Positions 1-64,000 of a stretch of DNA of 64,000 nt are shown piece after piece (the first letter of the stretch is position 1; each line of letters opens with the position of its first letter). The notes under the pieces are model-generated. The model had not been told where the DNA came from and searched no databases. It was given only the letters and a program-made list of their open reading frames with translations. The translations under genes were made by a program, and so were the position numbers. This stretch comes from Okeania sp. SIO2B3 (GTDB taxonomy: Bacteria; Cyanobacteriota; Cyanobacteriia; Cyanobacteriales; Microcoleaceae). Location of the stretch: positions 17,325 through 81,324 of the forward strand of contig NZ_JAAHGH010000011.1 of assembly GCF_010672525.1 (NCBI RefSeq). The letters are read 5' to 3'.

Positions 1-80
1 TGGACTTTCGGAAAAAAACTAATTAAAATAGGTATAGATATGATCAAAATTAGACTCAAAAGACGAACAAATTAACCCAA
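1..80 (+). promoter_or_regulatory. Upstream region of first HstK-type kinase, duplicated
   Basis: These 80 bases precede the kinase start and recur without a visible change at 5502-5581 in front of the second kinase copy, at an offset of exactly 5501 bases. The segment is A-rich and contains a TATGAT that could be a -10 element, but I see no convincing -35 box and no strong Shine-Dalgarno sequence. It probably carries the promoter and leader. The identity points to recent duplication or gene conversion. Confidence 0.5.
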
Positions 81-3000
81 ATGATAGAGACAAAAACAGT
101 TAAAGTCGCTAATTATCAAACCCTTGAACTCATCCACCAAAGCGAACGTACCCTAGTCTATCGCGGTATGAATTTGGAGAACGGGCAACCCGTAGTGATA
201 AAATTGATGGGTAACGAATATCCTTCCTTTAACGAATTAGTTCAGTTTAGAAATCAATACGCCATTGCCAAAAATCTAGACATTCCCAGTATTGTCAAGC
301 CATACTCGCTGTTGCGTTACAACAATGGCTACGCTCTCATCATGGAAGACATAGGAGCCATCTCCCTAGCAGAATATCAGCGTCAATTCTCTGTATCCGT
401 TGAACAATTTTGGGCAATTGCTCTATCTATAGCAGAAATTCTGCACCATCTCCATCAAAATTACATTATTCATAAAGATATCAAACCAGCAAATATATTA
501 ATTCATCCAGAAACAAAACAAGTAAAATTAATCGATTTTAGTATCTCATCATTACTGCCGAAAGAACGAACAAGTTTGCAAACCCCCAATGTCTTAGAAG
601 GAACTCTAGCTTATCTTTCCCCAGAACAAACTGGAAGGATGAATAGAGGCATAGACTATCGCAGCGATTTTTATTCTCTAGGAGTAACATTTTACGAACT
701 CTTAACAGGAAAACTCCCCTTTGAAAGTGAAGACCCTTTGGAACTGGTCCACGCACACATTGCCAAAACTCCTCCCACAATTCCTGAAACCCAAGTACCT
801 ATACCCTTAGCAAATATAGTGTTGAAATTGATGGCTAAAAATGCAGAACAACGCTATCAGAGCGCCCTGGGACTCAAGTACGACTTGGAAAAATGTCGGG
901 TTGAATATCAACAAACCGGGAAAATAGAGCAGTTTGTATTGGGAGAAAGGGATTTATGCGATCGCTTCCTGATTCCAGAAAAACTCTATGGAAGGGAAAA
1001 AGAAGTCCAAACTCTTCTGGATGCTTTCGAGCTAGTGGCACAAGGACAAACAGAAATGATGCTGGTAGCGGGATATTCGGGTATAGGGAAAACCGCAGTT
1101 GTTAACGAGGTTCACAAACCAATCACCAGACAAAAAGGATACTTTATCACAGGAAAATTCGACCAATTCAATCGCAACATTCCCTTTTCTGCCTTCGTCA
1201 TCGCCTTCCGAGATTTAATGGGGCAATTACTGGGAGAATCTGATATTGAATTGCAAAAGTGGAAAGGAAAAATCCTAGAAGCAGTGGGAGAAAATGGACA
1301 AGTTCTGATTGATGTCATTCCCGAACTCCAACACATCATTGGAAAACAGCCCCCTGTCCCCGAACTTTCTGGTAATGCAGCCCAAAACCGCTTTAACCTT
1401 TTGTTTGAGAAATTTATCGCCGTTTTCACAAGCATTGAGCATCCCTTAACACTGTTTCTTGATGACTTGCAATGGGCGGATTCAGCATCGCTAAACTTGC
1501 TAAAAGTTCTGATGGGAGGAACTCGGACAGGATATTTGCTGCTGCTGGGAGCATATAGAGATAACGAAGTATTCCCCGGACATCCATTGATGTTAAACTT
1601 GGCAGAATTAGAGAAACAAAACGCAACGATTTCGACCATTACTCTGGCTCCCTTGTCTGTTAATCATATCAATCAATTGGTGGCCGAAACTCTCAGTTGT
1701 TCGGTAGAATTAGCTACACCTTTAACGGATTTAGTCTATCAAAAGACGAAAGGGAATCCCTTCTTTACAACTCAATTCTTAAAAGGATTGCATGAGGATG
1801 AGTTAATTACTTTTAATCAAAATTTAGGATATTGGGAATGCGATTTAGTGAAGGTGCGAGAAGCAGCTCTCACCGATGATGTAGTGGAATTTATGGCGGG
1901 ACGGTTGTATAAGTTACCCGATGCCACCCAAGAAGTGTTGAAATTAGCTGCTTGTATTGGTAATCAATTTGATTTAGAGACTTTAGCCATTATCTGTGAA
2001 ACTCCTAGCGAAGAAGTAGCAGCTAATCTTTGGAACGCCCTGCAAAGTCGTCTGATTTTACCCCAGAGCGAAGCCTACAAGTTTTTCCAAGGGATGGAAT
2101 ATGAAGGTCAAATTCAGAGTGTTTCAGTGAGTTATCACTTTTTGCACGACCGCGTTCAACAGGCTGCCTATTCTTTAATTCAGAACGATAGCAAGCAAAT
2201 GACCCATCTGAACATTGGGCGTTTGTTATTACAGACAATTTCTCCAGGGGAACAGGAACAAAATCTCTTCAAAATCGTCAATCAGTTGAATATGGGGATT
2301 TCCCTAATTGAGCAACCGAGGGAACAAGAAGAACTGGCACAATTGAATTTAGTGGCTGCACGGAAAGCCAAATCTTCTGCTGCCTACAATGCTGCTGCAA
2401 GCTACTTAAATATAGCAATTGAACTGCTGCATACTGAGATGATTTCTGCTGAACCATGGCAAACTCATTATGAATTGATGCTGCCATTGCATAATTTACT
2501 GGCTGAAGTCAGCTATCTCAACGGCGAGTATGAAGCATCACAGCAACAGACACAAACAGTTATTGATAATGCTAAAGATATCCTAGAACAGGTTAAAGCC
2601 TACGAAATCAGGATTTCACTGTCAGTAGCACAAGGTCAGTGTCTGATGGCTTTGGATGTGGGGTTAGAAATCTTGAGTTTGCTCAATGTTTCCCTCGACG
2701 ATGCTCCCTTACCAGATATCGATATCGATCGCCTTTACATTTTACCTGCAATTACCAGTCCCCAAATCATTGCAGCTTTAAGTATTCTCAGTAAATTATG
2801 GGCACCTGCCTTTATTGCCAATCCCCAGTTGGTACCGTCGATCATTTTAACGATGCTTAACCTGTCTGTAAGATATGGTAACTCAGCAACAGCAGCATTT
2901 GCCTATGCACTTTACGGGATGCTGCTCTGTGCCAAAATGACGGATATTGAATTGGGCTACCGCTTTGGGCAACTGGCACTGCATACCCTCGAACGGTATG

Positions 3001-5393
3001 AAGATGCCGAGCTGACCTGCAAAGTCAATCAACTATTCCATGCCTTTATTCGCAACTGGAAAGAGCCAGCACGCGATCGCGTTTGGGATCTGGCTGATAA
3101 CGTATTAACAGGCTTAGAAAATGGTGAAATTGAGTTTGCTTGTTATTCTGCGATTAACTATTGCGATAACCTTTGCTTAATAGGTGAATCCCTAACCGTT
3201 ATTCATCAAAAACAAACCTACTACATTGAGCTGATCGAGAGTCTCAAGCAAGAATTTCAATACTTTGCTGCCGCAATCTGGGGACAGTTCGTGGAAAACT
3301 TAATGGGTATGGCTGTTGAGCCAACACAGCTTTTGGGACAAAGGTTTGACGAATCTGCACAAATTCCCAAACTTCAAGAGACCGGAGCAATTACTTCTTT
3401 GTTCTTTGTCTATACCACTAAAACTATTCTCAATTATTTGTTTAACGATTACGAACAAGCCCTGATTCATTCCCAGTCGGCGATTAATTACGAAAAAGGT
3501 GGAGAGGGAATGTTACCTATTACTCAGATTCCCCTGTATCGGGCATTAGTATTATTAGCTCTTTACCCCACTGCTGACCCTCAAAGGCAGACTCAAATCT
3601 TAGATGAGGTGGAAACTCATCAACAACGTCTAGAATTATGGGCAAATCACGCCCCGGAAAATTTTCAGCATAAACTAGATTTGGTAGCTGCGGAAAAGGC
3701 CAGAGTTCTGAGTCATCGAGAGGAAGCAATAGAGTTATACGATCGCGCCATTGCGGGAGCCAAAGAAAACGAATATATTCAAGAAGAAGCCATCGCCAAC
3801 GAACTTGCAGCTAAATTTTATCTCGACTGGGGTAAAGAAAAATATGCAGCCCTTCATATGCAAGAAGCCTATTATTGTTACGCTCAGTGGGGAGCTAAAG
3901 CCAAAACCCAGGACTTAGAACAACGCTATCGGCAACTGTTAACCCCCATTCTCCAGCGTTCCACCACAGAATTGACCGCCAAGAGTACCTTTACCAAAGG
4001 TAACACGAACACCACCAACATTACTGATGGAGTCGGAATCTTAGATTTCGCAACTTTAATGAAAGCCTCCCGCTCCTTATCGCGAGATATGGAAAGCGAT
4101 GGCATCATTGCTAATTTAATGCAGATTATTTTAGAAAATGCGGGAGCTGAAACCGTAGCCTTGATGATATTTAACGATGATATATTAATCTTAGAAGCAC
4201 AAATTATCAACGGAGAAATTGACCAAAAAGACTCCATCCCAGTAGAGGAAACGAACCAAGTTCCCTTAGAAATCGTTAATACAGTCAAACGCACCCAAAT
4301 GCCTGTGATTTTAGACGATGCTCGCCAAGAAACACGATATCAAGGAGACCCTTATATTGAAGACCATCAAACTCGTTCTCTACTATGTTTGCCTTTGCAA
4401 GACCGGGGCCAACTCCGAGGCATCCTTTACCTCGAAAACAATCAATGTACTGGTGCTTTTACCGAAGAGCGAGTGGAAGTTCTCTGTTTACTTTGTGCCC
4501 AAGCAGCAATTACTCTAGAAAATGCTCGCCTCTACGAACAAGCGCGTCAAGCTCTAAAACTGGAACGGGAACTCCACGAACTGCAACGCACCCAAATCCA
4601 ATTGATTCAAAGTGAAAAAATGTTTAGTTTGGGTCAAATGGTAGCAGGAATTGCCCACGAAATTAACAATCCTGTTAGTTTTATTCATGGCAATATTACC
4701 CATGCCAACACATATATGGAAGAAGTGCTGGAATTACTCGCTCTTTATCAAAGCCACTATCCTCAGCCGCACCAGGAAATTGAAGAGGCAATGGAGGAGA
4801 TGGATTTAGAATTTCTGCGTTCTGACTTTGAAAAACTGTTAAAGTCTATGGGAAATGGGAGCGAGCGCATCAAAAATATTGTGACATCCCTACGAACTTT
4901 TGCTCGTCTGGATGAGTCAAAATTCAAGCGTGTAGATTTACATAAAGGGATTGAAAGTACTTTAACGATTTTACAAAATAGGTTGCAAAAACAGGAAAAA
5001 CGAGCAGAAATTCAAGTAGTTAAAAACTATGGAGAATTACCTTTAGTGGAATGTTATGCCGGACAATTAAACCAAGTGTTTCTGAATATACTGAATAATG
5101 CCATTGATGCTTTGGAAGAATGTGAGGCTCAAGATTATCTAACTATTCGCATTGGCACGGAAGCGGATGGAAAACAAGTGAAAATTACGATAGCTGACAA
5201 TGGAGTGGGAATGAGTGAACAAACGCAAAAGCAACTTTTCGATCCTTTTTTTACCACAAAAGAAGTAGGCAAAGGGACGGGATTGGGGTTAGCGATCGCC
5301 CATCAAATTGTCACAGAAAAACATGGTGGTATGATTAGCTGTAATTCAAAAGTTGGGCAAGGTACAATTTTTACAATTATGATTCCTAGATAA
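81..5393 (+). CDS. HstK-type multidomain Ser/Thr kinase - AAA ATPase - GAF - histidine kinase
   Basis: This 1770-residue cytoplasmic signalling protein starts with a eukaryotic-type kinase domain (about residues 10-270). It has the catalytic-loop motif HKDIKPAN at 131-138 and DFS instead of the usual DFG at 152-154. An AAA/NACHT-like ATPase follows, with Walker A GYSGIGKT at 331-338 and an FLDDLQWAD Walker B region near 460. Then come a long helical TPR-like region, a GAF domain (about 1320-1495), a histidine kinase dimerisation helix with IAHEINNP (His1526) and a HATPase with DNGVGM and GKGTGLGLA near the C terminus. The layout is that of the cyanobacterial HstK family, which couples Ser/Thr and His kinase modules. 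There are no membrane segments. The signal sensed cannot be read from sequence. A related copy follows immediately downstream. Confidence 0.93.
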   Translation: MIETKTVKVANYQTLELIHQSERTLVYRGMNLENGQPVVIKLMGNEYPSFNELVQFRNQYAIAKNLDIPSIVKPYSLLRYNNGYALIMEDIGAISLAEYQRQFSVSVEQFWAIALSIAEILHHLHQNYIIHKDIKPANILIHPETKQVKLIDFSISSLLPKERTSLQTPNVLEGTLAYLSPEQTGRMNRGIDYRSDFYSLGVTFYELLTGKLPFESEDPLELVHAHIAKTPPTIPETQVPIPLANIVLKLMAKNAEQRYQSALGLKYDLEKCRVEYQQTGKIEQFVLGERDLCDRFLIPEKLYGREKEVQTLLDAFELVAQGQTEMMLVAGYSGIGKTAVVNEVHKPITRQKGYFITGKFDQFNRNIPFSAFVIAFRDLMGQLLGESDIELQKWKGKILEAVGENGQVLIDVIPELQHIIGKQPPVPELSGNAAQNRFNLLFEKFIAVFTSIEHPLTLFLDDLQWADSASLNLLKVLMGGTRTGYLLLLGAYRDNEVFPGHPLMLNLAELEKQNATISTITLAPLSVNHINQLVAETLSCSVELATPLTDLVYQKTKGNPFFTTQFLKGLHEDELITFNQNLGYWECDLVKVREAALTDDVVEFMAGRLYKLPDATQEVLKLAACIGNQFDLETLAIICETPSEEVAANLWNALQSRLILPQSEAYKFFQGMEYEGQIQSVSVSYHFLHDRVQQAAYSLIQNDSKQMTHLNIGRLLLQTISPGEQEQNLFKIVNQLNMGISLIEQPREQEELAQLNLVAARKAKSSAAYNAAASYLNIAIELLHTEMISAEPWQTHYELMLPLHNLLAEVSYLNGEYEASQQQTQTVIDNAKDILEQVKAYEIRISLSVAQGQCLMALDVGLEILSLLNVSLDDAPLPDIDIDRLYILPAITSPQIIAALSILSKLWAPAFIANPQLVPSIILTMLNLSVRYGNSATAAFAYALYGMLLCAKMTDIELGYRFGQLALHTLERYEDAELTCKVNQLFHAFIRNWKEPARDRVWDLADNVLTGLENGEIEFACYSAINYCDNLCLIGESLTVIHQKQTYYIELIESLKQEFQYFAAAIWGQFVENLMGMAVEPTQLLGQRFDESAQIPKLQETGAITSLFFVYTTKTILNYLFNDYEQALIHSQSAINYEKGGEGMLPITQIPLYRALVLLALYPTADPQRQTQILDEVETHQQRLELWANHAPENFQHKLDLVAAEKARVLSHREEAIELYDRAIAGAKENEYIQEEAIANELAAKFYLDWGKEKYAALHMQEAYYCYAQWGAKAKTQDLEQRYRQLLTPILQRSTTELTAKSTFTKGNTNTTNITDGVGILDFATLMKASRSLSRDMESDGIIANLMQIILENAGAETVALMIFNDDILILEAQIINGEIDQKDSIPVEETNQVPLEIVNTVKRTQMPVILDDARQETRYQGDPYIEDHQTRSLLCLPLQDRGQLRGILYLENNQCTGAFTEERVEVLCLLCAQAAITLENARLYEQARQALKLERELHELQRTQIQLIQSEKMFSLGQMVAGIAHEINNPVSFIHGNITHANTYMEEVLELLALYQSHYPQPHQEIEEAMEEMDLEFLRSDFEKLLKSMGNGSERIKNIVTSLRTFARLDESKFKRVDLHKGIESTLTILQNRLQKQEKRAEIQVVKNYGELPLVECYAGQLNQVFLNILNNAIDALEECEAQDYLTIRIGTEADGKQVKITIADNGVGMSEQTQKQLFDPFFTTKEVGKGTGLGLAIAHQIVTEKHGGMISCNSKVGQGTIFTIMIPR

Positions 5394-5581
5394 AATCTGG
5401 TTTTCCTGGAAACTGACTATAACTATCTTTACTTTTGGGGAGCGATCGCAATTCATTGATTTTGGGGAGATATCTGAGTATTTTCGGAGATGTCTAATAG
5501 CTGGACTTTCGGAAAAAAACTAATTAAAATAGGTATAGATATGATCAAAATTAGACTCAAAAGACGAACAAATTAACCCAA
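5394..5581 (+). repeat. Spacer with duplicated kinase upstream region
   Basis: This spacer between the tandem kinase copies holds a GCGATCGC octamer and GGGGAG-rich sequence. From 5502 to 5581 it is an exact copy of window bases 1-80. It marks the left junction of the duplicated unit, which then continues nearly identically into the gene for several hundred bases. Confidence 0.75.
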
Positions 5582-7114
5582 ATGATAGAGACAAAAACAG
5601 TTAAAGTCGCTAATTATCAAACCCTTGAACTCATCCACCAAAGCGAACGTACCCTAGTCTATCGCGGTATGAATTTGGAGAACGGGCAACCCGTAGTGAT
5701 AAAATTGATGGGTAACGAATATCCTTCCTTTAACGAATTAGTTCAGTTTAGAAATCAATACGCCATTGCCAAAAATCTAGACATTCCCAGTATTGTCAAG
5801 CCATACTCGCTGTTGCGTTACAACAATGGCTACGCTCTCATCATGGAAGACATAGGAGCCATCTCCCTAGCAGAATATCAGCGTCAATTCTCTGTATCCG
5901 TTGAACAATTTTGGGCAATTGCTCTATCTATAGCAGAAATTCTGCACCATCTCCATCAAAATTACATTATTCATAAAGATATCAAACCAGCAAATATATT
6001 AATTCATCCAGAAACAAAACAAGTAAAATTAATCGATTTTAGTATCTCATCGTTACTGCCCAAAGAACGAACAAGTTTGCAAACTCCTAATGTCTTAGAA
6101 GGAACTCTAGCTTATATTTCCCCAGAACAAACTGGAAGGATGAATAGAGGGATAGACTATCGCAGCGATTTTTACTCTCTAGGAGTAACCTTTTATGAAC
6201 TGTTGACAGGAAAACTCCCCTTTGAAAGTGAAGACCCACTGGAACTGGTTCACGCACACATTGTCAAAACCCCTCCTCTGATTTGTGATGTCCAAGTCCC
6301 GAAACTCTTAGCCGATATTGTTATGAAATTGATGGCCAAAAATGCTGAACAACGCTATCAGAGCGCCCTTGGACTCAAGCACGACTTGGAAAAATGTTGG
6401 GTTGAATATGAAGAAACGGGAAAAATTGAGCCGTTTGTATTGGGAGAAAGGGATTTATGCGATCGCTTCCTGATTCCAGAAAAACTCTATGGCAGGGAAA
6501 AAGAAGTACAAACTTTGCTTGATGCCTTTGAAAGAGTAGCAGCAGGACAAACAGAAATGATGCTAGTAGCCGGATTTTCTGGTATCGGAAAAACGGCAGT
6601 TGTTAACGAGGTTCACAAACCCATTACCAGACAAAAAGGGTACTTTATCAAAGGCAAATTCGACCAGCTCAATCGCAACATACCCTTCTCTGCCTTTGTC
6701 CAAGCCTTTCGAGACTTGATGGGGCAATTACTGGGAGAGTCCGATGCCCAATTGCAAGAGTGGAAAGCAAAAATTCTAGAAGCATTAGGAGAAAATGGAC
6801 AAATTCTCATTGAAGTCATTCCTGAACTCCAAAGCATCATCGGACAGCAGCCCCCTGTCTCCGAACTATCTGGCAGTGCTGCCCAGAACCGCTTTAACCT
6901 TCTGTTTGAGAAGTTTATTGTCGTCTTCACAACAATTGAGCATCCTTTAACCCTCTTTCTCGATGACTTGCAATGGGCAGATTCAGCATCGTTAAACTTG
7001 CTGAAAGTGCTGATGGGGGAGAATCAAACGGGATATTTGCTGCTGTTAGGAGCCTATAGAGATAACGAAGTCTTCCCCGCTCATCCCTCGATACCATCAA
7101 ACTTTATGAAGTAA
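5582..7114 (+). CDS. HstK-type kinase copy 2, N-terminal fragment (kinase and part of AAA)
   Basis: These 510 residues are nearly identical to residues 1-260 of the upstream kinase and then diverge moderately. The fragment holds the complete kinase domain (HKDIKPAN, DFS) and the AAA Walker A and B motifs, and tracks copy 1 up to YRDNEVFP. It then reads about ten unrelated residues to a stop. In the +1-shifted frame the sequence from about 7087 resumes a region that matches copy 1 only from about residue 835. About 330 residues (the end of the AAA domain and the start of the TPR-like region) are therefore missing, and the frame is broken. It could be a decaying gene, or a split gene that still makes a kinase-only protein with its own intact start and leader. 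Confidence 0.85.
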   Translation: MIETKTVKVANYQTLELIHQSERTLVYRGMNLENGQPVVIKLMGNEYPSFNELVQFRNQYAIAKNLDIPSIVKPYSLLRYNNGYALIMEDIGAISLAEYQRQFSVSVEQFWAIALSIAEILHHLHQNYIIHKDIKPANILIHPETKQVKLIDFSISSLLPKERTSLQTPNVLEGTLAYISPEQTGRMNRGIDYRSDFYSLGVTFYELLTGKLPFESEDPLELVHAHIVKTPPLICDVQVPKLLADIVMKLMAKNAEQRYQSALGLKHDLEKCWVEYEETGKIEPFVLGERDLCDRFLIPEKLYGREKEVQTLLDAFERVAAGQTEMMLVAGFSGIGKTAVVNEVHKPITRQKGYFIKGKFDQLNRNIPFSAFVQAFRDLMGQLLGESDAQLQEWKAKILEALGENGQILIEVIPELQSIIGQQPPVSELSGSAAQNRFNLLFEKFIVVFTTIEHPLTLFLDDLQWADSASLNLLKVLMGENQTGYLLLLGAYRDNEVFPAHPSIPSNFMK

Positions 7115-7167
7115 AAATTCAGGCATTAGAAGCTCAAACTCGCTTTCAGGAAGCCCTTGATACTGCC

Positions 7168-9975
7168 ATGATTATTTTGGAAAAACTGGGAATTCGTCAG
7201 TTTCCTAAAGAGCCAGATGACTCAGATATCGAGCTTTGGTTGAATGATGTCAAAGCAAATTTAGGCGATCGCCATCCAACTAGTTTAGTAGAACTACCTG
7301 CAATGAGCGAGCCGAATATGCTGGCAGCCATGAGACTTATGTTCTACGTGGTTCCTACTGCTTACAAATACAAACCAGCGTTGATGGTATTAATTGGGTT
7401 TGCAGAAGTCAATTTATCTCTCCAGTATGGCAACTCGCCTGTTTCTACTTATGCTTATTCTCTTCAAGGGCTTGTTTTATGCAACACTTTCGGTGAAATC
7501 GAAAAAGGATATCAATTTGGTCAATTGGCACTTCAACTTGACCAACAAAGTAATCCAATTGCTTACGGTCGAGCATTTTACGTAGTGTATAGTATGATTA
7601 ACTATTACAAAGAGCCTTTAGAAAATAGCCTTAAAGCTCTAAAAAAAGCCTACACAATCTGCCTAGAAGCGGGAGATCTTGAATTTGCTGGGTACGCCCT
7701 TGCATTTTACTCATTTTATAGTTATCTCAGCGGTACGGAATTATCTGGACTGGCACAAGAAATGTCTGCCAATAGCAAAGCCTTAGAACGAATAAAAAGG
7801 GAGACTCCTAAAAACTGGATCGATATATATCATCAGATAGTTGATAATTTGTTGGCTCGCTCTCAAAATCCTTGTGCGATAGTCGGTGCAGCTTATGATG
7901 AAGAAAAAATGCTGCCGCTTCACAAGCAAGCCAACGATTTAACAACACAGGGGTACTTTTACATTCCTCGAGTATTTCTTTGCTATTTATTTCAAGATTG
8001 GCAGGGGGCATCTGAGAGTTTGGAAAATGCAGAGAACTGCTTGGGAGGTGCTGCTGGAACGCCATTGGTGACCCTTTTTTATTTGTACCAATCTCTGGTG
8101 TTGTTAGCTGAATTTGCCTTGCAATCGGAAAGCGAATGTCAAGAGAGACTCGAAAAAATTATAGCCAATCAGAAGATATTGAAAAATGCTGCAATTCATG
8201 CCCCAACCAATTATTTGCACAAATTGCATTTGGTTGAGGCAGAAATATATCGGGTGTTAGGCGATAAAATGGAAGCAATAGAAATGTACGATCGCGCTAT
8301 TGTCGGAGCAAAAGAAAACGAATACATCCAAGAAGAAGCCCTCGCCAACGAACTCGCAGCTAAATTTTATCTTAACTGGGGTAAAGAAAAAATAGCGTGT
8401 ACCTATATGCAAGAAGCCTATTCTTGTTACGCTCAGTGGGGAGCAAAAGCGAAAACCGACGACCTCGAAAAACGCTATCCACAACTGCTATCTCCCATCC
8501 TCCAACGACAACAATTGAGAGGCACTGCTAAAAGCAAGATAACTACTCTCACCAAAAGAACGGTTTCCAGCACCAGTAGCTCCAGCGGAGAATTATTAAA
8601 TTTAGCCTCCCTCATGAAAGCATCCCGCAGCCTTTCCCAAGAAATCGACCTTGATCGCAGCATTGCCAACTTCATAAAAATCATTGCAGAAAACGCCGGA
8701 GCCGAAGCCCTTGCACTCATGCTCTTTCAAGAAGATACTCTCATGCTTACAGCCTACGGGGCGGGAGAGCAAATGTCTGTAATGAGCATTCCGGTTGAGA
8801 AAACTAACAGTGTGCCTTTAACCCTCATCAATCAAGTAAAAAACACTCGCCAGCACCTTGTCTTAGATGATGCCAAACAAGCCAATGAGTATGCCAGAGA
8901 TGCCTACATCCAAAAACATCAACCCCAGTCCATCCTATGTATGCCTTTAATTGACCGAGGTCAACTCATCGGCATTCTCTACTTAGAAAACAATCAAACC
9001 AGTGGTGCCTTCAGCAGCGACCGCATTGAAATTTTGAATTTGCTCTGTTCCCAAGCTGCCATAGCGCTGCAAAATGCCCAATTATATGACAAAGAACAAC
9101 TTGCACGGAACGATTTACAACAAGCCTTAACAGATTTACAACAGGCACAATTGCAATTAGTTCAAAGTGAGAAAATGGCAACATTGGGCAATCTGGTCGC
9201 CGGAGTCGCCCACGAAATTAATAATCCTGTTGGCTTTATCGGTGGCAATGTGGATGCAGCCCAAGAACATTTGCAAGATTTGCTATCAATCCTTGCTCTC
9301 TATGAAGAAAACACATCTCCTCCCAAAGAAATTGCCGAAGAAATTGAAGACCTGGAACCAGATTTTATTGCTGAAGATTTCCCGAAACTGATAGCATCAA
9401 TGGAAGAGGGATGCAATATCATTCGTAATATCAGTACATCTCTGCGGACATTTTCCCGCACCGATACCGCCAGCAAAACCGAGTTTAATCTGCACGATGG
9501 GATAGATAGCACCTTATTAATCTTAAAATACCGCCTGAAAGCGAACGAGCAAAGACCTGCCATTGAAATTGTGAAAAAATATGCTGATATTCCCGTAGTC
9601 AAATGCTATCCAGGGCAACTCAATCAAGTGTTTATGAATTTATTGGCGAATGCAATCGATGCTTTAGATGAAAGCAATCAAGGAAAAACATTTGCCGAGA
9701 TAGAAAAACAACCAAATCAGATTACCATTGAAACGGAATTAAGCGGAGATAATAAGCAGATTATCGTCCGAATTGCTGATAATGGAACTGGGATGCCAGA
9801 AGAGGTGAAAGCCAAACTATTCGAGCAAGGATTTACCACCAAAGGAGTGGGTAAAGGAACTGGCTTGGGGATGGCGATCGCCCATCAAATTGTCACAGAA
9901 AAACATGGTGGTCAGATTAGCTGTAATTCAAAAGTTGGGGAAGGTACAATTTTTACGATCGTGATTCCTAGATAA
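7168..9975 (+). CDS. HstK-type kinase copy 2, C-terminal fragment (TPR-like - GAF - histidine kinase)
   Basis: These 935 residues are the out-of-frame continuation of the preceding fragment. The open frame extends upstream to about 7087, so the ATG at 7168 lies inside what was once continuous coding sequence. I see no Shine-Dalgarno sequence deciding this start. The fragment has a helical TPR-like region (1-450), a GAF domain (about 475-645), a dimerisation helix with VAHEINNP (His682) and a HATPase (DNGTGM, GKGTGLGMA) at the C terminus. The ending closely matches copy 1. It may be a pseudogene part, or a stand-alone sensor histidine kinase if translated. Restoring the frame between 7085 and 7168 would join it to the fragment upstream. 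Confidence 0.85.
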   Translation: MIILEKLGIRQFPKEPDDSDIELWLNDVKANLGDRHPTSLVELPAMSEPNMLAAMRLMFYVVPTAYKYKPALMVLIGFAEVNLSLQYGNSPVSTYAYSLQGLVLCNTFGEIEKGYQFGQLALQLDQQSNPIAYGRAFYVVYSMINYYKEPLENSLKALKKAYTICLEAGDLEFAGYALAFYSFYSYLSGTELSGLAQEMSANSKALERIKRETPKNWIDIYHQIVDNLLARSQNPCAIVGAAYDEEKMLPLHKQANDLTTQGYFYIPRVFLCYLFQDWQGASESLENAENCLGGAAGTPLVTLFYLYQSLVLLAEFALQSESECQERLEKIIANQKILKNAAIHAPTNYLHKLHLVEAEIYRVLGDKMEAIEMYDRAIVGAKENEYIQEEALANELAAKFYLNWGKEKIACTYMQEAYSCYAQWGAKAKTDDLEKRYPQLLSPILQRQQLRGTAKSKITTLTKRTVSSTSSSSGELLNLASLMKASRSLSQEIDLDRSIANFIKIIAENAGAEALALMLFQEDTLMLTAYGAGEQMSVMSIPVEKTNSVPLTLINQVKNTRQHLVLDDAKQANEYARDAYIQKHQPQSILCMPLIDRGQLIGILYLENNQTSGAFSSDRIEILNLLCSQAAIALQNAQLYDKEQLARNDLQQALTDLQQAQLQLVQSEKMATLGNLVAGVAHEINNPVGFIGGNVDAAQEHLQDLLSILALYEENTSPPKEIAEEIEDLEPDFIAEDFPKLIASMEEGCNIIRNISTSLRTFSRTDTASKTEFNLHDGIDSTLLILKYRLKANEQRPAIEIVKKYADIPVVKCYPGQLNQVFMNLLANAIDALDESNQGKTFAEIEKQPNQITIETELSGDNKQIIVRIADNGTGMPEEVKAKLFEQGFTTKGVGKGTGLGMAIAHQIVTEKHGGQISCNSKVGEGTIFTIVIPR

Positions 9976-9999
9976 AATATCGTGATTCCTAGATAAAAT
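9958..9999 (+). repeat. 21-bp tandem duplication across kinase stop codon
   Basis: A 21-base unit beginning ATCGTGATTCCTAGATAA occurs twice in direct tandem. The first unit holds the last codons and stop of the kinase fragment, and the second repeats them as untranslated sequence. It is probably a replication-slippage event. Confidence 0.8.
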
Positions 10000-10348
10000 A
10001 TGACCTTCTTTATGGAAGTAAATATATTTATAGTTTTAGGGAATAGAGAGTAGGGGAAGTTTTAAGGAATAGGGAGTAGGGAAGATGGAGAGATAAGTAT
10101 AGAGAATAAGGAACAGTTCAACAATTAATAATTAATAATTAATTACCTCTCCTTTAAAAGAAGAGGATTGACTCAAATGTGGCGGGCAAAATACCTACAC
10201 CACACAAGTTTTATTATTAGTGTTTATAGCGCTACGCGCAATTCAAAAGTCAAAAGTCATATCTGACTGAGTTTGACAATTTATAAATGTCCTAACCTAA
10301 ATCCGTATTGCTATATACCTCATATACCTACAATCAATTCAAGGAATA
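10000..10348. other. Intergenic region with A/T-rich repeats
   Basis: No gene is visible. It contains iterations of GGGAATAGGGAGTAGG type (10040-10090). A stretch of ATTAATA repeats followed by CTCTCCTTTAAAAGAAGAG (10119-10170) resembles one end of the longer dispersed repeat at 11480-11790. The last 100 bases presumably hold the promoter of the next gene. Confidence 0.5.
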
Positions 10349-11326
10349 ATGATCACTATGAATGAACTAAAAATTACACTTCTAGGTCCTAGCGCTGTTG
10401 GTAAAACTAGCCTATTAACTTCTATGTACGAACAGTTTAAAAGAATAAGTTTTCAGGCTAACCTCCAACTAATTCCAGAGGCAGAAAGTCATGCTATTCT
10501 CAAAAAACGCCTCAAAGAATTAAAAAGTCTCACAGAAACTTTTAAAGTGCAACCAGGAGCAGGTATTCCCGGTTCTTCAGAAGTTCGCTCTTTTATTTTT
10601 GACTTAGCTGAACAGGATAAAAAGCCATTTTTAAGACTTAATTTTTATGACTATCCAGGAGGTTATATTTCTGATAAAGCTAGTCCTAACGAGAGAAAAT
10701 TTGTCAGAGAATTGATGAATGATGCTGCTGCAGTTGTCATTGCTATTGATACGCCAGCATTGATGATGTCTAAGGGCAAGTTTAATGAATATGTAAATAA
10801 ACCAAAGCAAATTACGGCAATGTTTAAAGAAGCTTATCAGGATATTCGAGAACCCCGGTTAGTAATATTTGCTCCAGTAAAATGTGAGATGGAAATGATT
10901 AAAGGAGAGAGAGCAGCCAAACAATTATTAGAAAGAATCAAAAAGGAATATGCCGACTTACTTAATTTCTTATCTTCTCCACCATTAAATTCTCAAGTTG
11001 CTATTGCCATTACTCCAGTACAAACTTTGGGTTGTGTAATTTGTACAACCATTGAAGAGCCAAGAAATAATTATTTACCTACTTTTGGATTTAGAAAAAT
11101 TAGTCGCGATGCTGAATATAATCCCGTGGATAATGACCAACCTTTACGTTACTTATTACGGTTTTTGTTGAAAATGCACCATGAAGGGCGTACCCCTAAA
11201 TTTTTACAGGCTGTTGTTAGCTGGATTGGTTTAGATGCTCATATTAAAAATGCTTTGACTCAGTTTTCTAGGGGTTGTAAAAATACTGCGGGTTTTGTCG
11301 TACTTCAGGGCAGAGATTTATTATAA
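10349..11326 (+). CDS. P-loop GTPase-like protein (TRAFAC-type small GTPase fold)
   Basis: A 325-residue soluble protein. It opens with a nucleotide-binding P-loop GPSAVGKT at residues 13-20, followed by a DxxG-like DYPG at 101-104. A hydrophobic strand then ends in APVKCE near 177, where a G4-like motif would be expected, but the classical NKxD is not clear. The family is known for stand-alone bacterial GTPases, some of them in conflict or stress systems. The exact family is not certain here. The start could be 10349 or the in-frame ATG at 10358; AAGGA lies at 10341-10345, which suits the second start better. Three unknown genes on the same strand follow, one with a C-terminal membrane anchor. 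Confidence 0.75.
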   Translation: MITMNELKITLLGPSAVGKTSLLTSMYEQFKRISFQANLQLIPEAESHAILKKRLKELKSLTETFKVQPGAGIPGSSEVRSFIFDLAEQDKKPFLRLNFYDYPGGYISDKASPNERKFVRELMNDAAAVVIAIDTPALMMSKGKFNEYVNKPKQITAMFKEAYQDIREPRLVIFAPVKCEMEMIKGERAAKQLLERIKKEYADLLNFLSSPPLNSQVAIAITPVQTLGCVICTTIEEPRNNYLPTFGFRKISRDAEYNPVDNDQPLRYLLRFLLKMHHEGRTPKFLQAVVSWIGLDAHIKNALTQFSRGCKNTAGFVVLQGRDLL

Positions 11327-11479
11327 TTTATAGTTGTTGATATTAGAGTGCTTTAAAAATTTAAGTTATTGATTTAGAAATTTCATCAAATCCTATTAAT
11401 ACCATCGTGTATTACTTTTACTAATGCACTCTACTATCTAATACCAATTTGATAAATGTTTGTGACAAATGGTAGAATT

Positions 11480-11790
11480 CAACAATTAATAATTAATTAT
11501 TAATAATTAATTATTACCTCTCCTTGAAAAGAAGAGGATTGACTAATCATGAAAAATTTTTCTCTCTTGGTCGATTGGATATGGCTCCGAGACCCGCTCT
11601 TATCAGAGCCACTCCGCTTTATATGTTGCGGAGCAAAACGCCATCCCACCCTACGGGAAGCTGCGCTTTTTCCTGCGGAATGCGCTCGCATTCATGTCGG
11701 CGACAGCCGTTAACGTAGTTATGTGCTAGCAAAACGACCGCTTGTTTCTCCTTTAAAGGAGAGACTTTAAACCTTAATTATTCGGTAAAT
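11480..11790 (+). repeat. Dispersed ~300-bp repeat, copy 1
   Basis: The element runs from AT-rich ATTAATAATTAA repeats through CTCTCCTT...GAAGAGGATTGACT, a conserved TTGGTCGAT...ATGGCTCC core, TCCCACCCTACGGGAAGCTGCG and TCTCCTTTAAAGGAGA to a TTAATTATTCGGTAAA end. An inverted shorter copy lies at 36735-36980 and partial ends occur near 10119 and 49840. Short ORFs inside it look incidental. It is probably a non-autonomous mobile or palindromic element. The rest of the 11327-11808 gap shows no gene. Confidence 0.7.
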
Positions 11791-11808
11791 ATTGAAAAAA
11801 AGGGAAAA

Positions 11809-12006
11809 ATGATAGATATAACTATCTCAAATGAACTGGAGAAGCTATTTTTAAACATATCCGATCAAAATCAACTTTTTATAGCATTCTTTTTTGAAAT
11901 TGGTATAAGGCTAAAATGGATTTATCGGCACTCCCAATATTTGATGAATGGCTGGAAAAAATCGATCTTAAAGGTTATCAAAAAAGTGACTAAAAGAAGA
12001 ATATGA
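11809..12006 (+). CDS. Small uncharacterised ORF, possibly a gene remnant
   Basis: A 65-codon frame starts at an ATG and overlaps the next gene by ATGA. The first 35 residues look plausible, but the Lys/Trp-rich tail does not. In the other frame, bases 11916-11990 encode a more protein-like stretch (MDLSALPIFDEWLEKIDLKG) that is in phase with the next gene and stops at TAA 11991. This suggests a frameshifted small gene, or a shortened 5' part of the following gene. I do not recognise a family. Confidence 0.35.
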   Translation: MIDITISNELEKLFLNISDQNQLFIAFFFEIGIRLKWIYRHSQYLMNGWKKSILKVIKKVTKRRI

Positions 12007-12548
12007 GTGATTTAGAAATAGAATTGGTTGTAGTAGTTGCTCGCTATCAAGGCAAATTTTATTACTTGAGAAGTGAAAGAGAATTATGGGTACTTGATAT
12101 GAATAAGTGGCGTGATGAATTCATCAGTTATGGTCACAAAGTACCAGATTCTAAAGACTCAGATAGACTTGGGATTCATATAGTAAATGAAAAGACTGCT
12201 GGGAAATTTCTTGATTGTATGTCAGAGTTTAAAGTACATAAAGATGTATTAAGCATAGATCTAGCAAGACGTTACACATCAGTCATCTCCTGGTGGGATG
12301 TTCAAGATTTATTCCCGATTATGTTTGTAGATTTTGACAATTGCAAAGTAGGAGCATTTTATCCTGAACGTACTCCAATGGAGCATTATGTTCCTGATGG
12401 CTGGATAGGAAAATTCATTGACTTTGCAACTGAATATCCCGAAGAAATTTTTCCGACAGAAGAAAAGTTTTGGGTGAAAGGAGATTCAGACTTACTTAAG
12501 ATCTTGATTAAGAAAAGTGCAAGTAATAAAGAAGTTTTGGGAAGTTGA
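12003..12548 (+). CDS. Hypothetical protein, 181 residues
   Basis: I do not recognise this protein. It is acidic, soluble and rich in aromatic residues (for example SWWDVQDLFP and EKFWVKGD), with no signal peptide or membrane segment. Its size and composition resemble small immunity-like proteins, but no motif supports that. It starts at an ATG overlapping the stop of the small upstream frame, which suggests translational coupling. It lies between a GTPase-like gene and a tail-anchored protein gene on the same strand. Confidence 0.6.
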   Translation: MSDLEIELVVVVARYQGKFYYLRSERELWVLDMNKWRDEFISYGHKVPDSKDSDRLGIHIVNEKTAGKFLDCMSEFKVHKDVLSIDLARRYTSVISWWDVQDLFPIMFVDFDNCKVGAFYPERTPMEHYVPDGWIGKFIDFATEYPEEIFPTEEKFWVKGDSDLLKILIKKSASNKEVLGS

Positions 12549-12702
12549 AGATTGATAAAAATAAGCAAGTAAGCAGTTATTACTGTACTGTTTGAGGAAA
12601 ATTTCATCTAACAAACATACGATAACCAGTCCTAAATACAAATATCTATTTTATTCATTGTTTTTATTGGTAAAATTCTGAAAATTTAAAAAGGAGATTT
12701 AT

Positions 12703-13491
12703 ATGGAAATATATATTGAAAGTAGAGGCTTTTCTCAAGATGATGATTACCGTTGGCTAAAGATTACTGAAGAAAGTCAAGCCAGAATAGATAAACAAGA
12801 TTTACCTACTATTATTCAAGAAGCTACTCAATTAATTGATAGTGAATCTGCTTCAGTAGTTTTGAGCCGAAAAAATAATAGTTTACTGTGTTTATTAACA
12901 GGTATCGAACCTACAGAGCGAGTTGATTTTGCCGATCGCCAGATTCGGATTTCTATAGCTTGGGTAATCTCAGATTATCCAGATAATGAAAGAACTTTAC
13001 GAATGTTGGCTGCTGCTGCTTTAAATAAAGAAGAAAGACAACATTTCACAGTAGAAATTAGTCAAGCTGTAAGTTTAGGAGGAGAGCTTGGTTTTCAAGT
13101 TGATTTTCACTATATACAAGAATTAACTAACACTGAGCAAGCTAAAATATTACTCCAAGATAAGTTGCCAAATACCACTAAGAAAATTGCCGAAACTTCA
13201 ACCCAACGTCAACAAGAACTAGCTTTGGAATTGAAAGAATATCGCTTACCAACTCAACATAATTTAATTGTAGTTGTAACAGGAATAAAAAAAGAGCAAA
13301 CTTTAATTGATGCTGATATTTGGCGTGGTTTATCTAGTTTAGTTTTATCTTCAGATTGGCAGATTGTTAATCGTACCTTGTCAGACAAAAATCTTGCCAA
13401 TAAATTATCAAAATACTTCAATAACTTGATGATTATTATTGGAGTTATTAGTGCTGTCTCTTTATTAGCTAAGACTTTAAATTTTTTATGA
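12703..13491 (+). CDS. Uncharacterised protein with C-terminal membrane anchor
   Basis: A 262-residue protein with a well-placed AAGGAG at 12691-12696 before the ATG. The first ~235 residues are soluble, with mixed strands and helices and a charged central helix (about 160-190). The last ~22 residues form one hydrophobic segment (LMIIIGVISAVSLLA), so it is probably tail-anchored with most of the protein in the cytosol. I do not recognise a family. It could be a membrane partner for the GTPase-like protein encoded upstream, which is inference from proximity only. Confidence 0.65.
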   Translation: MEIYIESRGFSQDDDYRWLKITEESQARIDKQDLPTIIQEATQLIDSESASVVLSRKNNSLLCLLTGIEPTERVDFADRQIRISIAWVISDYPDNERTLRMLAAAALNKEERQHFTVEISQAVSLGGELGFQVDFHYIQELTNTEQAKILLQDKLPNTTKKIAETSTQRQQELALELKEYRLPTQHNLIVVVTGIKKEQTLIDADIWRGLSSLVLSSDWQIVNRTLSDKNLANKLSKYFNNLMIIIGVISAVSLLAKTLNFL

Positions 13492-13492
13492 A

Positions 13493-13521
13493 CGAAGGCA
13501 GAAGGCAGAAGGCAGAAGGAA
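13493..13521 (+). repeat. Short heptamer tandem repeat (GCAGAAG)n
   Basis: Three to four head-to-tail copies of GCAGAAG lie just after the stop codon of the preceding gene. The same heptamer family recurs at 21085-21163 and inside the giant genes on the right. It belongs to the class of short tandemly repeated heptamers known from cyanobacteria. Confidence 0.75.
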
Positions 13522-13669
13522 CAATTGGATGGAGTTTTATACCAATTACCAAAAATCATGCTATACTTTCGATGCGACTTCAGTTATTAAGTAATAATAA
13601 TGGTTCAGTAATTTTTGTAAATATTATCGGCATTAAACCAAGATATCTTTTGTCTTTTGTCTTTTAACC

Positions 13670-13704
13670 CTACTCCCTACTCCCTATGCATGGAGGAGAT
13701 ATCT
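13670..13704. repeat. 35-bp dispersed repeat, inverted partner of 20698-20732
   Basis: This segment, with ATGCATGGAGGAGATATCT at its right side, is the reverse complement of 20698-20732 with one mismatch in 35. It contains CTACTCCCTACTCCC heptamer-like iterations. No coding function is apparent. Confidence 0.7.
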
Positions 13705-13760
13705 AACTCTATCTAAAATGGAGCGAGATGACTCTCGGTATAATCTCTGATTTACCCGGA

Positions 13761-14009
13761 TAGGGTTTGCTGAAAAAGTCTTTATAGTAGGGGTAGGAGA
13801 CAGCTATACTGGAGACAGGAGACAAGAGAAATGGCTCGGGAGCGAGGAGGTAGTCGGAAAAATTGTCCCTCAATTTTTCTGTCATCATCGTCCCGAAATA
13901 CTAGCATGCATGAGCTTTTTCCACCGAAAAGCTGACATTTTTTGAGACTAAAAAATGCTACAACCAATATCAGTCAATGCTTTGATATTTAATCAGCAAG
14001 CCCTAATTA
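13761..14009 (-). mobile_element. MITE-like element, copy A
   Basis: About 249 bases bounded by TAGGGTTTGCTGA on the left and TCAGCAAGCCCTAATTA on the right, which are inverted repeats of each other. The interior shares GACTTT, CCTCGCTC and GTCTCCTGTCTCC-type stretches with elements at 41503-41786 and 48101-48334 in the opposite orientation. No transposase is present. It directly abuts a decayed tnpB. Confidence 0.7.
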
Positions 14010-14715
14010 CTGAAGGATACCCCTGCTTCTGGAGACCCATTAATTGATATTGGAGTTGATAAATTCTTAGCAACAACTGAATTGTGAATTGATTGAACCT
14101 CCAAAATTTTTAACCAAACTACACAGTAAGCTGAAATTGCTACAACGTAGATTAAAGTTAAAAACATCCAGTTGAGGAAATCGACATAAACTTAACCAGA
14201 AAATAGCCAGACTTCATCAAAAAATCTCAGACACCCGAAAAGACTTTCACTTTAAACTAGCTCATCATTTATGCGACCAAGCAGGAATGATATTTGTGGA
14301 AGACCTAGACTTGAGAACCTGGGCTAAAGGAATGTTAAGTAAACATACTTTAGATGCTGGTTTTGGTCAGTTTTTCAGTATCTTGGCTTGGGTATGCAGG
14401 AAAAGAGGGGTTGATTTTGGCCAGGTTGACTACAGATATATAGCAATGTGCGCTGGCATATTTACACATTATTTTTTGTACACTTTTTCGCTTACTGCAC
14501 TTTGGACTGGACATTGTAAATACCTGAGCGCTCATCGCTATACCAGTCAAATTTGTCCAAATTGTGGAGTGCATACAGGTAAAAAAGACCTGTCTAAGCG
14601 TACTCATAAATGTCGTGAATGCCAATACGAAATCAACCGTGATGTAGCAGCAGCAAAAATTATTTGCCATCGAGGTGTCACTGCGGCCTTTGCAGATCGT
14701 GGTTCAACAAATTGA
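14010..14715 (+). pseudogene. tnpB: Decayed IS200/IS605-type tnpB
   Basis: Bases 14010-14280 encode, with stops and frame changes, the RuvC-start and linker region of a TnpB protein (an 'IDIGVDKF' remnant and a KLHSKLKLLQRRLK-type helix). From 14287 the frame is open for 142 residues: IFVEDLDL, SKHTLDAGFGQF, then the zinc-ribbon CPNC...CREC and NRDVAAAKI ending. Between GQVD and YTSQICPNC there is an extra ~30-residue stretch not expected in the family, probably a small insertion near 14430-14540. TnpB is an RNA-guided nuclease of transposon elements. This copy lacks its N terminus and is broken. Confidence 0.85.
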
Positions 14716-14772
14716 CTGTCTAGGCGTACTGTCGGGGACTGGCAACAGTCTAGATAAGTGCCATTCAAGCAG

Positions 14773-14800
14773 TAAACCTAAATCGTGAGGTTTAGGATTC
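14773..14800 (+). repeat. Hairpin at right end of tnpB element
   Basis: CCTAAA and TTTAGG arms surround a TCGTGAGG loop just downstream of the decayed tnpB, followed by GATTCCCTCG. This is the usual form of an IS200/IS605-type right-end hairpin, which also forms the 3' part of the guide RNA in active elements. It ends shortly before the 3' end of the convergent ccs1 gene. Confidence 0.6.
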
Positions 14801-14819
14801 CCTCGTTATCATCTCTGAT

Positions 14820-16166
14820 TTAACGAGGGAGGATGTCAACTAAAATATCCAACATTTCCCGTTCAAAGGCCACACTAGCGCGATTAGTTTTACCCCCAAT
14901 ATAAACCCGCTCGCTTTCTTGCCAAGCCCAAATTTGCGAGTGAGAAACATAACTCATCAACACACTCAACATCAATAAACCAAAACCTAAATAAACAATA
15001 GGAATTCCAGGGTCAGCCTTTATTTGTAAACCCGTACTACCTATAATCTTGTCAACAAATAGCGTTATCCCATTAACTTCTGTAGACATTCCTTCCCGCA
15101 CACTAGCAACTAATTTACCAGTAGCATCATAAATTAATACAGTTCCTTGTAAATCTCTTGCCAGTAAAGATAAACCCTCACTCAAATCTGGTTTAGTCGG
15201 AATCCAAGTTCCCCAAATTCTGCCCCCGACCGCTGTATTTAACTTGGCCATTGGTAACTCAAAAACAGGACTTCTATTAACCCTGACTCTAACTGCAGCG
15301 ATCGCCCAATCTGCCTGATACATTGTCACCCCATGATATCTCATAGGTTGATTTACAAATATAGTTTTCCGATCGACTTCGGAGCCATTTTTATCTAATA
15401 CTGATAGGTCTGAATAAAACTGGTCAATTGCTCCTTCTGGAGTATAGTCAATCCAGAAACGATTTACCCGGACTAACCAATCTTGAGGAATTTGTGATTC
15501 GGCAAAAATTCCGGCATCCACAATATTTTTAATTTGAAAAGTTTCTCCACTCGGTACTATTTCTTGACCGATAAATCCGGTCATTGAACCAACTATTGAC
15601 CCTGCTAAAATAATCAACATACTAGCGTGAACTATTATGGGGCCAATTTTACCAATAATTCCTTTGCGCCCATAAAGTTTATCTCCTTCTTGAAATACCT
15701 GATAACCACGTTGCTGTAATATTTTTCCTAGGGAATCTAGGGAAGCTGTTTCTATTTCTGTACTTAATGCTAAGTTCTCAAATTGTTGTTTCTTATTATA
15801 GAATTTCCAGCGATTAGCAGACTTTAGAGCTGGCATTTGTCGCGTAAAAGTACAGGCTGTTAAACTTGCTCCAAACAAAATTAATATTGATAAAAACCAC
15901 CAAGTACGGTAGACATGGTCTAACTCTAATAACAAAATTACTTTCCAAGTCAAAAATCCAAATAATGCTGGTTTTTCTGGATAATTTTCCTGATAAAAAT
16001 CTATTGATTCACCTTGTTCTATAACTGTGCCAGAAATGCTACTTATAGCAATTATTAATAATAGAGCGATCGCTAACCTTAAATCAGCCAATAATGGCAA
16101 TATTTCTCTTCTAAATATTTTGAGAGGATTAAACGTCCAGCCTAATCCTGAATCTTTAGCATCCAT
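14820..16166 (-). CDS. ccs1: Cytochrome c biogenesis protein Ccs1 (CcsB/ResB family)
   Basis: A 448-residue thylakoid/plasma-membrane protein of the system II cytochrome c maturation pathway, which delivers reduced apocytochrome and heme with CcsA. The N terminus has a charged leader, then a membrane segment ([19 protein letters not shown]) followed by the family-typical TVIEQGE...YQENYP motif. More membrane segments lie at [14 protein letters not shown] and [21 protein letters not shown] large lumenal domain comes next and a final membrane helix lies near the C terminus. Length and order match cyanobacterial Ccs1. Its usual partner ccdA lies 2.5 kb upstream on the same strand, separated by a tnpB element. 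Confidence 0.95.
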
Positions 16167-16349
16167 TAATTTAATTCCTATCAGATTTTATATTTTTTCA
16201 TCGTAGTGTACCAATAGTAATATTCCCTCGAAAAAGTCAAGTACAGTAATCCTAAATCATTCATCATAACAGCACTTTGAGATTTTTCATACCGAAAATG
16301 GCTTTAAATCCAGTATTAGCAAGGCAAATACCTGAAAAGGTTGACTACT

Positions 16350-16373
16350 CCCCGCAGCTTTTGCCGAGGGGAT
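16350..16373 (-). repeat. Right-end hairpin of tnpB element
   Basis: On the plus strand TCCCC and GGGGA arms flank GCAGCTTTTGCCGA, immediately downstream of the tnpB stop. This position and shape fit the right-end hairpin of an IS200/IS605-type element. Confidence 0.5.
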
Positions 16374-16374
16374 T

Positions 16375-17733
16375 CTAAGCAGATACTACGCAACAGGATA
16401 AATCCGTGTTGCTCCGTCTATTCTTAGCTGACCAAAGATAAACTCTCTGGGGACAAGTCAAAGTGCCCCTACACAGTCGGCTTAAGTTTAACCTTAGCTT
16501 TCTGCTTACTTTTGTGATTATATTTGCAGCCCCATTACAGTCTGCATTAATTAACCAATTATTACTACTTTTATACAAACCACGCTTTATTCTTTTTCCT
16601 GACGGTTTCCAATCATTGGGTTTCTCACCATAAATAGGCAGATCGTCACCATCTAAAAATGAAGCGACACTTGTATAACTCTCTTCTGTTTCTATAAATA
16701 TTATTCCATATTCATAGCATAATTGAGCTATTCTTTCTTTGAGTCTAGCTGTAGGAATTGGTACAAACTCAGAATTACTTTTTTTTCCTAATTCTATTTG
16801 ATTTTTCTGACCTTTATTCCAACCAAATACAATTGTACCAATAGAATTTTTTAAACAATGATTAATTACTATTCTGGCTGCTTTATTAATTCCGTCACGA
16901 ATTTGGCGGTTGCGAATTTCAGTAATGGAAGCTAATTTATTTGACCAAAATCCAGTCGGTTGATTTTCTTTAATAGTTGATACTTGTTTGTTGTACCAAC
17001 CCACCCCTTTAGTTCCCCTCCCGGGAGGGGATAGGGGTGGGTGTTTCCCATCTACAATTAAGCTTGTACCTACATTAGATACACAGGTCAACCAATTATT
17101 TACACCATGGTCTATTCCTAATACATTATCTTGATTTAATTGAGGTTTAACTACTTCTTCTTTTTCATAGATAAATTCCCAATAAAAGCATCTGTTCCTC
17201 GGTAATATTCTCAGTTCTTTAAGAGATAAAAATTCAAGATTACTTGGCATAGGAATATAAAAGCAATCTAGACCAAACCAGCGCTTACAGGTATTACCTA
17301 GTGGTACTCTAATTTGATTATCTTTAAGTTTTAATGCTTGTTTGGGATAGCTAACTGTAGCCATTCCCCCTTTTTTTCTATAGTTAGGAATCCTTGGTCT
17401 GTGTTCGATTTTACCTTCATTATAGGCTTTTATTAGACCATAATAAGAGCGAAATGATTCCGCTACAGTTCTCAATATTTGTTGTGCTGCTTGAGAATGT
17501 AAAACTTTATAGTGATTGTTCTTTTTGTATACCTTTTCTAAGTCATACTTGCCAATGCCTTTTTGAGACTTAAAATATAGTTGCCTGGCATAATATATTC
17601 CCATGTTAGTTAGCTTGTGAGACTGTTCGCACAAGAATTTTAAGATAGCAATTAATTCAGGATTTTTACCTACTAAAACTTGCTGACAAGAGTACATTTG
17701 AAACAGGCGGACCGAAAACTTATTGTTGATCAT
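16375..17733 (-). CDS. tnpB: IS200/IS605-type TnpB RNA-guided nuclease
   Basis: A 452-residue TnpB-family protein of the subtype without a canonical CxxC zinc ribbon. RuvC-like catalytic positions are visible: Asp in LGIDHGVNN, Glu in IETEESYTS and Asp in NADCNGAANI. The N-terminal helical part (SQAAQQILRTVAESFRSYY, PRIPNYRKKGG) is typical. No tnpA is nearby, so mobility would depend on a transposase elsewhere. A GC-rich palindromic element (17000-17041) is inserted in frame after IVDGK and adds about 16 residues. The gene is otherwise intact, and the Arg/Ser-rich last ~50 residues may be read-through into the element end. It separates ccdA from ccs1. Confidence 0.92.
   Translation of the reverse strand: MINNKFSVRLFQMYSCQQVLVGKNPELIAILKFLCEQSHKLTNMGIYYARQLYFKSQKGIGKYDLEKVYKKNNHYKVLHSQAAQQILRTVAESFRSYYGLIKAYNEGKIEHRPRIPNYRKKGGMATVSYPKQALKLKDNQIRVPLGNTCKRWFGLDCFYIPMPSNLEFLSLKELRILPRNRCFYWEFIYEKEEVVKPQLNQDNVLGIDHGVNNWLTCVSNVGTSLIVDGKHPPLSPPGRGTKGVGWYNKQVSTIKENQPTGFWSNKLASITEIRNRQIRDGINKAARIVINHCLKNSIGTIVFGWNKGQKNQIELGKKSNSEFVPIPTARLKERIAQLCYEYGIIFIETEESYTSVASFLDGDDLPIYGEKPNDWKPSGKRIKRGLYKSSNNWLINADCNGAANIITKVSRKLRLNLSRLCRGTLTCPQRVYLWSAKNRRSNTDLSCCVVSA
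17000..17041. repeat. GC-rich palindromic element inside tnpB
   Basis: CCCACCCC...TTCCCCTCCCGGGAGGGG...GGGGTGGG forms a near-perfect nested palindrome. On the minus strand it is read as HPPLSPPGRGTKGVG within TnpB without a stop. A similar element occurs at 41689-41714 inside a MITE, and a diverged one near 32002-32035. Confidence 0.8.
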
Positions 17734-17744
17734 AGTAACAGAGG

Positions 17745-17835
17745 GCTACTTTAGTTGTCTAGTCTAAATAACTCCCTTGTTTTCATCCCCACGGTTCAAA
17801 CACGGGGCCTTCAACGTGGCTTTTCGGTCAAATAA
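17745..17835 (-). repeat. Probable left end of tnpB element
   Basis: Immediately upstream of the tnpB start, CCCC and GGGG arms (ATCCCCACGGTTCAAACACGG) and a following GCCTTCAACGTGGC can form subterminal hairpins, as expected at the left end of an IS200/IS605-type element. The exact boundary is uncertain. Confidence 0.35.
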
Positions 17836-18060
17836 AATACATCGGATTAAAATCCGACTCCTCGCCTTTCATCCATCGCTTAAAAGACGATGGCTTTCAT
17901 GCTCCCGTGTTATTTAGGTAAAAATGGTTGTTTGCGTAGCATGGCCTAGGAAAACCTAGATACATCTAAAAAGTAGTTGATTCAAGGCAAAAAAGTTATA
18001 CCATTTCACGGAAGTCAAAAGTCAAAATTCAAAAGTTAAAAGTTAAGATTTAATAGACAC
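17836..18060. other. Intergenic sequence, no gene seen
   Basis: It contains AGTCAAAAGTC-type heptamer-like iterations (18005-18040) and otherwise A/T-rich sequence. It lies between the tnpB element and a small MITE-like repeat. Confidence 0.4.
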
Positions 18061-18149
18061 AGGACTTACGCGAATTTACTTTTAAACCACCATCTGTAGG
18101 GGTAAATACCATTCACCCTCGCTATATATAGAGTCTATGCGTAAGTCCT
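18061..18149. mobile_element. Small MITE-like element, 89 bp
   Basis: It is bounded by AGGACTTACGC on the left and its reverse complement GCGTAAGTCCT on the right. The interior has no coding capacity. It is probably a non-autonomous element mobilised by a transposase elsewhere. Confidence 0.7.
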
Positions 18150-18707
18150 AAGACAGAAAACTTTGAAGTTTCAATACTGTTAACGGATTATTTGACATTA
18201 TAACTTTGAAACTATTTGTGACATCCTTAAAGTGAAATGGTATTACCATTACTGTTTGAAGAAGGCAGAAGGGAAAATTGCTTATGGATAGTCTTCGACA
18301 GGCCACTCCGTGTCTACAAACCCCAAGCGATTTTAATCACTCCCATTGTACGGTGGGGTATTAAACCCGCATTCATAAAAGATAAACTTTTGAGCATATT
18401 TTCAACCTATTTTGACTAAAGTATCAATAATTTGACTATTTTTTGTTTACCACCTCAACCATAAATCATACCAAGTCTCAAAAAATTTTCTATGTTTTAT
18501 TGAATAAGGGAGTAGGGGAGTGGGTAGGGAAATTGCATGGAACGTCCGTACTGGGAGTAGTAAACATAAGAATAATATACATTTAATAGCTAATAATCGC
18601 TAAAAACGTTATTAAATACTACTAATTACTTAATTATTGAAGTCTTATGGAAATATAGTATTTTTTTTATAAATGGTATTACTACTATCTATCAAACTAC
18701 CTTGTTT
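18150..18707. other. Intergenic sequence downstream of ccdA, no gene seen
   Basis: A short open frame here has no protein-like composition and includes a fragment of GC-rich repeat (near 18295-18320). GGGAGTAGGGGAGTGGG iterations lie near 18510-18530. There is no clear terminator for ccdA. Confidence 0.4.
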
Positions 18708-19442
18708 TTAAGTAATTGGTACTATTCTAAATAACAGAGAAAATACACCAAAACCAACTAATAAAATACCACTAGCAGGTGTAATCCAACTAGACCATTT
18801 TCGTAGTTCTAAAAAGTTTTTAATATTAGCTATAAAAGCACCTGCTAATATCAAAGGCGTTACATAACCCAAGGCATAAAATAGCAATAAAATTCCTCCT
18901 AAAACCAAGTCTCCAGTCGTAGAAACCCAAGCTAATAATGTTGCTAATACAGGAGTGCTACAGGGAGATGCAACTAAACCAAATGTTAAACCTAATAAAT
19001 ATGAACGTATTCCTTTAGGTAAATCTTGAGAAATCCATTCCATACTGTCAAAAGAAGGCATAGGTAATGGCAATGCTTCTAGTAAATTAAGACCCATCAA
19101 AATAGCAACTATACTAACAATAATTGGCAATCCTATACCTACTTGACCATATACTTTTCCCAGCAATGATGCTACAATCCCTAAACCAGCAAGAGTTGTG
19201 GCTAATCCTAAAGAAAACCAAGTAGATTGAGCAACAGCTTGAATACGGTTCTGGGCTTCATATCCGCCAATATAACCAATAGTTATTGGTAACATCGAAA
19301 GCATACAGGGTGTCAAACTGGTAAGTAAACCAGCTACAAATATAATTATCAAACTGACCCAACTTAGATGTATGAGTTGAGTCTTCACTATGGTATTTGC
19401 ATATTGAGTAGTTTCGTAAAGTAAAGTCAGAAAGGTTTCCAT
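18708..19442 (-). CDS. ccdA: Thiol:disulfide interchange protein CcdA
   Basis: A 244-residue integral membrane protein that passes electrons from the cytosol to the lumenal side to keep apocytochrome c thiols reduced. Six hydrophobic segments are visible. The two family cysteines lie in LTSLTPCMLSMLP and VASPCSTPVLA, the redox pair of DsbD-like CcdA. Length matches cyanobacterial CcdA. It works with Ccs1 in system II cytochrome c maturation. Here the two genes share a strand but are separated by a tnpB element and repeats. Confidence 0.95.
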   Translation of the reverse strand: METFLTLLYETTQYANTIVKTQLIHLSWVSLIIIFVAGLLTSLTPCMLSMLPITIGYIGGYEAQNRIQAVAQSTWFSLGLATTLAGLGIVASLLGKVYGQVGIGLPIIVSIVAILMGLNLLEALPLPMPSFDSMEWISQDLPKGIRSYLLGLTFGLVASPCSTPVLATLLAWVSTTGDLVLGGILLLFYALGYVTPLILAGAFIANIKNFLELRKWSSWITPASGILLVGFGVFSLLFRIVPIT

Positions 19443-19880
19443 AGTTATGATTAATTACTCTATTTATCTAAGTAGAACTAAAATATTTGCTTCAGTAGCA
19501 GAAGTTATAGCAAGGTCGGATATGAAGATTCCGTTATTAGACACCCAAAACTTCTTGCCTTTTTGCTATGAAGGCTGGAATACTGGATATTTTTACACTT
19601 CCTACGATTGGAGCAAGATTCAAATCTCAAGCAATTTTTCCTTCTGGCCTCTGCCCTTTTCAATCTTAGATTTTAGATTTTTCCTGAATTTAAGATTTTC
19701 TCTGGAATTATTTGAAACAAATTGACTCTAAATTAAATCTAGAATATAGGATAATTTTGAGTTTGAGTATCAGGAGGATTTAAATGTCTCAATAAATCCC
19801 AGAGGTAAGACCTTTGAGAATAAGTATTGACAGCAATATAACCTGTGATTATACTAACATAAAAGTTAAATTATAATTAT
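19443..19880. other. Intergenic region between divergent ccdA and antitoxin genes
   Basis: It must hold promoters for ccdA (minus) and the toxin-antitoxin pair (plus). A 92-codon frame at 19447-19725 has no family features and hydrophobic, aromatic-biased composition, and I do not accept it as a gene. No distinct operator or riboswitch was recognised. Confidence 0.4.
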
Positions 19881-20135
19881 ATGGCCACTGTCAAAACTGC
19901 AATTTCATTACAAGAGTATCTGTTTGAACAAGCTGAAGCACTAGCAGCAGAAATGAAAATATCTAGAAGTCGTTTAATAGCGATCGCTCTAGAAGAGTTT
20001 ATTCGTCGGCATCAAAATCGACTATTGCTAGAAAAAATAAATGCTGCTTATGAGGATGTTTCTGAGACAGAAGCATTGACATCAATAAGTAGTATTAGTG
20101 GACATCATAGGAGTATAATAGAGGACGAGTGCTAA
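19881..20135 (+). CDS. Ribbon-helix-helix antitoxin (MazE/PemI-like)
   Basis: An 84-residue protein. Its N-terminal half (VKTAISLQEYLFEQAEALAAEM, then SRSRLIAIALEEFIRR) has the strand-helix-helix pattern of CopG/RHH DNA-binding antitoxins. The acidic C-terminal tail would wrap the toxin. It overlaps the toxin gene by 7 bases, which suggests translational coupling and probable autorepression of the pair. Confidence 0.85.
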   Translation: MATVKTAISLQEYLFEQAEALAAEMKISRSRLIAIALEEFIRRHQNRLLLEKINAAYEDVSETEALTSISSISGHHRSIIEDEC

Positions 20136-20485
20136 TTAATCAAGGTGATATATTCTGGATTGAATTAGATGAACCATCGGGTTCTCAAGGTACTTACAGA
20201 CATCCTCATGTTGTAATTCAGAACAATGTTTTTAATTTTAGTTTGATTAAGACTGTGGTTGTTTGTAGTTTAAGTTCTAATCTCAAGCTTGCTGCTGTTC
20301 CTGGTAATATTGTTTTGGCAGTAGGTGAGGCAAATTTACCAGATCAAACAGTTGTGAATATATCCCAGATTTTCACAGTAGAAAAAGCAAAATTGACAGA
20401 GAAAATAGGTACTCTTTCACCGGAGAGAGTAGAAAAAATATTAGAGGGAGTGGAGTTACTACTTAAACCAACAGAAATGGAATAA
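20129..20485 (+). CDS. MazF/PemK-family endoribonuclease toxin
   Basis: A 118-residue protein with the MazF/PemK fold signature: the QGDIFWIELDEPSGSQ strand at the N terminus, then HPHVVIQNN and the TVVVCSLSS core strands. It ends with the conserved DQTVVNISQIFTVEK segment. The family cleaves mRNA at short specific sequences. The start is a GTG at 20129 inside the antitoxin gene, with GAGGA at 20121-20125. The full length suggests it is functional. Confidence 0.9.
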   Translation: MLINQGDIFWIELDEPSGSQGTYRHPHVVIQNNVFNFSLIKTVVVCSLSSNLKLAAVPGNIVLAVGEANLPDQTVVNISQIFTVEKAKLTEKIGTLSPERVEKILEGVELLLKPTEME

Positions 20486-21084
20486 CAATGGGATTTTTGG
20501 CTCTTTTGCTCCTCACTTTAAGCTTTCTATAGGCAATTTTTGTATCAAAAAATTTTAATTTTTACTGTATCTACTATTTCTTTTTACAAAGAAACCTTAG
20601 TTTCCGCTACACAATAGTAGTTAATTTTTAATAATATTAAACTTATTACCGTTTCTCACCTAGTTGGCATCATTAAACCAGAGGAGGAATTTAAAATAGA
20701 CATCTCCTCCATGCATAGGGAGTAGGGAGTAGTAGGGATGTTGCATGCAACATCTGTATAGGGTAGAGAGAAATAATTAATGATTTATCTACGATAATTG
20801 ACTTGATTTTTTATTATTGGAGATTTCTAATACAAAATTGATAAATTTTTGCTACAAATAACTTTCTAGGTGTTAGGTGATAAGAGGTAGGTGTTAGGTA
20901 TTAGGTAAATTATTAATTGTTAGTTATTAATTATTAATTATTTACTAGCTAGTTTATTTGTAACATTCTTTTTTCACCCTTGGTATAATAGAGAGAAAGC
21001 CATAAATTAACATTTGAGGCTTTCCATAATCTGGCAGTCGAAGCAAAGGTTACGGACAGATTCAAAACCTGAAAGCTCAGACAA
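20486..21084. other. Intergenic repeat-rich region
   Basis: No gene is seen. It contains the 35-bp repeat at 20698-20732 (inverted partner at 13670-13704), a perfect palindrome GATGTTGCATGCAACATC at 20737-20754, TAGGTGTTAGGT-type heptamer iterations (20870-20905) and ATTAATT repeats (20910-20942). Confidence 0.6.
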
Positions 21085-21163
21085 AGCAATATTTTTCCTT
21101 CTTTCCTCTTCCTTCTTCCCTCTTCCTTCTTCCTTCTTCCTTCTGCCTTCTGCCTTCTGCCAT
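21085..21163 (-). repeat. Heptamer tandem repeat downstream of glycosyltransferase
   Basis: About ten head-to-tail heptamers of the forms GAAGGAA and GCAGAAG (minus strand) lie directly after the stop codon of the next gene. They are the same units that have expanded inside the giant coding sequences further right. Confidence 0.85.
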
Positions 21164-21169
21164 ACAAAA

Positions 21170-22327
21170 CTACCGAATCTCTTGATAAAAAGATTTCAAT
21201 AATTCTGTATTTTTCTGCCAATTTAGATGAGTTTTAGCAAAATTAATTGCACCTTGAGCTAACTTTTTATATAAAGATTTATCCTCAAACAACTTACCCA
21301 CCGATTCAACAATATTCACTCCATCAACCACAGGCAAAACTAAAGCATCTTTCTCATTTTCCATCACCAAACCTATATTAGTCGCAGGCAAAATTACAGG
21401 TTTACCCATTGCCAAAAATTCTGGTAATTTACAGGGAAAACGATAATCGTTAAATTTATCTGGTCTACCTGGTTGAATTAATACATCTGCTAAAGCCAAA
21501 ATTTTTGGCATTAAACTCCGGTCTACATATCCTAATTCAATGGCATATTTCCGCGCCCAATTATCATCATCTCCCAAAAAATTACAGAAATCTCTACCTG
21601 TTCTAACTAACACTGCAGGTTTACTTTCTCGGTTCAACATTGCCACAGCTAAATACAAACTTCTCACCTCATGAGTATTAGCAGCATGAACATTTCCGGT
21701 GTAGGAGAAAACCAAAGTATTTTCAGGAATATTAAACCTTTTTACTATTTCTGGATTGGGATTTCTGGGATAAAAATACTCGGTTTCTACGCCAGGCCAT
21801 AAAACTAAACTCGGCACATTATTCGGCACAAATTCTTTTAACTTTTCAATAATTACTGTTACTCCATCTGCACTTGCTAGAAACTCCCGATATTTCTGGG
21901 GATGAGAAACATTATCTGGAATTGCCAGAGATCCATTAGCATTAGCTATTTCTTTAAAAGGTTTGTTTAAATATTTTTCTAGGACATATTCTTCATTATC
22001 TTCCAAGTGAATTACTAATTTAAAATCATAAGCTTTCCGGAGTTTATGACAATAATTTCGCGTAACTTCTCTCGGAGTCCAAACATGAACCACATCCGGA
22101 CCTTGCTGATTTTTAAATAATTTATTCAGCCGATAAAATTCACCATATTCTGTCACTTTATATAAATGTGTTAAATGTTCTCCCACCTGAGAAACAGTCT
22201 GTTTGTTTCTAGGAACAGCCACCACACAATCAAAGCCCAATTTAACTAAATTATTAGCAAAATGATGCACATGAAGGGCACTATTAGAATGAAAATCTTC
22301 GTACAGAACAAATAAAATATTTTTCAT
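21170..22327 (-). CDS. Glycosyltransferase family 1/4-like
   Basis: A cytosolic GT-B glycosyltransferase of about 385 residues. The N terminus MKNILFVLYEDFHSNSALHVHHFANNL is typical of a GT4 acceptor domain. The C-terminal donor-binding half has VFSYTGNVHAAN, ADVLIQPGRPDKFNDYRFPCKLPEFLAMGKPV and a final ExxxALVLP segment. I chose the ATG at 22327: a longer version would need a TTG at 22366 and adds residues not typical of the family. No Shine-Dalgarno is evident. The acceptor sugar is unknown. It may contribute to the surface glycan implied by the cluster on the right, but it is separated from it by mobile elements. Confidence 0.85.
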   Translation of the reverse strand: MKNILFVLYEDFHSNSALHVHHFANNLVKLGFDCVVAVPRNKQTVSQVGEHLTHLYKVTEYGEFYRLNKLFKNQQGPDVVHVWTPREVTRNYCHKLRKAYDFKLVIHLEDNEEYVLEKYLNKPFKEIANANGSLAIPDNVSHPQKYREFLASADGVTVIIEKLKEFVPNNVPSLVLWPGVETEYFYPRNPNPEIVKRFNIPENTLVFSYTGNVHAANTHEVRSLYLAVAMLNRESKPAVLVRTGRDFCNFLGDDDNWARKYAIELGYVDRSLMPKILALADVLIQPGRPDKFNDYRFPCKLPEFLAMGKPVILPATNIGLVMENEKDALVLPVVDGVNIVESVGKLFEDKSLYKKLAQGAINFAKTHLNWQKNTELLKSFYQEIR

Positions 22328-22672
22328 CAAAACTATATATATCTTTGAATATCTGATTTTTAGCAAATGTCAGTAAATATAGCAATTAGCTATTAGCTAT
22401 TAGCCGTCAAATTTTGTTGTTTGCCCTACTGAAGTAAACATAAAATCTTATACTACTCACTCTTAAAAAAAGGGGGGTCATTTCAGTTATCAGTTATCAG
22501 TACCGACCACTAAAGCCGGAGGCTTGAAAATACTGGATTGAATATTTTTTCATCCCCTTAAAAGGGGAGGCTTTGGACCTAATTTTTTGGTAAGGAGAGA
22601 GATCCTTATAAAAAGATTTTAGGTAAACGAGAGGCGATCGCTAAACTTCTTTGACTCATCATACTGACAAAT
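22328..22672. other. Intergenic region with short repeats
   Basis: No gene is seen. It holds TAGCTAT iterations (22383-22405), AGTTATC iterations (22490-22502), an AAAGCCGGAGGCTT palindrome (22513-22526) resembling an IS right end, and a CCCCTTAAAAGGGG palindrome (22554-22567) shared with other repeats in the window. Confidence 0.5.
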
Positions 22673-23203
22673 TTACTCCATGAGTTTTTGTACTTCATTT
22701 AATGGTAAATCTACCACTTCAGCAATTTGCTCTGCTGTTAAACCGAGTTTGATTAATTTAGAGACAGTGTTTAATTTAGTTTTGTATAAGACATTTTCAA
22801 CGATGGGTTGGCAAGAAGTTGTCTTTTTGTAATTTGACTGAGTATTTACAGCATTAATATTTTCTAATTCTGCTGTTTCGGAATTAGAGCAAAGATTGAG
22901 ATTACCAATTTGCACTGGATTAAATAACCGAGAATGATAATTTGCAAATCCTAAACGTTCGACTGTAGCAATAAAATTTGACTTATTTAACTTCTCCCCA
23001 AAAATCTCTGATAAAATTTGCCAGAGTTCGTATCCTTCATCTTTAACATGACCATTAGAACATTTATATTGTTCTGCAATTTCTCTATATTTTTCGTTAT
23101 TCAGAACACCTTTTAAAATTCCCATTTGTAGATTATTTAGGTGTTTTCCAGTTTGCTGAAAGACTAACTCATCAATTGAATTTAAAACTGTTTGCCAGTC
23201 CAT
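22673..23203 (-). CDS. Small protein with vMAP-type N-terminal HTH
   Basis: A 176-residue protein. Residues 1-85 (VFQQTGKHLNNLQMGILKG, YREIAEQYKCSNGHVKDEGYELWQILSEIFGEKLNKSNF) match, from memory, the helix-turn-helix that opens cyanobacterial vMAP and NB-ARC/STAND proteins. Those are usually far longer and carry ATPase or effector domains, and this one has none. After a polar linker the C terminus carries LIKLGLTAEQIAEVVDLPLNEVQKLM, a second small HTH-like motif seen at the ends of Rpn/PD-(D/E)XK-type proteins. It could be a truncated STAND protein or a stand-alone adaptor or regulator. Confidence 0.7.
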   Translation of the reverse strand: MDWQTVLNSIDELVFQQTGKHLNNLQMGILKGVLNNEKYREIAEQYKCSNGHVKDEGYELWQILSEIFGEKLNKSNFIATVERLGFANYHSRLFNPVQIGNLNLCSNSETAELENINAVNTQSNYKKTTSCQPIVENVLYKTKLNTVSKLIKLGLTAEQIAEVVDLPLNEVQKLME

Positions 23204-23394
23204 TGTCTTAGAATTAATTTTTCTGAAAAGCTTATCCGCTATAATCCTTCTTTATCCGTCCTTTTTATATTTTCTTAATAAAATCTCCGTTTTTATCCGT
23301 CTTTTTCCGGCTTGTAGATATGAAAATGAGGGAATTAGAATTGCATTAGGTGCCTAATTATAGGGTAAAAAGATTCAATAAATAAGGTAATAAA

Positions 23395-23995
23395 ATGTCA
23401 AAAGTAGTTACAGAATTTATCAATTCAACAAAAAACAGCTTAGTTCGTTCTCTAACTTTAACTGTTGCTGCTACATCTGCTGTAACTTTCTTATCAGCAA
23501 TTTCTGCTTATGCTGGAGGTCCTTTGAAAGCAAGAGTAATTTCTTTGGAGCTACAAAGGTGGAACAATCGCTAGTTATGTCATCTTTAATGGTCAAGTAT
23601 CACAAGTAATTGTAGAGAAATTTACTCCAGAAAGAGGATTTGAGAGAAAATTACATACTGTTAAAATTTCAAATAGTGACAGTATTCTTGGTTGGGACTG
23701 GGACGAAAAAACAAACAGAGCATCATATATGTTCTACGATGGTCAAAAAACCGTTGTTAGAGTGCAGGATTTTTTTGGCGATAGATTTGGTGGTGTACGT
23801 AGCACAACAACGGTTTCAAATAGCCGTCTCGACAAATACTCTTCTTCTTGGACTTTATATAATGGTGTTGCTGAATATACTTTGCGTCAACAGACTTTGA
23901 AAAGGGAAGAATTTTCAAATGGAACTTTTGGTTCTGTTCTTGAGACAACATCTTACAATTCTGCCAACAGCATAGCAGGAAGAAGTTGTTATTAA
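23395..23995 (+). pseudogene. Frameshifted exported protein
   Basis: An ATG at 23395 opens a frame with a clear signal peptide: SLVRSLTLTVAATSAVTFLSAISAYA, probable cleavage after AYA near residue 41. It stops after about 58 codons at a TAG near 23573. From about 23540 the next frame is open to 23995 and continues with a plausible secreted domain (GGTIASYVIFNGQ, SILGWDWDEKTNRASYMFYDG, final AGRSCY). One frame change between 23537 and 23573 would restore a protein of about 200 residues. It is either a recent pseudogene or a sequencing error. The family is unknown. Confidence 0.7.
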
Positions 23996-24000
23996 TAGTC

Positions 24001-24044
24001 AAGTAGTGAAAGGAATGCCCAGAATACACCGCAGAAGAAAAGGT
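24001..24044 (+). pseudogene. Fragment of an excisionase-like HTH gene
   Basis: This segment encodes KGMPRIHRRRKG and closely matches bases 25767-25806 inside the HTH gene at 25639. It ends abruptly at the tnpB element boundary. It is probably the remnant of a second copy of that gene disrupted by the element. Confidence 0.55.
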
Positions 24045-24055
24045 CGTGACATACT

Positions 24056-24085
24056 CCCACACTATAGCTTCAGCTTAGTGTGGGC
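24056..24085 (-). repeat. Right-end hairpin of second tnpB element
   Basis: CCCACAC and GTGTGGG arms flank TATAGCTTCAGCTTA next to the tnpB stop. This is a perfect 7-bp stem in the position expected for an IS200/IS605 right end. Confidence 0.65.
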
Positions 24086-25316
24086 TTCTCGTTTCGCAGT
24101 CCCGGTACCCCGTCGGACTCCACGAGCTTTAAGGACGGAATGCCCTGCCGCCCTATTTTTGATATTTATAGCTGCATTCACATCACGATCGATCGCAATA
24201 CCGCAATGCGGACAAGAATGAGTTCGTATGTTTAATTTTTTGGGAACTTTTTCCCCACAGTTTGAGCAATCTTGGCTAGTATTTTTGGGGTTTACTGCTA
24301 TTGTTTTCTGTCCAGCATTTTCGGCTTTGACAGTCAAAATAGACAGGAATTGACCCCATCCAGCATCGTTAATTGATTTACTCAAATGAGTCTTTGCTAG
24401 CCCTTTAATGTTTAAGTTTGCCTCCGGCACGCCGCTCCGCGTCTACATGGGCGATAACATCCGCTTTTGATAACAATTCATTAGCTGTTTTAAAGTGAAA
24501 ATCTTTACGTTTATCGGCTACCTTTTTATGTTGTTTGGCTACAGCTTTAACAGCTTTTAGCCTCCTTTTACTTCCTTTTTTCTTTCGAGATAAACGTTTT
24601 TGTAGAGTCTTTAATCGCTTCTGAGATTTTCTATAATATTGAGGTATGGGGACAGATTCTCCTTCACTTGTTACTAAGAATTCCTTCAGTCCCATATCGA
24701 TTCCCAGGGTGTTTTTTAATGTAGGTTCAACATTAAAAGTCAAAGCTGGAACTGATTTGTCTTCTAGGGATAAAGTCACATAATAACCATCAGCTTTACG
24801 ACTAATCGTCACTGTTTTAATTATAAAACCTTCTGGTATTGGACGATGCTGAATTAACTTTACCTTTCCTATTTTGGGCAAATTAATGTGATTTTCTTCT
24901 ATGCAGTCAAGTTTGATTTGAGGATAAGTAAAACTACGATAACGCCCTTTTCCTTTAAACCTTGGTTTTCCTAATTTATGTCCACTCTTGTCTGCTTTAA
25001 ACCATCTATCAAAGGCAAGTTTTACCCGTTTTATGCAATCCTGTAAAACCTGAGAATGAATTAGCTTGTATTCCGGAAACTTGTCTTTGGTATTGACCAA
25101 ATCTCGTTTTTGAGAGTAATAGTCTGGATTATCTCTGAGTTGAGGAATGGGCATAACCAAGGGACAAGCATTAACCGGACAGCGATTTTCTTCCCACCAC
25201 GAGAACCGCTCGCCTAACCGATAGTTGTACTGCCGACGCAACAATTCCAACCACATTTCTATTGTGGCTAACTGTTCTTTATTTGGCCTTAATTTATATT
25301 GGTAGGCAGTGCGCAT
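24062..25316 (-). pseudogene. tnpB: IS200/IS605-type tnpB broken by a small repeat insertion
   Basis: The upstream frame (24405-25316, 303 codons) holds the N-terminal domain (MRTAYQYKLRPNKEQ), the RuvC Asp in LGIDMGLKEF and the bridging region up to KADVIAH. It then reads VDAERRAGG and stops. The second frame resumes at [21 protein letters not shown] and ends with the zinc ribbon CSNC...CPHC and IDRDVNAA. The expected junction, VIAHEDLNIKGL, is interrupted by GC-rich sequence (about 24417-24447), a net gain of about 25 bases, which shifts the frame. Apart from this the element looks recently intact. Confidence 0.9.
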
Positions 25317-25638
25317 GGTGGAAAATTTCCGGGGTTATTGCAAGATAATCATACAAGTTTTTCAACTAGGGCGAAAGCTTCTGCTGGGATGTTTGCAAAT
25401 TTAATGGGCATCGAACTCATTCAATTTGCTGCCGATTCATCTGACACCAAATCAAATCAAACTACTCTCTATTCTATCATCTACCTTGGGCCACAGATTT
25501 TAAGCTGCGAGTATCTATAATCTACTGGAAAATCATTTTCTCATTTTTCACACTCCCATATCTCCAGTAAATTTCTTCCCACTAACTACAATTTCAGCTA
25601 TCTAATGTACTATTGCGACAGTCGCAATAAAAGAAATC
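25317..25638. other. Intergenic region, no gene accepted
   Basis: Bases 25330-25480 read weakly protein-like (FSTRAKASAGMFANLMGIEL) without a proper start or known family, possibly the remnant of a gene interrupted by the tnpB element. The remainder holds the promoter of the HTH gene. Confidence 0.35.
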
Positions 25639-26118
25639 ATGTTTGTCAGCACCACAGAAGCAGCAAGTCTTTTAAGTATATCTACTCAAAGAGTTCGAGT
25701 CTTGCTTAAAGAAGGCCGCATACAAGGGGCCAGAAAAATCAATAATCGAGTTTGGGTAATTCCCTTGCATGAAGGAATGCCAAGAATACATCGCAGAAGA
25801 AAAGGTCCGAAACCACGTTGGTGTTCCCATAAGCGTTCTGGCAAGAACACTGTTCACTTCAATCGCAACCACATTGGAATCAATACAACCAAAAAAAATA
25901 CTGATTTGACAATTCTTTCGGTCAAAGAAGGCACAGAAAATTTAGCAACCGGCCATGAAGCTGAAATTCATGGTCCCTGTCGGATTGTGTACCGAGCAAA
26001 TAAACCTCATAGTTGTGGTGCCACGGTTTGGATTGAAACCTTGGCAGCAGTCACAATGGTTGATTATAAAGAGGGGGTTTTCAAAATTGAGAACAAATGG
26101 GTTTTAACTGATGAATAA
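25639..26118 (+). CDS. Excisionase-like helix-turn-helix protein
   Basis: A 159-residue protein. The N terminus (FVSTTEAASLLSISTQRVRVLLKEGRIQGARKI) is a winged-helix/HTH_17-type DNA-binding domain like those of excisionases and MerR relatives. A basic linker (PRIHRRRKGPKPRW) and an uncharacterised ~90-residue C-terminal domain with two Cys follow. It may regulate or assist a mobile element. A fragment of a second copy lies at 24001-24044. It is convergent with the giant sulfotransferase gene. Confidence 0.75.
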   Translation: MFVSTTEAASLLSISTQRVRVLLKEGRIQGARKINNRVWVIPLHEGMPRIHRRRKGPKPRWCSHKRSGKNTVHFNRNHIGINTTKKNTDLTILSVKEGTENLATGHEAEIHGPCRIVYRANKPHSCGATVWIETLAAVTMVDYKEGVFKIENKWVLTDE

Positions 26119-26133
26119 AAAGTAGGTTTACAA

Positions 26134-29100
26134 CTACAAAACGACAGTGTAATCGTTACGTTGAATATCAAAATTTAGATTGTAATATGGGTCGCCCAAA
26201 TCCATACAAATTTGCCATTGGTCTAACAACAACATATAGTCAACCACATCATAATTTCTTTGTCTGTGTTTCTCTGATTGATGATTAATTAAAACACTAC
26301 GGGGGGTAAAGACTATTCGCTTGCCATTTTTCCTCAACTTTAAACACAAATCAACATCTTGATAATCAGAGAAAAAATGTTCATTAAAACCTCCAACCAT
26401 TTCAAAATTTTGCCTACTCACCATCAAACAATCTCGACTTACAGCAGATACTTCTCTTGCACAAACTAAAGAACCTGCATAACCATCATGGTTAGAGGGA
26501 AAACCTCGCATTACATAATCAACTTTTCCAGATTTTCCTAATACAATACCTGCGTGTTCAACAATTCCATCTGGGAAAATTAATAGTCCTCCCACGGCAC
26601 CAATATCAGGTTGTTCGGCGTAATATAAAAGATGTCGTTGCCAATCTTCAGTAACAACTTCTAAATTAGTATTGAGGAAAATAAAATATTCTCCTTGGGC
26701 AGTTTTGGCAGCCAGATTATAAGCACGAGAATAATTAAATTGCCCTGATAGATTTAAAACTTTCACCGCAGAATTTTCGATAATATTTTCTGTTTTTTCC
26801 CCACCAACTAAAATCACTTCATTTTTGGGATAAGTTGAAACAGACAAAAGATTTTTCGACCATTTATCAATATTTTCTGAAAGATTAGGAGCAGCAATAA
26901 TTAGACTAATGAAAGGATGATTATTTCTAGGTAAAGGATTAATATTTATCCGATGTTTACCTACCCCTGGTTCTGCTTTTGCTGCTAAACCAATTCTTTG
27001 TAAATGGGAGTTAACAGCAGCTTGTTGTACTACTTCAATACCTGCTTTAGCATCGGCATCTCCCGAAATACTTCCTTTAACTTGTCGCCAATGATAAAGG
27101 TGTCGAGAAATATGAGCAATTTTATTAGTTTGCTCGGAAACTCGTAACATAAACTCATAGTCTTGTACTCCATCAAATTCACTCTTAAAACCACCAGCAG
27201 CTAAAGCTAATTCTCGGCGGACACATAATAAATGACCGACATACATAACACCACGAAAATATTCGGGAGACCAGTCAGGTTTAAAGAATGGAACGATATA
27301 ATTTAACCCAGAAAAATCAATTTTATCTTCATCGGAATAAACTACATCAAATCCTTCTGCCAGTTTATTGAGACTATCTTCTAATGCTGTAGGAGCCAGA
27401 GTATCATCATGGTCTAATAAACAAATATATTCTCCTGTAGCCATATTTAGAGCTTTATTTGTAGCAGCACTAATTCCGCCATTATCTTCTGAAAGTAGAA
27501 CTTTAATTCTGGGTTCTTTTTCTGCTAAACCTGCAAGTACATTTCTAATTTCTGGTTGTTTCGAGCCATCATCAACAATACACCATTCCCAGTTAGGGAT
27601 AGATTGGTTAAGAACACTTAAAACAGTTTCCACAAACCAATCTAAAGATGAATTCCAGGTTGGAGTAAGAATACTAATAGAAGGTTTAGAGTCATCTCTT
27701 CTTCCTTCTACTAAAGATTCAGAAAAATCCCCTCTTCCTTCTTCCTCCTTGCTTCTTACTTCTATATCAGAAAAATCCCTTCTTCCTTCTTCCTTCTTAC
27801 TCCTTCCTTCTACTAAAGATTCAGAAAAATATCTTCTTCCTTCTTCCTTCTTCCTTCTTGCTTCTATATCAGAAAAATCCCTTTTTCCTTCTTCCTCCTT
27901 GCTTCTTGCTTCTATATCAGAAAAATCCCTTCTTCCTTCTTCCTTCTTACTCCTTCCTTCTACTAAAGATTCAGAAAAATATCTTCTTCCTTCTTCCTTC
28001 TTCCTTCTTGCTTCTATATCAGAAAAATCCCTTCTTCCTTCTTCCTTCTTCCTCCTTCCTTCTACTAAAATAATTTCCCAAAAATTTTCAACTGTTACTC
28101 CGGATAAACCCAATAATTCCTGTTTTGGTTTGGGCGGGGGAGTAGGATTTTTTGACTTTTGAGTAACTTCTTCTAAGGGTTTAGTCAGAAGTTTTTTTTT
28201 AGTAGTAATTGAGGTATCTGGTTCTACAGGAAATAGACTCTTGACAGGAATATTTTCTTTTTGAGATTTGAACTTTTCTAGATCGGCTTGAATTTCTTGG
28301 ATTTCTGTTTGCGATTTCTCCAAATCTGCCATTATTTCCGCTAGTAAAGGAGAGACAGAAGACTTAGATTCAGGAGTAATTTTTAAAGTAGATTCTGATA
28401 GTAAATTCTTCTGCAAAACCTCAGAGCGATCGCTATCTATTTTTTCCAACTCCTGTAAATTTTCTTCCTGCTTATTTTCTCCTTCTTCTTTAACCAAACT
28501 TTCAATTTTTTCCTGATTTACTCTGAGTTGTTCGGAGGAGCGATCGCTATCTATTTTTTCCAACTCCTGTAAATTTTCTTCCTGCTTACTTCCTACTTCT
28601 TCTCTAACCAAACTCTCAATTTTTTCCTTCCTTACTCTGACTTCTTCCTTCTCAAGAATTACCATATCTGGATAACTTCTCTTACCCACTCGTCCACACC
28701 AAGAACCATAATATTTTCCTAATACATTGAAACCAGCATTAATCAGCCACTCCAACAATAAAGACTCCAGAAAACCCATCCCTTTTTCTGGTGAATTTAG
28801 GTCTTTAGTAAAACCTTCCTGAATTCTATGAATAAGAGGTTGAGAACTCTTGCCTTCAGATATTAATTTTTCTGACTCGTGGTTAACTAAGAAACATTGG
28901 AATAAGAAACGACCACCTGGTTTTAAAACTCGATAAATTTCATCTAAATAATTACGAATCTTACTCCCACCTACCTGAGTAAATCTGGAACCGATAAAGA
29001 CAAAATCAAAACTTTTGTCGTCGTAGGGAAGTTTCAAATCTGAGTCTATCTGACGGAAATTGAAATGTGGTTTATGGCTGCTAATATTTTGCTGTGCCCA

Positions 29101-31692
29101 AGATATTAATTCCTCAGAAAAGTCATTCCCTTCATAACGACCTGGAGATTTTAAATAATAGGCTAGACCATAAGCAATATTCCCGACTCCGCAGCCAATT
29201 TCCAAAACTTCAGCAGTGGGTTGAAGACCTACTCTTTGGATAAAGTCGCCTAAAAATTTGCAGCTTCTTTGGATAAAGTTAATTGCTTTTCCTTCTATAT
29301 ATTTATCATCAGGAATTGGGAGGGATGGGTTCAATAGTTGAAATAGAATTTCTCCCTCTTTCCCTTGAAATATTGGAGTCAGAGTAATTAGAGTATTTTG
29401 GCAGTTTTGAAGTTCTGCCTTTGTCAAGGGTATTTCCAGACAAAATCTAACATTTTCAGCATTATTAAGCTTAGTCCGAACTTTTGCGACATCTGGGCTA
29501 GGTAAACCTAATTTTTGTTCAAAAGAAGTATATTCTTGACTGCCGATGAAAACTTTAAAGCTTTCTACAGAACCAAAATTGTAAGAACCTACCCATCCAG
29601 ATATGATTAATTTTTGATTGGCTTTTGCTACTTTATCTAGATGACCTATTGTTGTAATTGGTTCAATTGGCGGGATGAATTTTGATTGTTCTTGAATTAT
29701 GGGTGCTTCAGAAAAAGTTAATAGTTTTGTTTTTTCTGGCACTGTATATGGCTCCAAATCAACTACATTTTTTTCTGGTAAATCAATTCCACTTTTGCCT
29801 TCTTCCTCACTTCTAACTTCTTGTTCACTTATAATTTTTGACTTTTGACTTTTGCCTTCTTCCCCACTTCTAACTTCTTGTTCACTTCTAACTTCATTAC
29901 TTCTTCCTTCTTCCTCTCTTGGTGCGCATTCCCTCTCTTGGTCGGCGTTCCCTTGCGCCTGTGGGCGGCGCGGGGTCCGACCGCTTGCGTCTTTCGCCGA
30001 CGCGGGGTCGCACCGCTTCTTCCCTCTTCCTTCCTTTACTTTAGATAAAACCTGACCTTTACCATCTTTAAATATGGGAGTTAAAACAATTTCAGCATTT
30101 TGGAATTGTGAAATTTGTTCTGGGTTAAGAAATGCCTTGATACGAAACCTTGCTTTGTCAGAATTATGAAGATTCGGATGTAATTTTCTCACATCAGGGC
30201 TTGGTAAATTTAAGGCAGTTTCAAAATTTTCTATTTCAGTACCTGCAATAGTTAATTGAAAGCTTTTGACTGCTCCTAAATTACGAGAAACTGCCCAACC
30301 TATTAGTAATAATTCTTGGCGGTCAAATTCTGCCTTATCCAGAGAACCCAATGTTGCTAATATTTTTGTTTTTTCTGGCACTGTATATGGTTCCAAATCA
30401 ACTACATTTTTTTCTGGTAAATTAATTGCACTTTTTCCTTCCTCCTTCTTAACTATATTTTGTACTGACAAATTAATATCACTTCTAACTTCTTGTTCGC
30501 TTCTAACTTCTGACTTCTGGCTTTTGCCTTCCTCCTTCTCCCTTCTTCCTTGATTATTAACTATATTTTCTGCTGGTAAATTAATGTCACTTCTTCCTTC
30601 TTTTTGTTCACTTCTAACTTCATTCCTTCTTCCTTCTTCCTTCTTCCTTCTTCCTTCAGCTCGTAATTTTAAAGCTGCTGCATAAAGTTCCATATCTTGA
30701 CTATTAGCACTTGCCAATTCATCCATTAATTTTTTGTCTGATAAAACCTCTTTCTGAAAGTCAAGATATTCTGGATAAGGATTTCTATTTTGATAAATAA
30801 CTTGATAATCTGACCAACCAAGAAGATTTTTGAGTGCCAGTAAATCCTCTTCAAAATATTCTGTAATTCCGACAAAATCAAAATAATCCAGAGATTTGCC
30901 ATTCACACAATAAGCCATAAGATTACTGTTAATTTGAGCAAACTTCAGTAAATCTTGTTTATTTAGATAATCTTTTGTGGGATTAGATATATGGCGAAAA
31001 CAGTAATCAGAAATTAACCTGTGGATAGGTTCTCTTAACCATGTAATTCTCTTAGTATCAGGAAATAATTTATCGTACTTACCCGCGCGAAAATGACCCT
31101 CAATAACTTTAGTCTGCCAATGAATAGTAGCTGGCATATTATCTTCAAACATATTAGTTTTATCTGTCAGAACTCCCTGAGTTCCATAAACTTGTAATAA
31201 AACTTGTCTGAAAGCTGTTCCGGCTGCTTTTGGCACATGAACAGAAATAAGTTCTACTTGAGGAGTTTGGCTTGGTAAATTATTTGCTTCTGGTGTTTTA
31301 ACTAAAGCAGATAATGCAGGATTAACAGCATTTAATAAAGGTTCTCCTTCACGGTCAGCAACAAGAGGAATTAAAATAATCAAAGCATCCTTAAATTGTT
31401 GTTGCTGCTGTTTATTCATTGGCAATCTAATAATAAACCGAGCGTTATTAGCAGCAGAAATATTTGGATGTGCTTTTTTCACTCCAGGGCTAGGAAGACC
31501 TTGAGTTAATTCAAATCCTATTAATTGTTGACTACCAAATAAAACCTTAAAATTAGTTACAGACTCAGGCTCGAAAGAGAGAACCCATCCGCTTAAACAA
31601 ACAGTTTCATTTTCTATTGCTACTTGGTCTAAAAATCCTGTAGTTACTGCGAGTTGTGTAGTTTTTTTCTGTACTATTTCAACTTTTTCCAT
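26134..31692 (-). CDS. Giant sulfotransferase - GW modules - methyltransferase - double GT2 enzyme
   Basis: An 1852-residue cytosolic multienzyme. In order: GW module 1 (about 15-130); a type 2 sulfotransferase (145-345; 5'-phosphosulfate motif HVPKAAGTAF at 152-161, 3'-phosphate motif REPIHRLISDY at 220-230); a heptamer-repeat linker; GW module 2 (445-550); a second repeat linker containing a GC-rich insert; GW module 3 (680-795); a SAM methyltransferase (805-1015; LEIGCGVG at 830-837); an acidic coiled region; a repeat linker of KKEEGRR units (1211-1335); and two GT2 glycosyltransferase domains (1336-1570 with DHDD at 1427-1430, then about 1590-1830 with a weak NTN in place of DxD). It would sulfate, methylate and glycosylate a glycan from PAPS, SAM and nucleotide sugars. 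The linkers are strongly biased to Glu/Lys/Arg. The ATG at 31692 has no alternative nearby. Confidence 0.9.
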   Translation of the reverse strand: MEKVEIVQKKTTQLAVTTGFLDQVAIENETVCLSGWVLSFEPESVTNFKVLFGSQQLIGFELTQGLPSPGVKKAHPNISAANNARFIIRLPMNKQQQQQFKDALIILIPLVADREGEPLLNAVNPALSALVKTPEANNLPSQTPQVELISVHVPKAAGTAFRQVLLQVYGTQGVLTDKTNMFEDNMPATIHWQTKVIEGHFRAGKYDKLFPDTKRITWLREPIHRLISDYCFRHISNPTKDYLNKQDLLKFAQINSNLMAYCVNGKSLDYFDFVGITEYFEEDLLALKNLLGWSDYQVIYQNRNPYPEYLDFQKEVLSDKKLMDELASANSQDMELYAAALKLRAEGRRKKEEGRRNEVRSEQKEGRSDINLPAENIVNNQGRREKEEGKSQKSEVRSEQEVRSDINLSVQNIVKKEEGKSAINLPEKNVVDLEPYTVPEKTKILATLGSLDKAEFDRQELLLIGWAVSRNLGAVKSFQLTIAGTEIENFETALNLPSPDVRKLHPNLHNSDKARFRIKAFLNPEQISQFQNAEIVLTPIFKDGKGQVLSKVKEGRGKKRCDPASAKDASGRTPRRPQAQGNADQERECAPREEEGRSNEVRSEQEVRSGEEGKSQKSKIISEQEVRSEEEGKSGIDLPEKNVVDLEPYTVPEKTKLLTFSEAPIIQEQSKFIPPIEPITTIGHLDKVAKANQKLIISGWVGSYNFGSVESFKVFIGSQEYTSFEQKLGLPSPDVAKVRTKLNNAENVRFCLEIPLTKAELQNCQNTLITLTPIFQGKEGEILFQLLNPSLPIPDDKYIEGKAINFIQRSCKFLGDFIQRVGLQPTAEVLEIGCGVGNIAYGLAYYLKSPGRYEGNDFSEELISWAQQNISSHKPHFNFRQIDSDLKLPYDDKSFDFVFIGSRFTQVGGSKIRNYLDEIYRVLKPGGRFLFQCFLVNHESEKLISEGKSSQPLIHRIQEGFTKDLNSPEKGMGFLESLLLEWLINAGFNVLGKYYGSWCGRVGKRSYPDMVILEKEEVRVRKEKIESLVREEVGSKQEENLQELEKIDSDRSSEQLRVNQEKIESLVKEEGENKQEENLQELEKIDSDRSEVLQKNLLSESTLKITPESKSSVSPLLAEIMADLEKSQTEIQEIQADLEKFKSQKENIPVKSLFPVEPDTSITTKKKLLTKPLEEVTQKSKNPTPPPKPKQELLGLSGVTVENFWEIILVEGRRKKEEGRRDFSDIEARRKKEEGRRYFSESLVEGRSKKEEGRRDFSDIEARSKEEEGKRDFSDIEARRKKEEGRRYFSESLVEGRSKKEEGRRDFSDIEVRSKEEEGRGDFSESLVEGRRDDSKPSISILTPTWNSSLDWFVETVLSVLNQSIPNWEWCIVDDGSKQPEIRNVLAGLAEKEPRIKVLLSEDNGGISAATNKALNMATGEYICLLDHDDTLAPTALEDSLNKLAEGFDVVYSDEDKIDFSGLNYIVPFFKPDWSPEYFRGVMYVGHLLCVRRELALAAGGFKSEFDGVQDYEFMLRVSEQTNKIAHISRHLYHWRQVKGSISGDADAKAGIEVVQQAAVNSHLQRIGLAAKAEPGVGKHRININPLPRNNHPFISLIIAAPNLSENIDKWSKNLLSVSTYPKNEVILVGGEKTENIIENSAVKVLNLSGQFNYSRAYNLAAKTAQGEYFIFLNTNLEVVTEDWQRHLLYYAEQPDIGAVGGLLIFPDGIVEHAGIVLGKSGKVDYVMRGFPSNHDGYAGSLVCAREVSAVSRDCLMVSRQNFEMVGGFNEHFFSDYQDVDLCLKLRKNGKRIVFTPRSVLINHQSEKHRQRNYDVVDYMLLLDQWQICMDLGDPYYNLNFDIQRNDYTVVL
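27716..28070 (-). repeat. In-frame heptamer and 150-bp higher-order repeat
   Basis: On the minus strand, GAAGGAA-type heptamers alternate with TATATCAG- and AGATTCAG-containing spacers. The marker TCTATATCAG recurs at 27761, 27863, 27911 and 28013, giving spacings of 102 and 48 bases, so the higher-order unit is 150 bp (50 codons). It is translated as alternating DFSDIEARRKKEEGRR and YFSESLVEGRSKKEEGRR segments. Confidence 0.85.
29780..30020 (-). repeat. In-frame heptamer repeats with GC-rich insert
   Basis: Heptamer-like GAAGTTAGAAGTGAA units flank a GC-rich block (about 29925-30015) containing CGGCGCGGGGTCCGACCGC and CGACGCGGGGTCGCACCGC stretches. The block is read in frame as CDPASAKDASGRTPRRPQAQ within the sulfotransferase-methyltransferase linker. 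Its composition is unlike its surroundings, so it is probably a mobile palindromic element. Confidence 0.8.
30430..30660 (-). repeat. In-frame heptamer repeats after sulfotransferase domain
   Basis: GAAGGAA and GAAGTTAGAAG-type units encode EGRRKKEEGRR and EVRSEQ stretches between the sulfotransferase domain and GW module 2. A GTTGATTTGGAACCATATAC-type segment (around 30370-30420) is also repeated around 29740-29790. Confidence 0.8.
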
Positions 31693-32215
31693 ATTGATTA
31701 AGATTCTGCTAAATTATTTTCTGCAAACCCTCAGTAGTAAGATAAACTGAGCAAATTTTAGTTTATTTATTAGTTTGATTATAGTCTTATATCATGTCTC
31801 TTTAAAATACCCAAAAAATACCATTGATCAACAAATTTTCAACCTGTATCTTGAGTAGGGGAGTGGGGGAGAAATAAGCATAAAAATAATTTCAACTTAT
31901 ATAATATATGTTTATAATTCTATAATTACTTCAATATTTGGTTGTCCTTCTCCCTAACCTGTGAAGATATATATTTTTTAATTTCTGACCACACTCCCCA
32001 CATTCCCATCCTGGGAGGGGTTTAGTGCTGGGTTCCCACACACTCTCTACCATTACTATGCACCACAACCGAATATTTAATCTCTCCTACTCCCCACCCC
32101 ATATTTTTCTATTTCAATACTTCGGTTTCCTGTTCCCTCTTAAATATTAGACCTCTTGCAAAAGTTTTAATTAAAGATATGAAATCAACAATTTAATCTC
32201 TCTATTCCCTATTAC
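31693..32215. other. Intergenic region with short repeats
   Basis: No gene is seen. It holds GGGGAGTGGGGG iterations, a diverged CATCCTGGGAGGGG palindromic element (about 32002-32035) and CTATTCCC heptamer iterations (32200-32222) reaching into the end of the next gene. The promoter of the 26134-31692 gene would lie at the left side. Confidence 0.45.
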
Positions 32216-34087
32216 CTATTCCCTGACTTCTGCAAGAAGCCTATTTTTTTCCAAAACTAACAAATCTTCTTTAAAAGATGAGGTACGACCACACCAATAA
32301 CCATAAGATTTTTCTAGAACATTAAACCCTCGTTCATTTATCCACTGTGATAGTAAACTTTCCCTAAAGCCAATTCCTTTCTCTGGCAAATTAATATCTT
32401 TAGTAAAACCATCTTCTATTTCATAAATAAGCTGTTGAGAACTTTTGCCTTTAGCCATGAACTGTTCTGATTCAGAGTTGATTAAAAAGCAAATTAATAA
32501 GCACCTCCCTCCAGGTTTCAAAACTCTATATATTTCATCAAGATAGTGCATAACCTCCAGACCTTGTAAATGAGTTAATAAATGAGGAATACAGACACAG
32601 TTAAAACTTTCATCAGGATAAGGAAAAGTAAAATTAATTGCTGATATTGTGCCAGTGGGATTATACAGAGGGTGATGAATATTGTGCCAGTTAAAATTAA
32701 AATTAGGTTTGCGTGTTGTAATTTCCTTTTGTACCGAGGAAATCAAATTTTTTACCATATCAAAACCTTCATAACGACCAGAAGGATGTAAATAATGAAC
32801 TAAGGAATAAGGAACAGGACCAATATTACAACCAACATCCAGAATATGGTCTGTAGGTTGTAAATCTAATCTCTGAATTAAATCTCCTAGTAATTTGAAG
32901 GAAGTACGAATAAATTGACCGCTGCCATCAATATCAGTTATTTTTATATCTTTCTCTTCCGGCAGTGGCAAAAGTGGTGCTAATACCTTTAATAAAATTA
33001 TCCCCTCACCACATTTAAATTGAGGAGTTAAAGCAATTAATGAATGCTTTAATTGGTTAATTTGTTGTTGATTTAAAAGTATTTTGAGCCGGAATCTGGC
33101 ATTACTTGCACTATCTAAACTAGGATGAATTTTTTCTACATCTGGACTGGGTATATTGAGAGTCTGTTCAAAAAAACTAAACACTTGATTACCAATCAAA
33201 ACTTTAAATCCTTCCACCATACCAGCATCAAGGGAAGCAACCCACCCAGATAAGCGCAAAACTTGATTTTTAATGACTGCCCTGTCAATAGAACCCCAAG
33301 TAAGTAAAGGATTAGTTTTTATTATTTGCTGGCTAATTTCTTGCTTTGCAGATAATAAATTTTTGAGATTTTCTTGAGTATAGTATTGTATTTTTGACGT
33401 TTTTCTCCGCGTCTCCCGCAAACTTAGTGCTTCTTGATAAAGTTCTATATCTTCCTGATTTATACTTGATATTTTATCCACTATTTCTTGATTAGATAAT
33501 ACTTCTTCTAATAATGACTTGTATTCTGGATAAGGGTTGGTATTTTGGGTTTCAAGTTTATAGTTTGGCCAGTTTAGTATAACTTTTAGTTCATGTAAAT
33601 CTTCAGGAAAAAATTCTTGAATCCCGACAAAATCAAATTCTGTTAATTTTTGCTCTTGAACAAATTTTGATTTAATTACATTCTGCATCTCTGGTTTTTC
33701 GGCGAATTCTATAAATGTCAAATTAGACTCTTTGACCGATGATAAATTTTGTTCATCACTTTCTAATAAAATTTGCCAAGTCTTCCAAAAAAAGTAAAAA
33801 GAGATTAATCTCTTGATTGGGTCTCGGAGCCAAATTATTTTTCTAAATTCTGGAAATTTATAATCATATTTATTACTAGGGAAATGACCATGAATTACTT
33901 TTATTCCTGGGTTGGGATTGGTTAACATTTTATTGCGTAAACCACCCTTGTGAGGATAGTCGAAGAAAATCTCTTCTGGATAATATATTTGCTTCAAAAC
34001 TTGTTTAAATGTTGTACCAGCAGTTTTTGGTACATGAATTGAAATAACTTTTGCCTTTACTTCTTCTAATTGATTGATTTGGCTCAT
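32216..34087 (-). CDS. Sulfotransferase - GW module - methyltransferase fusion
   Basis: A 623-residue cytosolic protein. Residues 12-225 form a type 2 sulfotransferase with HVPKTAGTTF (18-27) and RDPIKRLISFY (88-98). Residues 260-375 are a GW module (LRLSGWVASLDAGMVEGFKV). Residues 390-615 form a SAM methyltransferase with ILDVGCNIG (415-423) and the terminal signature YGYWCGR shared with two neighbours. It matches the first two-thirds of the giant protein downstream without the repeats and GT2 domains, so the two are paralogues. The likely role is sulfation and methylation of a surface glycan. Confidence 0.9.
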   Translation of the reverse strand: MSQINQLEEVKAKVISIHVPKTAGTTFKQVLKQIYYPEEIFFDYPHKGGLRNKMLTNPNPGIKVIHGHFPSNKYDYKFPEFRKIIWLRDPIKRLISFYFFWKTWQILLESDEQNLSSVKESNLTFIEFAEKPEMQNVIKSKFVQEQKLTEFDFVGIQEFFPEDLHELKVILNWPNYKLETQNTNPYPEYKSLLEEVLSNQEIVDKISSINQEDIELYQEALSLRETRRKTSKIQYYTQENLKNLLSAKQEISQQIIKTNPLLTWGSIDRAVIKNQVLRLSGWVASLDAGMVEGFKVLIGNQVFSFFEQTLNIPSPDVEKIHPSLDSASNARFRLKILLNQQQINQLKHSLIALTPQFKCGEGIILLKVLAPLLPLPEEKDIKITDIDGSGQFIRTSFKLLGDLIQRLDLQPTDHILDVGCNIGPVPYSLVHYLHPSGRYEGFDMVKNLISSVQKEITTRKPNFNFNWHNIHHPLYNPTGTISAINFTFPYPDESFNCVCIPHLLTHLQGLEVMHYLDEIYRVLKPGGRCLLICFLINSESEQFMAKGKSSQQLIYEIEDGFTKDINLPEKGIGFRESLLSQWINERGFNVLEKSYGYWCGRTSSFKEDLLVLEKNRLLAEVRE

Positions 34088-34517
34088 TTTTGTGTTGAAT
34101 ATTTAAGACTAAGTTTTGCTTTCCCTGGTTGATTATATGTAAGTATTTCCTGCAGAATGCTGCGCAAACAGCCATTAGTATTCAGCAAACAGATGCATGA
34201 ACGCATAGGACTTACTAAAGTTAGCTTGTTATCTTTTTTTTCTCTGGGGAATGCTGCATAAACATAATTTTGAATACTCCTTCTAAAATAATTAAGTTAA
34301 TAACTGAAGTCTGTACTTCCTATCTTATGAAGCTAGCTGATAACCTAGTTTCTCCCATAGGAGGCTAACTGACTACTTGAATGCTGAATACTTACGATTA
34401 TATGAGTATATTTTTAGCAGAATAGCACTCTACTTTCCTAATTCTCTTTGAATCTTTTGTAATTTAAGTTTGTATTGTTTTAATACTGTTTGATAGTTAT
34501 TAAATTTTGATTGAACT
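34088..34517. other. Intergenic region, no gene seen
   Basis: A/T-rich sequence without convincing open frames. It probably includes the promoter of the 32216-34087 gene. No repeat of note was recognised. Confidence 0.4.
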
Positions 34518-36434
34518 TCAGTTTTTTTTTTGCAGAATTAGCAAATCTTGATGAGTAAAAGATTTACGCCCACACCATGAACCATAATATTTCCCTACAA
34601 CAGTTAAACCACTTTCTTTTATCCAATCAATTATTAGGGATTCTTGAAAGCCTATTGTTTTTTCTGGCAGTTCTGGATCTAAACAAAAACCACCTTCTAT
34701 TTCATAGACTAAATGCTGAGAACTCTTGCCGTCAGTCATTAATTGTTGAGATTCAGAATTAATTAAAAAGCAGGCAAATAAACATTTTCCTCCTACTTTT
34801 ATAACTCGCTGAATTTGTTGGAAATAATGACGCATATCAATGCTAGACAAATGAGTAAAAAGATTACTAATACAGATCGCATCAAAACTTGCTTCTGCAT
34901 AGGGAAAGATCAATTTTTTCATCGGAATAGTTCCCTTTGAGTTATAAATAGGATGAAAAATATCCTGGTATTGAAAATTAAAGTTAGATTTTCTAGGAGT
35001 AATTTCTTGCTGTGCCCAATCAATTGCTTTTTCTGAAAATTCAATACCTTCATAACGTGCTTTAGGTGTTAAGTAATAAGTCAAGCCATAAGCAATTTCA
35101 CCTATTCCACAGCCAATATCAAGAATACTATCTGTTGGTTTGAGACCTGTTCTTTGAATTAAATATCCTAACCATTTAAAAGCATTAGACTGAAAATCAA
35201 CAGAACTATTTCTATCAATCTGACTAATGTATTCTTCAGAAGGAATCTTCCTAGAAGGATTAAAGACATCGATCAAAACAGACCCCTCGAAATTTCCCAA
35301 CATTGGGATTAAAATAATTAGGAGGTCTTGATAGCTTTCTCTATGAATTTTATTGAGAGGTATTTCTAGACAAAATCTCGCCTTTTCTGCCCCTTTTAAT
35401 CTAGGGCGGGCTTTTTTTATTCTCGGGCTTTTTATTCCTAGAGTTTGTTTAAAGTCTTTATACTCTTCACCTCCAATCCAAACTTTAAAACCACTAACAG
35501 GAATTAGAATTAGAGAAACTATCCAACCTGTTAATTGTAGAATTTGATTCTCAAGTACTACTTTACCTAAATTCCCAATAGTTAGTAATGAATTTGATTC
35601 TTCTAAGGTAGTTACCCCATCTTTCTCCCTCTCAAATACGGCTAGTGACTTTTTGAGTTTAGGAATATATCTTTGAATAGTTAAATCTTCTACTTCATTA
35701 CGATCATGATATTTAAGTTCTCCTATTTTTCTTTTGTGATTTACAGTTGCTCTCCCCCTCTTAATTTTATTTAAACTTTCTTCCATAGAGCGAGTAAAAT
35801 AATGATTAATTCTCAATTTTTTCACAGAATGTTGAGGAGAAACTTTTGCCGATAATTTTTCATAATTTTCGCTAACTGCTACTCCATCATTAACATAGAC
35901 AAAATGATGAGGAGTCATACATTCAATAGTAAACTCACTACGAACAATACATTTAAAATTGAGATTAGCCTGAAAATCCTCTTTAGCTCGTTTAGTAAAA
36001 TTTTCTATTTGTAATCCTTTCGGTTTTTTCTCATATCCTGATGTGCCAAAAATCAACCAATTAACTCCAATAGCAGGGACATCTGGGAATTCTTCTAATA
36101 TTTCTCTTAAATCATTTTTTTCTGTGGGGAATAAAAACTCATCTAAATCTATAAATGCTATCCATTTTGATTCATTTTTATACTTTTGTAGGAAATGATT
36201 ATATGCCTTCATTTGTTGACCATTTTGCACAGACCAATTTGTCAGAACTACTTCGTGATTTTCTCTATATGGACGAACAATATCAAGAGTACGATCGGTA
36301 CTATTGTTGTTGTATAAATAAAATCTTTCAACACCAACTAACTTATGAAATTCTAACCATTCTCTTAAATAAAGTCCTTCATTTTTCATAATTGCACATA
36401 CACTTAAAGTGGCTTTTTTTCTTACCTGATTCAT
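34518..36434 (-). CDS. GT92-like glycosyltransferase - GW module - methyltransferase fusion
   Basis: A 638-residue cytosolic protein. Residues 8-265 are a GT2/GT92-like glycosyltransferase (CAIMKNEGLYLREWLEFH, YNNNSTD, and the metal-binding DLDEF at 96-100). Residues 285-400 are a GW module (LQLTGWIVS). Residues 410-635 are a SAM methyltransferase with ILDIGCGIGEIAYG (437-450) ending in YGSWCGR. The GW-methyltransferase part is paralogous to those of the two sulfotransferase fusions nearby, so the catalytic head has been swapped. A GAGGAGAG lies about 6 bases before the ATG at 36434. Confidence 0.88.
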   Translation of the reverse strand: MNQVRKKATLSVCAIMKNEGLYLREWLEFHKLVGVERFYLYNNNSTDRTLDIVRPYRENHEVVLTNWSVQNGQQMKAYNHFLQKYKNESKWIAFIDLDEFLFPTEKNDLREILEEFPDVPAIGVNWLIFGTSGYEKKPKGLQIENFTKRAKEDFQANLNFKCIVRSEFTIECMTPHHFVYVNDGVAVSENYEKLSAKVSPQHSVKKLRINHYFTRSMEESLNKIKRGRATVNHKRKIGELKYHDRNEVEDLTIQRYIPKLKKSLAVFEREKDGVTTLEESNSLLTIGNLGKVVLENQILQLTGWIVSLILIPVSGFKVWIGGEEYKDFKQTLGIKSPRIKKARPRLKGAEKARFCLEIPLNKIHRESYQDLLIILIPMLGNFEGSVLIDVFNPSRKIPSEEYISQIDRNSSVDFQSNAFKWLGYLIQRTGLKPTDSILDIGCGIGEIAYGLTYYLTPKARYEGIEFSEKAIDWAQQEITPRKSNFNFQYQDIFHPIYNSKGTIPMKKLIFPYAEASFDAICISNLFTHLSSIDMRHYFQQIQRVIKVGGKCLFACFLINSESQQLMTDGKSSQHLVYEIEGGFCLDPELPEKTIGFQESLIIDWIKESGLTVVGKYYGSWCGRKSFTHQDLLILQKKN

Positions 36435-36734
36435 AGAAATCTCTCCTCAGTTACAGACTACTTCCAGAACTACATTAATTTTTTTTGCTGTTTAGAAGAT
36501 CAAGTAGAAAAATATTTATCATCGCTTCGTGCCGAAGGGGTTAGGTTTTGGGCAATAGGGAAATGGGAAAATTTTCTCCAACCCTTTTGAGCATAACTGG
36601 GTCTACAACCCCACATCTCAGTCGCGGTCAAGAAAAGCTTACTCTTAGCCCCAATCAGATTGACCCGAACACCCAAACCTGATCAAAATATTTTTGGAGG
36701 GTTGCTCATCCATCCCCGTGGCAAAAATAACTTC

Positions 36735-36980
36735 TTTACCGAATAATTAAGGTTTAAAGCCTCTCCTTTAAAGGAGAAAAAAGCGGTCGTTTGCTTCGCA
36801 ACGCTGACGCGAAACGCCACAGCGGAACGGAGTTCTATCTTCGCAGCTTCCCGTAGGGTGGAATGGCGAGGTCTTGGAGCCATATCAAATCGACCAAGAG
36901 AAGAAAAAATTTTCAGTAGTGCGTCAATCCTATCCGTTTTCAAGGAGAAGTAATTGTTAATTATTAATTATTAATTGTTG
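36735..36980 (-). repeat. Dispersed ~300-bp repeat, copy 2
   Basis: An inverted and shorter copy of the element at 11480-11790. It shares TTACCGAATAATTAAGG, CTCTCCTTTAAAGGAG, CGGTCGTTT, CTTCCCGTAGGGTGG and CAAGAGAAGAAAAAAT, and ends in ATTAATTATTAATTGTTG. An 86-codon frame inside it is incidental. The rest of the 36435-37086 gap shows no gene. Confidence 0.7.
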
Positions 36981-37086
36981 AAGTCGCCCTACCGACATAA
37001 GTCGCCAGTCTTATGGATCCCCTACCCCCTACACCCTACTCTATCTGAGTTCTGAGTTCTGAGTTCGTAAACCCCTAACCCCTAGT

Positions 37087-39816
37087 TCAAACCCAGGCTG
37101 GATCATAAATAGCATCTGAATATCCATTAATCTCAGTGGCATAAAATTCATCAATAAATTTTTCTCCTTCTTTCTGATACTGCTTGTAACGTTCTTGCCA
37201 AAAGCCACCATGTTTTTGTGATATATCTTGGCTTACTTCGTAAGCTTTTCCTCCATTCACAATTTTTTGTTTTATCTGTTCTCTAGAACGATATCTGTAT
37301 TGTCTGAGAATGAGTCCATGATTTTTTCCAAGTGCTGTGACAGGTAACTTCTTTCCCTCAAACTTTACAAGATGATGTCCCTGATCTATCTCCATACCTA
37401 ATTGCCAACGAACTATAACCTTACTGTAACCCTGACTGTGAAAAAGAGAAGTATCTTCCTTCTTTCTGTGAGTCATTCTTTTGAGAGGATTAGGTTCAGA
37501 CGAATCGTAGAATGAGCGGGGCAAATAATTTCTGTGCTGGAGACCTAGACAAAAGTGTTTTTGCCCCAATTGACTGAGAATATTTCGTAGAGGTTTGTCC
37601 AATGAAGCAATAACTTCATCAGCGTCAAATGGAAATATCCATTCTGCTCCCCACATTCTGTGAGCAAACTCAGCAGCAGCAGACATTTTTCTAAACTTAT
37701 GAAATAAAGGGTCTCTATCTTCAATTAGGTAAACCATTGCTTCTGGATAATCATCAGCAAAACGTCTAATTTCATCTGTCGTTTTATCTGAGGATAAATG
37801 ATCTAGAACTACGAATTTTGTGATGCCTTGTCGATAATTTCCAGCTAAAGTGTAGTAGATAATATCTTCTTCATCTTTCACCATTGAAACACCAGCAATA
37901 ACTGCACTTTCTTCCGATTTATGAAATATTTGCTTTTGATTTGTAAGTGATTGGTTCGGCTCTATATTTGTGATTTTTTGCAGTGTTTTTTGCCACCAAT
38001 AAGTATGACGATTTTTGCTAACAGTTTTTGTGAATTGCCAATCTATTAACAAATCTTGAGCTTGTTTATACCTTTCTCTTTGTGCATCATCCAACATCAA
38101 TATTCCACCTGGTTTTAAAAGTTTAATTGATGCCTCAAAGCATTTCATTCGATCACGACCATCTACAATAATTAAATCGAAAAATTCTTCAGGAAATTTT
38201 TCACATATTGTATGATATGGTCTTGCTGATAGCTTAATATCTACTGGATTACAATTTTTCTGTTTCTGAATCTGATTTTTTACCTGCTGAAACCACCTAC
38301 CGTCATGCTCAATAGAAGTCAGATTTTTAGTTAATTTAGATAGCCAGATAGTAGAGCCTCCACTACCAAATTCCAACACTTTAGCATAAGGTTTTTGCTT
38401 CAAGAAATTTTCTAAAAATTTGATAGCTTCTTCTGTCAATAAAGGTGTAGATCTAATGTTTAGTGATTTAGTATTATTAGTCCGGATACAACCTATTGGC
38501 ATTCGAGTTTCATCGGCTAATACTGCTTGTATTAGCCAGTTAAATTTGGGTCGTAATTTATTTACTTGGAAATCTATACTAAAACCAATTTCTTTTACTT
38601 GGGGTACTTCTGGATAACGTTTAGCTATATCAGGGTATAACTGATTAACAGATACTTTTTTCAGTATGCTACTTAATTCTACTATTTCTATAGCAACTAC
38701 AGGACTGTTTTTTCCTAATGCCCATCCAGAAATATTAATGGTATTTCTATCGCTAGTTTTTTCCTGAATTTTTTCGATTTTATATCCCCAAAATAATTCA
38801 TCATATATTGGGTGAGAGTCTGCATCATAATTTTCAACAACTATTGTTGATGTTGTTGATGATTGAACAAAAGAGTTAATTACATTCTCTTCAACTTCCT
38901 GAAAAGTGTGCCTTGATTTGGAAATTGATTTTGAATCTAGTTTTGACTTAATTTGCTCTAACTCAGACTGATAGTTATGTAATTTTTCTTTGACTTGAGA
39001 CAGGGATATATGTTGTTTTTGTTCTTTGTTGCCATTCATTTCCCAATTAAATTTTCTACCTAAATATTCTTCTAATTTTTGATTATAAGGTTGAAAGTAT
39101 TCAGCAAGAGTTGAGCGGATTTTTGGATCTATTGGCTGATAAGAAAGTTGATGATCTTTCTTTTTATTAGTTACTTGATAATTAGGCAAACCCAAAAATT
39201 CAAAAACTTCTCTTAGTGTGACATCTGGACGAGTATAAAAATCTTCACTTTTCAGAATTAAGAACTGTTCTCTGGGAAAAATACTCATCCATTTTTCTAA
39301 TTGTTCAATGTAAATCCCTCTTTCTAAATAACTATAGTTTCTATGAAATAAACTTCTATAATTTTCATCAGATAATAGTTTCTCTTTTTCTATATTCAAT
39401 CTTTCTGGTTCTTTTTCAATTGCTTGTCTGAAAGGTAAAGTTTCTCGTTTTTTACTAATTATTCGATTATGATGATAATGAGATACTGCTCTATCTACAG
39501 GATTTCTTAGAAGCACAATTAGTTTAACATCTGGTAATAAATTAAACATTCTCTGGGGAGTATGTGGGTCAACTAGATAATCTGACGTAGCTTCGCCAGT
39601 TATGAGATTTTTTCCATTAGGAATTGTGGGAAACTGAGATAAATACCAATCTACTCCTTCTACAGTTTTTCTGTTTCCCGGTTTAGAACGCCAGTTAAAA
39701 AAATGCAATTCTTTCATTGATGCTGGCAAAATTTGTGGATGCTCAATCATATAGTTATACAAGGAAGTTGTACCACACTTTTGAGCGCCTATGATGATAA
39801 AACTAGGTAAAGTCAT
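37087..39816 (-). CDS. Sulfotransferase - GW module - methyltransferase - glycosyltransferase fusion
   Basis: A 909-residue cytosolic multienzyme. Residues 3-255 are a type 1 sulfotransferase, like the heparan-sulfate N-sulfotransferase domain (IIIGAQKCGTTSLYNY, LLRNPVDRAVSHYHH). Residues 265-300 are coiled-coil. Residues 340-445 are a GW module (INISGWALGKNSPVV). Residues 455-610 are a SAM methyltransferase-like domain (VLEFGSGGSTIWLS, then LIIVDGRDR). Residues 635-900 are a GT2/GT92-like glycosyltransferase (GVSMVKDEEDII, FPFDADEV with D731 and D733). The methyltransferase differs from that in the three genes to its left. The start ATG at 39816 immediately precedes the P-loop. Confidence 0.9.
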   Translation of the reverse strand: MTLPSFIIIGAQKCGTTSLYNYMIEHPQILPASMKELHFFNWRSKPGNRKTVEGVDWYLSQFPTIPNGKNLITGEATSDYLVDPHTPQRMFNLLPDVKLIVLLRNPVDRAVSHYHHNRIISKKRETLPFRQAIEKEPERLNIEKEKLLSDENYRSLFHRNYSYLERGIYIEQLEKWMSIFPREQFLILKSEDFYTRPDVTLREVFEFLGLPNYQVTNKKKDHQLSYQPIDPKIRSTLAEYFQPYNQKLEEYLGRKFNWEMNGNKEQKQHISLSQVKEKLHNYQSELEQIKSKLDSKSISKSRHTFQEVEENVINSFVQSSTTSTIVVENYDADSHPIYDELFWGYKIEKIQEKTSDRNTINISGWALGKNSPVVAIEIVELSSILKKVSVNQLYPDIAKRYPEVPQVKEIGFSIDFQVNKLRPKFNWLIQAVLADETRMPIGCIRTNNTKSLNIRSTPLLTEEAIKFLENFLKQKPYAKVLEFGSGGSTIWLSKLTKNLTSIEHDGRWFQQVKNQIQKQKNCNPVDIKLSARPYHTICEKFPEEFFDLIIVDGRDRMKCFEASIKLLKPGGILMLDDAQRERYKQAQDLLIDWQFTKTVSKNRHTYWWQKTLQKITNIEPNQSLTNQKQIFHKSEESAVIAGVSMVKDEEDIIYYTLAGNYRQGITKFVVLDHLSSDKTTDEIRRFADDYPEAMVYLIEDRDPLFHKFRKMSAAAEFAHRMWGAEWIFPFDADEVIASLDKPLRNILSQLGQKHFCLGLQHRNYLPRSFYDSSEPNPLKRMTHRKKEDTSLFHSQGYSKVIVRWQLGMEIDQGHHLVKFEGKKLPVTALGKNHGLILRQYRYRSREQIKQKIVNGGKAYEVSQDISQKHGGFWQERYKQYQKEGEKFIDEFYATEINGYSDAIYDPAWV

Positions 39817-39964
39817 CTTGATATTATGAAACCTCTCTATATTTTTAGATATGATCTTTAATTCAAAAATTTATATTTGATATACAGTGTCATAAAAAGT
39901 TGATAATATTTCTGGAATTGATGCTCAAAATTAGATCGAGTTTACTTTTTATTTAATTACTAAG

Positions 39965-40440
39965 GTGACTGACACTCTAATTGTTGCCTATTCCAAGGCA
40001 ATAGAACTACATCCTAATAATCATTTATTATAAAAGACCCTCAAAATTAAATCTGAGCTAGGCCAAAATAATCAAATACAGCTACCTATAGTATCTTAAA
40101 TTTGTCACCTAATGTTCTACCTAGTTAGTAATTTCAAATCAAGACAAGTATGATTAACTCGTTGCTAATAACTCCGAAAACTACAGCATATCAAAAGGCC
40201 ATAGAAATTAAATCAACTTCTGCATTGTCTGATCATAATTTGGGAAAGTCCTAGTTAATCAAGGTAATTTGGAACAAGCGATCGCTTTTTATTCCCATTA
40301 CCCACCCCACAAGTTTTATTGTATGTTGATGAAAAATTTCTCCTTATATAGCAATGTCAAATACCGCGTCGCCGTAGTGCTATACAATCGAATATTTCCA
40401 ACAAGACAGCCAAGCTTTAGCACAGCAAAAAACAGGATAA
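39965..40440 (+). pseudogene. Decayed TPR gene remnants
   Basis: Short translations such as VAYSKAIELHPNN (from about 39980), YQKAIEIKSTSALSDHNLGK (40188-40247) and EYFQQDSQALAQQK (40388-40430) match TPR units of the protein encoded from 42098, especially its first three repeats. They are separated by stops and frame changes. This is a broken duplicate of the 5' end of the large TPR-glycosyltransferase gene. The rest of the 39817-40446 gap shows nothing else. Confidence 0.65.
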
Positions 40441-40446
40441 GCAGAT

Positions 40447-41382
40447 ATGTGTTCGCAGTTAAATCCAGAAACAACAGCAGTAGAAAATTTACAACAGGCA
40501 GAAATCTATTTGGCCCAAGGAAAATTAGCTCTAGCCCAGGCAGCTTGTCAAAAAGCCTTAGTCGAATTACCAGACTTTGCCCCTGCATACAAAACACTAG
40601 GAAACATTAGTCTGGCTATGGGTCAAAAAGAAGAAGCTATGAGTTGGTACACAAAAGCTCTTGCTGCTCAACCTGATTGGGCAGAAGTCTATGCCAATAT
40701 CGGCAGTCTATATGGGATGCAAAAGCAGTGGCAGCTAGCCATCGCCTCTTATCAAAAAGCTATCAGTCTCCAGCCAAACATTGCTGGATTTTACCGAAAC
40801 TTGGCAAAAGTTTGGCAGGTGGTAGGTCAGCCACAGTTAGCTGCTGAGTGTTCTTATCAGGTATTAACTTTAGAGCCAGAGTCGGTGACAGCATCAGAAT
40901 GTTTAAGTCTGGGTAAAGCTCTTTTTGACCATCAGAAGTTAACTGAAGCCATGGTTTGTTATGGCCGAGCAATTGAGTTAAATCCTAATTTATTTAGAGC
41001 TTATCATTTATTAGGAGATGCTTTGGCAAATCAGGGTAGTTTGGATGAAGCAATTAGTTATTATCAAAAAGCTGTAAAGCTCCAACCAAATACATGGATA
41101 GCTTACCAAAAACTAGGGAAAAGTTTACTAGAAAAAGGTAATTTTTCTGCAGCAATTATTGCTTTTGAGCAGGCGATAGAAATCAATCCTAATTCTCTAT
41201 GGTCTTACCAAAAATTAGGTGTGACTTGGATGAAACTAAAGAATTGGGATGCAGTAATTAATGCTTACCGTAAGGCGATAGAATTTAATTCTCAAAATGG
41301 TTTTTTTTACAACAATTTGGGATTAGCTTTATCTGAAAAAAAGCAATGGTCAGAAGCAGTTTATGCCTCCTCAAGACTGTAG
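40447..41382 (+). CDS. TPR protein, probably C-terminally truncated
   Basis: A 311-residue protein made of about eight 34-residue tetratricopeptide repeats (AYKTLGNISLAMGQKEEAMSWY and the like), a protein-protein interaction scaffold. It has no catalytic domain. The last repeat breaks off as SEAVYASSRL and then stops. In another frame from 41364 the sequence continues as MPPQDCRNNVNLALGKDSW..., which looks like part of a different protein. It is probably the surviving N-terminal part of a TPR-enzyme fusion like the gene at 42098. Confidence 0.75.
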   Translation: MCSQLNPETTAVENLQQAEIYLAQGKLALAQAACQKALVELPDFAPAYKTLGNISLAMGQKEEAMSWYTKALAAQPDWAEVYANIGSLYGMQKQWQLAIASYQKAISLQPNIAGFYRNLAKVWQVVGQPQLAAECSYQVLTLEPESVTASECLSLGKALFDHQKLTEAMVCYGRAIELNPNLFRAYHLLGDALANQGSLDEAISYYQKAVKLQPNTWIAYQKLGKSLLEKGNFSAAIIAFEQAIEINPNSLWSYQKLGVTWMKLKNWDAVINAYRKAIEFNSQNGFFYNNLGLALSEKKQWSEAVYASSRL

Positions 41383-41509
41383 AAATAATGTGAATTTAGC
41401 ATTAGGTAAAGATAGTTGGTCTCCCTTCAATAGTCAAAATACATATTGGTTTCCGGATGCTTATACAGAAATAGTTGTATTCTATGTTAATGAAAACTGC
41501 TATAATTAG
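41364..41509 (+). pseudogene. Orphan coding fragment after TPR gene
   Basis: An open stretch out of phase with the TPR gene reads FMPPQDCRNNVNLALGKDSW, continues through FNSQNTYWFPDAYTEIVVFY and ends at TAG 41507. It has protein-like composition but no start of its own and is cut by the MITE-like element beginning at 41503. It is probably the remaining start of the enzyme once fused to or following the TPR region. Confidence 0.45.
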
Positions 41510-41786
41510 GGCTTTTCTTTATATATAAAAGCATTTATATATAAAGAAAAGTGCCTTTATGGGGTCGAAAAAAGTGCATAGCTTTCAGTCTAAAACGCTC
41601 AAAAAATTAGTATTTTAGGTGCATAGTTGGGCCGAAAAATCATTATTACAATTCTTACTTCTACCTCCTCGCTCCCGAGCCATTTCTCCCCTCCTGGGAG
41701 GGGTTAGGGGTGGGTTGTCTCCAGTTATAGCTGTCTCCTGTCTCCTACAAAGAGCAAAAAGACTTTCCATACGCAAACCCTAATTA
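41503..41786 (+). mobile_element. MITE-like element, copy B, with nested palindrome
   Basis: It begins TAATTAGGGCTT and ends GCAAACCCTAATTA, an imperfect terminal inverted repeat. The interior GTCGAAAAAAGTGC, TTTCAGTCTAAAACGCTC and GCATAGTTGGGC stretches match copy C at 48101-48334. Unlike copy C it carries a CCCCTCCTGGGAGGGG palindromic element (41689-41714) and a perfect hairpin near the left end. No transposase is present. Confidence 0.8.
41512..41551. repeat. Perfect 18-bp inverted repeat hairpin
   Basis: CTTTTCTTTATATATAAA and its exact reverse complement are separated by the 4-base loop AGCA. This could act as a structural element of the MITE or as a weak bidirectional terminator, but it lacks the GC-rich stem of a classical terminator. 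Confidence 0.85.
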
Positions 41787-42097
41787 TTCAGTAATAGGGA
41801 AGCTACGAAAATACGGAATTATCTTTTTTTTATCCCCTTAAAAAGAAAGGATATTGACCCTATTTTTTTGTCAAGAGTGATAATTTTAAAGCTTCTGAGT
41901 TAATATTAACTGCGATCAAAAATTTTACAACCAATTTGGTATTTCTATAAGATCAAAAAAATTCTATAGCAACGAACAAGTTGCTTAGGACTTATACTGA
42001 TGATGAACCTCAAACAGGGAAATGTTTTTCCCCTGTTCCCTATTCCCTATTCCCTGTTCCCTGCTATACCTTGAATCAGAAATATAGTCTTTCAATT
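41787..42097. other. Upstream region of TPR-glycosyltransferase gene
   Basis: No gene is seen. CTATTCC/CTGTTCC heptamer iterations (42020-42062) lie just before the start. A longer open frame from a TTG at 41981 only reads through these repeats and is not taken as coding. A CCCCTTAAAAAG stretch (41835) resembles other dispersed repeats. Confidence 0.45.
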
Positions 42098-45000
42098 ATG
42101 AGAAACATGAAATCTTTGTCCTCAATAAATTCAGGAACTGCAAGCCAATATTTCCAAGCAGGCAACCAAGCTTTAGCACAGAAAAAAATAGAGGAAGCGA
42201 TCGCTCTCTACAAAAAGGCCATCGAACTTCAGCCTAGCTTGGCCTTGTATTACCAAAATCTAGGAGATGTTTTAGTTCAAATAGATAAATGGCAAGAAGC
42301 TGCTACAACCTACCAAAAAGCTATAGAACTCAAACCTACTTCCGCATTGTCTCATCATAATTTGGGGAAAGTTCTGGAAAAGCAAGGTCAGTTGGAGAAG
42401 GCGATCGCCTCTTATTCTCAGGCCATAGAAATTAATTCTAATTTTTCAGAGTTCTACATTAGTTTAGGAACAGCTTTAGTTGAGAAGGGGTTACTTTATG
42501 AGGCTATTTCCCATTTCCAAAAAGCTATATCTCTAGAACCAGACTCTAGTATTGCTCACCAAAACTTAGGAGTGGCTTTAGAAAAACAAGGTCAGATTGA
42601 GGAAGGGATAATCTGTTATCGAAAAGCTATTGAAATTGACCCTGGTTTCTGGGAAGGGTATCAAAAGTTAGGAACAGCTTTGACAAAATTAGGAGACCTC
42701 CATCAAGCTGCCGAAATTTATTTAAAGGCTTGCCAAATAATTCCTAATTTTGCTACAGTTTATCATTATTGTGGGGAAGTATTGGCAAAATTGCATCGGT
42801 GGGATGAGGCTATTGTTGTTTATCGCCGAGCTATTGATTTGTTGGGCAGCGACAAAGACACTACTCCTACAGCAGCTATTTATCATCAATTTGGATATGC
42901 TCTGACCCAAAAGCAAGAATGGGAAGAAGCTATTTCAGCATATCGTCAAGCAACGGAACTTCAAGCAAACTCCCCAGATGTTTATCACCATCTTGGTTAT
43001 GCTCTGGCTCAACAGCAAAAATGGGATGAAGCGACAATAGCTTACCGCAAAGTTACAGAACTCCAACCTAACTCTCCAGAAGTTCATCATTACTTAGGGT
43101 ATACTCTCTCTCAACAGCAAAAATGGGAGGAAGCTGTAGTAGCTTACCGCAAAGCCTCCGAACTTCAACCCAACTCTCCCGACGTTCATCATCAGTTAGG
43201 TCATGCTTTGATTCAACTAAAGCAAAATGATTGGGCAGTGGTAGTTCTCCGCCAAGCTGTGGAACTTAATCCTAATTTTGCTGAGGCTTACGGAGACTTG
43301 GGCAAAGCTCTGAGTAATATTAAACAGTGGGATGAGGCGATCGCTTCTTTCCAAAAGGCCATTAAGTTGAATCCGAATTTAGCTGAGGTATATGGTTATT
43401 TAGGGGAAGTTTATGCTTCACAGAAACAGTGGGATGAGGCTATTGTTAATTATCGTCGTGCTCTAGAATTTAACCCCAAATTGCCGGAAGTTCATCATAG
43501 TCTGGCTTTAGCTTTGGTGCAGCAACAAAAATTTGATGATGCTATTGCCAGTTATCGTCAAGCTATTGAACTAGGTATTAATACGGCGGAAGTTCATCAT
43601 CAGTTAGGTCATACTTTGAGTAGGCTTAAACGGTGGGAGGAAGCGGTAGTCTATTATGGTCGGGCAGCAGAAATTAATCCAAATTCGGCAGCTGTTTATC
43701 ATGTTTTGGGAGAAAGTTTAGTCCAACTAGAAAGATGGGATGAGGCGATCGCTGCTTATAGGAAAGCTAGTCAACTTAACCCTAAATCTGCTGATGTTAT
43801 CTACCATATTGGGGAAGTTATGTCAAGATTGGGCAGATGGGATGAGGCGGTAGTTGCTTATGAGAAAGCTGTGGAATTAAGACCTAGTTCGGCAAAATTT
43901 CATTTTCAGTTAGGTGAGGCTAAGACGAAAAAAAATCCATTAAGTGAAGCGATTATTTGTTATCGTCGTGCTTTGGAAATAGACCCTCATTTTTCTAAGG
44001 CGAAGACAAAGTTGGAGGAAGTTTCTTCGGTACAAAATATTATCAAAACAGGGGAGTTTGGTAGTCTGAGTTTGTTAGGAGAAACTGAGTTTGAAGGTTG
44101 TCTTGATTATGCGACTATTGACTATGTTTCTGGTTGGGCGAGACATAAAAAAGACCCTGACAAAGTTGTATTTCTTGATATTTTTGTCGGTAATAATTTA
44201 ATCGGAACTTTAGTAGCGAATAAGTATCGTCAAGATTTAGCGGAGGCTTTTGATACTCACGGATATCATGCTTTTGCTCAGAAAATTCCTCCTTCTTTAC
44301 ATAGTAATGGGTTAGTTGAAGTTAGTGTCAAGATAACAGAAACAGGTCAACAGTTGAAAAATTCTCCTAAACCATTAGTAGTCGGACCGAAGGGGAAAAA
44401 ACATGAGGTTAATCTGAGTTTTGGTCAGGGAGAAATAAATAAACTTATCTATCATCTTCAAGAAGGAAGAAGCAAGAAGCAAGAAGCAAGAAGAAAGGAA
44501 GAAGGAGGAAGTTTTTTTGAAGGAAGAAGGAAGGAAGGAGAAGCTTTTTTGAAGGAAGAAGTCAAAAGTGAAGAAGAAGTTATAAGTCAAAAGTCAAAAG
44601 AGTCAAAAGTCAAAAGTGAAGAAGAAGTTATAAGTCAAAAGTCAAAAGAGTCAAAAGTCAAAAGTGAAGAGGAAGTCATAAGTCAGATACCTCTGGCAAA
44701 AGTTCGGGCGGAAAAACCAGCAGTAGCAGTAATTATTTTGAGTTTGAATGGAGCGAAACTATTAAGTGAATTATTTGCCTCTTTTGAACTTTATAACAGC
44801 TATGAAAATTTGGAATTAGTAGTAGTAGACCACGGTTCGACAGATAATAGTATTGATGTCTGTATGGAGTGGTCCGAAAAGTTACCAATTACAATTATTG
44901 CCAGGGGAGAAAATTTTTCTTTTTCCAATTCAAATAATGTGGGAGTAGATGAAACAAGAGCTAATTTACTGTTGTTTATGAATAATGATATTACCCTTTG

Positions 45001-47992
45001 CCAAGATATCATTCCTCAAATGGTTGAGTTAATTCAACAAGATGAAAATCTAGGAATGGTAGGAGTAAAATTATTAGATATTGTTAGTGACAAGTCTTTA
45101 GCTTTTCCACCTACTCAACATTTAGGGGTACAGATATATTTCCACAGTCAAAATGAACCGTTTTATCCTTTTGAAGTTCGTTATGCTCCCCAATTATTAA
45201 AAGTACAATCTGCTCCTTGGAAAGTACCTGTTGTAACTGGAGCATTAATGATGTGTCGGCGGGAAGATTTTCAGAAAGTGGGAGGTTTCAACGAAGATTA
45301 TTTCTATGGTTATGAGGATGTAGATTTATGTTTGAGTATCGGGCAAAAATTAGGCAAAGAAATTATTAGTGCTAATCATTTAACTGCTTTTCATAATCGT
45401 GGTTTTTCTCGGTTCAATAAAGGTAAAGAATTTATCCAGAAAATCTTGAAAAATCGTCCGATAATAGAAGAAAGATTTGCTTATTATCTCCGTAGGAAAC
45501 ATTTACAAGATTATTTTGAAAAAGGAATTTATTGGACTGGTCATCCTTTAACTATTGGTTTTGCTGTAACTGAGGCAAATATGGCAGCTTCAGCAGGTGA
45601 TTATTTTACAGCAGTAGAATTAGGAGAACAATTAGTTAAACAATTTGGGTGGGATGTTTATTATCTTTCTGAAGGGGAAGAATGGTATGACATGACTCGT
45701 TTAGATGTAATTGTAGTGATGCGCCATGATTATGATTTAGAAAGAATAGAAAATGCTAAACCAAGTTTAGTAAAAGTTGCTTGGGCGAGAAATTGGTTTG
45801 AAGTTTGGGCATCTCAAAAAACGGCAGGAGATTATGATTGTTTTTGGTGTTCTTCTCAAAAATCTGCCGATTATATTCAGCAAAAATTATCTAAGTCTAC
45901 AACAGTAGTTAGGATAGCAACTAATGAGGAAAGATTTGATTGGGAAGGCAGAAGGCAGAAGGCAGAAGGCAGAAGGGAAGAAGTAAGAAGGGAAGAAGTA
46001 AGAAGGAAGAAGGAAGAAGGAAGAAGGGAAGAAGAAGTTAATTGTGAAGTTACAAGTCAGAAGTTAGAAGTCAGAAGTGAAGAAGAAGTCAGAAGTGAAC
46101 TAGGTAATAAAATTCCAGAAACAGGTCAAAAAGAATTCAAAAGTCAAAAGTCAAAAGTCAAAATTGAAGAAGAAGTACATTCAGATTCAGAAGAGTCAGG
46201 AAAAATTAATTCTGAACCAGAAAAAAATTCGGAAGTAGGAGTTTCAGAAGAGTCAGGAAAAATTTCTTCTGAACTAGGCAATAAAATTCCCGAAGTAGAC
46301 AAAAGTGAAGTAGGGAATCATTTAGAAGTAGGAGTCAGGAGTCAGTCCTCAGGAGTCAGGAGTGGAGAAGAAGTCAAAAGTCAAAAATCAAAAGTTAAAA
46401 GTGAAGAAGAAGTTAATTCTGAAGTTAGAAGTCAGAAGTTAGAAGTCAGAAGTGAAGTAGGTAATAAAATTTCAGAAGTAGACAAAAGTGAAGTAGAGAA
46501 AAATTCAGAAGTAGGAGTTTCCGAACAACAGGAAAAAGTCAATTCTGAACTAGAGAATAAATATAAATCTGACTATTGTTTCACAGGAAGCTTCTGGAAA
46601 TATCCGCGAGATATTATGAGTTTTTTAGAACCAGATAATTTACCTTTTGAATTTGCTTTGTATGGATATAACTGGGAAAAATTTGAGAAGTTTAAAAAGT
46701 ATAATCGCGGACTCTTGCCTTATACAGATATGCCTAAAGTTTATGCTTCGACAAAAATAGTAATTGATGATGCTAACTCAGTCACAAAACAATGGGGTTC
46801 TACAAATTCACGAGTATTTGATGCGATTATTTCTGGTGCTTTAGTTGTGACAAATGGAGAGTTAGGAAATCAAGAATCTTTCGACGGAATATTGCCTACT
46901 TATAATTCCCGCGAATCTCTGGAAAATTTATTACAGGAGTACCTAACAAATGAGGAGTTAAGATTAGCAAAAGTGGCAGAATTACAGAAAATCGTCGAGG
47001 AACAACACACTTACAAACATCGTGCCCAAACAGTATTTACTGCCTTACGCGAAAAAATGAGTAATAGTTTCCGCATCGGCATAAAAATTGGAGTTCCTGA
47101 CTGGAAACAGGCGCAAGAATGGGGAGATTATCATTTTGCCTTAGCTATGAAACGGCAATTTGAAATATTAGGTCATTCCGTCAGAATTGATATTTTACCA
47201 GAGTGGGAAACTCCCAAAGCATTCGGAGATGATGTAGCAATTGTGATTCGTGGTTTGAGTCGTTATCAACCTAAGTCTTATCACATTAATTTGATGTGGA
47301 ATATTAGTCATCCAGATAAAGTTGAGTTAGAGGAATATGAAGAATACGACCATATATTTGTGGCATCCTATTCCTATGCTGAAGAGTTGCAAAAACAGAT
47401 AAAAGTTCCGGTACAAACTTTGCTCCAATGTACCGACCAAAATTTGTTTTATCCAGACAAAGAAGGTTATGAGGAAGTAGGAGAAATATTGTTTGTCGGT
47501 AACTCTCGCAAAGTTTATCGCCAGATAGTAAAAGATGCCGTCGAAGCAGATTTAAAAGTAGATGTTTATGGTACAAACTGGGAAAATTTATTGCCCAGTG
47601 GTTATTTAAAAGGAGAATATATTCCCAATGAAATTTTACGACGTTATTACAGTAAATGTGGCGTATTATTAAACGACCATTGGGATACCATGCAAGAAAA
47701 AGGATTTATTTCCAATCGTTTATTCGATGCTGCTGCTTGTGGAGCAACAATTATTTCTGACCAAATTGCAGGTTTAGAAAAAGTATTTGGAGATAAAATT
47801 TATACTTATAACTCTCAGGAAGATTTGCCAAAAGTAGTAGAAAATTGTTTGCAGCAAAAAAGTCAGAATGGAGGAGAAAAATTAGAGTTAGCAAAATATA
47901 TTCGAGAGCATCATACTTTTGAGAAAAGAGTCAGAGAAATATTAGAAGCGATCGCCACTTTAAATCAGAAAAAAATGCAAAGTCCTAATTAA
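42098..47992 (+). CDS. Giant TPR - GW module - GT2 - GT1/CgeB-like glycosyltransferase
   Basis: About 1964 residues from the ATG at 42098. In order: about 18 tetratricopeptide repeats (10-640); a GW module (660-765; YVSGWARHKKDPDKVVFLDI); a heptamer-repeat linker of KSEEEVISQKSKES units (785-870); a GT2 domain (870-1110; VVVDHGSTD, LLLFMNNDITL); a GT1/CgeB-like domain (from 1145; GHPLTIGFAVTEANM) interrupted after EERFDWE by about 205 residues of heptamer-repeat sequence (1282-1487) before resuming at SDYCFTGSFWKYPR; and a second GT1/CgeB-like domain (1655-1960; FVGNSRKVYRQIV). TPR-linked glycosyltransferases of this kind build surface glycans or glycosylate proteins. The frame stays open through both repeat blocks. 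It is one of two plus-strand genes between the minus-strand parts of the cluster. Confidence 0.88.
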   Translation: MRNMKSLSSINSGTASQYFQAGNQALAQKKIEEAIALYKKAIELQPSLALYYQNLGDVLVQIDKWQEAATTYQKAIELKPTSALSHHNLGKVLEKQGQLEKAIASYSQAIEINSNFSEFYISLGTALVEKGLLYEAISHFQKAISLEPDSSIAHQNLGVALEKQGQIEEGIICYRKAIEIDPGFWEGYQKLGTALTKLGDLHQAAEIYLKACQIIPNFATVYHYCGEVLAKLHRWDEAIVVYRRAIDLLGSDKDTTPTAAIYHQFGYALTQKQEWEEAISAYRQATELQANSPDVYHHLGYALAQQQKWDEATIAYRKVTELQPNSPEVHHYLGYTLSQQQKWEEAVVAYRKASELQPNSPDVHHQLGHALIQLKQNDWAVVVLRQAVELNPNFAEAYGDLGKALSNIKQWDEAIASFQKAIKLNPNLAEVYGYLGEVYASQKQWDEAIVNYRRALEFNPKLPEVHHSLALALVQQQKFDDAIASYRQAIELGINTAEVHHQLGHTLSRLKRWEEAVVYYGRAAEINPNSAAVYHVLGESLVQLERWDEAIAAYRKASQLNPKSADVIYHIGEVMSRLGRWDEAVVAYEKAVELRPSSAKFHFQLGEAKTKKNPLSEAIICYRRALEIDPHFSKAKTKLEEVSSVQNIIKTGEFGSLSLLGETEFEGCLDYATIDYVSGWARHKKDPDKVVFLDIFVGNNLIGTLVANKYRQDLAEAFDTHGYHAFAQKIPPSLHSNGLVEVSVKITETGQQLKNSPKPLVVGPKGKKHEVNLSFGQGEINKLIYHLQEGRSKKQEARRKEEGGSFFEGRRKEGEAFLKEEVKSEEEVISQKSKESKVKSEEEVISQKSKESKVKSEEEVISQIPLAKVRAEKPAVAVIILSLNGAKLLSELFASFELYNSYENLELVVVDHGSTDNSIDVCMEWSEKLPITIIARGENFSFSNSNNVGVDETRANLLLFMNNDITLCQDIIPQMVELIQQDENLGMVGVKLLDIVSDKSLAFPPTQHLGVQIYFHSQNEPFYPFEVRYAPQLLKVQSAPWKVPVVTGALMMCRREDFQKVGGFNEDYFYGYEDVDLCLSIGQKLGKEIISANHLTAFHNRGFSRFNKGKEFIQKILKNRPIIEERFAYYLRRKHLQDYFEKGIYWTGHPLTIGFAVTEANMAASAGDYFTAVELGEQLVKQFGWDVYYLSEGEEWYDMTRLDVIVVMRHDYDLERIENAKPSLVKVAWARNWFEVWASQKTAGDYDCFWCSSQKSADYIQQKLSKSTTVVRIATNEERFDWEGRRQKAEGRREEVRREEVRRKKEEGRREEEVNCEVTSQKLEVRSEEEVRSELGNKIPETGQKEFKSQKSKVKIEEEVHSDSEESGKINSEPEKNSEVGVSEESGKISSELGNKIPEVDKSEVGNHLEVGVRSQSSGVRSGEEVKSQKSKVKSEEEVNSEVRSQKLEVRSEVGNKISEVDKSEVEKNSEVGVSEQQEKVNSELENKYKSDYCFTGSFWKYPRDIMSFLEPDNLPFEFALYGYNWEKFEKFKKYNRGLLPYTDMPKVYASTKIVIDDANSVTKQWGSTNSRVFDAIISGALVVTNGELGNQESFDGILPTYNSRESLENLLQEYLTNEELRLAKVAELQKIVEEQHTYKHRAQTVFTALREKMSNSFRIGIKIGVPDWKQAQEWGDYHFALAMKRQFEILGHSVRIDILPEWETPKAFGDDVAIVIRGLSRYQPKSYHINLMWNISHPDKVELEEYEEYDHIFVASYSYAEELQKQIKVPVQTLLQCTDQNLFYPDKEGYEEVGEILFVGNSRKVYRQIVKDAVEADLKVDVYGTNWENLLPSGYLKGEYIPNEILRRYYSKCGVLLNDHWDTMQEKGFISNRLFDAAACGATIISDQIAGLEKVFGDKIYTYNSQEDLPKVVENCLQQKSQNGGEKLELAKYIREHHTFEKRVREILEAIATLNQKKMQSPN
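44460..44690 (+). repeat. In-frame heptamer repeats before GT2 domain
   Basis: GAAGAAGCAAGAAGC and AGTCAAAAGTC units are read in frame as Lys/Glu/Ser-rich sequence. A 51-base unit is duplicated (around 44562-44665, encoding KSEEEVISQKSKESKV twice). The block joins the GW module to the GT2 domain. Confidence 0.85.
45942..46560 (+). repeat. 600-bp heptamer-repeat insertion inside a glycosyltransferase domain
   Basis: The block begins with GGCAGAAGGCAGAAGGCAGA and passes through GAAGTAAGAAGGGAAG, AGAAGTCAGAAGTGAAG and AGTCAAAAGTCAAAAG families. All are heptamer-derived, and all reading forward without a stop. It is translated as about 205 Glu/Lys/Ser/Val-rich residues and splits a GT1/CgeB-like domain. 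Confidence 0.88.
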
Positions 47993-48100
47993 TAGTTGTA
48001 GGGTAGGCAAATACCAACTTCTAAATATTAACAGTCAACTTTATGGAAATTTCCCAAATAAGAACCTAACCCAAGGGAGCAAGATGCTCCCACTGGTGAA

Positions 48101-48334
48101 TAATTAGGGCTTGCTGATTAAATCTAAAAGTATTGACAGATAAAGACTTTAGCCTTTTTAGAGTCGAAAAAAGTGCGCCTGTTTCAGTCTAAAACACTCA
48201 AAAAGGAGCGTATTTTAGGCACATAGTTGGGCAAAACAATCTTGGGGCAATTCTTAACCTCCTCGCTCATTCCCATTTCTCCTGTCTCCTGTCTCCTACC
48301 CCTACTAAAAGACTTTTTCAGCAAACCCTAATTA
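48101..48334 (+). mobile_element. MITE-like element, copy C
   Basis: It begins TAATTAGGGCTTGCTGATTA and ends TTTTTCAGCAAACCCTAATTA, so the ends are inverted repeats. It has a 234-base interior shared with copies A (13761-14009, inverted) and B (41503-41786). It lies just downstream of two convergent genes. The remainder of the 47993-48341 gap has nothing else of note. Confidence 0.82.
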
Positions 48335-48341
48335 AATATGC

Positions 48342-48737
48342 TTAAACTTCTGTTTTCTCCTCCAATAACTCCGATGCTTTAGCACCACGATTTATTAAAC
48401 TCCATTTTGGCTCTACAGGGTCATACTTGCAATTGCACACAAATACTTTTTTGTCTGTGTCAGGGCTAACAAATTTTTCAACTCTTGTGACAACCCAATC
48501 TCCATCCCTTCCATGAGTAGTAAAACCATTTTCAGATTCTGATTTATAATTTCGTGTGCGATCGCGACAGCGAAACGTAGTTTTATCGCCTATTTGAGGA
48601 ATAGTAGGTTTTTCCTGATAGGTCCAATTTTCCCAAAGAATGTTGGTCAAACTTTCCCTTGGCATAAGCATCCGGTCTTCCCAACCATAATCATTTCTAT
48701 TTTCCGTTTTGTATACAATCCCAGTTTCAGTCGTCAT
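48342..48737 (-). CDS. Hypothetical protein, 131 residues
   Basis: I do not recognise this small soluble protein (MTTETGIVYKTENRNDYGW start, FVCNCKYDP near the C terminus). I chose the ATG at 48737, because a longer frame would need a TTG. The start overlaps the end of a small upstream frame in the sequence ATGACGACTGA, which suggests translational coupling. Its function is unknown. Confidence 0.6.
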   Translation of the reverse strand: MTTETGIVYKTENRNDYGWEDRMLMPRESLTNILWENWTYQEKPTIPQIGDKTTFRCRDRTRNYKSESENGFTTHGRDGDWVVTRVEKFVSPDTDKKVFVCNCKYDPVEPKWSLINRGAKASELLEEKTEV

Positions 48738-48918
48738 ATCTCGAATCCTCAAATGATGTTTGTTCCCCCTCAAAGACGCAATCGACTTTCAGGATTTCTT
48801 GTTCTTTATTAAAGAGAATATCTTTCAGCTTTCATCCATATTTCTGTTCTATTTTTTCACATTCTTCTGGGGTTGTAGCAGAGTGAATATTTTCAGGATT
48901 TTTGTCATTATTAGACAT
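48727..48918 (-). pseudogene. Small ORF with one in-frame stop, coupled to the 131-residue gene
   Basis: An ATG at 48918 opens MSNNDKNPENIHSATTPEEC...QKYG, then TGA at 48832-48834. The same frame continues as a protein-like KLKDILFNKEQEILKVDCVF to a stop overlapping the next start. Without the TGA it would be a 63-residue protein. It may be a nonsense mutation, a sequencing error, or a 28-residue leader peptide followed by chance coding. Confidence 0.5.
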
Positions 48919-49096
48919 TAATGAAATCCCCAATAATCTACGGACTAATCATACCTATAAGCTCTAAATTAAGGAAATTTTGAATATCTAATACCTTGAC
49001 TATGACACAAATCAATAAGTACAATAATTATATATTGTTGAAAAGTAAATTATACTATAAATTCCCGTAATAAAGTTTATTTATCATGCCAAAACC

Positions 49097-49660
49097 ATGA
49101 CAGCTATAACCATCAACTTTAATAATATCCTCAAACTTAACGACGACCAATTCTATCAATTATGTCGAGATAATCCCGAAATTAAATTTGAACGTAACAT
49201 CAGAGGAGAAATAACAATAATGCCACCCACCGGAGGAGAAACTGGAGAATATAACGCTTCTCTTATTGCTGATTTTGTAATATGGAATCGTCAAACAAAA
49301 TTAGGAGTCGAATACTACTCCTCCACCTGTTTCAAACTTCCCAATAATTCCAATCGTTCTCCCGATGTATCATGGATTAAATTAGAAAGATGGAATAAAC
49401 TCACTCCCGAACAGAGAGAAAAATTTCCTCCTATAGCGCTAGACTTTGTATTAGAATTAATGTCACCACCTGACATTTTAAAGGATGTGCAAAAAAAGAT
49501 GGAGGAATATATAGATGGAGGAGTAAAATTAGGTTGGCTAATTGATAGAAAAAATCGTCGCGTTGAAATTTATCGCCAAGGAAAAGAAGTAGAAATATTA
49601 GACTCTCCCACAAATTTGTCAGGGGAAGATATATTGCCTGGTTTGATCTTGAATATTTAG
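49097..49660 (+). CDS. Uma2-family (DUF820) PD-(D/E)XK nuclease-like protein
   Basis: A 187-residue protein of the Uma2 family, very abundant in cyanobacteria and built on a restriction-endonuclease fold. The visible family features are IMPPTGGETGEYNASLIADF, the RSPDVSWI strand with the catalytic Asp, FVLELMSPPD with the Glu of the ExK-type site, KKMEEYIDGGVKLGWLID and a final EILPGL-like ending (EDILPGLILNI). The substrate and role are unknown. Length is typical, and it is probably an accessory gene. Confidence 0.93.
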   Translation: MTAITINFNNILKLNDDQFYQLCRDNPEIKFERNIRGEITIMPPTGGETGEYNASLIADFVIWNRQTKLGVEYYSSTCFKLPNNSNRSPDVSWIKLERWNKLTPEQREKFPPIALDFVLELMSPPDILKDVQKKMEEYIDGGVKLGWLIDRKNRRVEIYRQGKEVEILDSPTNLSGEDILPGLILNI

Positions 49661-49982
49661 TTTTTGTCTAGAGTAGGCAAGACGGAAATAATTATACAAA
49701 ATCATATAATGAGATTCCGATCCACCTTCATTAATGGATAATGGATAATTGATAATTGATAATTACAAGAAGGTTAAAACCGTTACGGAATTGAATATAA
49801 GGAAGTATTATTTCTTTATTTTCCCCTTAAAAGGGTCGGCTTTAAGCCAGAATTATTTAATTATTAATTATTAATTATTCGGTAACCCACCTCAAGAAAC
49901 CGGGTTTATGGTTTAATTGTTGTGAGAAAATATTAATGCGGAATAAATCCAGTTTCTCGCTGAATTTAAAAGGAAATTAAAC
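49661..49982. other. Intergenic region with repeats
   Basis: It contains TGGATAATTGATAATTGATA iterations (49735-49765), a CCCCTTAAAAGGG palindrome (49825-49837) and an ATTAATTATTCGGTAA end (about 49858-49883) shared with the dispersed repeat at 11480-11790. AAAGGAAATTAAAC (49969-49982) places a Shine-Dalgarno sequence before the next start. Confidence 0.5.
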
Positions 49983-52292
49983 ATGGGAATATTTTTGGTC
50001 AGGTCATCTTTGACACCCTTTGACAAAAATCAGCAGGAAAAATTAATTAGATCGGGCAAACAGACAATTCATATCCAGTCTCAGTCTGATAATTCCTACT
50101 TTTTGGCTAATCAAAAAATTGCCTTATTTCATTTTGCTACAGATAATTATTTCTACTCGACAAAAGACCAAATATATGTGAATCAATCAGAGAGTAAAAT
50201 TATCTCAGTCACCATAATTCAAGGCTATTGTTGGTCATCCACAACAATAGGTAGTACAGGCAAAATATTAACAGCTTTTGATATTTACTTACTCCTATCA
50301 AAAAATAACTTTGATGCCGAGAAAGTTAGAGATTTATTGGCAGGAGAATATGCCATAATCCACGCTTCAGATGATGGTAATGTCATCGCCTTTAACGACA
50401 GATTAAGTATCGAACATATTTACTATTCAAAAAATAAAAATATCTCCTCAATAACCAACCGTATAGCATTATTACCTCACATTGATGACCAGTATGAATA
50501 TAACTTAGAAGCTATGCTTGCCTTACCAGTAGTAGGGTATATGCTGGGAGAAGACACATACATAAAAGGAATTTCTAGACTCGCACAAGGAGCAGTAATT
50601 AAACTGCAAAATGGAGACCTAAAAGTTAATGAAAATAAAGATTGGATTTATCAAAATGCTCCTAGTAAAAGCGAGGTGAAAAATCCTGAAGTTTTTAACA
50701 GTATTGTCGAGCAAGGTATTAATGAATGTTTGGCTAATATTAAAGCTATATTTAGTAGTGCAGATAATATCCCACTGGCACTCACCGGAGGAAAAGATAG
50801 TCGATTAATTTTAGCCTTAGCTTTGCAAGCTGGTTTAAGAGATAAACTACGTTTATTTACCAATGGAATTGAAGAACATCCAGATGTAATTGTAGCCAAA
50901 AAATTAGCTAATCATTTAAAACTTCCTCACACTACAAATAAACCAGGTAGGTTTAGAGAACCCACCTTAGCAGCAGAAGAATTACTCAGAAGATTAGCAA
51001 CTCATGTATTTCAAAATGATGGAATGTTTGGTGCGTGGGACCTCAAGCAAGGAAAACAATGTGTCAAAGGTTTAGTATTAGCTGGTTTTATTGGAGAAGT
51101 ATTTAAAGGGTATCTGAAAAAGCCTTTTAATTATCCAACAATGCCTAATCCCGAACAGATGATTTCCGCTCATGGTCCTTTCGATCCTTTAGGAATATTA
51201 AAAGAGGATATTCGGAGAAAAATTTCCACAAAAGTTCTCAACAGAATGGAAAATTATTTAGGGTTAGGCTCAGAATTTAATGATATTCCAGACCTATACT
51301 ATATAAAAGAACGTATTCCTAATTGGTTAGGAACAGCTAGAAGAAAAGATGCCGATAGTAATCAAGTAGTAATGCCAATTAATTCTACAGGTTTAATTAG
51401 ATTAGCCTTTGCTCTTAATGCTCCTCAAAGACAACAAGAATTAATACATTTTGCGATGTTACGTCGCCTCGAACCAAGTTTACTAGAGATACCATTTGCT
51501 CAACAAACTTGGCACAGAGGTTTAACTGCTTATGGAGCTTCAAACTCAATATTTAAAGACCCAATTCCTGCTCCTAAAAATTTACCACAACATGGAAGTT
51601 GGCAACATACAATTAATAAAAATCCCAAATTTAGAGCAGCCATCTTTGAAATTTTAGCTGACTATACACAATCTCCTTTATGGGAATTAATAGACCGACA
51701 AAAAACACTAAATACAATAAAAACCGTGGGATTTAATATGCCACAAATGATTAGTGCTTTTGGTTTAATGACAATTTTCTTTAAAGTTCACAATATCAAG
51801 ATTCCTCAAAAAGCTTTGTTTGCTAATAGTTCAGGATTTAAAACAGAAGATAGTGTGATTATTAAAGATGTTAAATCAGGAAAATTATTTAATTTTAATC
51901 AAGACAAAAAAAATCGGCTGACTGAAAAAATTGATAGTAATATAAAGCCAATAATAGTTGCTAGAAAAGCAATGGCATTGATACCAGGAGGAGAAAATAC
52001 AGGAGAATTATCCTTTGAAGGATTTGTTGATTCTGAAAATAGTAATTTTATCCCTGGTTGGGTATGGTGTCTGGATTTTCCTTTCATGCAATTAACAGTT
52101 GAAGTTCTGGAAAATGGCAAGATTATTGATAGAATAGTTGCTGGCCAATTTCGAGGAGATTTAAAAAAAGCAGGTAAAGGAAATGGACATCATGCTTTCC
52201 GCTATGATACTAAAGGTAAGCCAGTTGAAAGTCTCAGATTTAGGGTAATGGATACTGCTTTTGAATTAAAGAAGTCAGGAGGAAGAAAGTAA
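49983..52292 (+). CDS. Asparagine-synthetase-like protein with C-terminal GW module
   Basis: A 769-residue cytosolic protein. Residues 1-215 resemble the glutaminase-type N domain of asparagine synthetase B but lack the N-terminal catalytic Cys (it starts MGIFLV). Residues 245-640 hold the ATP-pyrophosphatase domain with the PP-loop LTGGKDSRL (about 264-272). Residues 678-765 are a GW module (FIPGWVWCLDFPFMQLTVEV). Family members amidate amino acids, peptides or uronic acids. In a glycan cluster, amidation of a sugar acid is an attractive inference, with ammonia not coming from this protein's own glutamine site. An AAAGGA precedes the ATG. Confidence 0.85.
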   Translation: MGIFLVRSSLTPFDKNQQEKLIRSGKQTIHIQSQSDNSYFLANQKIALFHFATDNYFYSTKDQIYVNQSESKIISVTIIQGYCWSSTTIGSTGKILTAFDIYLLLSKNNFDAEKVRDLLAGEYAIIHASDDGNVIAFNDRLSIEHIYYSKNKNISSITNRIALLPHIDDQYEYNLEAMLALPVVGYMLGEDTYIKGISRLAQGAVIKLQNGDLKVNENKDWIYQNAPSKSEVKNPEVFNSIVEQGINECLANIKAIFSSADNIPLALTGGKDSRLILALALQAGLRDKLRLFTNGIEEHPDVIVAKKLANHLKLPHTTNKPGRFREPTLAAEELLRRLATHVFQNDGMFGAWDLKQGKQCVKGLVLAGFIGEVFKGYLKKPFNYPTMPNPEQMISAHGPFDPLGILKEDIRRKISTKVLNRMENYLGLGSEFNDIPDLYYIKERIPNWLGTARRKDADSNQVVMPINSTGLIRLAFALNAPQRQQELIHFAMLRRLEPSLLEIPFAQQTWHRGLTAYGASNSIFKDPIPAPKNLPQHGSWQHTINKNPKFRAAIFEILADYTQSPLWELIDRQKTLNTIKTVGFNMPQMISAFGLMTIFFKVHNIKIPQKALFANSSGFKTEDSVIIKDVKSGKLFNFNQDKKNRLTEKIDSNIKPIIVARKAMALIPGGENTGELSFEGFVDSENSNFIPGWVWCLDFPFMQLTVEVLENGKIIDRIVAGQFRGDLKKAGKGNGHHAFRYDTKGKPVESLRFRVMDTAFELKKSGGRK

Positions 52293-52378
52293 GAGTTAGG
52301 CGATCGCTTTTAAGTCAAATTCAACCTAGATGTAGCTGTATTAATCAAAGTTTTGCTAATTATTTTTTTGTACTGAAG

Positions 52379-52783
52379 ATGCTTAACCTAACTGATGATA
52401 ATAACGGACAAGTAATGATGAGTGATACTAAAAATATAGCACAATCTGCTATAGAGGTTGACAAAAATGTTTACCAACGCCTAAAAATAACTGAAAACAC
52501 AATCCATAATTTTTGTCAAAAGTGGCAAATTACAGAGTTATCAGTTTTTGGCTCGATTTTGACTGATAGATTTAATCAAAATAGCGATGTAGATATTTTA
52601 GTTAAATTCTCACCAGAAGCAAGAATTTCTTTATTTGATTTAGAGAATATGGAGTCGGAATTAAAAATAACATTAGGTAGGGATGTGGATATAGTTACCA
52701 AGAAAGCAATTCAATGTAGTCGAAATTGGATTCGTCGTCAAAATATTCTAGGTAGTGCCCAGGTTTTGTATGTCACGAGATGA
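52379..52783 (+). CDS. MNT-domain nucleotidyltransferase antitoxin (MntA-like)
   Basis: A 134-residue protein with the minimal nucleotidyltransferase signature GSILTDRFNQNSDVDIL (GS, ten residues, DxD) around residues 59-75. In the HEPN/MNT toxin-antitoxin system MntA adds AMP to a Tyr of the HepT toxin and blocks its RNase activity. It overlaps the downstream HEPN gene by 14 bases. In-frame ATGs at codons 13 and 14 could be the real start. Confidence 0.9.
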   Translation: MLNLTDDNNGQVMMSDTKNIAQSAIEVDKNVYQRLKITENTIHNFCQKWQITELSVFGSILTDRFNQNSDVDILVKFSPEARISLFDLENMESELKITLGRDVDIVTKKAIQCSRNWIRRQNILGSAQVLYVTR

Positions 52784-53093
52784 TGAGATAATTATAGACT
52801 TGGTTACTGCTTGTAATCTAATTTTAGATTTTACAAAAGGGATTGATAAAGAGAGTTTTATAGCAGATACTAAAACCCAATCTTCCGTCTTATATCAAAT
52901 CATTATTTTAGGAGAAGCCGTTAATCGATTATCCACTACTTTTATTGATGCTCATCCACAAATTCCTGTCAGGCAAATCAAAGGTATGCGTAATCGAGTT
53001 ACTCATGAATATAAGGAAGTTGATTGTGATATTATTTGGGATGCCATACACAAAGACGTGCCTCGTTTATTAGCAATATTAGAAAATCTTTAA
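52770..53093 (+). CDS. HEPN-domain RNase toxin (HepT-like)
   Basis: A 107-residue helical protein with the HEPN catalytic motif RNRVTHEY (Rx4HxY) near residue 78. The Tyr is the target of AMPylation by the partner. I chose the ATG at 52770 inside the mntA-like gene. A longer version needs a GTG at 52755. The pair forms a complete HEPN/MNT module and is probably co-transcribed. Confidence 0.92.
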   Translation: MSRDDEIIIDLVTACNLILDFTKGIDKESFIADTKTQSSVLYQIIILGEAVNRLSTTFIDAHPQIPVRQIKGMRNRVTHEYKEVDCDIIWDAIHKDVPRLLAILENL

Positions 53094-53140
53094 TTAAAAT
53101 TAGGTATTAATACAAAAATACCTTGATCGAGAAAAAATCT

Positions 53141-53815
53141 ATGAATCTATCAACCAAAAATAATATCTCTCGTAATAATCCAAATCATCCCAACGGCATT
53201 AAAAAAGTCCAGGTAGGTTGTGGTCCCCATAATATCATGGCCGACTGGTGGAATGTGGATATTCGTCCCTTTCCCGGTATTGACCAAGTTATGGACGTAA
53301 CTAAACCTTGGCCTTTTAATAGCTTGGAATATGTATATGGGGAACATTTTCTCGAACATTTAAGTCTCGAAGGAGCGATCGCTTTCCTAAATAATGTTTG
53401 GAAAAGTCTTAAACCTGGTGGAGTAATTCGACTTTCTACTCCTTCCCTAGAGTGGGTACTTTCTACTCATTTTAATTTGTCGGAAACTAACCCACAAAAA
53501 CGGATTGATTCTACATTTTCTATGAATCGTGCCTTTCATGGATGGGGTCATCAATTTATTTATTCAAAGGATTTTTTACAATCTTTACTTAATAATTTAG
53601 GATGGGAAAAAGTTGTATTTTGTGAATATGGAAAGAGCGAACATTCTAGTTTAATAGGTATTGAACGTCACGGCAAATATCGAGTCGATTATGGATATCC
53701 TAATGTTTGGATTGTGGAAGGTACACGGGGTGATGGTCGTTCAGAGTCTAGTGTTTTATCTTATCAAAAATTACTGGATAAGTCTTATGTGAGTTATGTT
53801 AGGTCTGGTCATTAG
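53141..53815 (+). CDS. SAM-dependent methyltransferase
   Basis: A protein of about 224 residues with a class I methyltransferase start (KKVQVGCGPHNIMADWWNVDIRPFP), a LEHLSLEGAIAFLNNVWKSLKPGGVIRLSTP core and a GHQFIYSKDFL segment, a pattern typical of methyltransferases in glycan clusters. The ATG at 53141 is preferred over a TTG at 53123. It follows the HEPN/MNT pair closely on the same strand and precedes a glycosyltransferase gene. The acceptor is unknown. Confidence 0.85.
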   Translation: MNLSTKNNISRNNPNHPNGIKKVQVGCGPHNIMADWWNVDIRPFPGIDQVMDVTKPWPFNSLEYVYGEHFLEHLSLEGAIAFLNNVWKSLKPGGVIRLSTPSLEWVLSTHFNLSETNPQKRIDSTFSMNRAFHGWGHQFIYSKDFLQSLLNNLGWEKVVFCEYGKSEHSSLIGIERHGKYRVDYGYPNVWIVEGTRGDGRSESSVLSYQKLLDKSYVSYVRSGH

Positions 53816-53873
53816 TTAGTGCTTTTATCAAATTTTTTTGAAATTACTTACTATCGTTTTTTATCTTAGTGAT

Positions 53874-54863
53874 ATGTCAAAATCCCAAGAATCAGCAGCT
53901 AGCATACAAAAAATCAGATTAGAATTGGAGGGTTATGCTCAGTCTCTACAGGACTATCGAAACTCTTTACAACAAATAGAGGCAAAATTAAAAGATTTAT
54001 CACATTTTCCAATTCAGGAAACTCAAGCTCTAGAAACACCCAGAAATAAAAAATTAGTTCATTGTGTACTACTAACTTTTTATTTTAATGAAATATTAGA
54101 ACGCTGTTTAGAGGGGTTATTACCAGAAAAAAACAGAATAGATGTTAGTGTAATAGAAAATAGTAGCATTAATTCTGATTCTATTAGAAAATTGGTGGAT
54201 TCATATAGGGAGAAAGGTTTAGTTAAAAATCATTTTCTTTTTGAGGAAAATATTGGTACTAATGCTTTTGAAATTGCTTTTGATAGTAATTTACTCGATT
54301 TAGAGTATCAATTTATAACAGTCACAGATGGGGATTTAATACCAGATAAAGGTTGGTTGGATGAACAGATTACTATTCTCAATCAATGTCCAGAAGTTTT
54401 TTCTGTTAGCTCAGAGCTTTACTATCATAATGCTCCTCATCGACTGAGAGCAGAAATAATGAAGATAGGTATTAAGTCAGTAAATGAAATTTACAATGAA
54501 AGGTTAGCCGGATGGTGGTTGAAAACTTTTAGAGTAAAAGATTGGAAAGATTTTCTTGCTTTTAGGAAAAAACACAAAATTTTCTTTCACGATCGCTCTG
54601 CTTATGATTATGGAAAATTCTACAAAAATCAAAAATCAGTGCTTACCCTAAATTCAAAGTCATATCATTTAACCTGGGATTATGCTAATGCAGAATATCT
54701 TCAACTTAAAAAATCTTTGGGAGAAGTAAGTAAACATTCATGGTATCAGAATAAATATTCTGGATTTACATTGATGAAAGAGAACAGTGAGGAGTTGTAC
54801 TTTCCATCTCCTCCAGAAGTAGCACATCAAAAACTATCTACTAAGTTAAAAAATACTATGTAA
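53874..54863 (+). CDS. GT2-like glycosyltransferase
   Basis: A protein of about 329 residues from the ATG at 53874 (a TTG at 53838 is the alternative). A short N-terminal coiled-coil (IRLELEGYAQSLQDYRNSLQQIEAKL) precedes a GT2-like fold: HCVLLTFYFNEILERCLEGLLPE, VIENSSINSDS, FITVTDGDLIPDKGWL with a TDGD metal-binding motif. It is convergent with the next sulfotransferase gene. The acceptor is unknown. Confidence 0.78.
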   Translation: MSKSQESAASIQKIRLELEGYAQSLQDYRNSLQQIEAKLKDLSHFPIQETQALETPRNKKLVHCVLLTFYFNEILERCLEGLLPEKNRIDVSVIENSSINSDSIRKLVDSYREKGLVKNHFLFEENIGTNAFEIAFDSNLLDLEYQFITVTDGDLIPDKGWLDEQITILNQCPEVFSVSSELYYHNAPHRLRAEIMKIGIKSVNEIYNERLAGWWLKTFRVKDWKDFLAFRKKHKIFFHDRSAYDYGKFYKNQKSVLTLNSKSYHLTWDYANAEYLQLKKSLGEVSKHSWYQNKYSGFTLMKENSEELYFPSPPEVAHQKLSTKLKNTM

Positions 54864-54878
54864 TTATAGAGTTAAATA

Positions 54879-56384
54879 CTAAGATTTTTCTAGAGATTTT
54901 TTGATATTTTGAAACTTAGACTTGATTTGTTCTAGTTTGTTTCGTGCTGATTTTGTTTGATTCACCGCATTAGGATTAGTTGATATTAATGGTGGTTCAG
55001 TTTTAACTTCAGGTTTAGTAATTTTTGGTAAAGGAGATAGTTTTTCTTCAGCAGTAAGACTATAACCAAATTCTTGTAAAGCTTCTTGGCAAACTTCAGT
55101 ACATAAAGCTTGTAGAGAAGGTTCCAAATCATTTCGCCAGCGTCCAATTGATTCTTGAGGATTAGCAGAAGTGCGATGTCTTTTTAACTGCTTTGTATCT
55201 TCAGATGCTTTTTCCAATACTTTAGAAATAGTTGAACTACTATTATCTAAATGCAAATACTCAAAGATAGAACTTAAAGTTTGTTCCGGGGCTAAAATTA
55301 AATCTTCATAGCGTACCAGATGTGCTTGTTCTTTTCTTTCTCTCCATAATTGAAGTATATGAAAAGCGGCAGATTTAACTCCTCTTTGAATATATTCGCG
55401 ATCGCTTTTAAAACGTTGACGGCCAAAATCAACATATCCCCTCTTGGCATTGAAAGCTGCCACTGAGCAAGCCATATCTCGAAAATCACGAACTAGAATA
55501 ATTTCTCGTGCTTGAGGATAAATTTCAAGCAATAGTGTTCTATTTAATCTTAGAAGAAACTTTTCTACAAAGTAAAAGTTAGAATTATTATGCAAGAGTG
55601 GGGTCAATACTTTACCTTGCCCAATAGCTATATTTTCATAGAACCGATCTATATTTTGACGACAAAAATCAGCTAAATTTTCTATGTAATCAAGTCCTAG
55701 CCAAGAAGAATTTAAACAGCTATTAATGTTGTGATTATGATAGGGATTTGGCCCTGTGCGATAAAACTCATCATAAAAGTAAGTAGGAGAGAAGTCTACT
55801 GAGTTACTTGGCTGTGAAAGAACTGCCAACATTTGCATCCAATATTGAGATACTCGAATTTCATAGGGATGAATCTGACTTGTAACAATTGCTGGATGCT
55901 GTGAAAGTAACCGCATGATCCAAGTGCTTCCTGATCGCCCTGAAGATGTCATCAATAAAGGTTGCAACTTAGATTGATAGTTTGAGTGTAGTCGCTGACG
56001 ACGATATTTAATAACTCCAATTGAGATAGTGCTTTGATTTTTAAGTACGGCTTGTATATTTAACTCACCCTCTAATGGCAGTCCAATTATTACCACTTCT
56101 ATTTGAAAACCACAATCTTTAACTCCAGAGACTTGTGGATAGAGTTTGGCTACACCAGGACGATTTATACTGACAGTAGCTTTGCGTAGAAGTCTACCTT
56201 CACTAAGTAATTGAACTTCTACAGCTTTGGAGTGTTTACCTAGTATCCAACCTGAAACGTAAATTGTATAGGTATTAGTTTTGCTTCTTTTTTTAGGTTG
56301 GTCTATAGCAAAACCCCATAATGCTTCTGTATCAAGTTCAGCGCGATGGATATCTAAAATTTCAACTATAGCGTTTTCACTCAT
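54879..56384 (-). CDS. GW module - sulfotransferase
   Basis: A 501-residue cytosolic protein. Residues 30-135 are a GW module (YVSGWILGKHSKAVEVQLLS). Residues 140-420 are a sulfotransferase of the Sulfotransfer_1/3 type, with SSGRSGSTWIMRLLSQHP (5'-phosphosulfate loop, near 146) and LVRDFRDMACSV (3'-phosphate motif, near 297). A Lys/Pro-rich tail and short coiled-coil close the protein. It is the fourth sulfotransferase of the cluster, in the order opposite to its neighbours (module first). Confidence 0.9.
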   Translation of the reverse strand: MSENAIVEILDIHRAELDTEALWGFAIDQPKKRSKTNTYTIYVSGWILGKHSKAVEVQLLSEGRLLRKATVSINRPGVAKLYPQVSGVKDCGFQIEVVIIGLPLEGELNIQAVLKNQSTISIGVIKYRRQRLHSNYQSKLQPLLMTSSGRSGSTWIMRLLSQHPAIVTSQIHPYEIRVSQYWMQMLAVLSQPSNSVDFSPTYFYDEFYRTGPNPYHNHNINSCLNSSWLGLDYIENLADFCRQNIDRFYENIAIGQGKVLTPLLHNNSNFYFVEKFLLRLNRTLLLEIYPQAREIILVRDFRDMACSVAAFNAKRGYVDFGRQRFKSDREYIQRGVKSAAFHILQLWRERKEQAHLVRYEDLILAPEQTLSSIFEYLHLDNSSSTISKVLEKASEDTKQLKRHRTSANPQESIGRWRNDLEPSLQALCTEVCQEALQEFGYSLTAEEKLSPLPKITKPEVKTEPPLISTNPNAVNQTKSARNKLEQIKSKFQNIKKSLEKS

Positions 56385-56578
56385 GTATTTTGATTAATAA
56401 ATTAATAGGATTGCAGAAATTATATCCATGTTTTTGATTTTAACTATAGTGCAAAAAAAAAGTTATAGAGTTTCTCAGACTCATGAGGTATACCTTATCT
56501 TTTAGTCTTATTTTACACCGGAAAACAGAGCAAATTTACTTTACCTCACAAGTATGATAATTGCTATAATTAAATTTG

Positions 56579-57682
56579 CTACTTCTTAAATTTGCTAAAT
56601 AATTGATATATTAATCCTTTACATTGATTTAGGTATTTAGAATGGATGAATAGTAAATTATATTGCATTAAACGTTCAAAATCTCTAGTAACAGGAATAA
56701 AATTCTTTAAAAGAAGTTCATTAATTATTTTATCTGCTAGTGCCGAACTATTCCAGTATTGAAGTTCTTCTACTTCTAGTAGAATTAATGAAGTTTGAGC
56801 TAGGCAATTTTTAGCACCTTCAATAACTTGTAATACTGCTCCCTCAACATCAATCCATAGTGCAAAATTTTGATTTTCATCTAATACGATATTATTATTT
56901 AAACAAAAATCATCAAGTTTAGTGCAATCTACTCTTGTCACTTGATATTGACAATCTGTTGTTTCTCTAGTCATTAATGAAGCAATTCCTATATTTTTAG
57001 GCAGTTTATTTCCATCAAGCTCGGTTGGAATATGAAAATCAGCCACTCCATTATAGTTAGTCACTGCCAAATATCTGTAATCGATAGATAGTTGCTGAAA
57101 CTCTTTCCTATCTTTAAAAGTTTCATAATTGTTGATATTTGCTTCAAAGGCACAACACTTTGCTGTAGGAACTGCCTTCTTGAATGCAATACTCGCAGTA
57201 CCATCACGAGAGCCAATATCAAAGAAATAATTAGGTTTTAAAAGTTTTGCAGTATCTAGAAAAAATTCTACAAGCATCTTATTTGATAAGACCCTGTTCT
57301 GTTTATTTAAAATATCAAAATGCACAGACAATTGACTTAATGAAGTATTGACTATTTGAGATACAATCCACCTTAATTGCTCTATTTCTGTTTTGAGACT
57401 AATGTTAGCTTGATGTATTTCTTGAATCTGTTTTTCATAGGTTTCCCTGAGATTACTGTAAGTATTAAATTGATTATTTTCCAGTTGATTCTTGAGGAAA
57501 TCAGCTTTCTGATAAACTTTCTCTGCTTCCTGTATTTTACCTTTTCTTTTTAGAGCATCTCCTAACTTATCATAAGCCCAGTGAAAGTTAGGATTTAATT
57601 CAATAGAAGTCTGGTAAGCTTCAATAGCTTCATCTAATTTACCTTGACGTAAATATTCATTTCCTATTTTTATATAACTCAT
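56579..57682 (-). CDS. TPR - FkbM-family methyltransferase
   Basis: A 367-residue cytosolic protein. Residues 1-62 form about two TPR units (KIGNEYLRQGKLDEAIEAYQ). A helical linker and then an FkbM-type methyltransferase follow (about 135-350; FFDIGSRDGTASIAF, then CAFEANINNYETF, LWIDVEGAVLQVIEGA). FkbM domains O-methylate sugars or small molecules and are frequent in glycan clusters. It is probably co-transcribed with the next gene upstream, with a 64-base gap. Confidence 0.88.
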   Translation of the reverse strand: MSYIKIGNEYLRQGKLDEAIEAYQTSIELNPNFHWAYDKLGDALKRKGKIQEAEKVYQKADFLKNQLENNQFNTYSNLRETYEKQIQEIHQANISLKTEIEQLRWIVSQIVNTSLSQLSVHFDILNKQNRVLSNKMLVEFFLDTAKLLKPNYFFDIGSRDGTASIAFKKAVPTAKCCAFEANINNYETFKDRKEFQQLSIDYRYLAVTNYNGVADFHIPTELDGNKLPKNIGIASLMTRETTDCQYQVTRVDCTKLDDFCLNNNIVLDENQNFALWIDVEGAVLQVIEGAKNCLAQTSLILLEVEELQYWNSSALADKIINELLLKNFIPVTRDFERLMQYNLLFIHSKYLNQCKGLIYQLFSKFKK

Positions 57683-57746
57683 TTGATTTTAAGATTATCA
57701 AAGCTGACAAGATTAATTTTATTAACTATTATCTAGGGTATTTATT

Positions 57747-60653
57747 CTAAAATTTACCAAGGTCATTTCTAATTCTGGCAAATATATTTTCGTATGACTC
57801 TCTTTTGAATAATGTACTTTGTAGCCCTATAAAATCAGAATATTCCAACCTACTAATAGTTTCCAAGCTATTCCATTTTGGCTCAAAATCTGTTCTCGGG
57901 TGATTCCAGACTACTGTTTGTCCATGATCGGGAAAAGTAGCGAAGCTATACTGAGGAAAGAAATCATGAATGGCAGCAACTATTTTAAATACATCACCCA
58001 TCCAACTGCCATCTTTTTCACCTGAAAATTTCTGAATTTGTCGGCAACACTGTAGTGATGCTTGTGCTTGAGCATAACTTCCCGGACAAGTATCATCAAT
58101 TAACCAAATAGTTTTTGAATGTCCGTAAGCTAGAGTTGCACAAAAGTCTCGAAAAATTTGTGCAAAAGTATGCAGACCATCTAGGTAAATTAAATCGAAT
58201 GGCTTAAACTTTTCGGCATAACTTCTGAAAAATTCATCGCTGGAAACTTCTAGAAAAACTACTTTTTCAGTAGCATATTTATTTTTATTTAATCTGAACT
58301 GTGGATCGACAGCAACTTTATTGATAACATTTACTGCATTAAAAGTTATACCTTTTGAGACTCCTATTTCTAGATATCTAGATGATTGATTAATACTAGC
58401 AAGCTTGTTGAGGCGATCGCTTCTACTTCTAGTTGGTATATTTTCATCAACTTGAGCAGTTAAATTGTCTTGAATTGTACCACGAATTTGTAAATATTTT
58501 TCTACAACAGCTTCACGATGAACAGGATACTGCTTTGGTAATAAATACACTGCATCTACATAGGTCATAAAATCATGCTTTTCTTCAGCCAAAAACTTAT
58601 TTTCATCCCAGTCTTTCAGCAAGGCAAAATTATGTTTTCTCAGTGATTCAATAATTTGGTATGAATTTTTACTGATTGGGATATTTTTAATTCCTTTTCT
58701 TTCCCAATCGCCTAAAGGTAGAATATCATCAATATTTCCAGCAACAATATAATTGCGACACTTATTTTGTAGATGTGGATAGAAAGGCTGGTTACTTGTT
58801 TTTCTGGGGATACAGGCAATTTCAGCTTCTAAATAATTAATGAATTCTATGGAGTAGATAGCACTTCCTTCACTAAAAATAATTTTTTTCGCACTTATTA
58901 TATAAGCAAGTTGTTGGAGCAGATCGTAATCTTCTGGCTTTAAAGAAATATAACCCTCATTAACCAATAAAGTCTCAAGATATTTATCCCCAGCCAAAGA
59001 TCCACCAAAACTAAGATGATTTCTGCCTAAAAAAAGCTTCTGTGGCTTATCTTTTCTCAAGTGATGTGTCAATTCATAAATTCTATCCTGTAGCTTTTCT
59101 AAATAGGAGTGATACCATTTTTTTGCTCCTAATGTTAACTCGCTACCTGCTTCTGGAATAATCAGATTTTCAACAGTACAATCATTTGTCACCCAAATAC
59201 ATTTAGCTAGAGGTATTTCAAGAATCTCTAAAGCTTGAATAAACCATTGAGGTGGAGTATAGTTAATGGGATTGACCTTTGGTCGTAGTGATACAGCAAA
59301 AACAATGCCATCATGGATACTGGTATCGAATGCCCAAAGACGATGAATACTTTCAGTTAAGGCGTGTCCAAAGTGTGGATGAAAAGGACCTCCGTAAATA
59401 TATGTGCCACTATAAGTTTTTGAACTATCAATCTGACGATCGCCACTGTTATAACTGCAAACATTTTGGTCCATGTATACTATTTGTTTGTCTAGGTTAC
59501 CACTACGTCGATGACGGAATATTTCAGGCATCTCGTCAGGAAAAACAACACCTCCAACCCATTTACCTCCTTGAATCAAGATTGGTTTTACAATAGCGTT
59601 CTGTATTTTGAACAATCTATTCTCTTCATCTAACTGCTTTGATAATTGCTTAGTTTTCTCAACTTCCGGTTCTAACCCTGACTCTTTTTGCTGCAATTGT
59701 GATTGAGATGTTTCTAATATCTCCATCCTTTGTTCCAGTTTAGACTTATATTCTTCCAACACATCCATTGTCTCGCCTAACTGCGACTGCGATCGCTCCA
59801 GTAACTCCTCAGTCTCTCGCAACTGGACCTTAGTTTCCTCCAACTCTTTCTGTAACTCCGACTCTGATCCTGGCTGTTGTTGTTCCTGTTTCTCTCTCAA
59901 CTGATCTTGCTGCAATTTTTGCTCCAATACTTCCATTGTCTCACTTAACTGCGACTGGTATCCCTCTAACAATTGCTCCGTTTCTCGCAACTGGGCCTTA
60001 GTTTCCTCTAACTCTTTCTGTAACTCCGACTCTGGCACCGACTGCTGTTTTTGTTCTTTCTCTCTTTGTTTAGAAAGTTGTGACTGAGACTTCTCCAACA
60101 CTTCCATCGTCTCCTGCAACTGCAACTGATACTGCTCCAATAACTCCTCACTCTCCTGCAACTGAGACTTAGTTTCCTCCAACTCTTTCTGCAACTCCGA
60201 CTCAGACACTGACTGCTTTTGTGCTAACTCTACCTTAACCTGCTCCAACTCTTCCTGCTTCTGCTGCAACTTCCCTTGTAACTCTTCCAACGTCGCCATC
60301 GTCTGTTCCATCTGAGACTGATACTCCTCCAAAACCCCCATTGTCTCACCTAACTGAGACTGCGACTGCTCTAATAACTCCTCAGTCTCCTGTAACTTGG
60401 ACTTAGTCTCTTCTAACTCCTGCTTAACTTCCCCATCTGACTCCGACTGCTGTTGCTCCCCTTTTTCCTTAAGTTGATATAACTCAAAGTGGGTTTGCTC
60501 CAACTCTCCCAATACCTCATCTAACTGAGATTGCGATCGCTCCAATTCTTCTCTAACATCATGCAACTCTGATTTAGTTTTGTCCAACTCTTGCTGAGTT
60601 TGTTGCCACTTCGCTTTAGCTTCTTCTAGTTCTTTTTCTATGGTTGCTGCCAT
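57747..60653 (-). CDS. Coiled-coil - GT61-like glycosyltransferase - methyltransferase
   Basis: A 968-residue protein. Residues 1-350 are long coiled-coil, with repeating ELQKELEETKAQLRETEQLL blocks rich in Glu/Gln. Residues 355-680 are a GT61/DUF563-like glycosyltransferase (YGGPFHPHFGHALTESIHRLWA, LFLGRNHLSFGG, IIFSEGSAIYSIEF). Residues 750-950 are a class I methyltransferase-like domain (SSRYLEIGVSKGITF, FDLIYLDGLHTFAQIF, WLIDDTCPGSYA), probably of the Methyltransf_24 type. The coiled-coil may tether it in a complex. The next gene has a similar coiled-coil. Confidence 0.88.
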   Translation of the reverse strand: MAATIEKELEEAKAKWQQTQQELDKTKSELHDVREELERSQSQLDEVLGELEQTHFELYQLKEKGEQQQSESDGEVKQELEETKSKLQETEELLEQSQSQLGETMGVLEEYQSQMEQTMATLEELQGKLQQKQEELEQVKVELAQKQSVSESELQKELEETKSQLQESEELLEQYQLQLQETMEVLEKSQSQLSKQREKEQKQQSVPESELQKELEETKAQLRETEQLLEGYQSQLSETMEVLEQKLQQDQLREKQEQQQPGSESELQKELEETKVQLRETEELLERSQSQLGETMDVLEEYKSKLEQRMEILETSQSQLQQKESGLEPEVEKTKQLSKQLDEENRLFKIQNAIVKPILIQGGKWVGGVVFPDEMPEIFRHRRSGNLDKQIVYMDQNVCSYNSGDRQIDSSKTYSGTYIYGGPFHPHFGHALTESIHRLWAFDTSIHDGIVFAVSLRPKVNPINYTPPQWFIQALEILEIPLAKCIWVTNDCTVENLIIPEAGSELTLGAKKWYHSYLEKLQDRIYELTHHLRKDKPQKLFLGRNHLSFGGSLAGDKYLETLLVNEGYISLKPEDYDLLQQLAYIISAKKIIFSEGSAIYSIEFINYLEAEIACIPRKTSNQPFYPHLQNKCRNYIVAGNIDDILPLGDWERKGIKNIPISKNSYQIIESLRKHNFALLKDWDENKFLAEEKHDFMTYVDAVYLLPKQYPVHREAVVEKYLQIRGTIQDNLTAQVDENIPTRSRSDRLNKLASINQSSRYLEIGVSKGITFNAVNVINKVAVDPQFRLNKNKYATEKVVFLEVSSDEFFRSYAEKFKPFDLIYLDGLHTFAQIFRDFCATLAYGHSKTIWLIDDTCPGSYAQAQASLQCCRQIQKFSGEKDGSWMGDVFKIVAAIHDFFPQYSFATFPDHGQTVVWNHPRTDFEPKWNSLETISRLEYSDFIGLQSTLFKRESYENIFARIRNDLGKF

Positions 60654-60881
60654 TAATCTATATTCCCCTTAATTTTTTCAAATATTCTCAAGGTCTTGAT
60701 AAAATCAAAATCTAAAAATTAAATTATTTAACTATAACTAAGTAAGTGACTTTATCCTACCTCCATTTGTTCCAAATATTCCTAATTTTTTTCACAAAAA
60801 TTCTGATTTAATTTCTTCTGTTGAATATTTATGTATTTTTGCTCATTTTTTATTTGTCTAATTAATTAAATTTGTCCTCTA

Positions 60882-63800
60882 CTATTTGTCACTACCTACT
60901 AAAACTTTATTCTGCATTTTCATTGTTCGCTTCATCAATTTTTGCCATTCTTCAGAATTAGTGAGTTTTTCAGTATCAAACTCTAGACCTTTTTGCTGAG
61001 ATAAATTAGCAAAACTATCTAACCATTCCATTACTATTTCTGTCCGAGAATTTTCAGTATATTTCAAAGATTTCTGAAGACGCTCTTGCATTTCAACTAA
61101 ATCACCTTTTTGATAAGCATACCAAGCTTCCCAAACTAATAGTTGATATTCTGTTTGACTCTCGGATTTAGAATTTCTCAGAATGGCTTGTTGATACTGC
61201 AATTTTTCTAATTCTGACTGAGTTTGTGTTAGTTGAGACTTTGTTTTCACTAATTCTTTTTGTGAGTTTTGTTGTTGAGATTGAGATTGTTGCAATAATA
61301 TTTCTGTCTGTCTCCATTGAGTTTTAATTTGTTGCAATACTGTCTGATTTTCTTGTAATTGTAGTTGCTGATTTTTTCGTTTTTCGTCAGTTTGATGTAG
61401 CTGATTTTGAAACTCTTTTAATAATGCTTTTGTCTGTTTAGTTTGAGAGTGAGATTGTTGCAATAGTATTTCTGTTTGTTGCAGTTGTGAATTAGATTCT
61501 ACTAATTCTGTTTGAAGTTCTTGTATTTGTAGGTTAGTGTGCTTCAATAGTATTTCTGTCTGTTGAAGTTGTGAATTAGATTCTACTAATTCTGTTTGAA
61601 GTTCTTGCATTTGTAGGTTAGTGCGCTTCAATTCTTGCTTTGCTTTATGTGATTGAGATTTGGATATTTCCCATTCCTGCTGATTTTTTTGAAGTTCTTT
61701 GAGTTGTGTTTCTGACTGTTGCAATCTTGTTTCTTTTTGTTTTAGTTGAGAATTAGATTCTGTTAATTCGGCTTGACTTTGATTTAATTGAGATTGAGTT
61801 TGTTGTAATTCTTTGCTAGTTTTTTGCAGCTCATATTCAGACTTTTCTAGTTCCTGTTGATGCTTTTGCAGTTGAGAGTTAGATGCTGTTAATTCGGCTT
61901 GACTTTGATTTAGTTGAGATTGAGTTTGTTGTAATTCTTTGCTAGTTTTTTGCAGTTCATATTCCGATTTTTCTAATTCCTGTTGATGCTTTTGTAATTG
62001 AGAGTTAGATGCTGTTAATTCGGCTTGACTTTGATTTAGTTGAGATTGAGTTTGTTGTAATTCTTTGCTAGTTTTTTGCAGCTCATATTCAGACTTTTCT
62101 AATTCCTGTTGATGCTTTTGTAATTGAGAGTTAGATGCTGTTAATTCGGCTTGACTTTGATTTAGTTGAGATTGAGTTTGTTGTAATTCTTTGCTAGTTT
62201 TTTGCAGCTCATATTCAGACTTTTCTAATTCCTGTTGATGCTTTTGTAATTGAGAGTTTGATTCTGTTAATTCGGCCTGTTTTGACTGCAAATGTGACTG
62301 AGATTCTTGTAATATTGCCTCGGTTGCTGTGAGTTTTGATTGAGATTTTTCCCACTCTTCTTGAGCTTGGTGTAACTGATATTTATCAACTACTAATTCG
62401 CTTTTAGTCTCAGATAAATTATGTTTTGTTACTCCTAATTCTGCCTGAGTTTTTTTCAGTTGTGAATGGGAGTTTTCTAATGCTTTTTCTACATTTGTTA
62501 ACTGTTCTCTGCCTTGTTGTAATGCTGCTTCGGTTACTATTAACTGAGACTGAGAATTTTCCCACTCTTCTTGAGTTTGATGTAGTTGATTTTGATAAAC
62601 TTTTAATGTGGCTTGAGTCTCATACAAATTATGTTTTACTTTCCCTAATTCTGCTTGAGTTTGTTTATTTTGGGATTCGGACTTTTCTAACAATACTTCT
62701 GTTTTTTCTAGCTGAGATTGAGAGTTTTTCCATACTGATTCTGTTTGCTGAAGTCTATAAGTAAATTGTTCTAGTTCTTCTTGGGTTTGATGTAGTTGTG
62801 ACTGATTTTGTACTAGCTCTCCTTGAGTTTGCTGTAGTTCAGATTTTGTTTGTATAAGTTCTTTTTCTATTTGCTGAGATTTTTTTAATTTACTTTCAGT
62901 TTGATGTATTTTTGACTGACATTGTGTTAGCTCAGTTTGAGTTTGATGTAATTGAGATTTTGCTGTAGCTAGTTCATTTTCTGTTTGGTCAAATCTGGTT
63001 TGAATATGTTCAAGCTTTTTCAGTTGAGACTGAGTTTCTTCTAATGCTGTTTCTGTGGTTTGGAGTTGTTTTTGAGATTCTAATAATGTTGTTTCGGTGG
63101 TATCGAGTTGAGAAACATATTTTTCTAACTCATCTCGTGTTTGTGTTAATTGAGACTTGGTTTGTGTTAGTTCTAATTGACTTTGTTGGTATTGATTTTT
63201 ATATTTTTCTACTTCTGCTAATAAGTTTTTATTCTGACTTTCTACACTACACAAATTCATCCAGTCTTGAAAAGCCCAAATTCTATAGGGAGATGATTTG
63301 ATTTTTTCTTGCCAGGAAAAGTTTGGTATTTCATCGACTGGTTTCCAAGCTCTTGCTTCTAATTCCTGGTACATTTCTATCGCTTCAGGAAAGTAATAAT
63401 CTATAAGAGTCGCTCTATAGTCTTCTGTTGATAATTGATTATTAAATAATGATGGTTCGTAGATATTGGCAGCGGGATAATTGAAGTTTGTCTTAAATTT
63501 TTGATTTATTGCTTCAATAAATAGTTCTTGGTTATTTATTATTGTTTGAATATTTGTCAATAGACAACGATTAGCAGCATAATTATAAAAATCAATAATT
63601 TTTTGGTTATAGTGTAACCATGATTTTACTGCTAATTCTGGTTGACTTTGAAATATTTTATCTTGCCGACTATACAGAGAATTAACTACTTCCCAAGGAG
63701 AACGATAAATTAATAAAAATTTGGCATTTGGCAGTAGGTTTTCCCAAAAATCTAGAAACAATGTTGTACGGGTTTCTTTCCATCCCCAATTTCCACTTAT

Positions 63801-64000
63801 AGAATTTTTGGCGATAATTTCTTGAGCTTTTTCTGCCAAATTTTCTTCTATATCTATTCTTTCTTGGAGTGTCCAACCATCTCCATCTATTCCTTGAGAT
63901 TCTAATACCTGTTTATGAAATTCATAGAAGTCTAAATTTTCAAAATATCCTTGAGGATTATCTTCTGTTCCCTCGATTAATTTCCGACCAATATGTAAAC
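60882..64000 (-). CDS. Sulfotransferase-like domain with long coiled-coil, partial at window edge
   Basis: The frame is open to the right edge of the window: upstream of codon 63839, which is a TTG and not a real start, it reads IGRKLIEGTEDNPQGYFEN and on without a stop. The N-terminal part (about the first 230 visible residues) is sulfotransferase-like, with LLIYRSPWEVVNSLYSR as the 3'-phosphate motif. The 5'-phosphosulfate loop would lie outside. The next ~700 residues are Gln/Glu/Ser-rich coiled-coil, including a near-exact 126-bp repeat. A short helical domain (YQLLVWEAWYAYQKGDLVEM) closes it. It is possibly a membrane-proximal or scaffold-bound enzyme. Confidence 0.87.
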   Translation of the reverse strand, partial: LHIGRKLIEGTEDNPQGYFENLDFYEFHKQVLESQGIDGDGWTLQERIDIEENLAEKAQEIIAKNSISGNWGWKETRTTLFLDFWENLLPNAKFLLIYRSPWEVVNSLYSRQDKIFQSQPELAVKSWLHYNQKIIDFYNYAANRCLLTNIQTIINNQELFIEAINQKFKTNFNYPAANIYEPSLFNNQLSTEDYRATLIDYYFPEAIEMYQELEARAWKPVDEIPNFSWQEKIKSSPYRIWAFQDWMNLCSVESQNKNLLAEVEKYKNQYQQSQLELTQTKSQLTQTRDELEKYVSQLDTTETTLLESQKQLQTTETALEETQSQLKKLEHIQTRFDQTENELATAKSQLHQTQTELTQCQSKIHQTESKLKKSQQIEKELIQTKSELQQTQGELVQNQSQLHQTQEELEQFTYRLQQTESVWKNSQSQLEKTEVLLEKSESQNKQTQAELGKVKHNLYETQATLKVYQNQLHQTQEEWENSQSQLIVTEAALQQGREQLTNVEKALENSHSQLKKTQAELGVTKHNLSETKSELVVDKYQLHQAQEEWEKSQSKLTATEAILQESQSHLQSKQAELTESNSQLQKHQQELEKSEYELQKTSKELQQTQSQLNQSQAELTASNSQLQKHQQELEKSEYELQKTSKELQQTQSQLNQSQAELTASNSQLQKHQQELEKSEYELQKTSKELQQTQSQLNQSQAELTASNSQLQKHQQELEKSEYELQKTSKELQQTQSQLNQSQAELTESNSQLKQKETRLQQSETQLKELQKNQQEWEISKSQSHKAKQELKRTNLQMQELQTELVESNSQLQQTEILLKHTNLQIQELQTELVESNSQLQQTEILLQQSHSQTKQTKALLKEFQNQLHQTDEKRKNQQLQLQENQTVLQQIKTQWRQTEILLQQSQSQQQNSQKELVKTKSQLTQTQSELEKLQYQQAILRNSKSESQTEYQLLVWEAWYAYQKGDLVEMQERLQKSLKYTENSRTEIVMEWLDSFANLSQQKGLEFDTEKLTNSEEWQKLMKRTMKMQNKVLVGSDK
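61746..62290 (-). repeat. 126-bp tandem repeat encoding 42-residue coiled-coil units
   Basis: The marker AATTCGGC recurs at 61765, 61891, 62017, 62143 and 62269, giving spacings of exactly 126 bases. The unit is 42 residues or six heptads (QAELTASNSQLQKHQQELEK, continuing to QSQLNQS). The copies are almost identical at DNA level, so the repeat has expanded or been homogenised recently. Confidence 0.92.

Follow-up and report, generated by a model that had tools for sequence, protein, structure and literature searches.

Seven proteins within 27 kb of an Okeania-like cyanobacterial genome, all encoded in the 64,000-nucleotide stretch of DNA analysed here (the window), carry nine segments of 98-115 residues in which a G-W is invariant. 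Judged from their sequence profiles, these are homologous copies of one superfamily, the GW module. The module is predicted to be a small, non-catalytic Ig-like beta-sandwich domain. Its reuse on different enzymes that build or decorate sugars suggests that these enzymes may share a target, which they act on or dock to. A new observation is that modules of one subgroup (subgroup II) on dissimilar proteins of the same locus are more alike than expected.

Translation of the seven reading frames named in the original prediction bore out all nine segments. Three copies lie in the frame at 26134-31692 and one each in those at 32216, 34518, 37087, 49983 and 54879, as described; the frame of the remaining copy starts at 41981, the 42098 given before being an ATG internal to the same ORF. 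The module is recognized by a hydrophobic strand leading into G-W, followed about 30 residues on by [R/S]-P-D-[V/I]...[Y/H/F]-P...[G/R]-F, and its copies fall into three subgroups: I (A1, A2, A3, B, C), II (D, G) and III (E, F). The LPSPDV..HP and ARF motifs ascribed to the first three proteins are features of subgroup I, though A1 (SPGV), A3 (VRT, VRF) and C (KSPRI, ARP) deviate from them. The modules (placed by blastp and profiles, E and G also with a predicted model) and the partner domains (family model and E-value in brackets) are:

26248..26772, minus strand, P0001 second GT2-like domain, residues 1641-1815 (PF13712, 4.3e-6)
27319..27675, minus strand, P0001 first GT2, residues 1340-1458 (PF00535, 8.9e-36)
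28912..29208, minus strand, P0001 class I methyltransferase, residues 829-927 (PF13649, 1.3e-17)
29311..29655, minus strand, GW module A3, subgroup I, P0001, immediately preceding the methyltransferase
30037..30360, minus strand, GW module A2, subgroup I, P0001
30682..31263, minus strand, P0001 Sulfotransfer_2, residues 144-337 (PF03567, 8.7e-8)
31300..31644, minus strand, GW module A1, subgroup I, N-terminal in P0001
32498..32842, minus strand, P0002 methyltransferase, residues 416-530 (PF08241, 7.3e-10)
32960..33304, minus strand, GW module B, subgroup I, P0002
33434..34054, minus strand, P0002 Sulfotransfer_2, residues 12-218 (PF03567, 1.6e-10)
34788..35126, minus strand, P0003 methyltransferase, residues 437-549 (PF13649, 6.7e-13)
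35241..35585, minus strand, GW module C, subgroup I, P0003
35844..36401, minus strand, P0003 GT92, residues 12-197 (PF01697, 4.1e-28)
37594..37878, minus strand, P0004 GT2-type domain, residues 647-741 (PF13704, 1.4e-9)
38086..38376, minus strand, P0004 Methyltransf_24, residues 481-577 (PF13578, 9.2e-6)
38467..38799, minus strand, GW module D, subgroup II, P0004
39181..39804, minus strand, P0004 Sulfotransfer_1, residues 5-212 (PF00685, 6e-23)
42149..44050, plus strand, P0005 TPR array, about residues 57-690, limits approximate (PF13414, 6.9e-137)
44075..44389, plus strand, GW module E, subgroup III, P0005
44729..45280, plus strand, P0005 GT2, residues 917-1100 (PF00535, 6.8e-17)
46646..47035, plus strand, P0005 Glyco_trans_1_2, residues 1556-1685 (PF13524, 1.8e-39; another stretch also passes)
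50316..50936, plus strand, P0006 asparagine-synthase-like region, residues 112-318 (TIGR01536, 1.7e-10)
51996..52289, plus strand, GW module F, subgroup III, C-terminal end of P0006
55245..55961, minus strand, P0007 Sulfotransfer_3, residues 142-380 (PF13469, 3.6e-15)
55989..56327, minus strand, GW module G, subgroup II, N-terminal in P0007

The partner domains differ, as originally claimed, but a count of seven unrelated enzymes is too high because P0001-P0003 carry one duplicated module-methyltransferase unit. The methyltransferases behind A3, B and C are paralogues with 47-52% identity (47-50% when that of P0001 is compared with the other two), and P0001 and P0002 show 38% identity between their sulfotransferases. 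The asparagine-synthase-like region of P0006 falls below the cut-offs of its families (40.5 bits against 267 for TIGR01536 and 20.3 against 21 for PF00733). By a crude hydropathy scan, hydrophobic segments are absent from all seven window proteins.

Within the subgroups, the relationship is evident from blastp between segments (35-46% identity, E 7e-21 to 2e-35, in subgroup I; 35%, E 4e-21, in subgroup II; 30% over 66 residues, E 7e-10, in subgroup III). Across subgroups, where the alignments led by G or E put the identity of window modules at only 13-21%, the best single pairs were G-A1 (1.6e-5) and D-E (1e-3), too weak to decide, and profiles were therefore used. In hhalign, subgroups I and II matched with a probability of 97.6%, II and III with 96.4% and I and III with 80.2%, while reversed and 19 column-shuffled controls reached at most 0.81, 3.68 and 5.73%, respectively; the direct link between I and III is the weakest. 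A profile of 38 subgroup-II-type sequences matched nothing in 12,580 shuffled ORFs and recovered subgroup-I modules, with E-values as low as 4.7e-8 in relatives and from 1e-4 to 0.25 in the window. With a larger subgroup-II profile, the subgroup-I modules of the window scored worse (9e-4 to 0.82). Module C was barely reached by these profiles (E 0.25 and 0.82), and it is tied in mainly via its blastp likeness to the other subgroup-I copies, A1-A3 and B. Searched against the whole 10-Mb genome, an alignment holding no subgroup-I row gave ten matches at E<=0.01, six at subgroup-II places and four at the subgroup-I modules A1, A2, A3 and B (1.7e-6 to 6.4e-4), and missed C. Likewise, the only matches of an alignment built without rows of the subgroup-II set were E, F and a single subgroup-II module (at C1, 5e-6). 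A profile iterated from E and F reached G at 3.7e-9 and D at 4.6e-7, having absorbed subgroup-II modules of other genomes among the relatives but neither G nor D. Run on 63,300 shuffled ORFs as a control, the final profiles gave at most one match at E<=1, and 3,165 reversed ORFs gave no match.

The Ig-like beta-sandwich of the original prediction is supported by structure prediction for module G (subgroup II), the other target modelled being E (subgroup III). The AlphaFold model of module G, built from an alignment of subgroup II and I rows, is confident (pLDDT 91.1) and all-beta with one short helix, in the order E-E-E-E-H-E-E-E. Module E (pLDDT 76.4) shows the same order of elements (E-E-E-E-H-E-E), but its model is not independent of that of G because seven of its nine alignment rows are of subgroup II. 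Foldseek matched the G model weakly to Ig, FnIII and macroglobulin domains of the PDB (best E 5.4e-3, TM 0.49); there was no PDB match at E<=0.001, and the best were generic Ig-like domains. The module does not look like the GW repeats of Listeria, which form an SH3-type barrel on secreted or surface proteins: its predicted all-beta model has Ig-like matches, 32 modules gave no Pfam GW or SH3 match, and the window proteins lack hydrophobic segments.

That no named family covers the module held against Pfam, NCBIfam and PDB sequences, some of these searches being judged among the matches listed, and profile searches found no well-described domain in these three collections. The modules themselves were scanned for subgroups II and III, and subgroup I was covered through the full window proteins in Pfam and NCBIfam. 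No Pfam match at curated cut-offs was found in 32 modules, and 39 modules, 16 of them proteobacterial, were searched against Pfam and NCBIfam; both scans gave only chance-level matches of one or two members. Over the modules of the window proteins, there was no Pfam family (for P0005, among the matches listed) and no NCBIfam family (for P0001, P0003 and P0005, among the matches listed), and subgroup II and III profiles gave only chance matches in PDB sequences. Of 32 modules, 14 matched the PHROG family phrog_35916 (best 8.9e-7), but neither tblastn against phages, run for three queries, nor a single scan of viral contigs revealed a relative; tblastn of subgroup-II modules against phage and plasmid sequences found nothing. 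Searches of the open-access literature turned up no description of such a module among the entries listed.

The module is present in 90 of 148 related genomes and, by tblastn with the subgroup-III module E, on proteobacterial plasmids, with glycosyltransferases, sulfotransferases and methyltransferases as frequent partners. Thirteen modules were found in the window's own genome (nine in the locus, one at C1 and three at C195), where 3 of 39 Sulfotransfer_3 stretches are on proteins found to carry one. Sequence profiles show the GW module to belong to one large, unnamed superfamily on glycan-building and glycan-decorating enzymes of cyanobacteria and Proteobacteria. We tentatively favor, with somewhat less than even confidence, an Ig-like putative binding module that docks the enzymes of a locus on a shared partner. 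Placed at either terminus or between catalytic domains, it could let the glycosyltransferases, sulfotransferases and methyltransferases of one locus gather on that partner, possibly the growing cytoplasmic, lipid-linked glycan or, as a second guess, a common protein scaffold. A putative shared partner gains indirect support from the likeness among modules on dissimilar subgroup-II proteins of one locus, though not from the comparison pooled over subgroups (both described below), and from the ORF L110, which has TPR and two modules but no recognized enzyme; five ORFs of 183-208 aa have little room for anything besides the module. The module enzymes are apparently cytoplasmic, as judged only from the absence of hydrophobic segments (67 of 68 module ORFs by the same crude scan). 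Given the low identity across subgroups in the window, these need not have one ligand in common.

Two other explanations give the module a different role. Ig-like spacers are common in multidomain carbohydrate enzymes, and the module could merely separate and orient the catalytic domains of one chain without any partner outside it. The 68 non-redundant module ORFs that are complete from stop to stop contain 83 modules, 10 of these ORFs having more than one; 39 modules are internal, and in the Pfam layout of P0002, P0003 and P0004 a catalytic domain stands on either side of the module. However, the 24 modules at an N-terminus and the 14 at a C-terminus have nothing to connect, and the remaining 6 stand nearly alone in their proteins. 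The G-W, R-P-D-V and G-F positions are conserved over many partner proteins, which suggests more than spacing, although they may be mere core residues. We regard a pure spacer as unlikely. Alternatively, the modules may build a multienzyme complex by binding to one another or to a single scaffold, such as the TPR proteins of the locus, and leave the glycan unbound. A TPR array is fused to the module in P0005, a TPR ORF at 40447-41382 resembles the P0005 array as found in relatives, TPR models match 13 of 67 module ORFs, and one (L110) consists of TPR and two modules without a recognized enzyme. Three divergent subgroups in a single locus argue against a single self-association surface, and TPR ORFs without a detected module, TPR by eye, also lie close to the locus. 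Such protein-protein docking appears quite improbable to us.

Docking on a shared partner and passive spread differ in what they make of likeness within a locus. Pooled over all subgroups, within-locus identity was not significant (p=0.55), as one locus can hold several subgroups. Within subgroup II, a restriction chosen after the pooled result was seen, modules on dissimilar proteins of one locus (no blastp similarity at E<=0.01 outside the module) had a mean identity of 0.38 (n=21) against 0.32 between genomes (n=637; Mann-Whitney p=0.017; reached in 0 of 2000 label shuffles), the pairs being few and non-independent and the loci picked for holding several modules. This comparison covered loci fetched whole plus the window, with matches of at least 80 model positions at E<=1e-10. 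Examples from single loci are a GXM-type/Methyltransf_24 protein paired with a GT61-GT92-methyltransferase protein (70% module identity), a Sulfotransfer_2 with a GT2-type protein (60%) and a Sulfotransfer_3 with a TPR-GT2 protein (54%); a module tree, with too few columns for deep forks, served only as a hint for single pairs. Local gene duplication and recombination could produce this likeness, as a by-product among neighboring modular genes with no common target. The pooled result, the duplication of A3, B and C along with their methyltransferase and the fusions and splits around modules in Okeania relatives are consistent with such passive spread, but the subgroup-II pairs sit on proteins that are otherwise dissimilar, and the module stays recognizable with many partners and is therefore probably under constraint. 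Passive spread is in our view somewhat unlikely. A more specific form of the docking reading, which we consider doubtful, is that putative subtypes spread between unrelated enzymes as a locus-specific address tag, each recognizing the nascent glycan or scaffold of its own cluster. If so, module sequence would predict which cytoplasmic enzymes act together on each polysaccharide, in cyanobacteria and Proteobacteria alike.

Should the GW module prove to be a docking domain, it would give biosynthetic enzymes an unannotated equivalent of the carbohydrate-binding modules found on degrading enzymes. Many sulfotransferase, methyltransferase and glycosyltransferase genes that lack an assignment would then be linked to particular surface glycans, and the module would offer a tag to steer decorating enzymes to a chosen polysaccharide. 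Even if the module is a mere spacer, naming the superfamily would fix the domain boundaries of many large proteins.

Among known systems, the xss cluster of Synechocystis makes synechan, a sulfated exopolysaccharide, and like the GW locus is a cyanobacterial cluster with sulfotransferases and glycosyltransferases; sulfotransferases are also abundant in marine Trichodesmium (both from parts of PMC8205485). The same parts describe Wzx/Wzy and a co-polymerase in xss and mention no shared accessory module for it (PMC8205485). No Wzx, Wzy or co-polymerase was recognized by eye in the window or among ORFs of at least 200 aa 17 kb upstream and 40 kb downstream. In its predicted all-beta fold, the GW module resembles the Ig-like and FnIII-like accessory domains of carbohydrate enzymes, and the best 50 Foldseek matches of G include FnIII-like modules of CbhA (3pdd) and parts of an amylase (4aef) and of deacetylases (4hd5, 6go1). 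It differs from these domains in having no sequence match in Pfam, NCBIfam or the PDB, and from those of secreted hydrolases in its place on apparently cytoplasmic biosynthetic enzymes. CBM21, a small sandwich domain that brings enzymes to a polysaccharide and is found in glycogen-targeting subunits such as PTG, accounts for 4 of the best 10 PDB matches of the E model (TM 0.52-0.54), a weak likeness (E 0.05-0.28) specific to that model and absent among the best 50 matches of G; there was no Pfam CBM match in GW modules. Polypeptide GalNAc-transferases, eukaryotic Golgi enzymes, carry a lectin domain that is a beta-trefoil and so of a fold other than that of the GW module; fused and non-catalytic, it binds glycan and directs the transferase to its partly made substrate.

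Profile comparisons place the nine copies of the GW module, a segment of about 100 residues with an invariant G-W, in one superfamily of three subtypes that is carried on several enzyme classes and is widespread. The copies, of 98-115 residues, were cut from the translations of the seven named proteins and are real segments, as originally predicted; the window spans C13:17325-81324 in a cyanobacterial source genome of 10.0 Mb. According to Pfam and NCBIfam, the proteins (P0001-P0007) and modules (A1-G) are arranged as follows.

P0001: A1, Sulfotransfer_2, A2, A3, methyltransferase, two GT2
P0002: Sulfotransfer_2, B, methyltransferase
P0003: GT92, C, methyltransferase
P0004: Sulfotransfer_1, D, Methyltransf_24, GT2-type
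P0005: TPR, E, GT2, Glyco_trans_1_2
P0006: asparagine-synthase-like (TIGR01536 at 1.7e-10, below its cut-off; Pfam just below cut-off), F
P0007: G, Sulfotransfer_3

The methyltransferases behind A3, B and C share 47-52% identity with one another, and module and methyltransferase were therefore duplicated together; sulfotransferase identity between P0001 and P0002 is 38%. Given this joint duplication, the prediction of seven unrelated enzymes holds for the several classes and not for the number, as by our count the independent associations are nearer five. Long, charged, low-complexity linkers of the EEGRS or VKSEEEV type separate domains in P0001 (26134-31692) and P0005 (41981-47992).

Subgroup I comprises A1, A2, A3, B and C, subgroup II D and G, and subgroup III E and F. 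Within subgroups blastp was decisive (35-46% identity in I, 35% in II, 30% in III); across them it was marginal (best 1.6e-5). A subgroup-II-type profile of 38 training sequences matched subgroup I both in relatives, at E-values as low as 4.7e-8, and in the window, at 1e-4 to 0.25 (database size set nominally to 100,000); 12,580 shuffled ORFs gave no match. A larger subgroup-II profile was weaker on the window copies (9e-4 to 0.82), although across all loci it placed 27 of 74 subgroup-I sites below 1e-3. With more relatives per subgroup, hhalign gave 97.6% for I-II, 96.4% for II-III and 80.2% for I-III, against maxima of 0.81, 3.68 and 5.73%, respectively, for reversed and 19 column-shuffled templates.

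Searches of the whole genome gave similar links. Profile A5, built without subgroup-I rows, matched ten places at E ≤ 0.01, of which six belong to subgroup II and the others are A2 (1.7e-6), A1 (1.8e-6), B (3.1e-5) and A3 (6.4e-4); C was not found at that threshold. Profile A9, from subgroup-III and proteobacterial rows, found only E, F and a subgroup-II module on contig C1 (5e-6). Another profile, started from E and F and extended with relatives, eventually among them subgroup-II modules from other genomes, detected G (3.7e-9) and D (4.6e-7). As it matched none of the window's subgroup-I copies at E ≤ 10, subgroup I is tied in via subgroup II. Places of a two-row subgroup-III profile in three genomes (G393, G447 and G354) were also found by A5 as subgroup-II modules, and these again link II and III. 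The final profiles had at most one match at E ≤ 1 in 63,300 shuffled ORFs.

The module is likely an Ig-like sandwich, as had been proposed, based on predicted models and weak structural matches. For module G, AlphaFold2 with 36 rows from subgroups II and I gave a model (mean pLDDT 91.1, pTM 0.82) of seven strands with a single helix after the fourth. The model of E (pLDDT 76.4) has the same order of elements through the sixth strand; it does not count as independent evidence, since two of its nine alignment rows were subgroup III and seven subgroup II. In Foldseek, the G model matched Ig-like, FnIII and macroglobulin domains (best E 5.4e-3), while CBM21 made up four of the ten best matches of E (E 0.05-0.28). 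In a comparison with predicted viral proteins, G came closest to an Enterococcus phage endolysin (E 2e-4).

The superfamily is nameless in the libraries searched, in agreement with the original prediction. Subgroup-II and -III modules had only chance-level matches, in one or two members, among 24,736 Pfam and 18,950 NCBIfam models; subgroup-II and -III profiles had only chance matches in PDB sequences, and the matches listed for the whole window proteins included no module family. PHROG family phrog_35916, with no function assigned, matched 14 of 32 A5 modules (best 8.9e-7), despite which tblastn with three module queries had no match in the phage collection.

In its own genome, profile searches found 13 modules, nine in the window locus, leaving out a weak match on contig C43 (E 0.2). 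The other four are listed here.

C1: one, in a TPR-GT2 protein
C195: two, in a 2395-aa sulfotransferase-GT protein
L147:16246-17391 (C195:479100-479384): one subgroup-II module, in a 382-aa ORF about 6 kb from those of the 2395-aa protein

Counts of genomes with the module, own genome included, were 90 of 148 relatives with A5, 25 of 148 with the two-row subgroup-III profile (E ≤ 0.01) and, with the two-row profile A2, 14 of 386 drawn from across the phylum. With the sequence of E alone as query, matches extended to plasmids of Paracoccus (1e-7), Azospirillum (5e-7 and weaker) and others, although at the limit of E 5 noise may account for many of the 75 records. By profile search, 16 modules were present in eight plasmid loci, in 11 ORFs (some not among the original matches) annotated as glycosyltransferases (six), hypothetical (three), methyltransferase (one) or not at all (one). 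One module lies in a 349-aa ORF on pSymB (L140:5566-6612) of Sinorhizobium meliloti, a genetically tractable model bacterium.

The module ORFs numbered 202, of which 121 were complete; removal of close copies left a set of 68. In 67 of the 68 (the 2395-aa protein, the longest, had a scan of its own), the 25 commonest families included Methyltransf_23 (20), Glycos_transf_2 (14), TPR (13), Glyco_tranf_2_4 (10) and Sulfotransfer_2 (9); individual proteins carry WbsX, GT61, GT11, FkbM or GXM/IRX15 domains, the last (PF21729, glucuronoxylan-methyltransferase-like) in Okeania proteins at L120:12800-15538 (2.7e-44) and L121:8680-11262 (9.5e-47). Only three of the genome's 39 Sulfotransfer_3 stretches are on proteins found with the module, which is therefore not a general sulfotransferase trait. 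With ORFs taken from stop to stop, 24 of 83 modules were N-terminal, 14 C-terminal, 39 internal and six nearly alone. A simple hydropathy scan found no hydrophobic segment in 67 of 68 ORFs, which suggests the proteins are cytoplasmic. A candidate scaffold is a 435-aa protein (L110:922-2226) that combines TPR repeats with two subgroup-III modules and in which no enzyme domain was recognised.

Syntenic counterparts in Okeania sp. SIO1I7 share 93-98% identity with P0001-P0004, which puts the genome in Okeania or very near it. The surroundings of the module are rearranged in syntenic relatives. In relative G389, a 1481-aa FkbM-GT11-module-GT2 protein lies between counterparts of the window's ORF at 57 kb and methyltransferase at 53 kb; the stretches covered contained no P0007 orthologue. 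In O. hirsuta, a subgroup-II module forms the junction between a P0003-like protein and the GT61 protein fused to it, which resembles window ORF 57747-60653. At L126:7050-8144, ORFs for a subgroup-I module (151 aa) and a methyltransferase (213 aa) share a frame with an intervening stop, either a split gene or a broken one.

By eye, the window also holds two similar multi-domain kinase/histidine-kinase genes (81-5393 and 5582-9975), the second apparently split into ORFs 5582-7114, whose start is near-identical to that of 81-5393, and 7168-9975, and TnpB-like (IS605-type) frames at 14287-14715, 16375-17733 and 24062-25316, some seemingly fragmentary. Downstream of the locus, again by eye, L142:13761-14873 encodes a WecA-like glycosyl-phosphotransferase and L142:15209-16162 is a further sulfotransferase-like ORF; no Wzx or Wzy was recognised by eye there among ORFs of at least 200 aa.

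We infer a docking function for the module. Binding to a nascent glycan or a protein scaffold, a role as spacer and passive spread were all weighed; that the module binds a shared partner, as the original prediction held, was ranked first, if tentatively. A module packed only on its own enzyme should track enzyme class in sequence, and one with a locus-wide target should track the locus. With the subgroups pooled (100 modules, one gene divided between two frames still included), same-locus pairs on dissimilar proteins were not closer (130 versus 3,247 between-genome pairs, p=0.55). In subgroup II (41 modules, 19 loci), a restriction chosen after the pooled test, same-locus identity (mean 38.2%, median 34.7%, n=21) exceeded that between genomes (mean 31.8%, median 31.7%, n=637; Mann-Whitney p=0.017, pairs not independent), with four pairs of 54-70% carrying much of the difference. 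The same-locus mean was reached in none of 2,000 locus-label shuffles over ORFs. Recombination between neighbours would give the same result, and the locus-wise similarity is no more than suggestive of a shared target.

In a search of mainly open-access literature, which does not prove absence, no paper fitted such a module. Sulfotransferases are abundant in Trichodesmium, according to PMC8205485, and in the cyanobacterial sulfated exopolysaccharide cluster described there the sulfotransferase and glycosyltransferase genes are separate.
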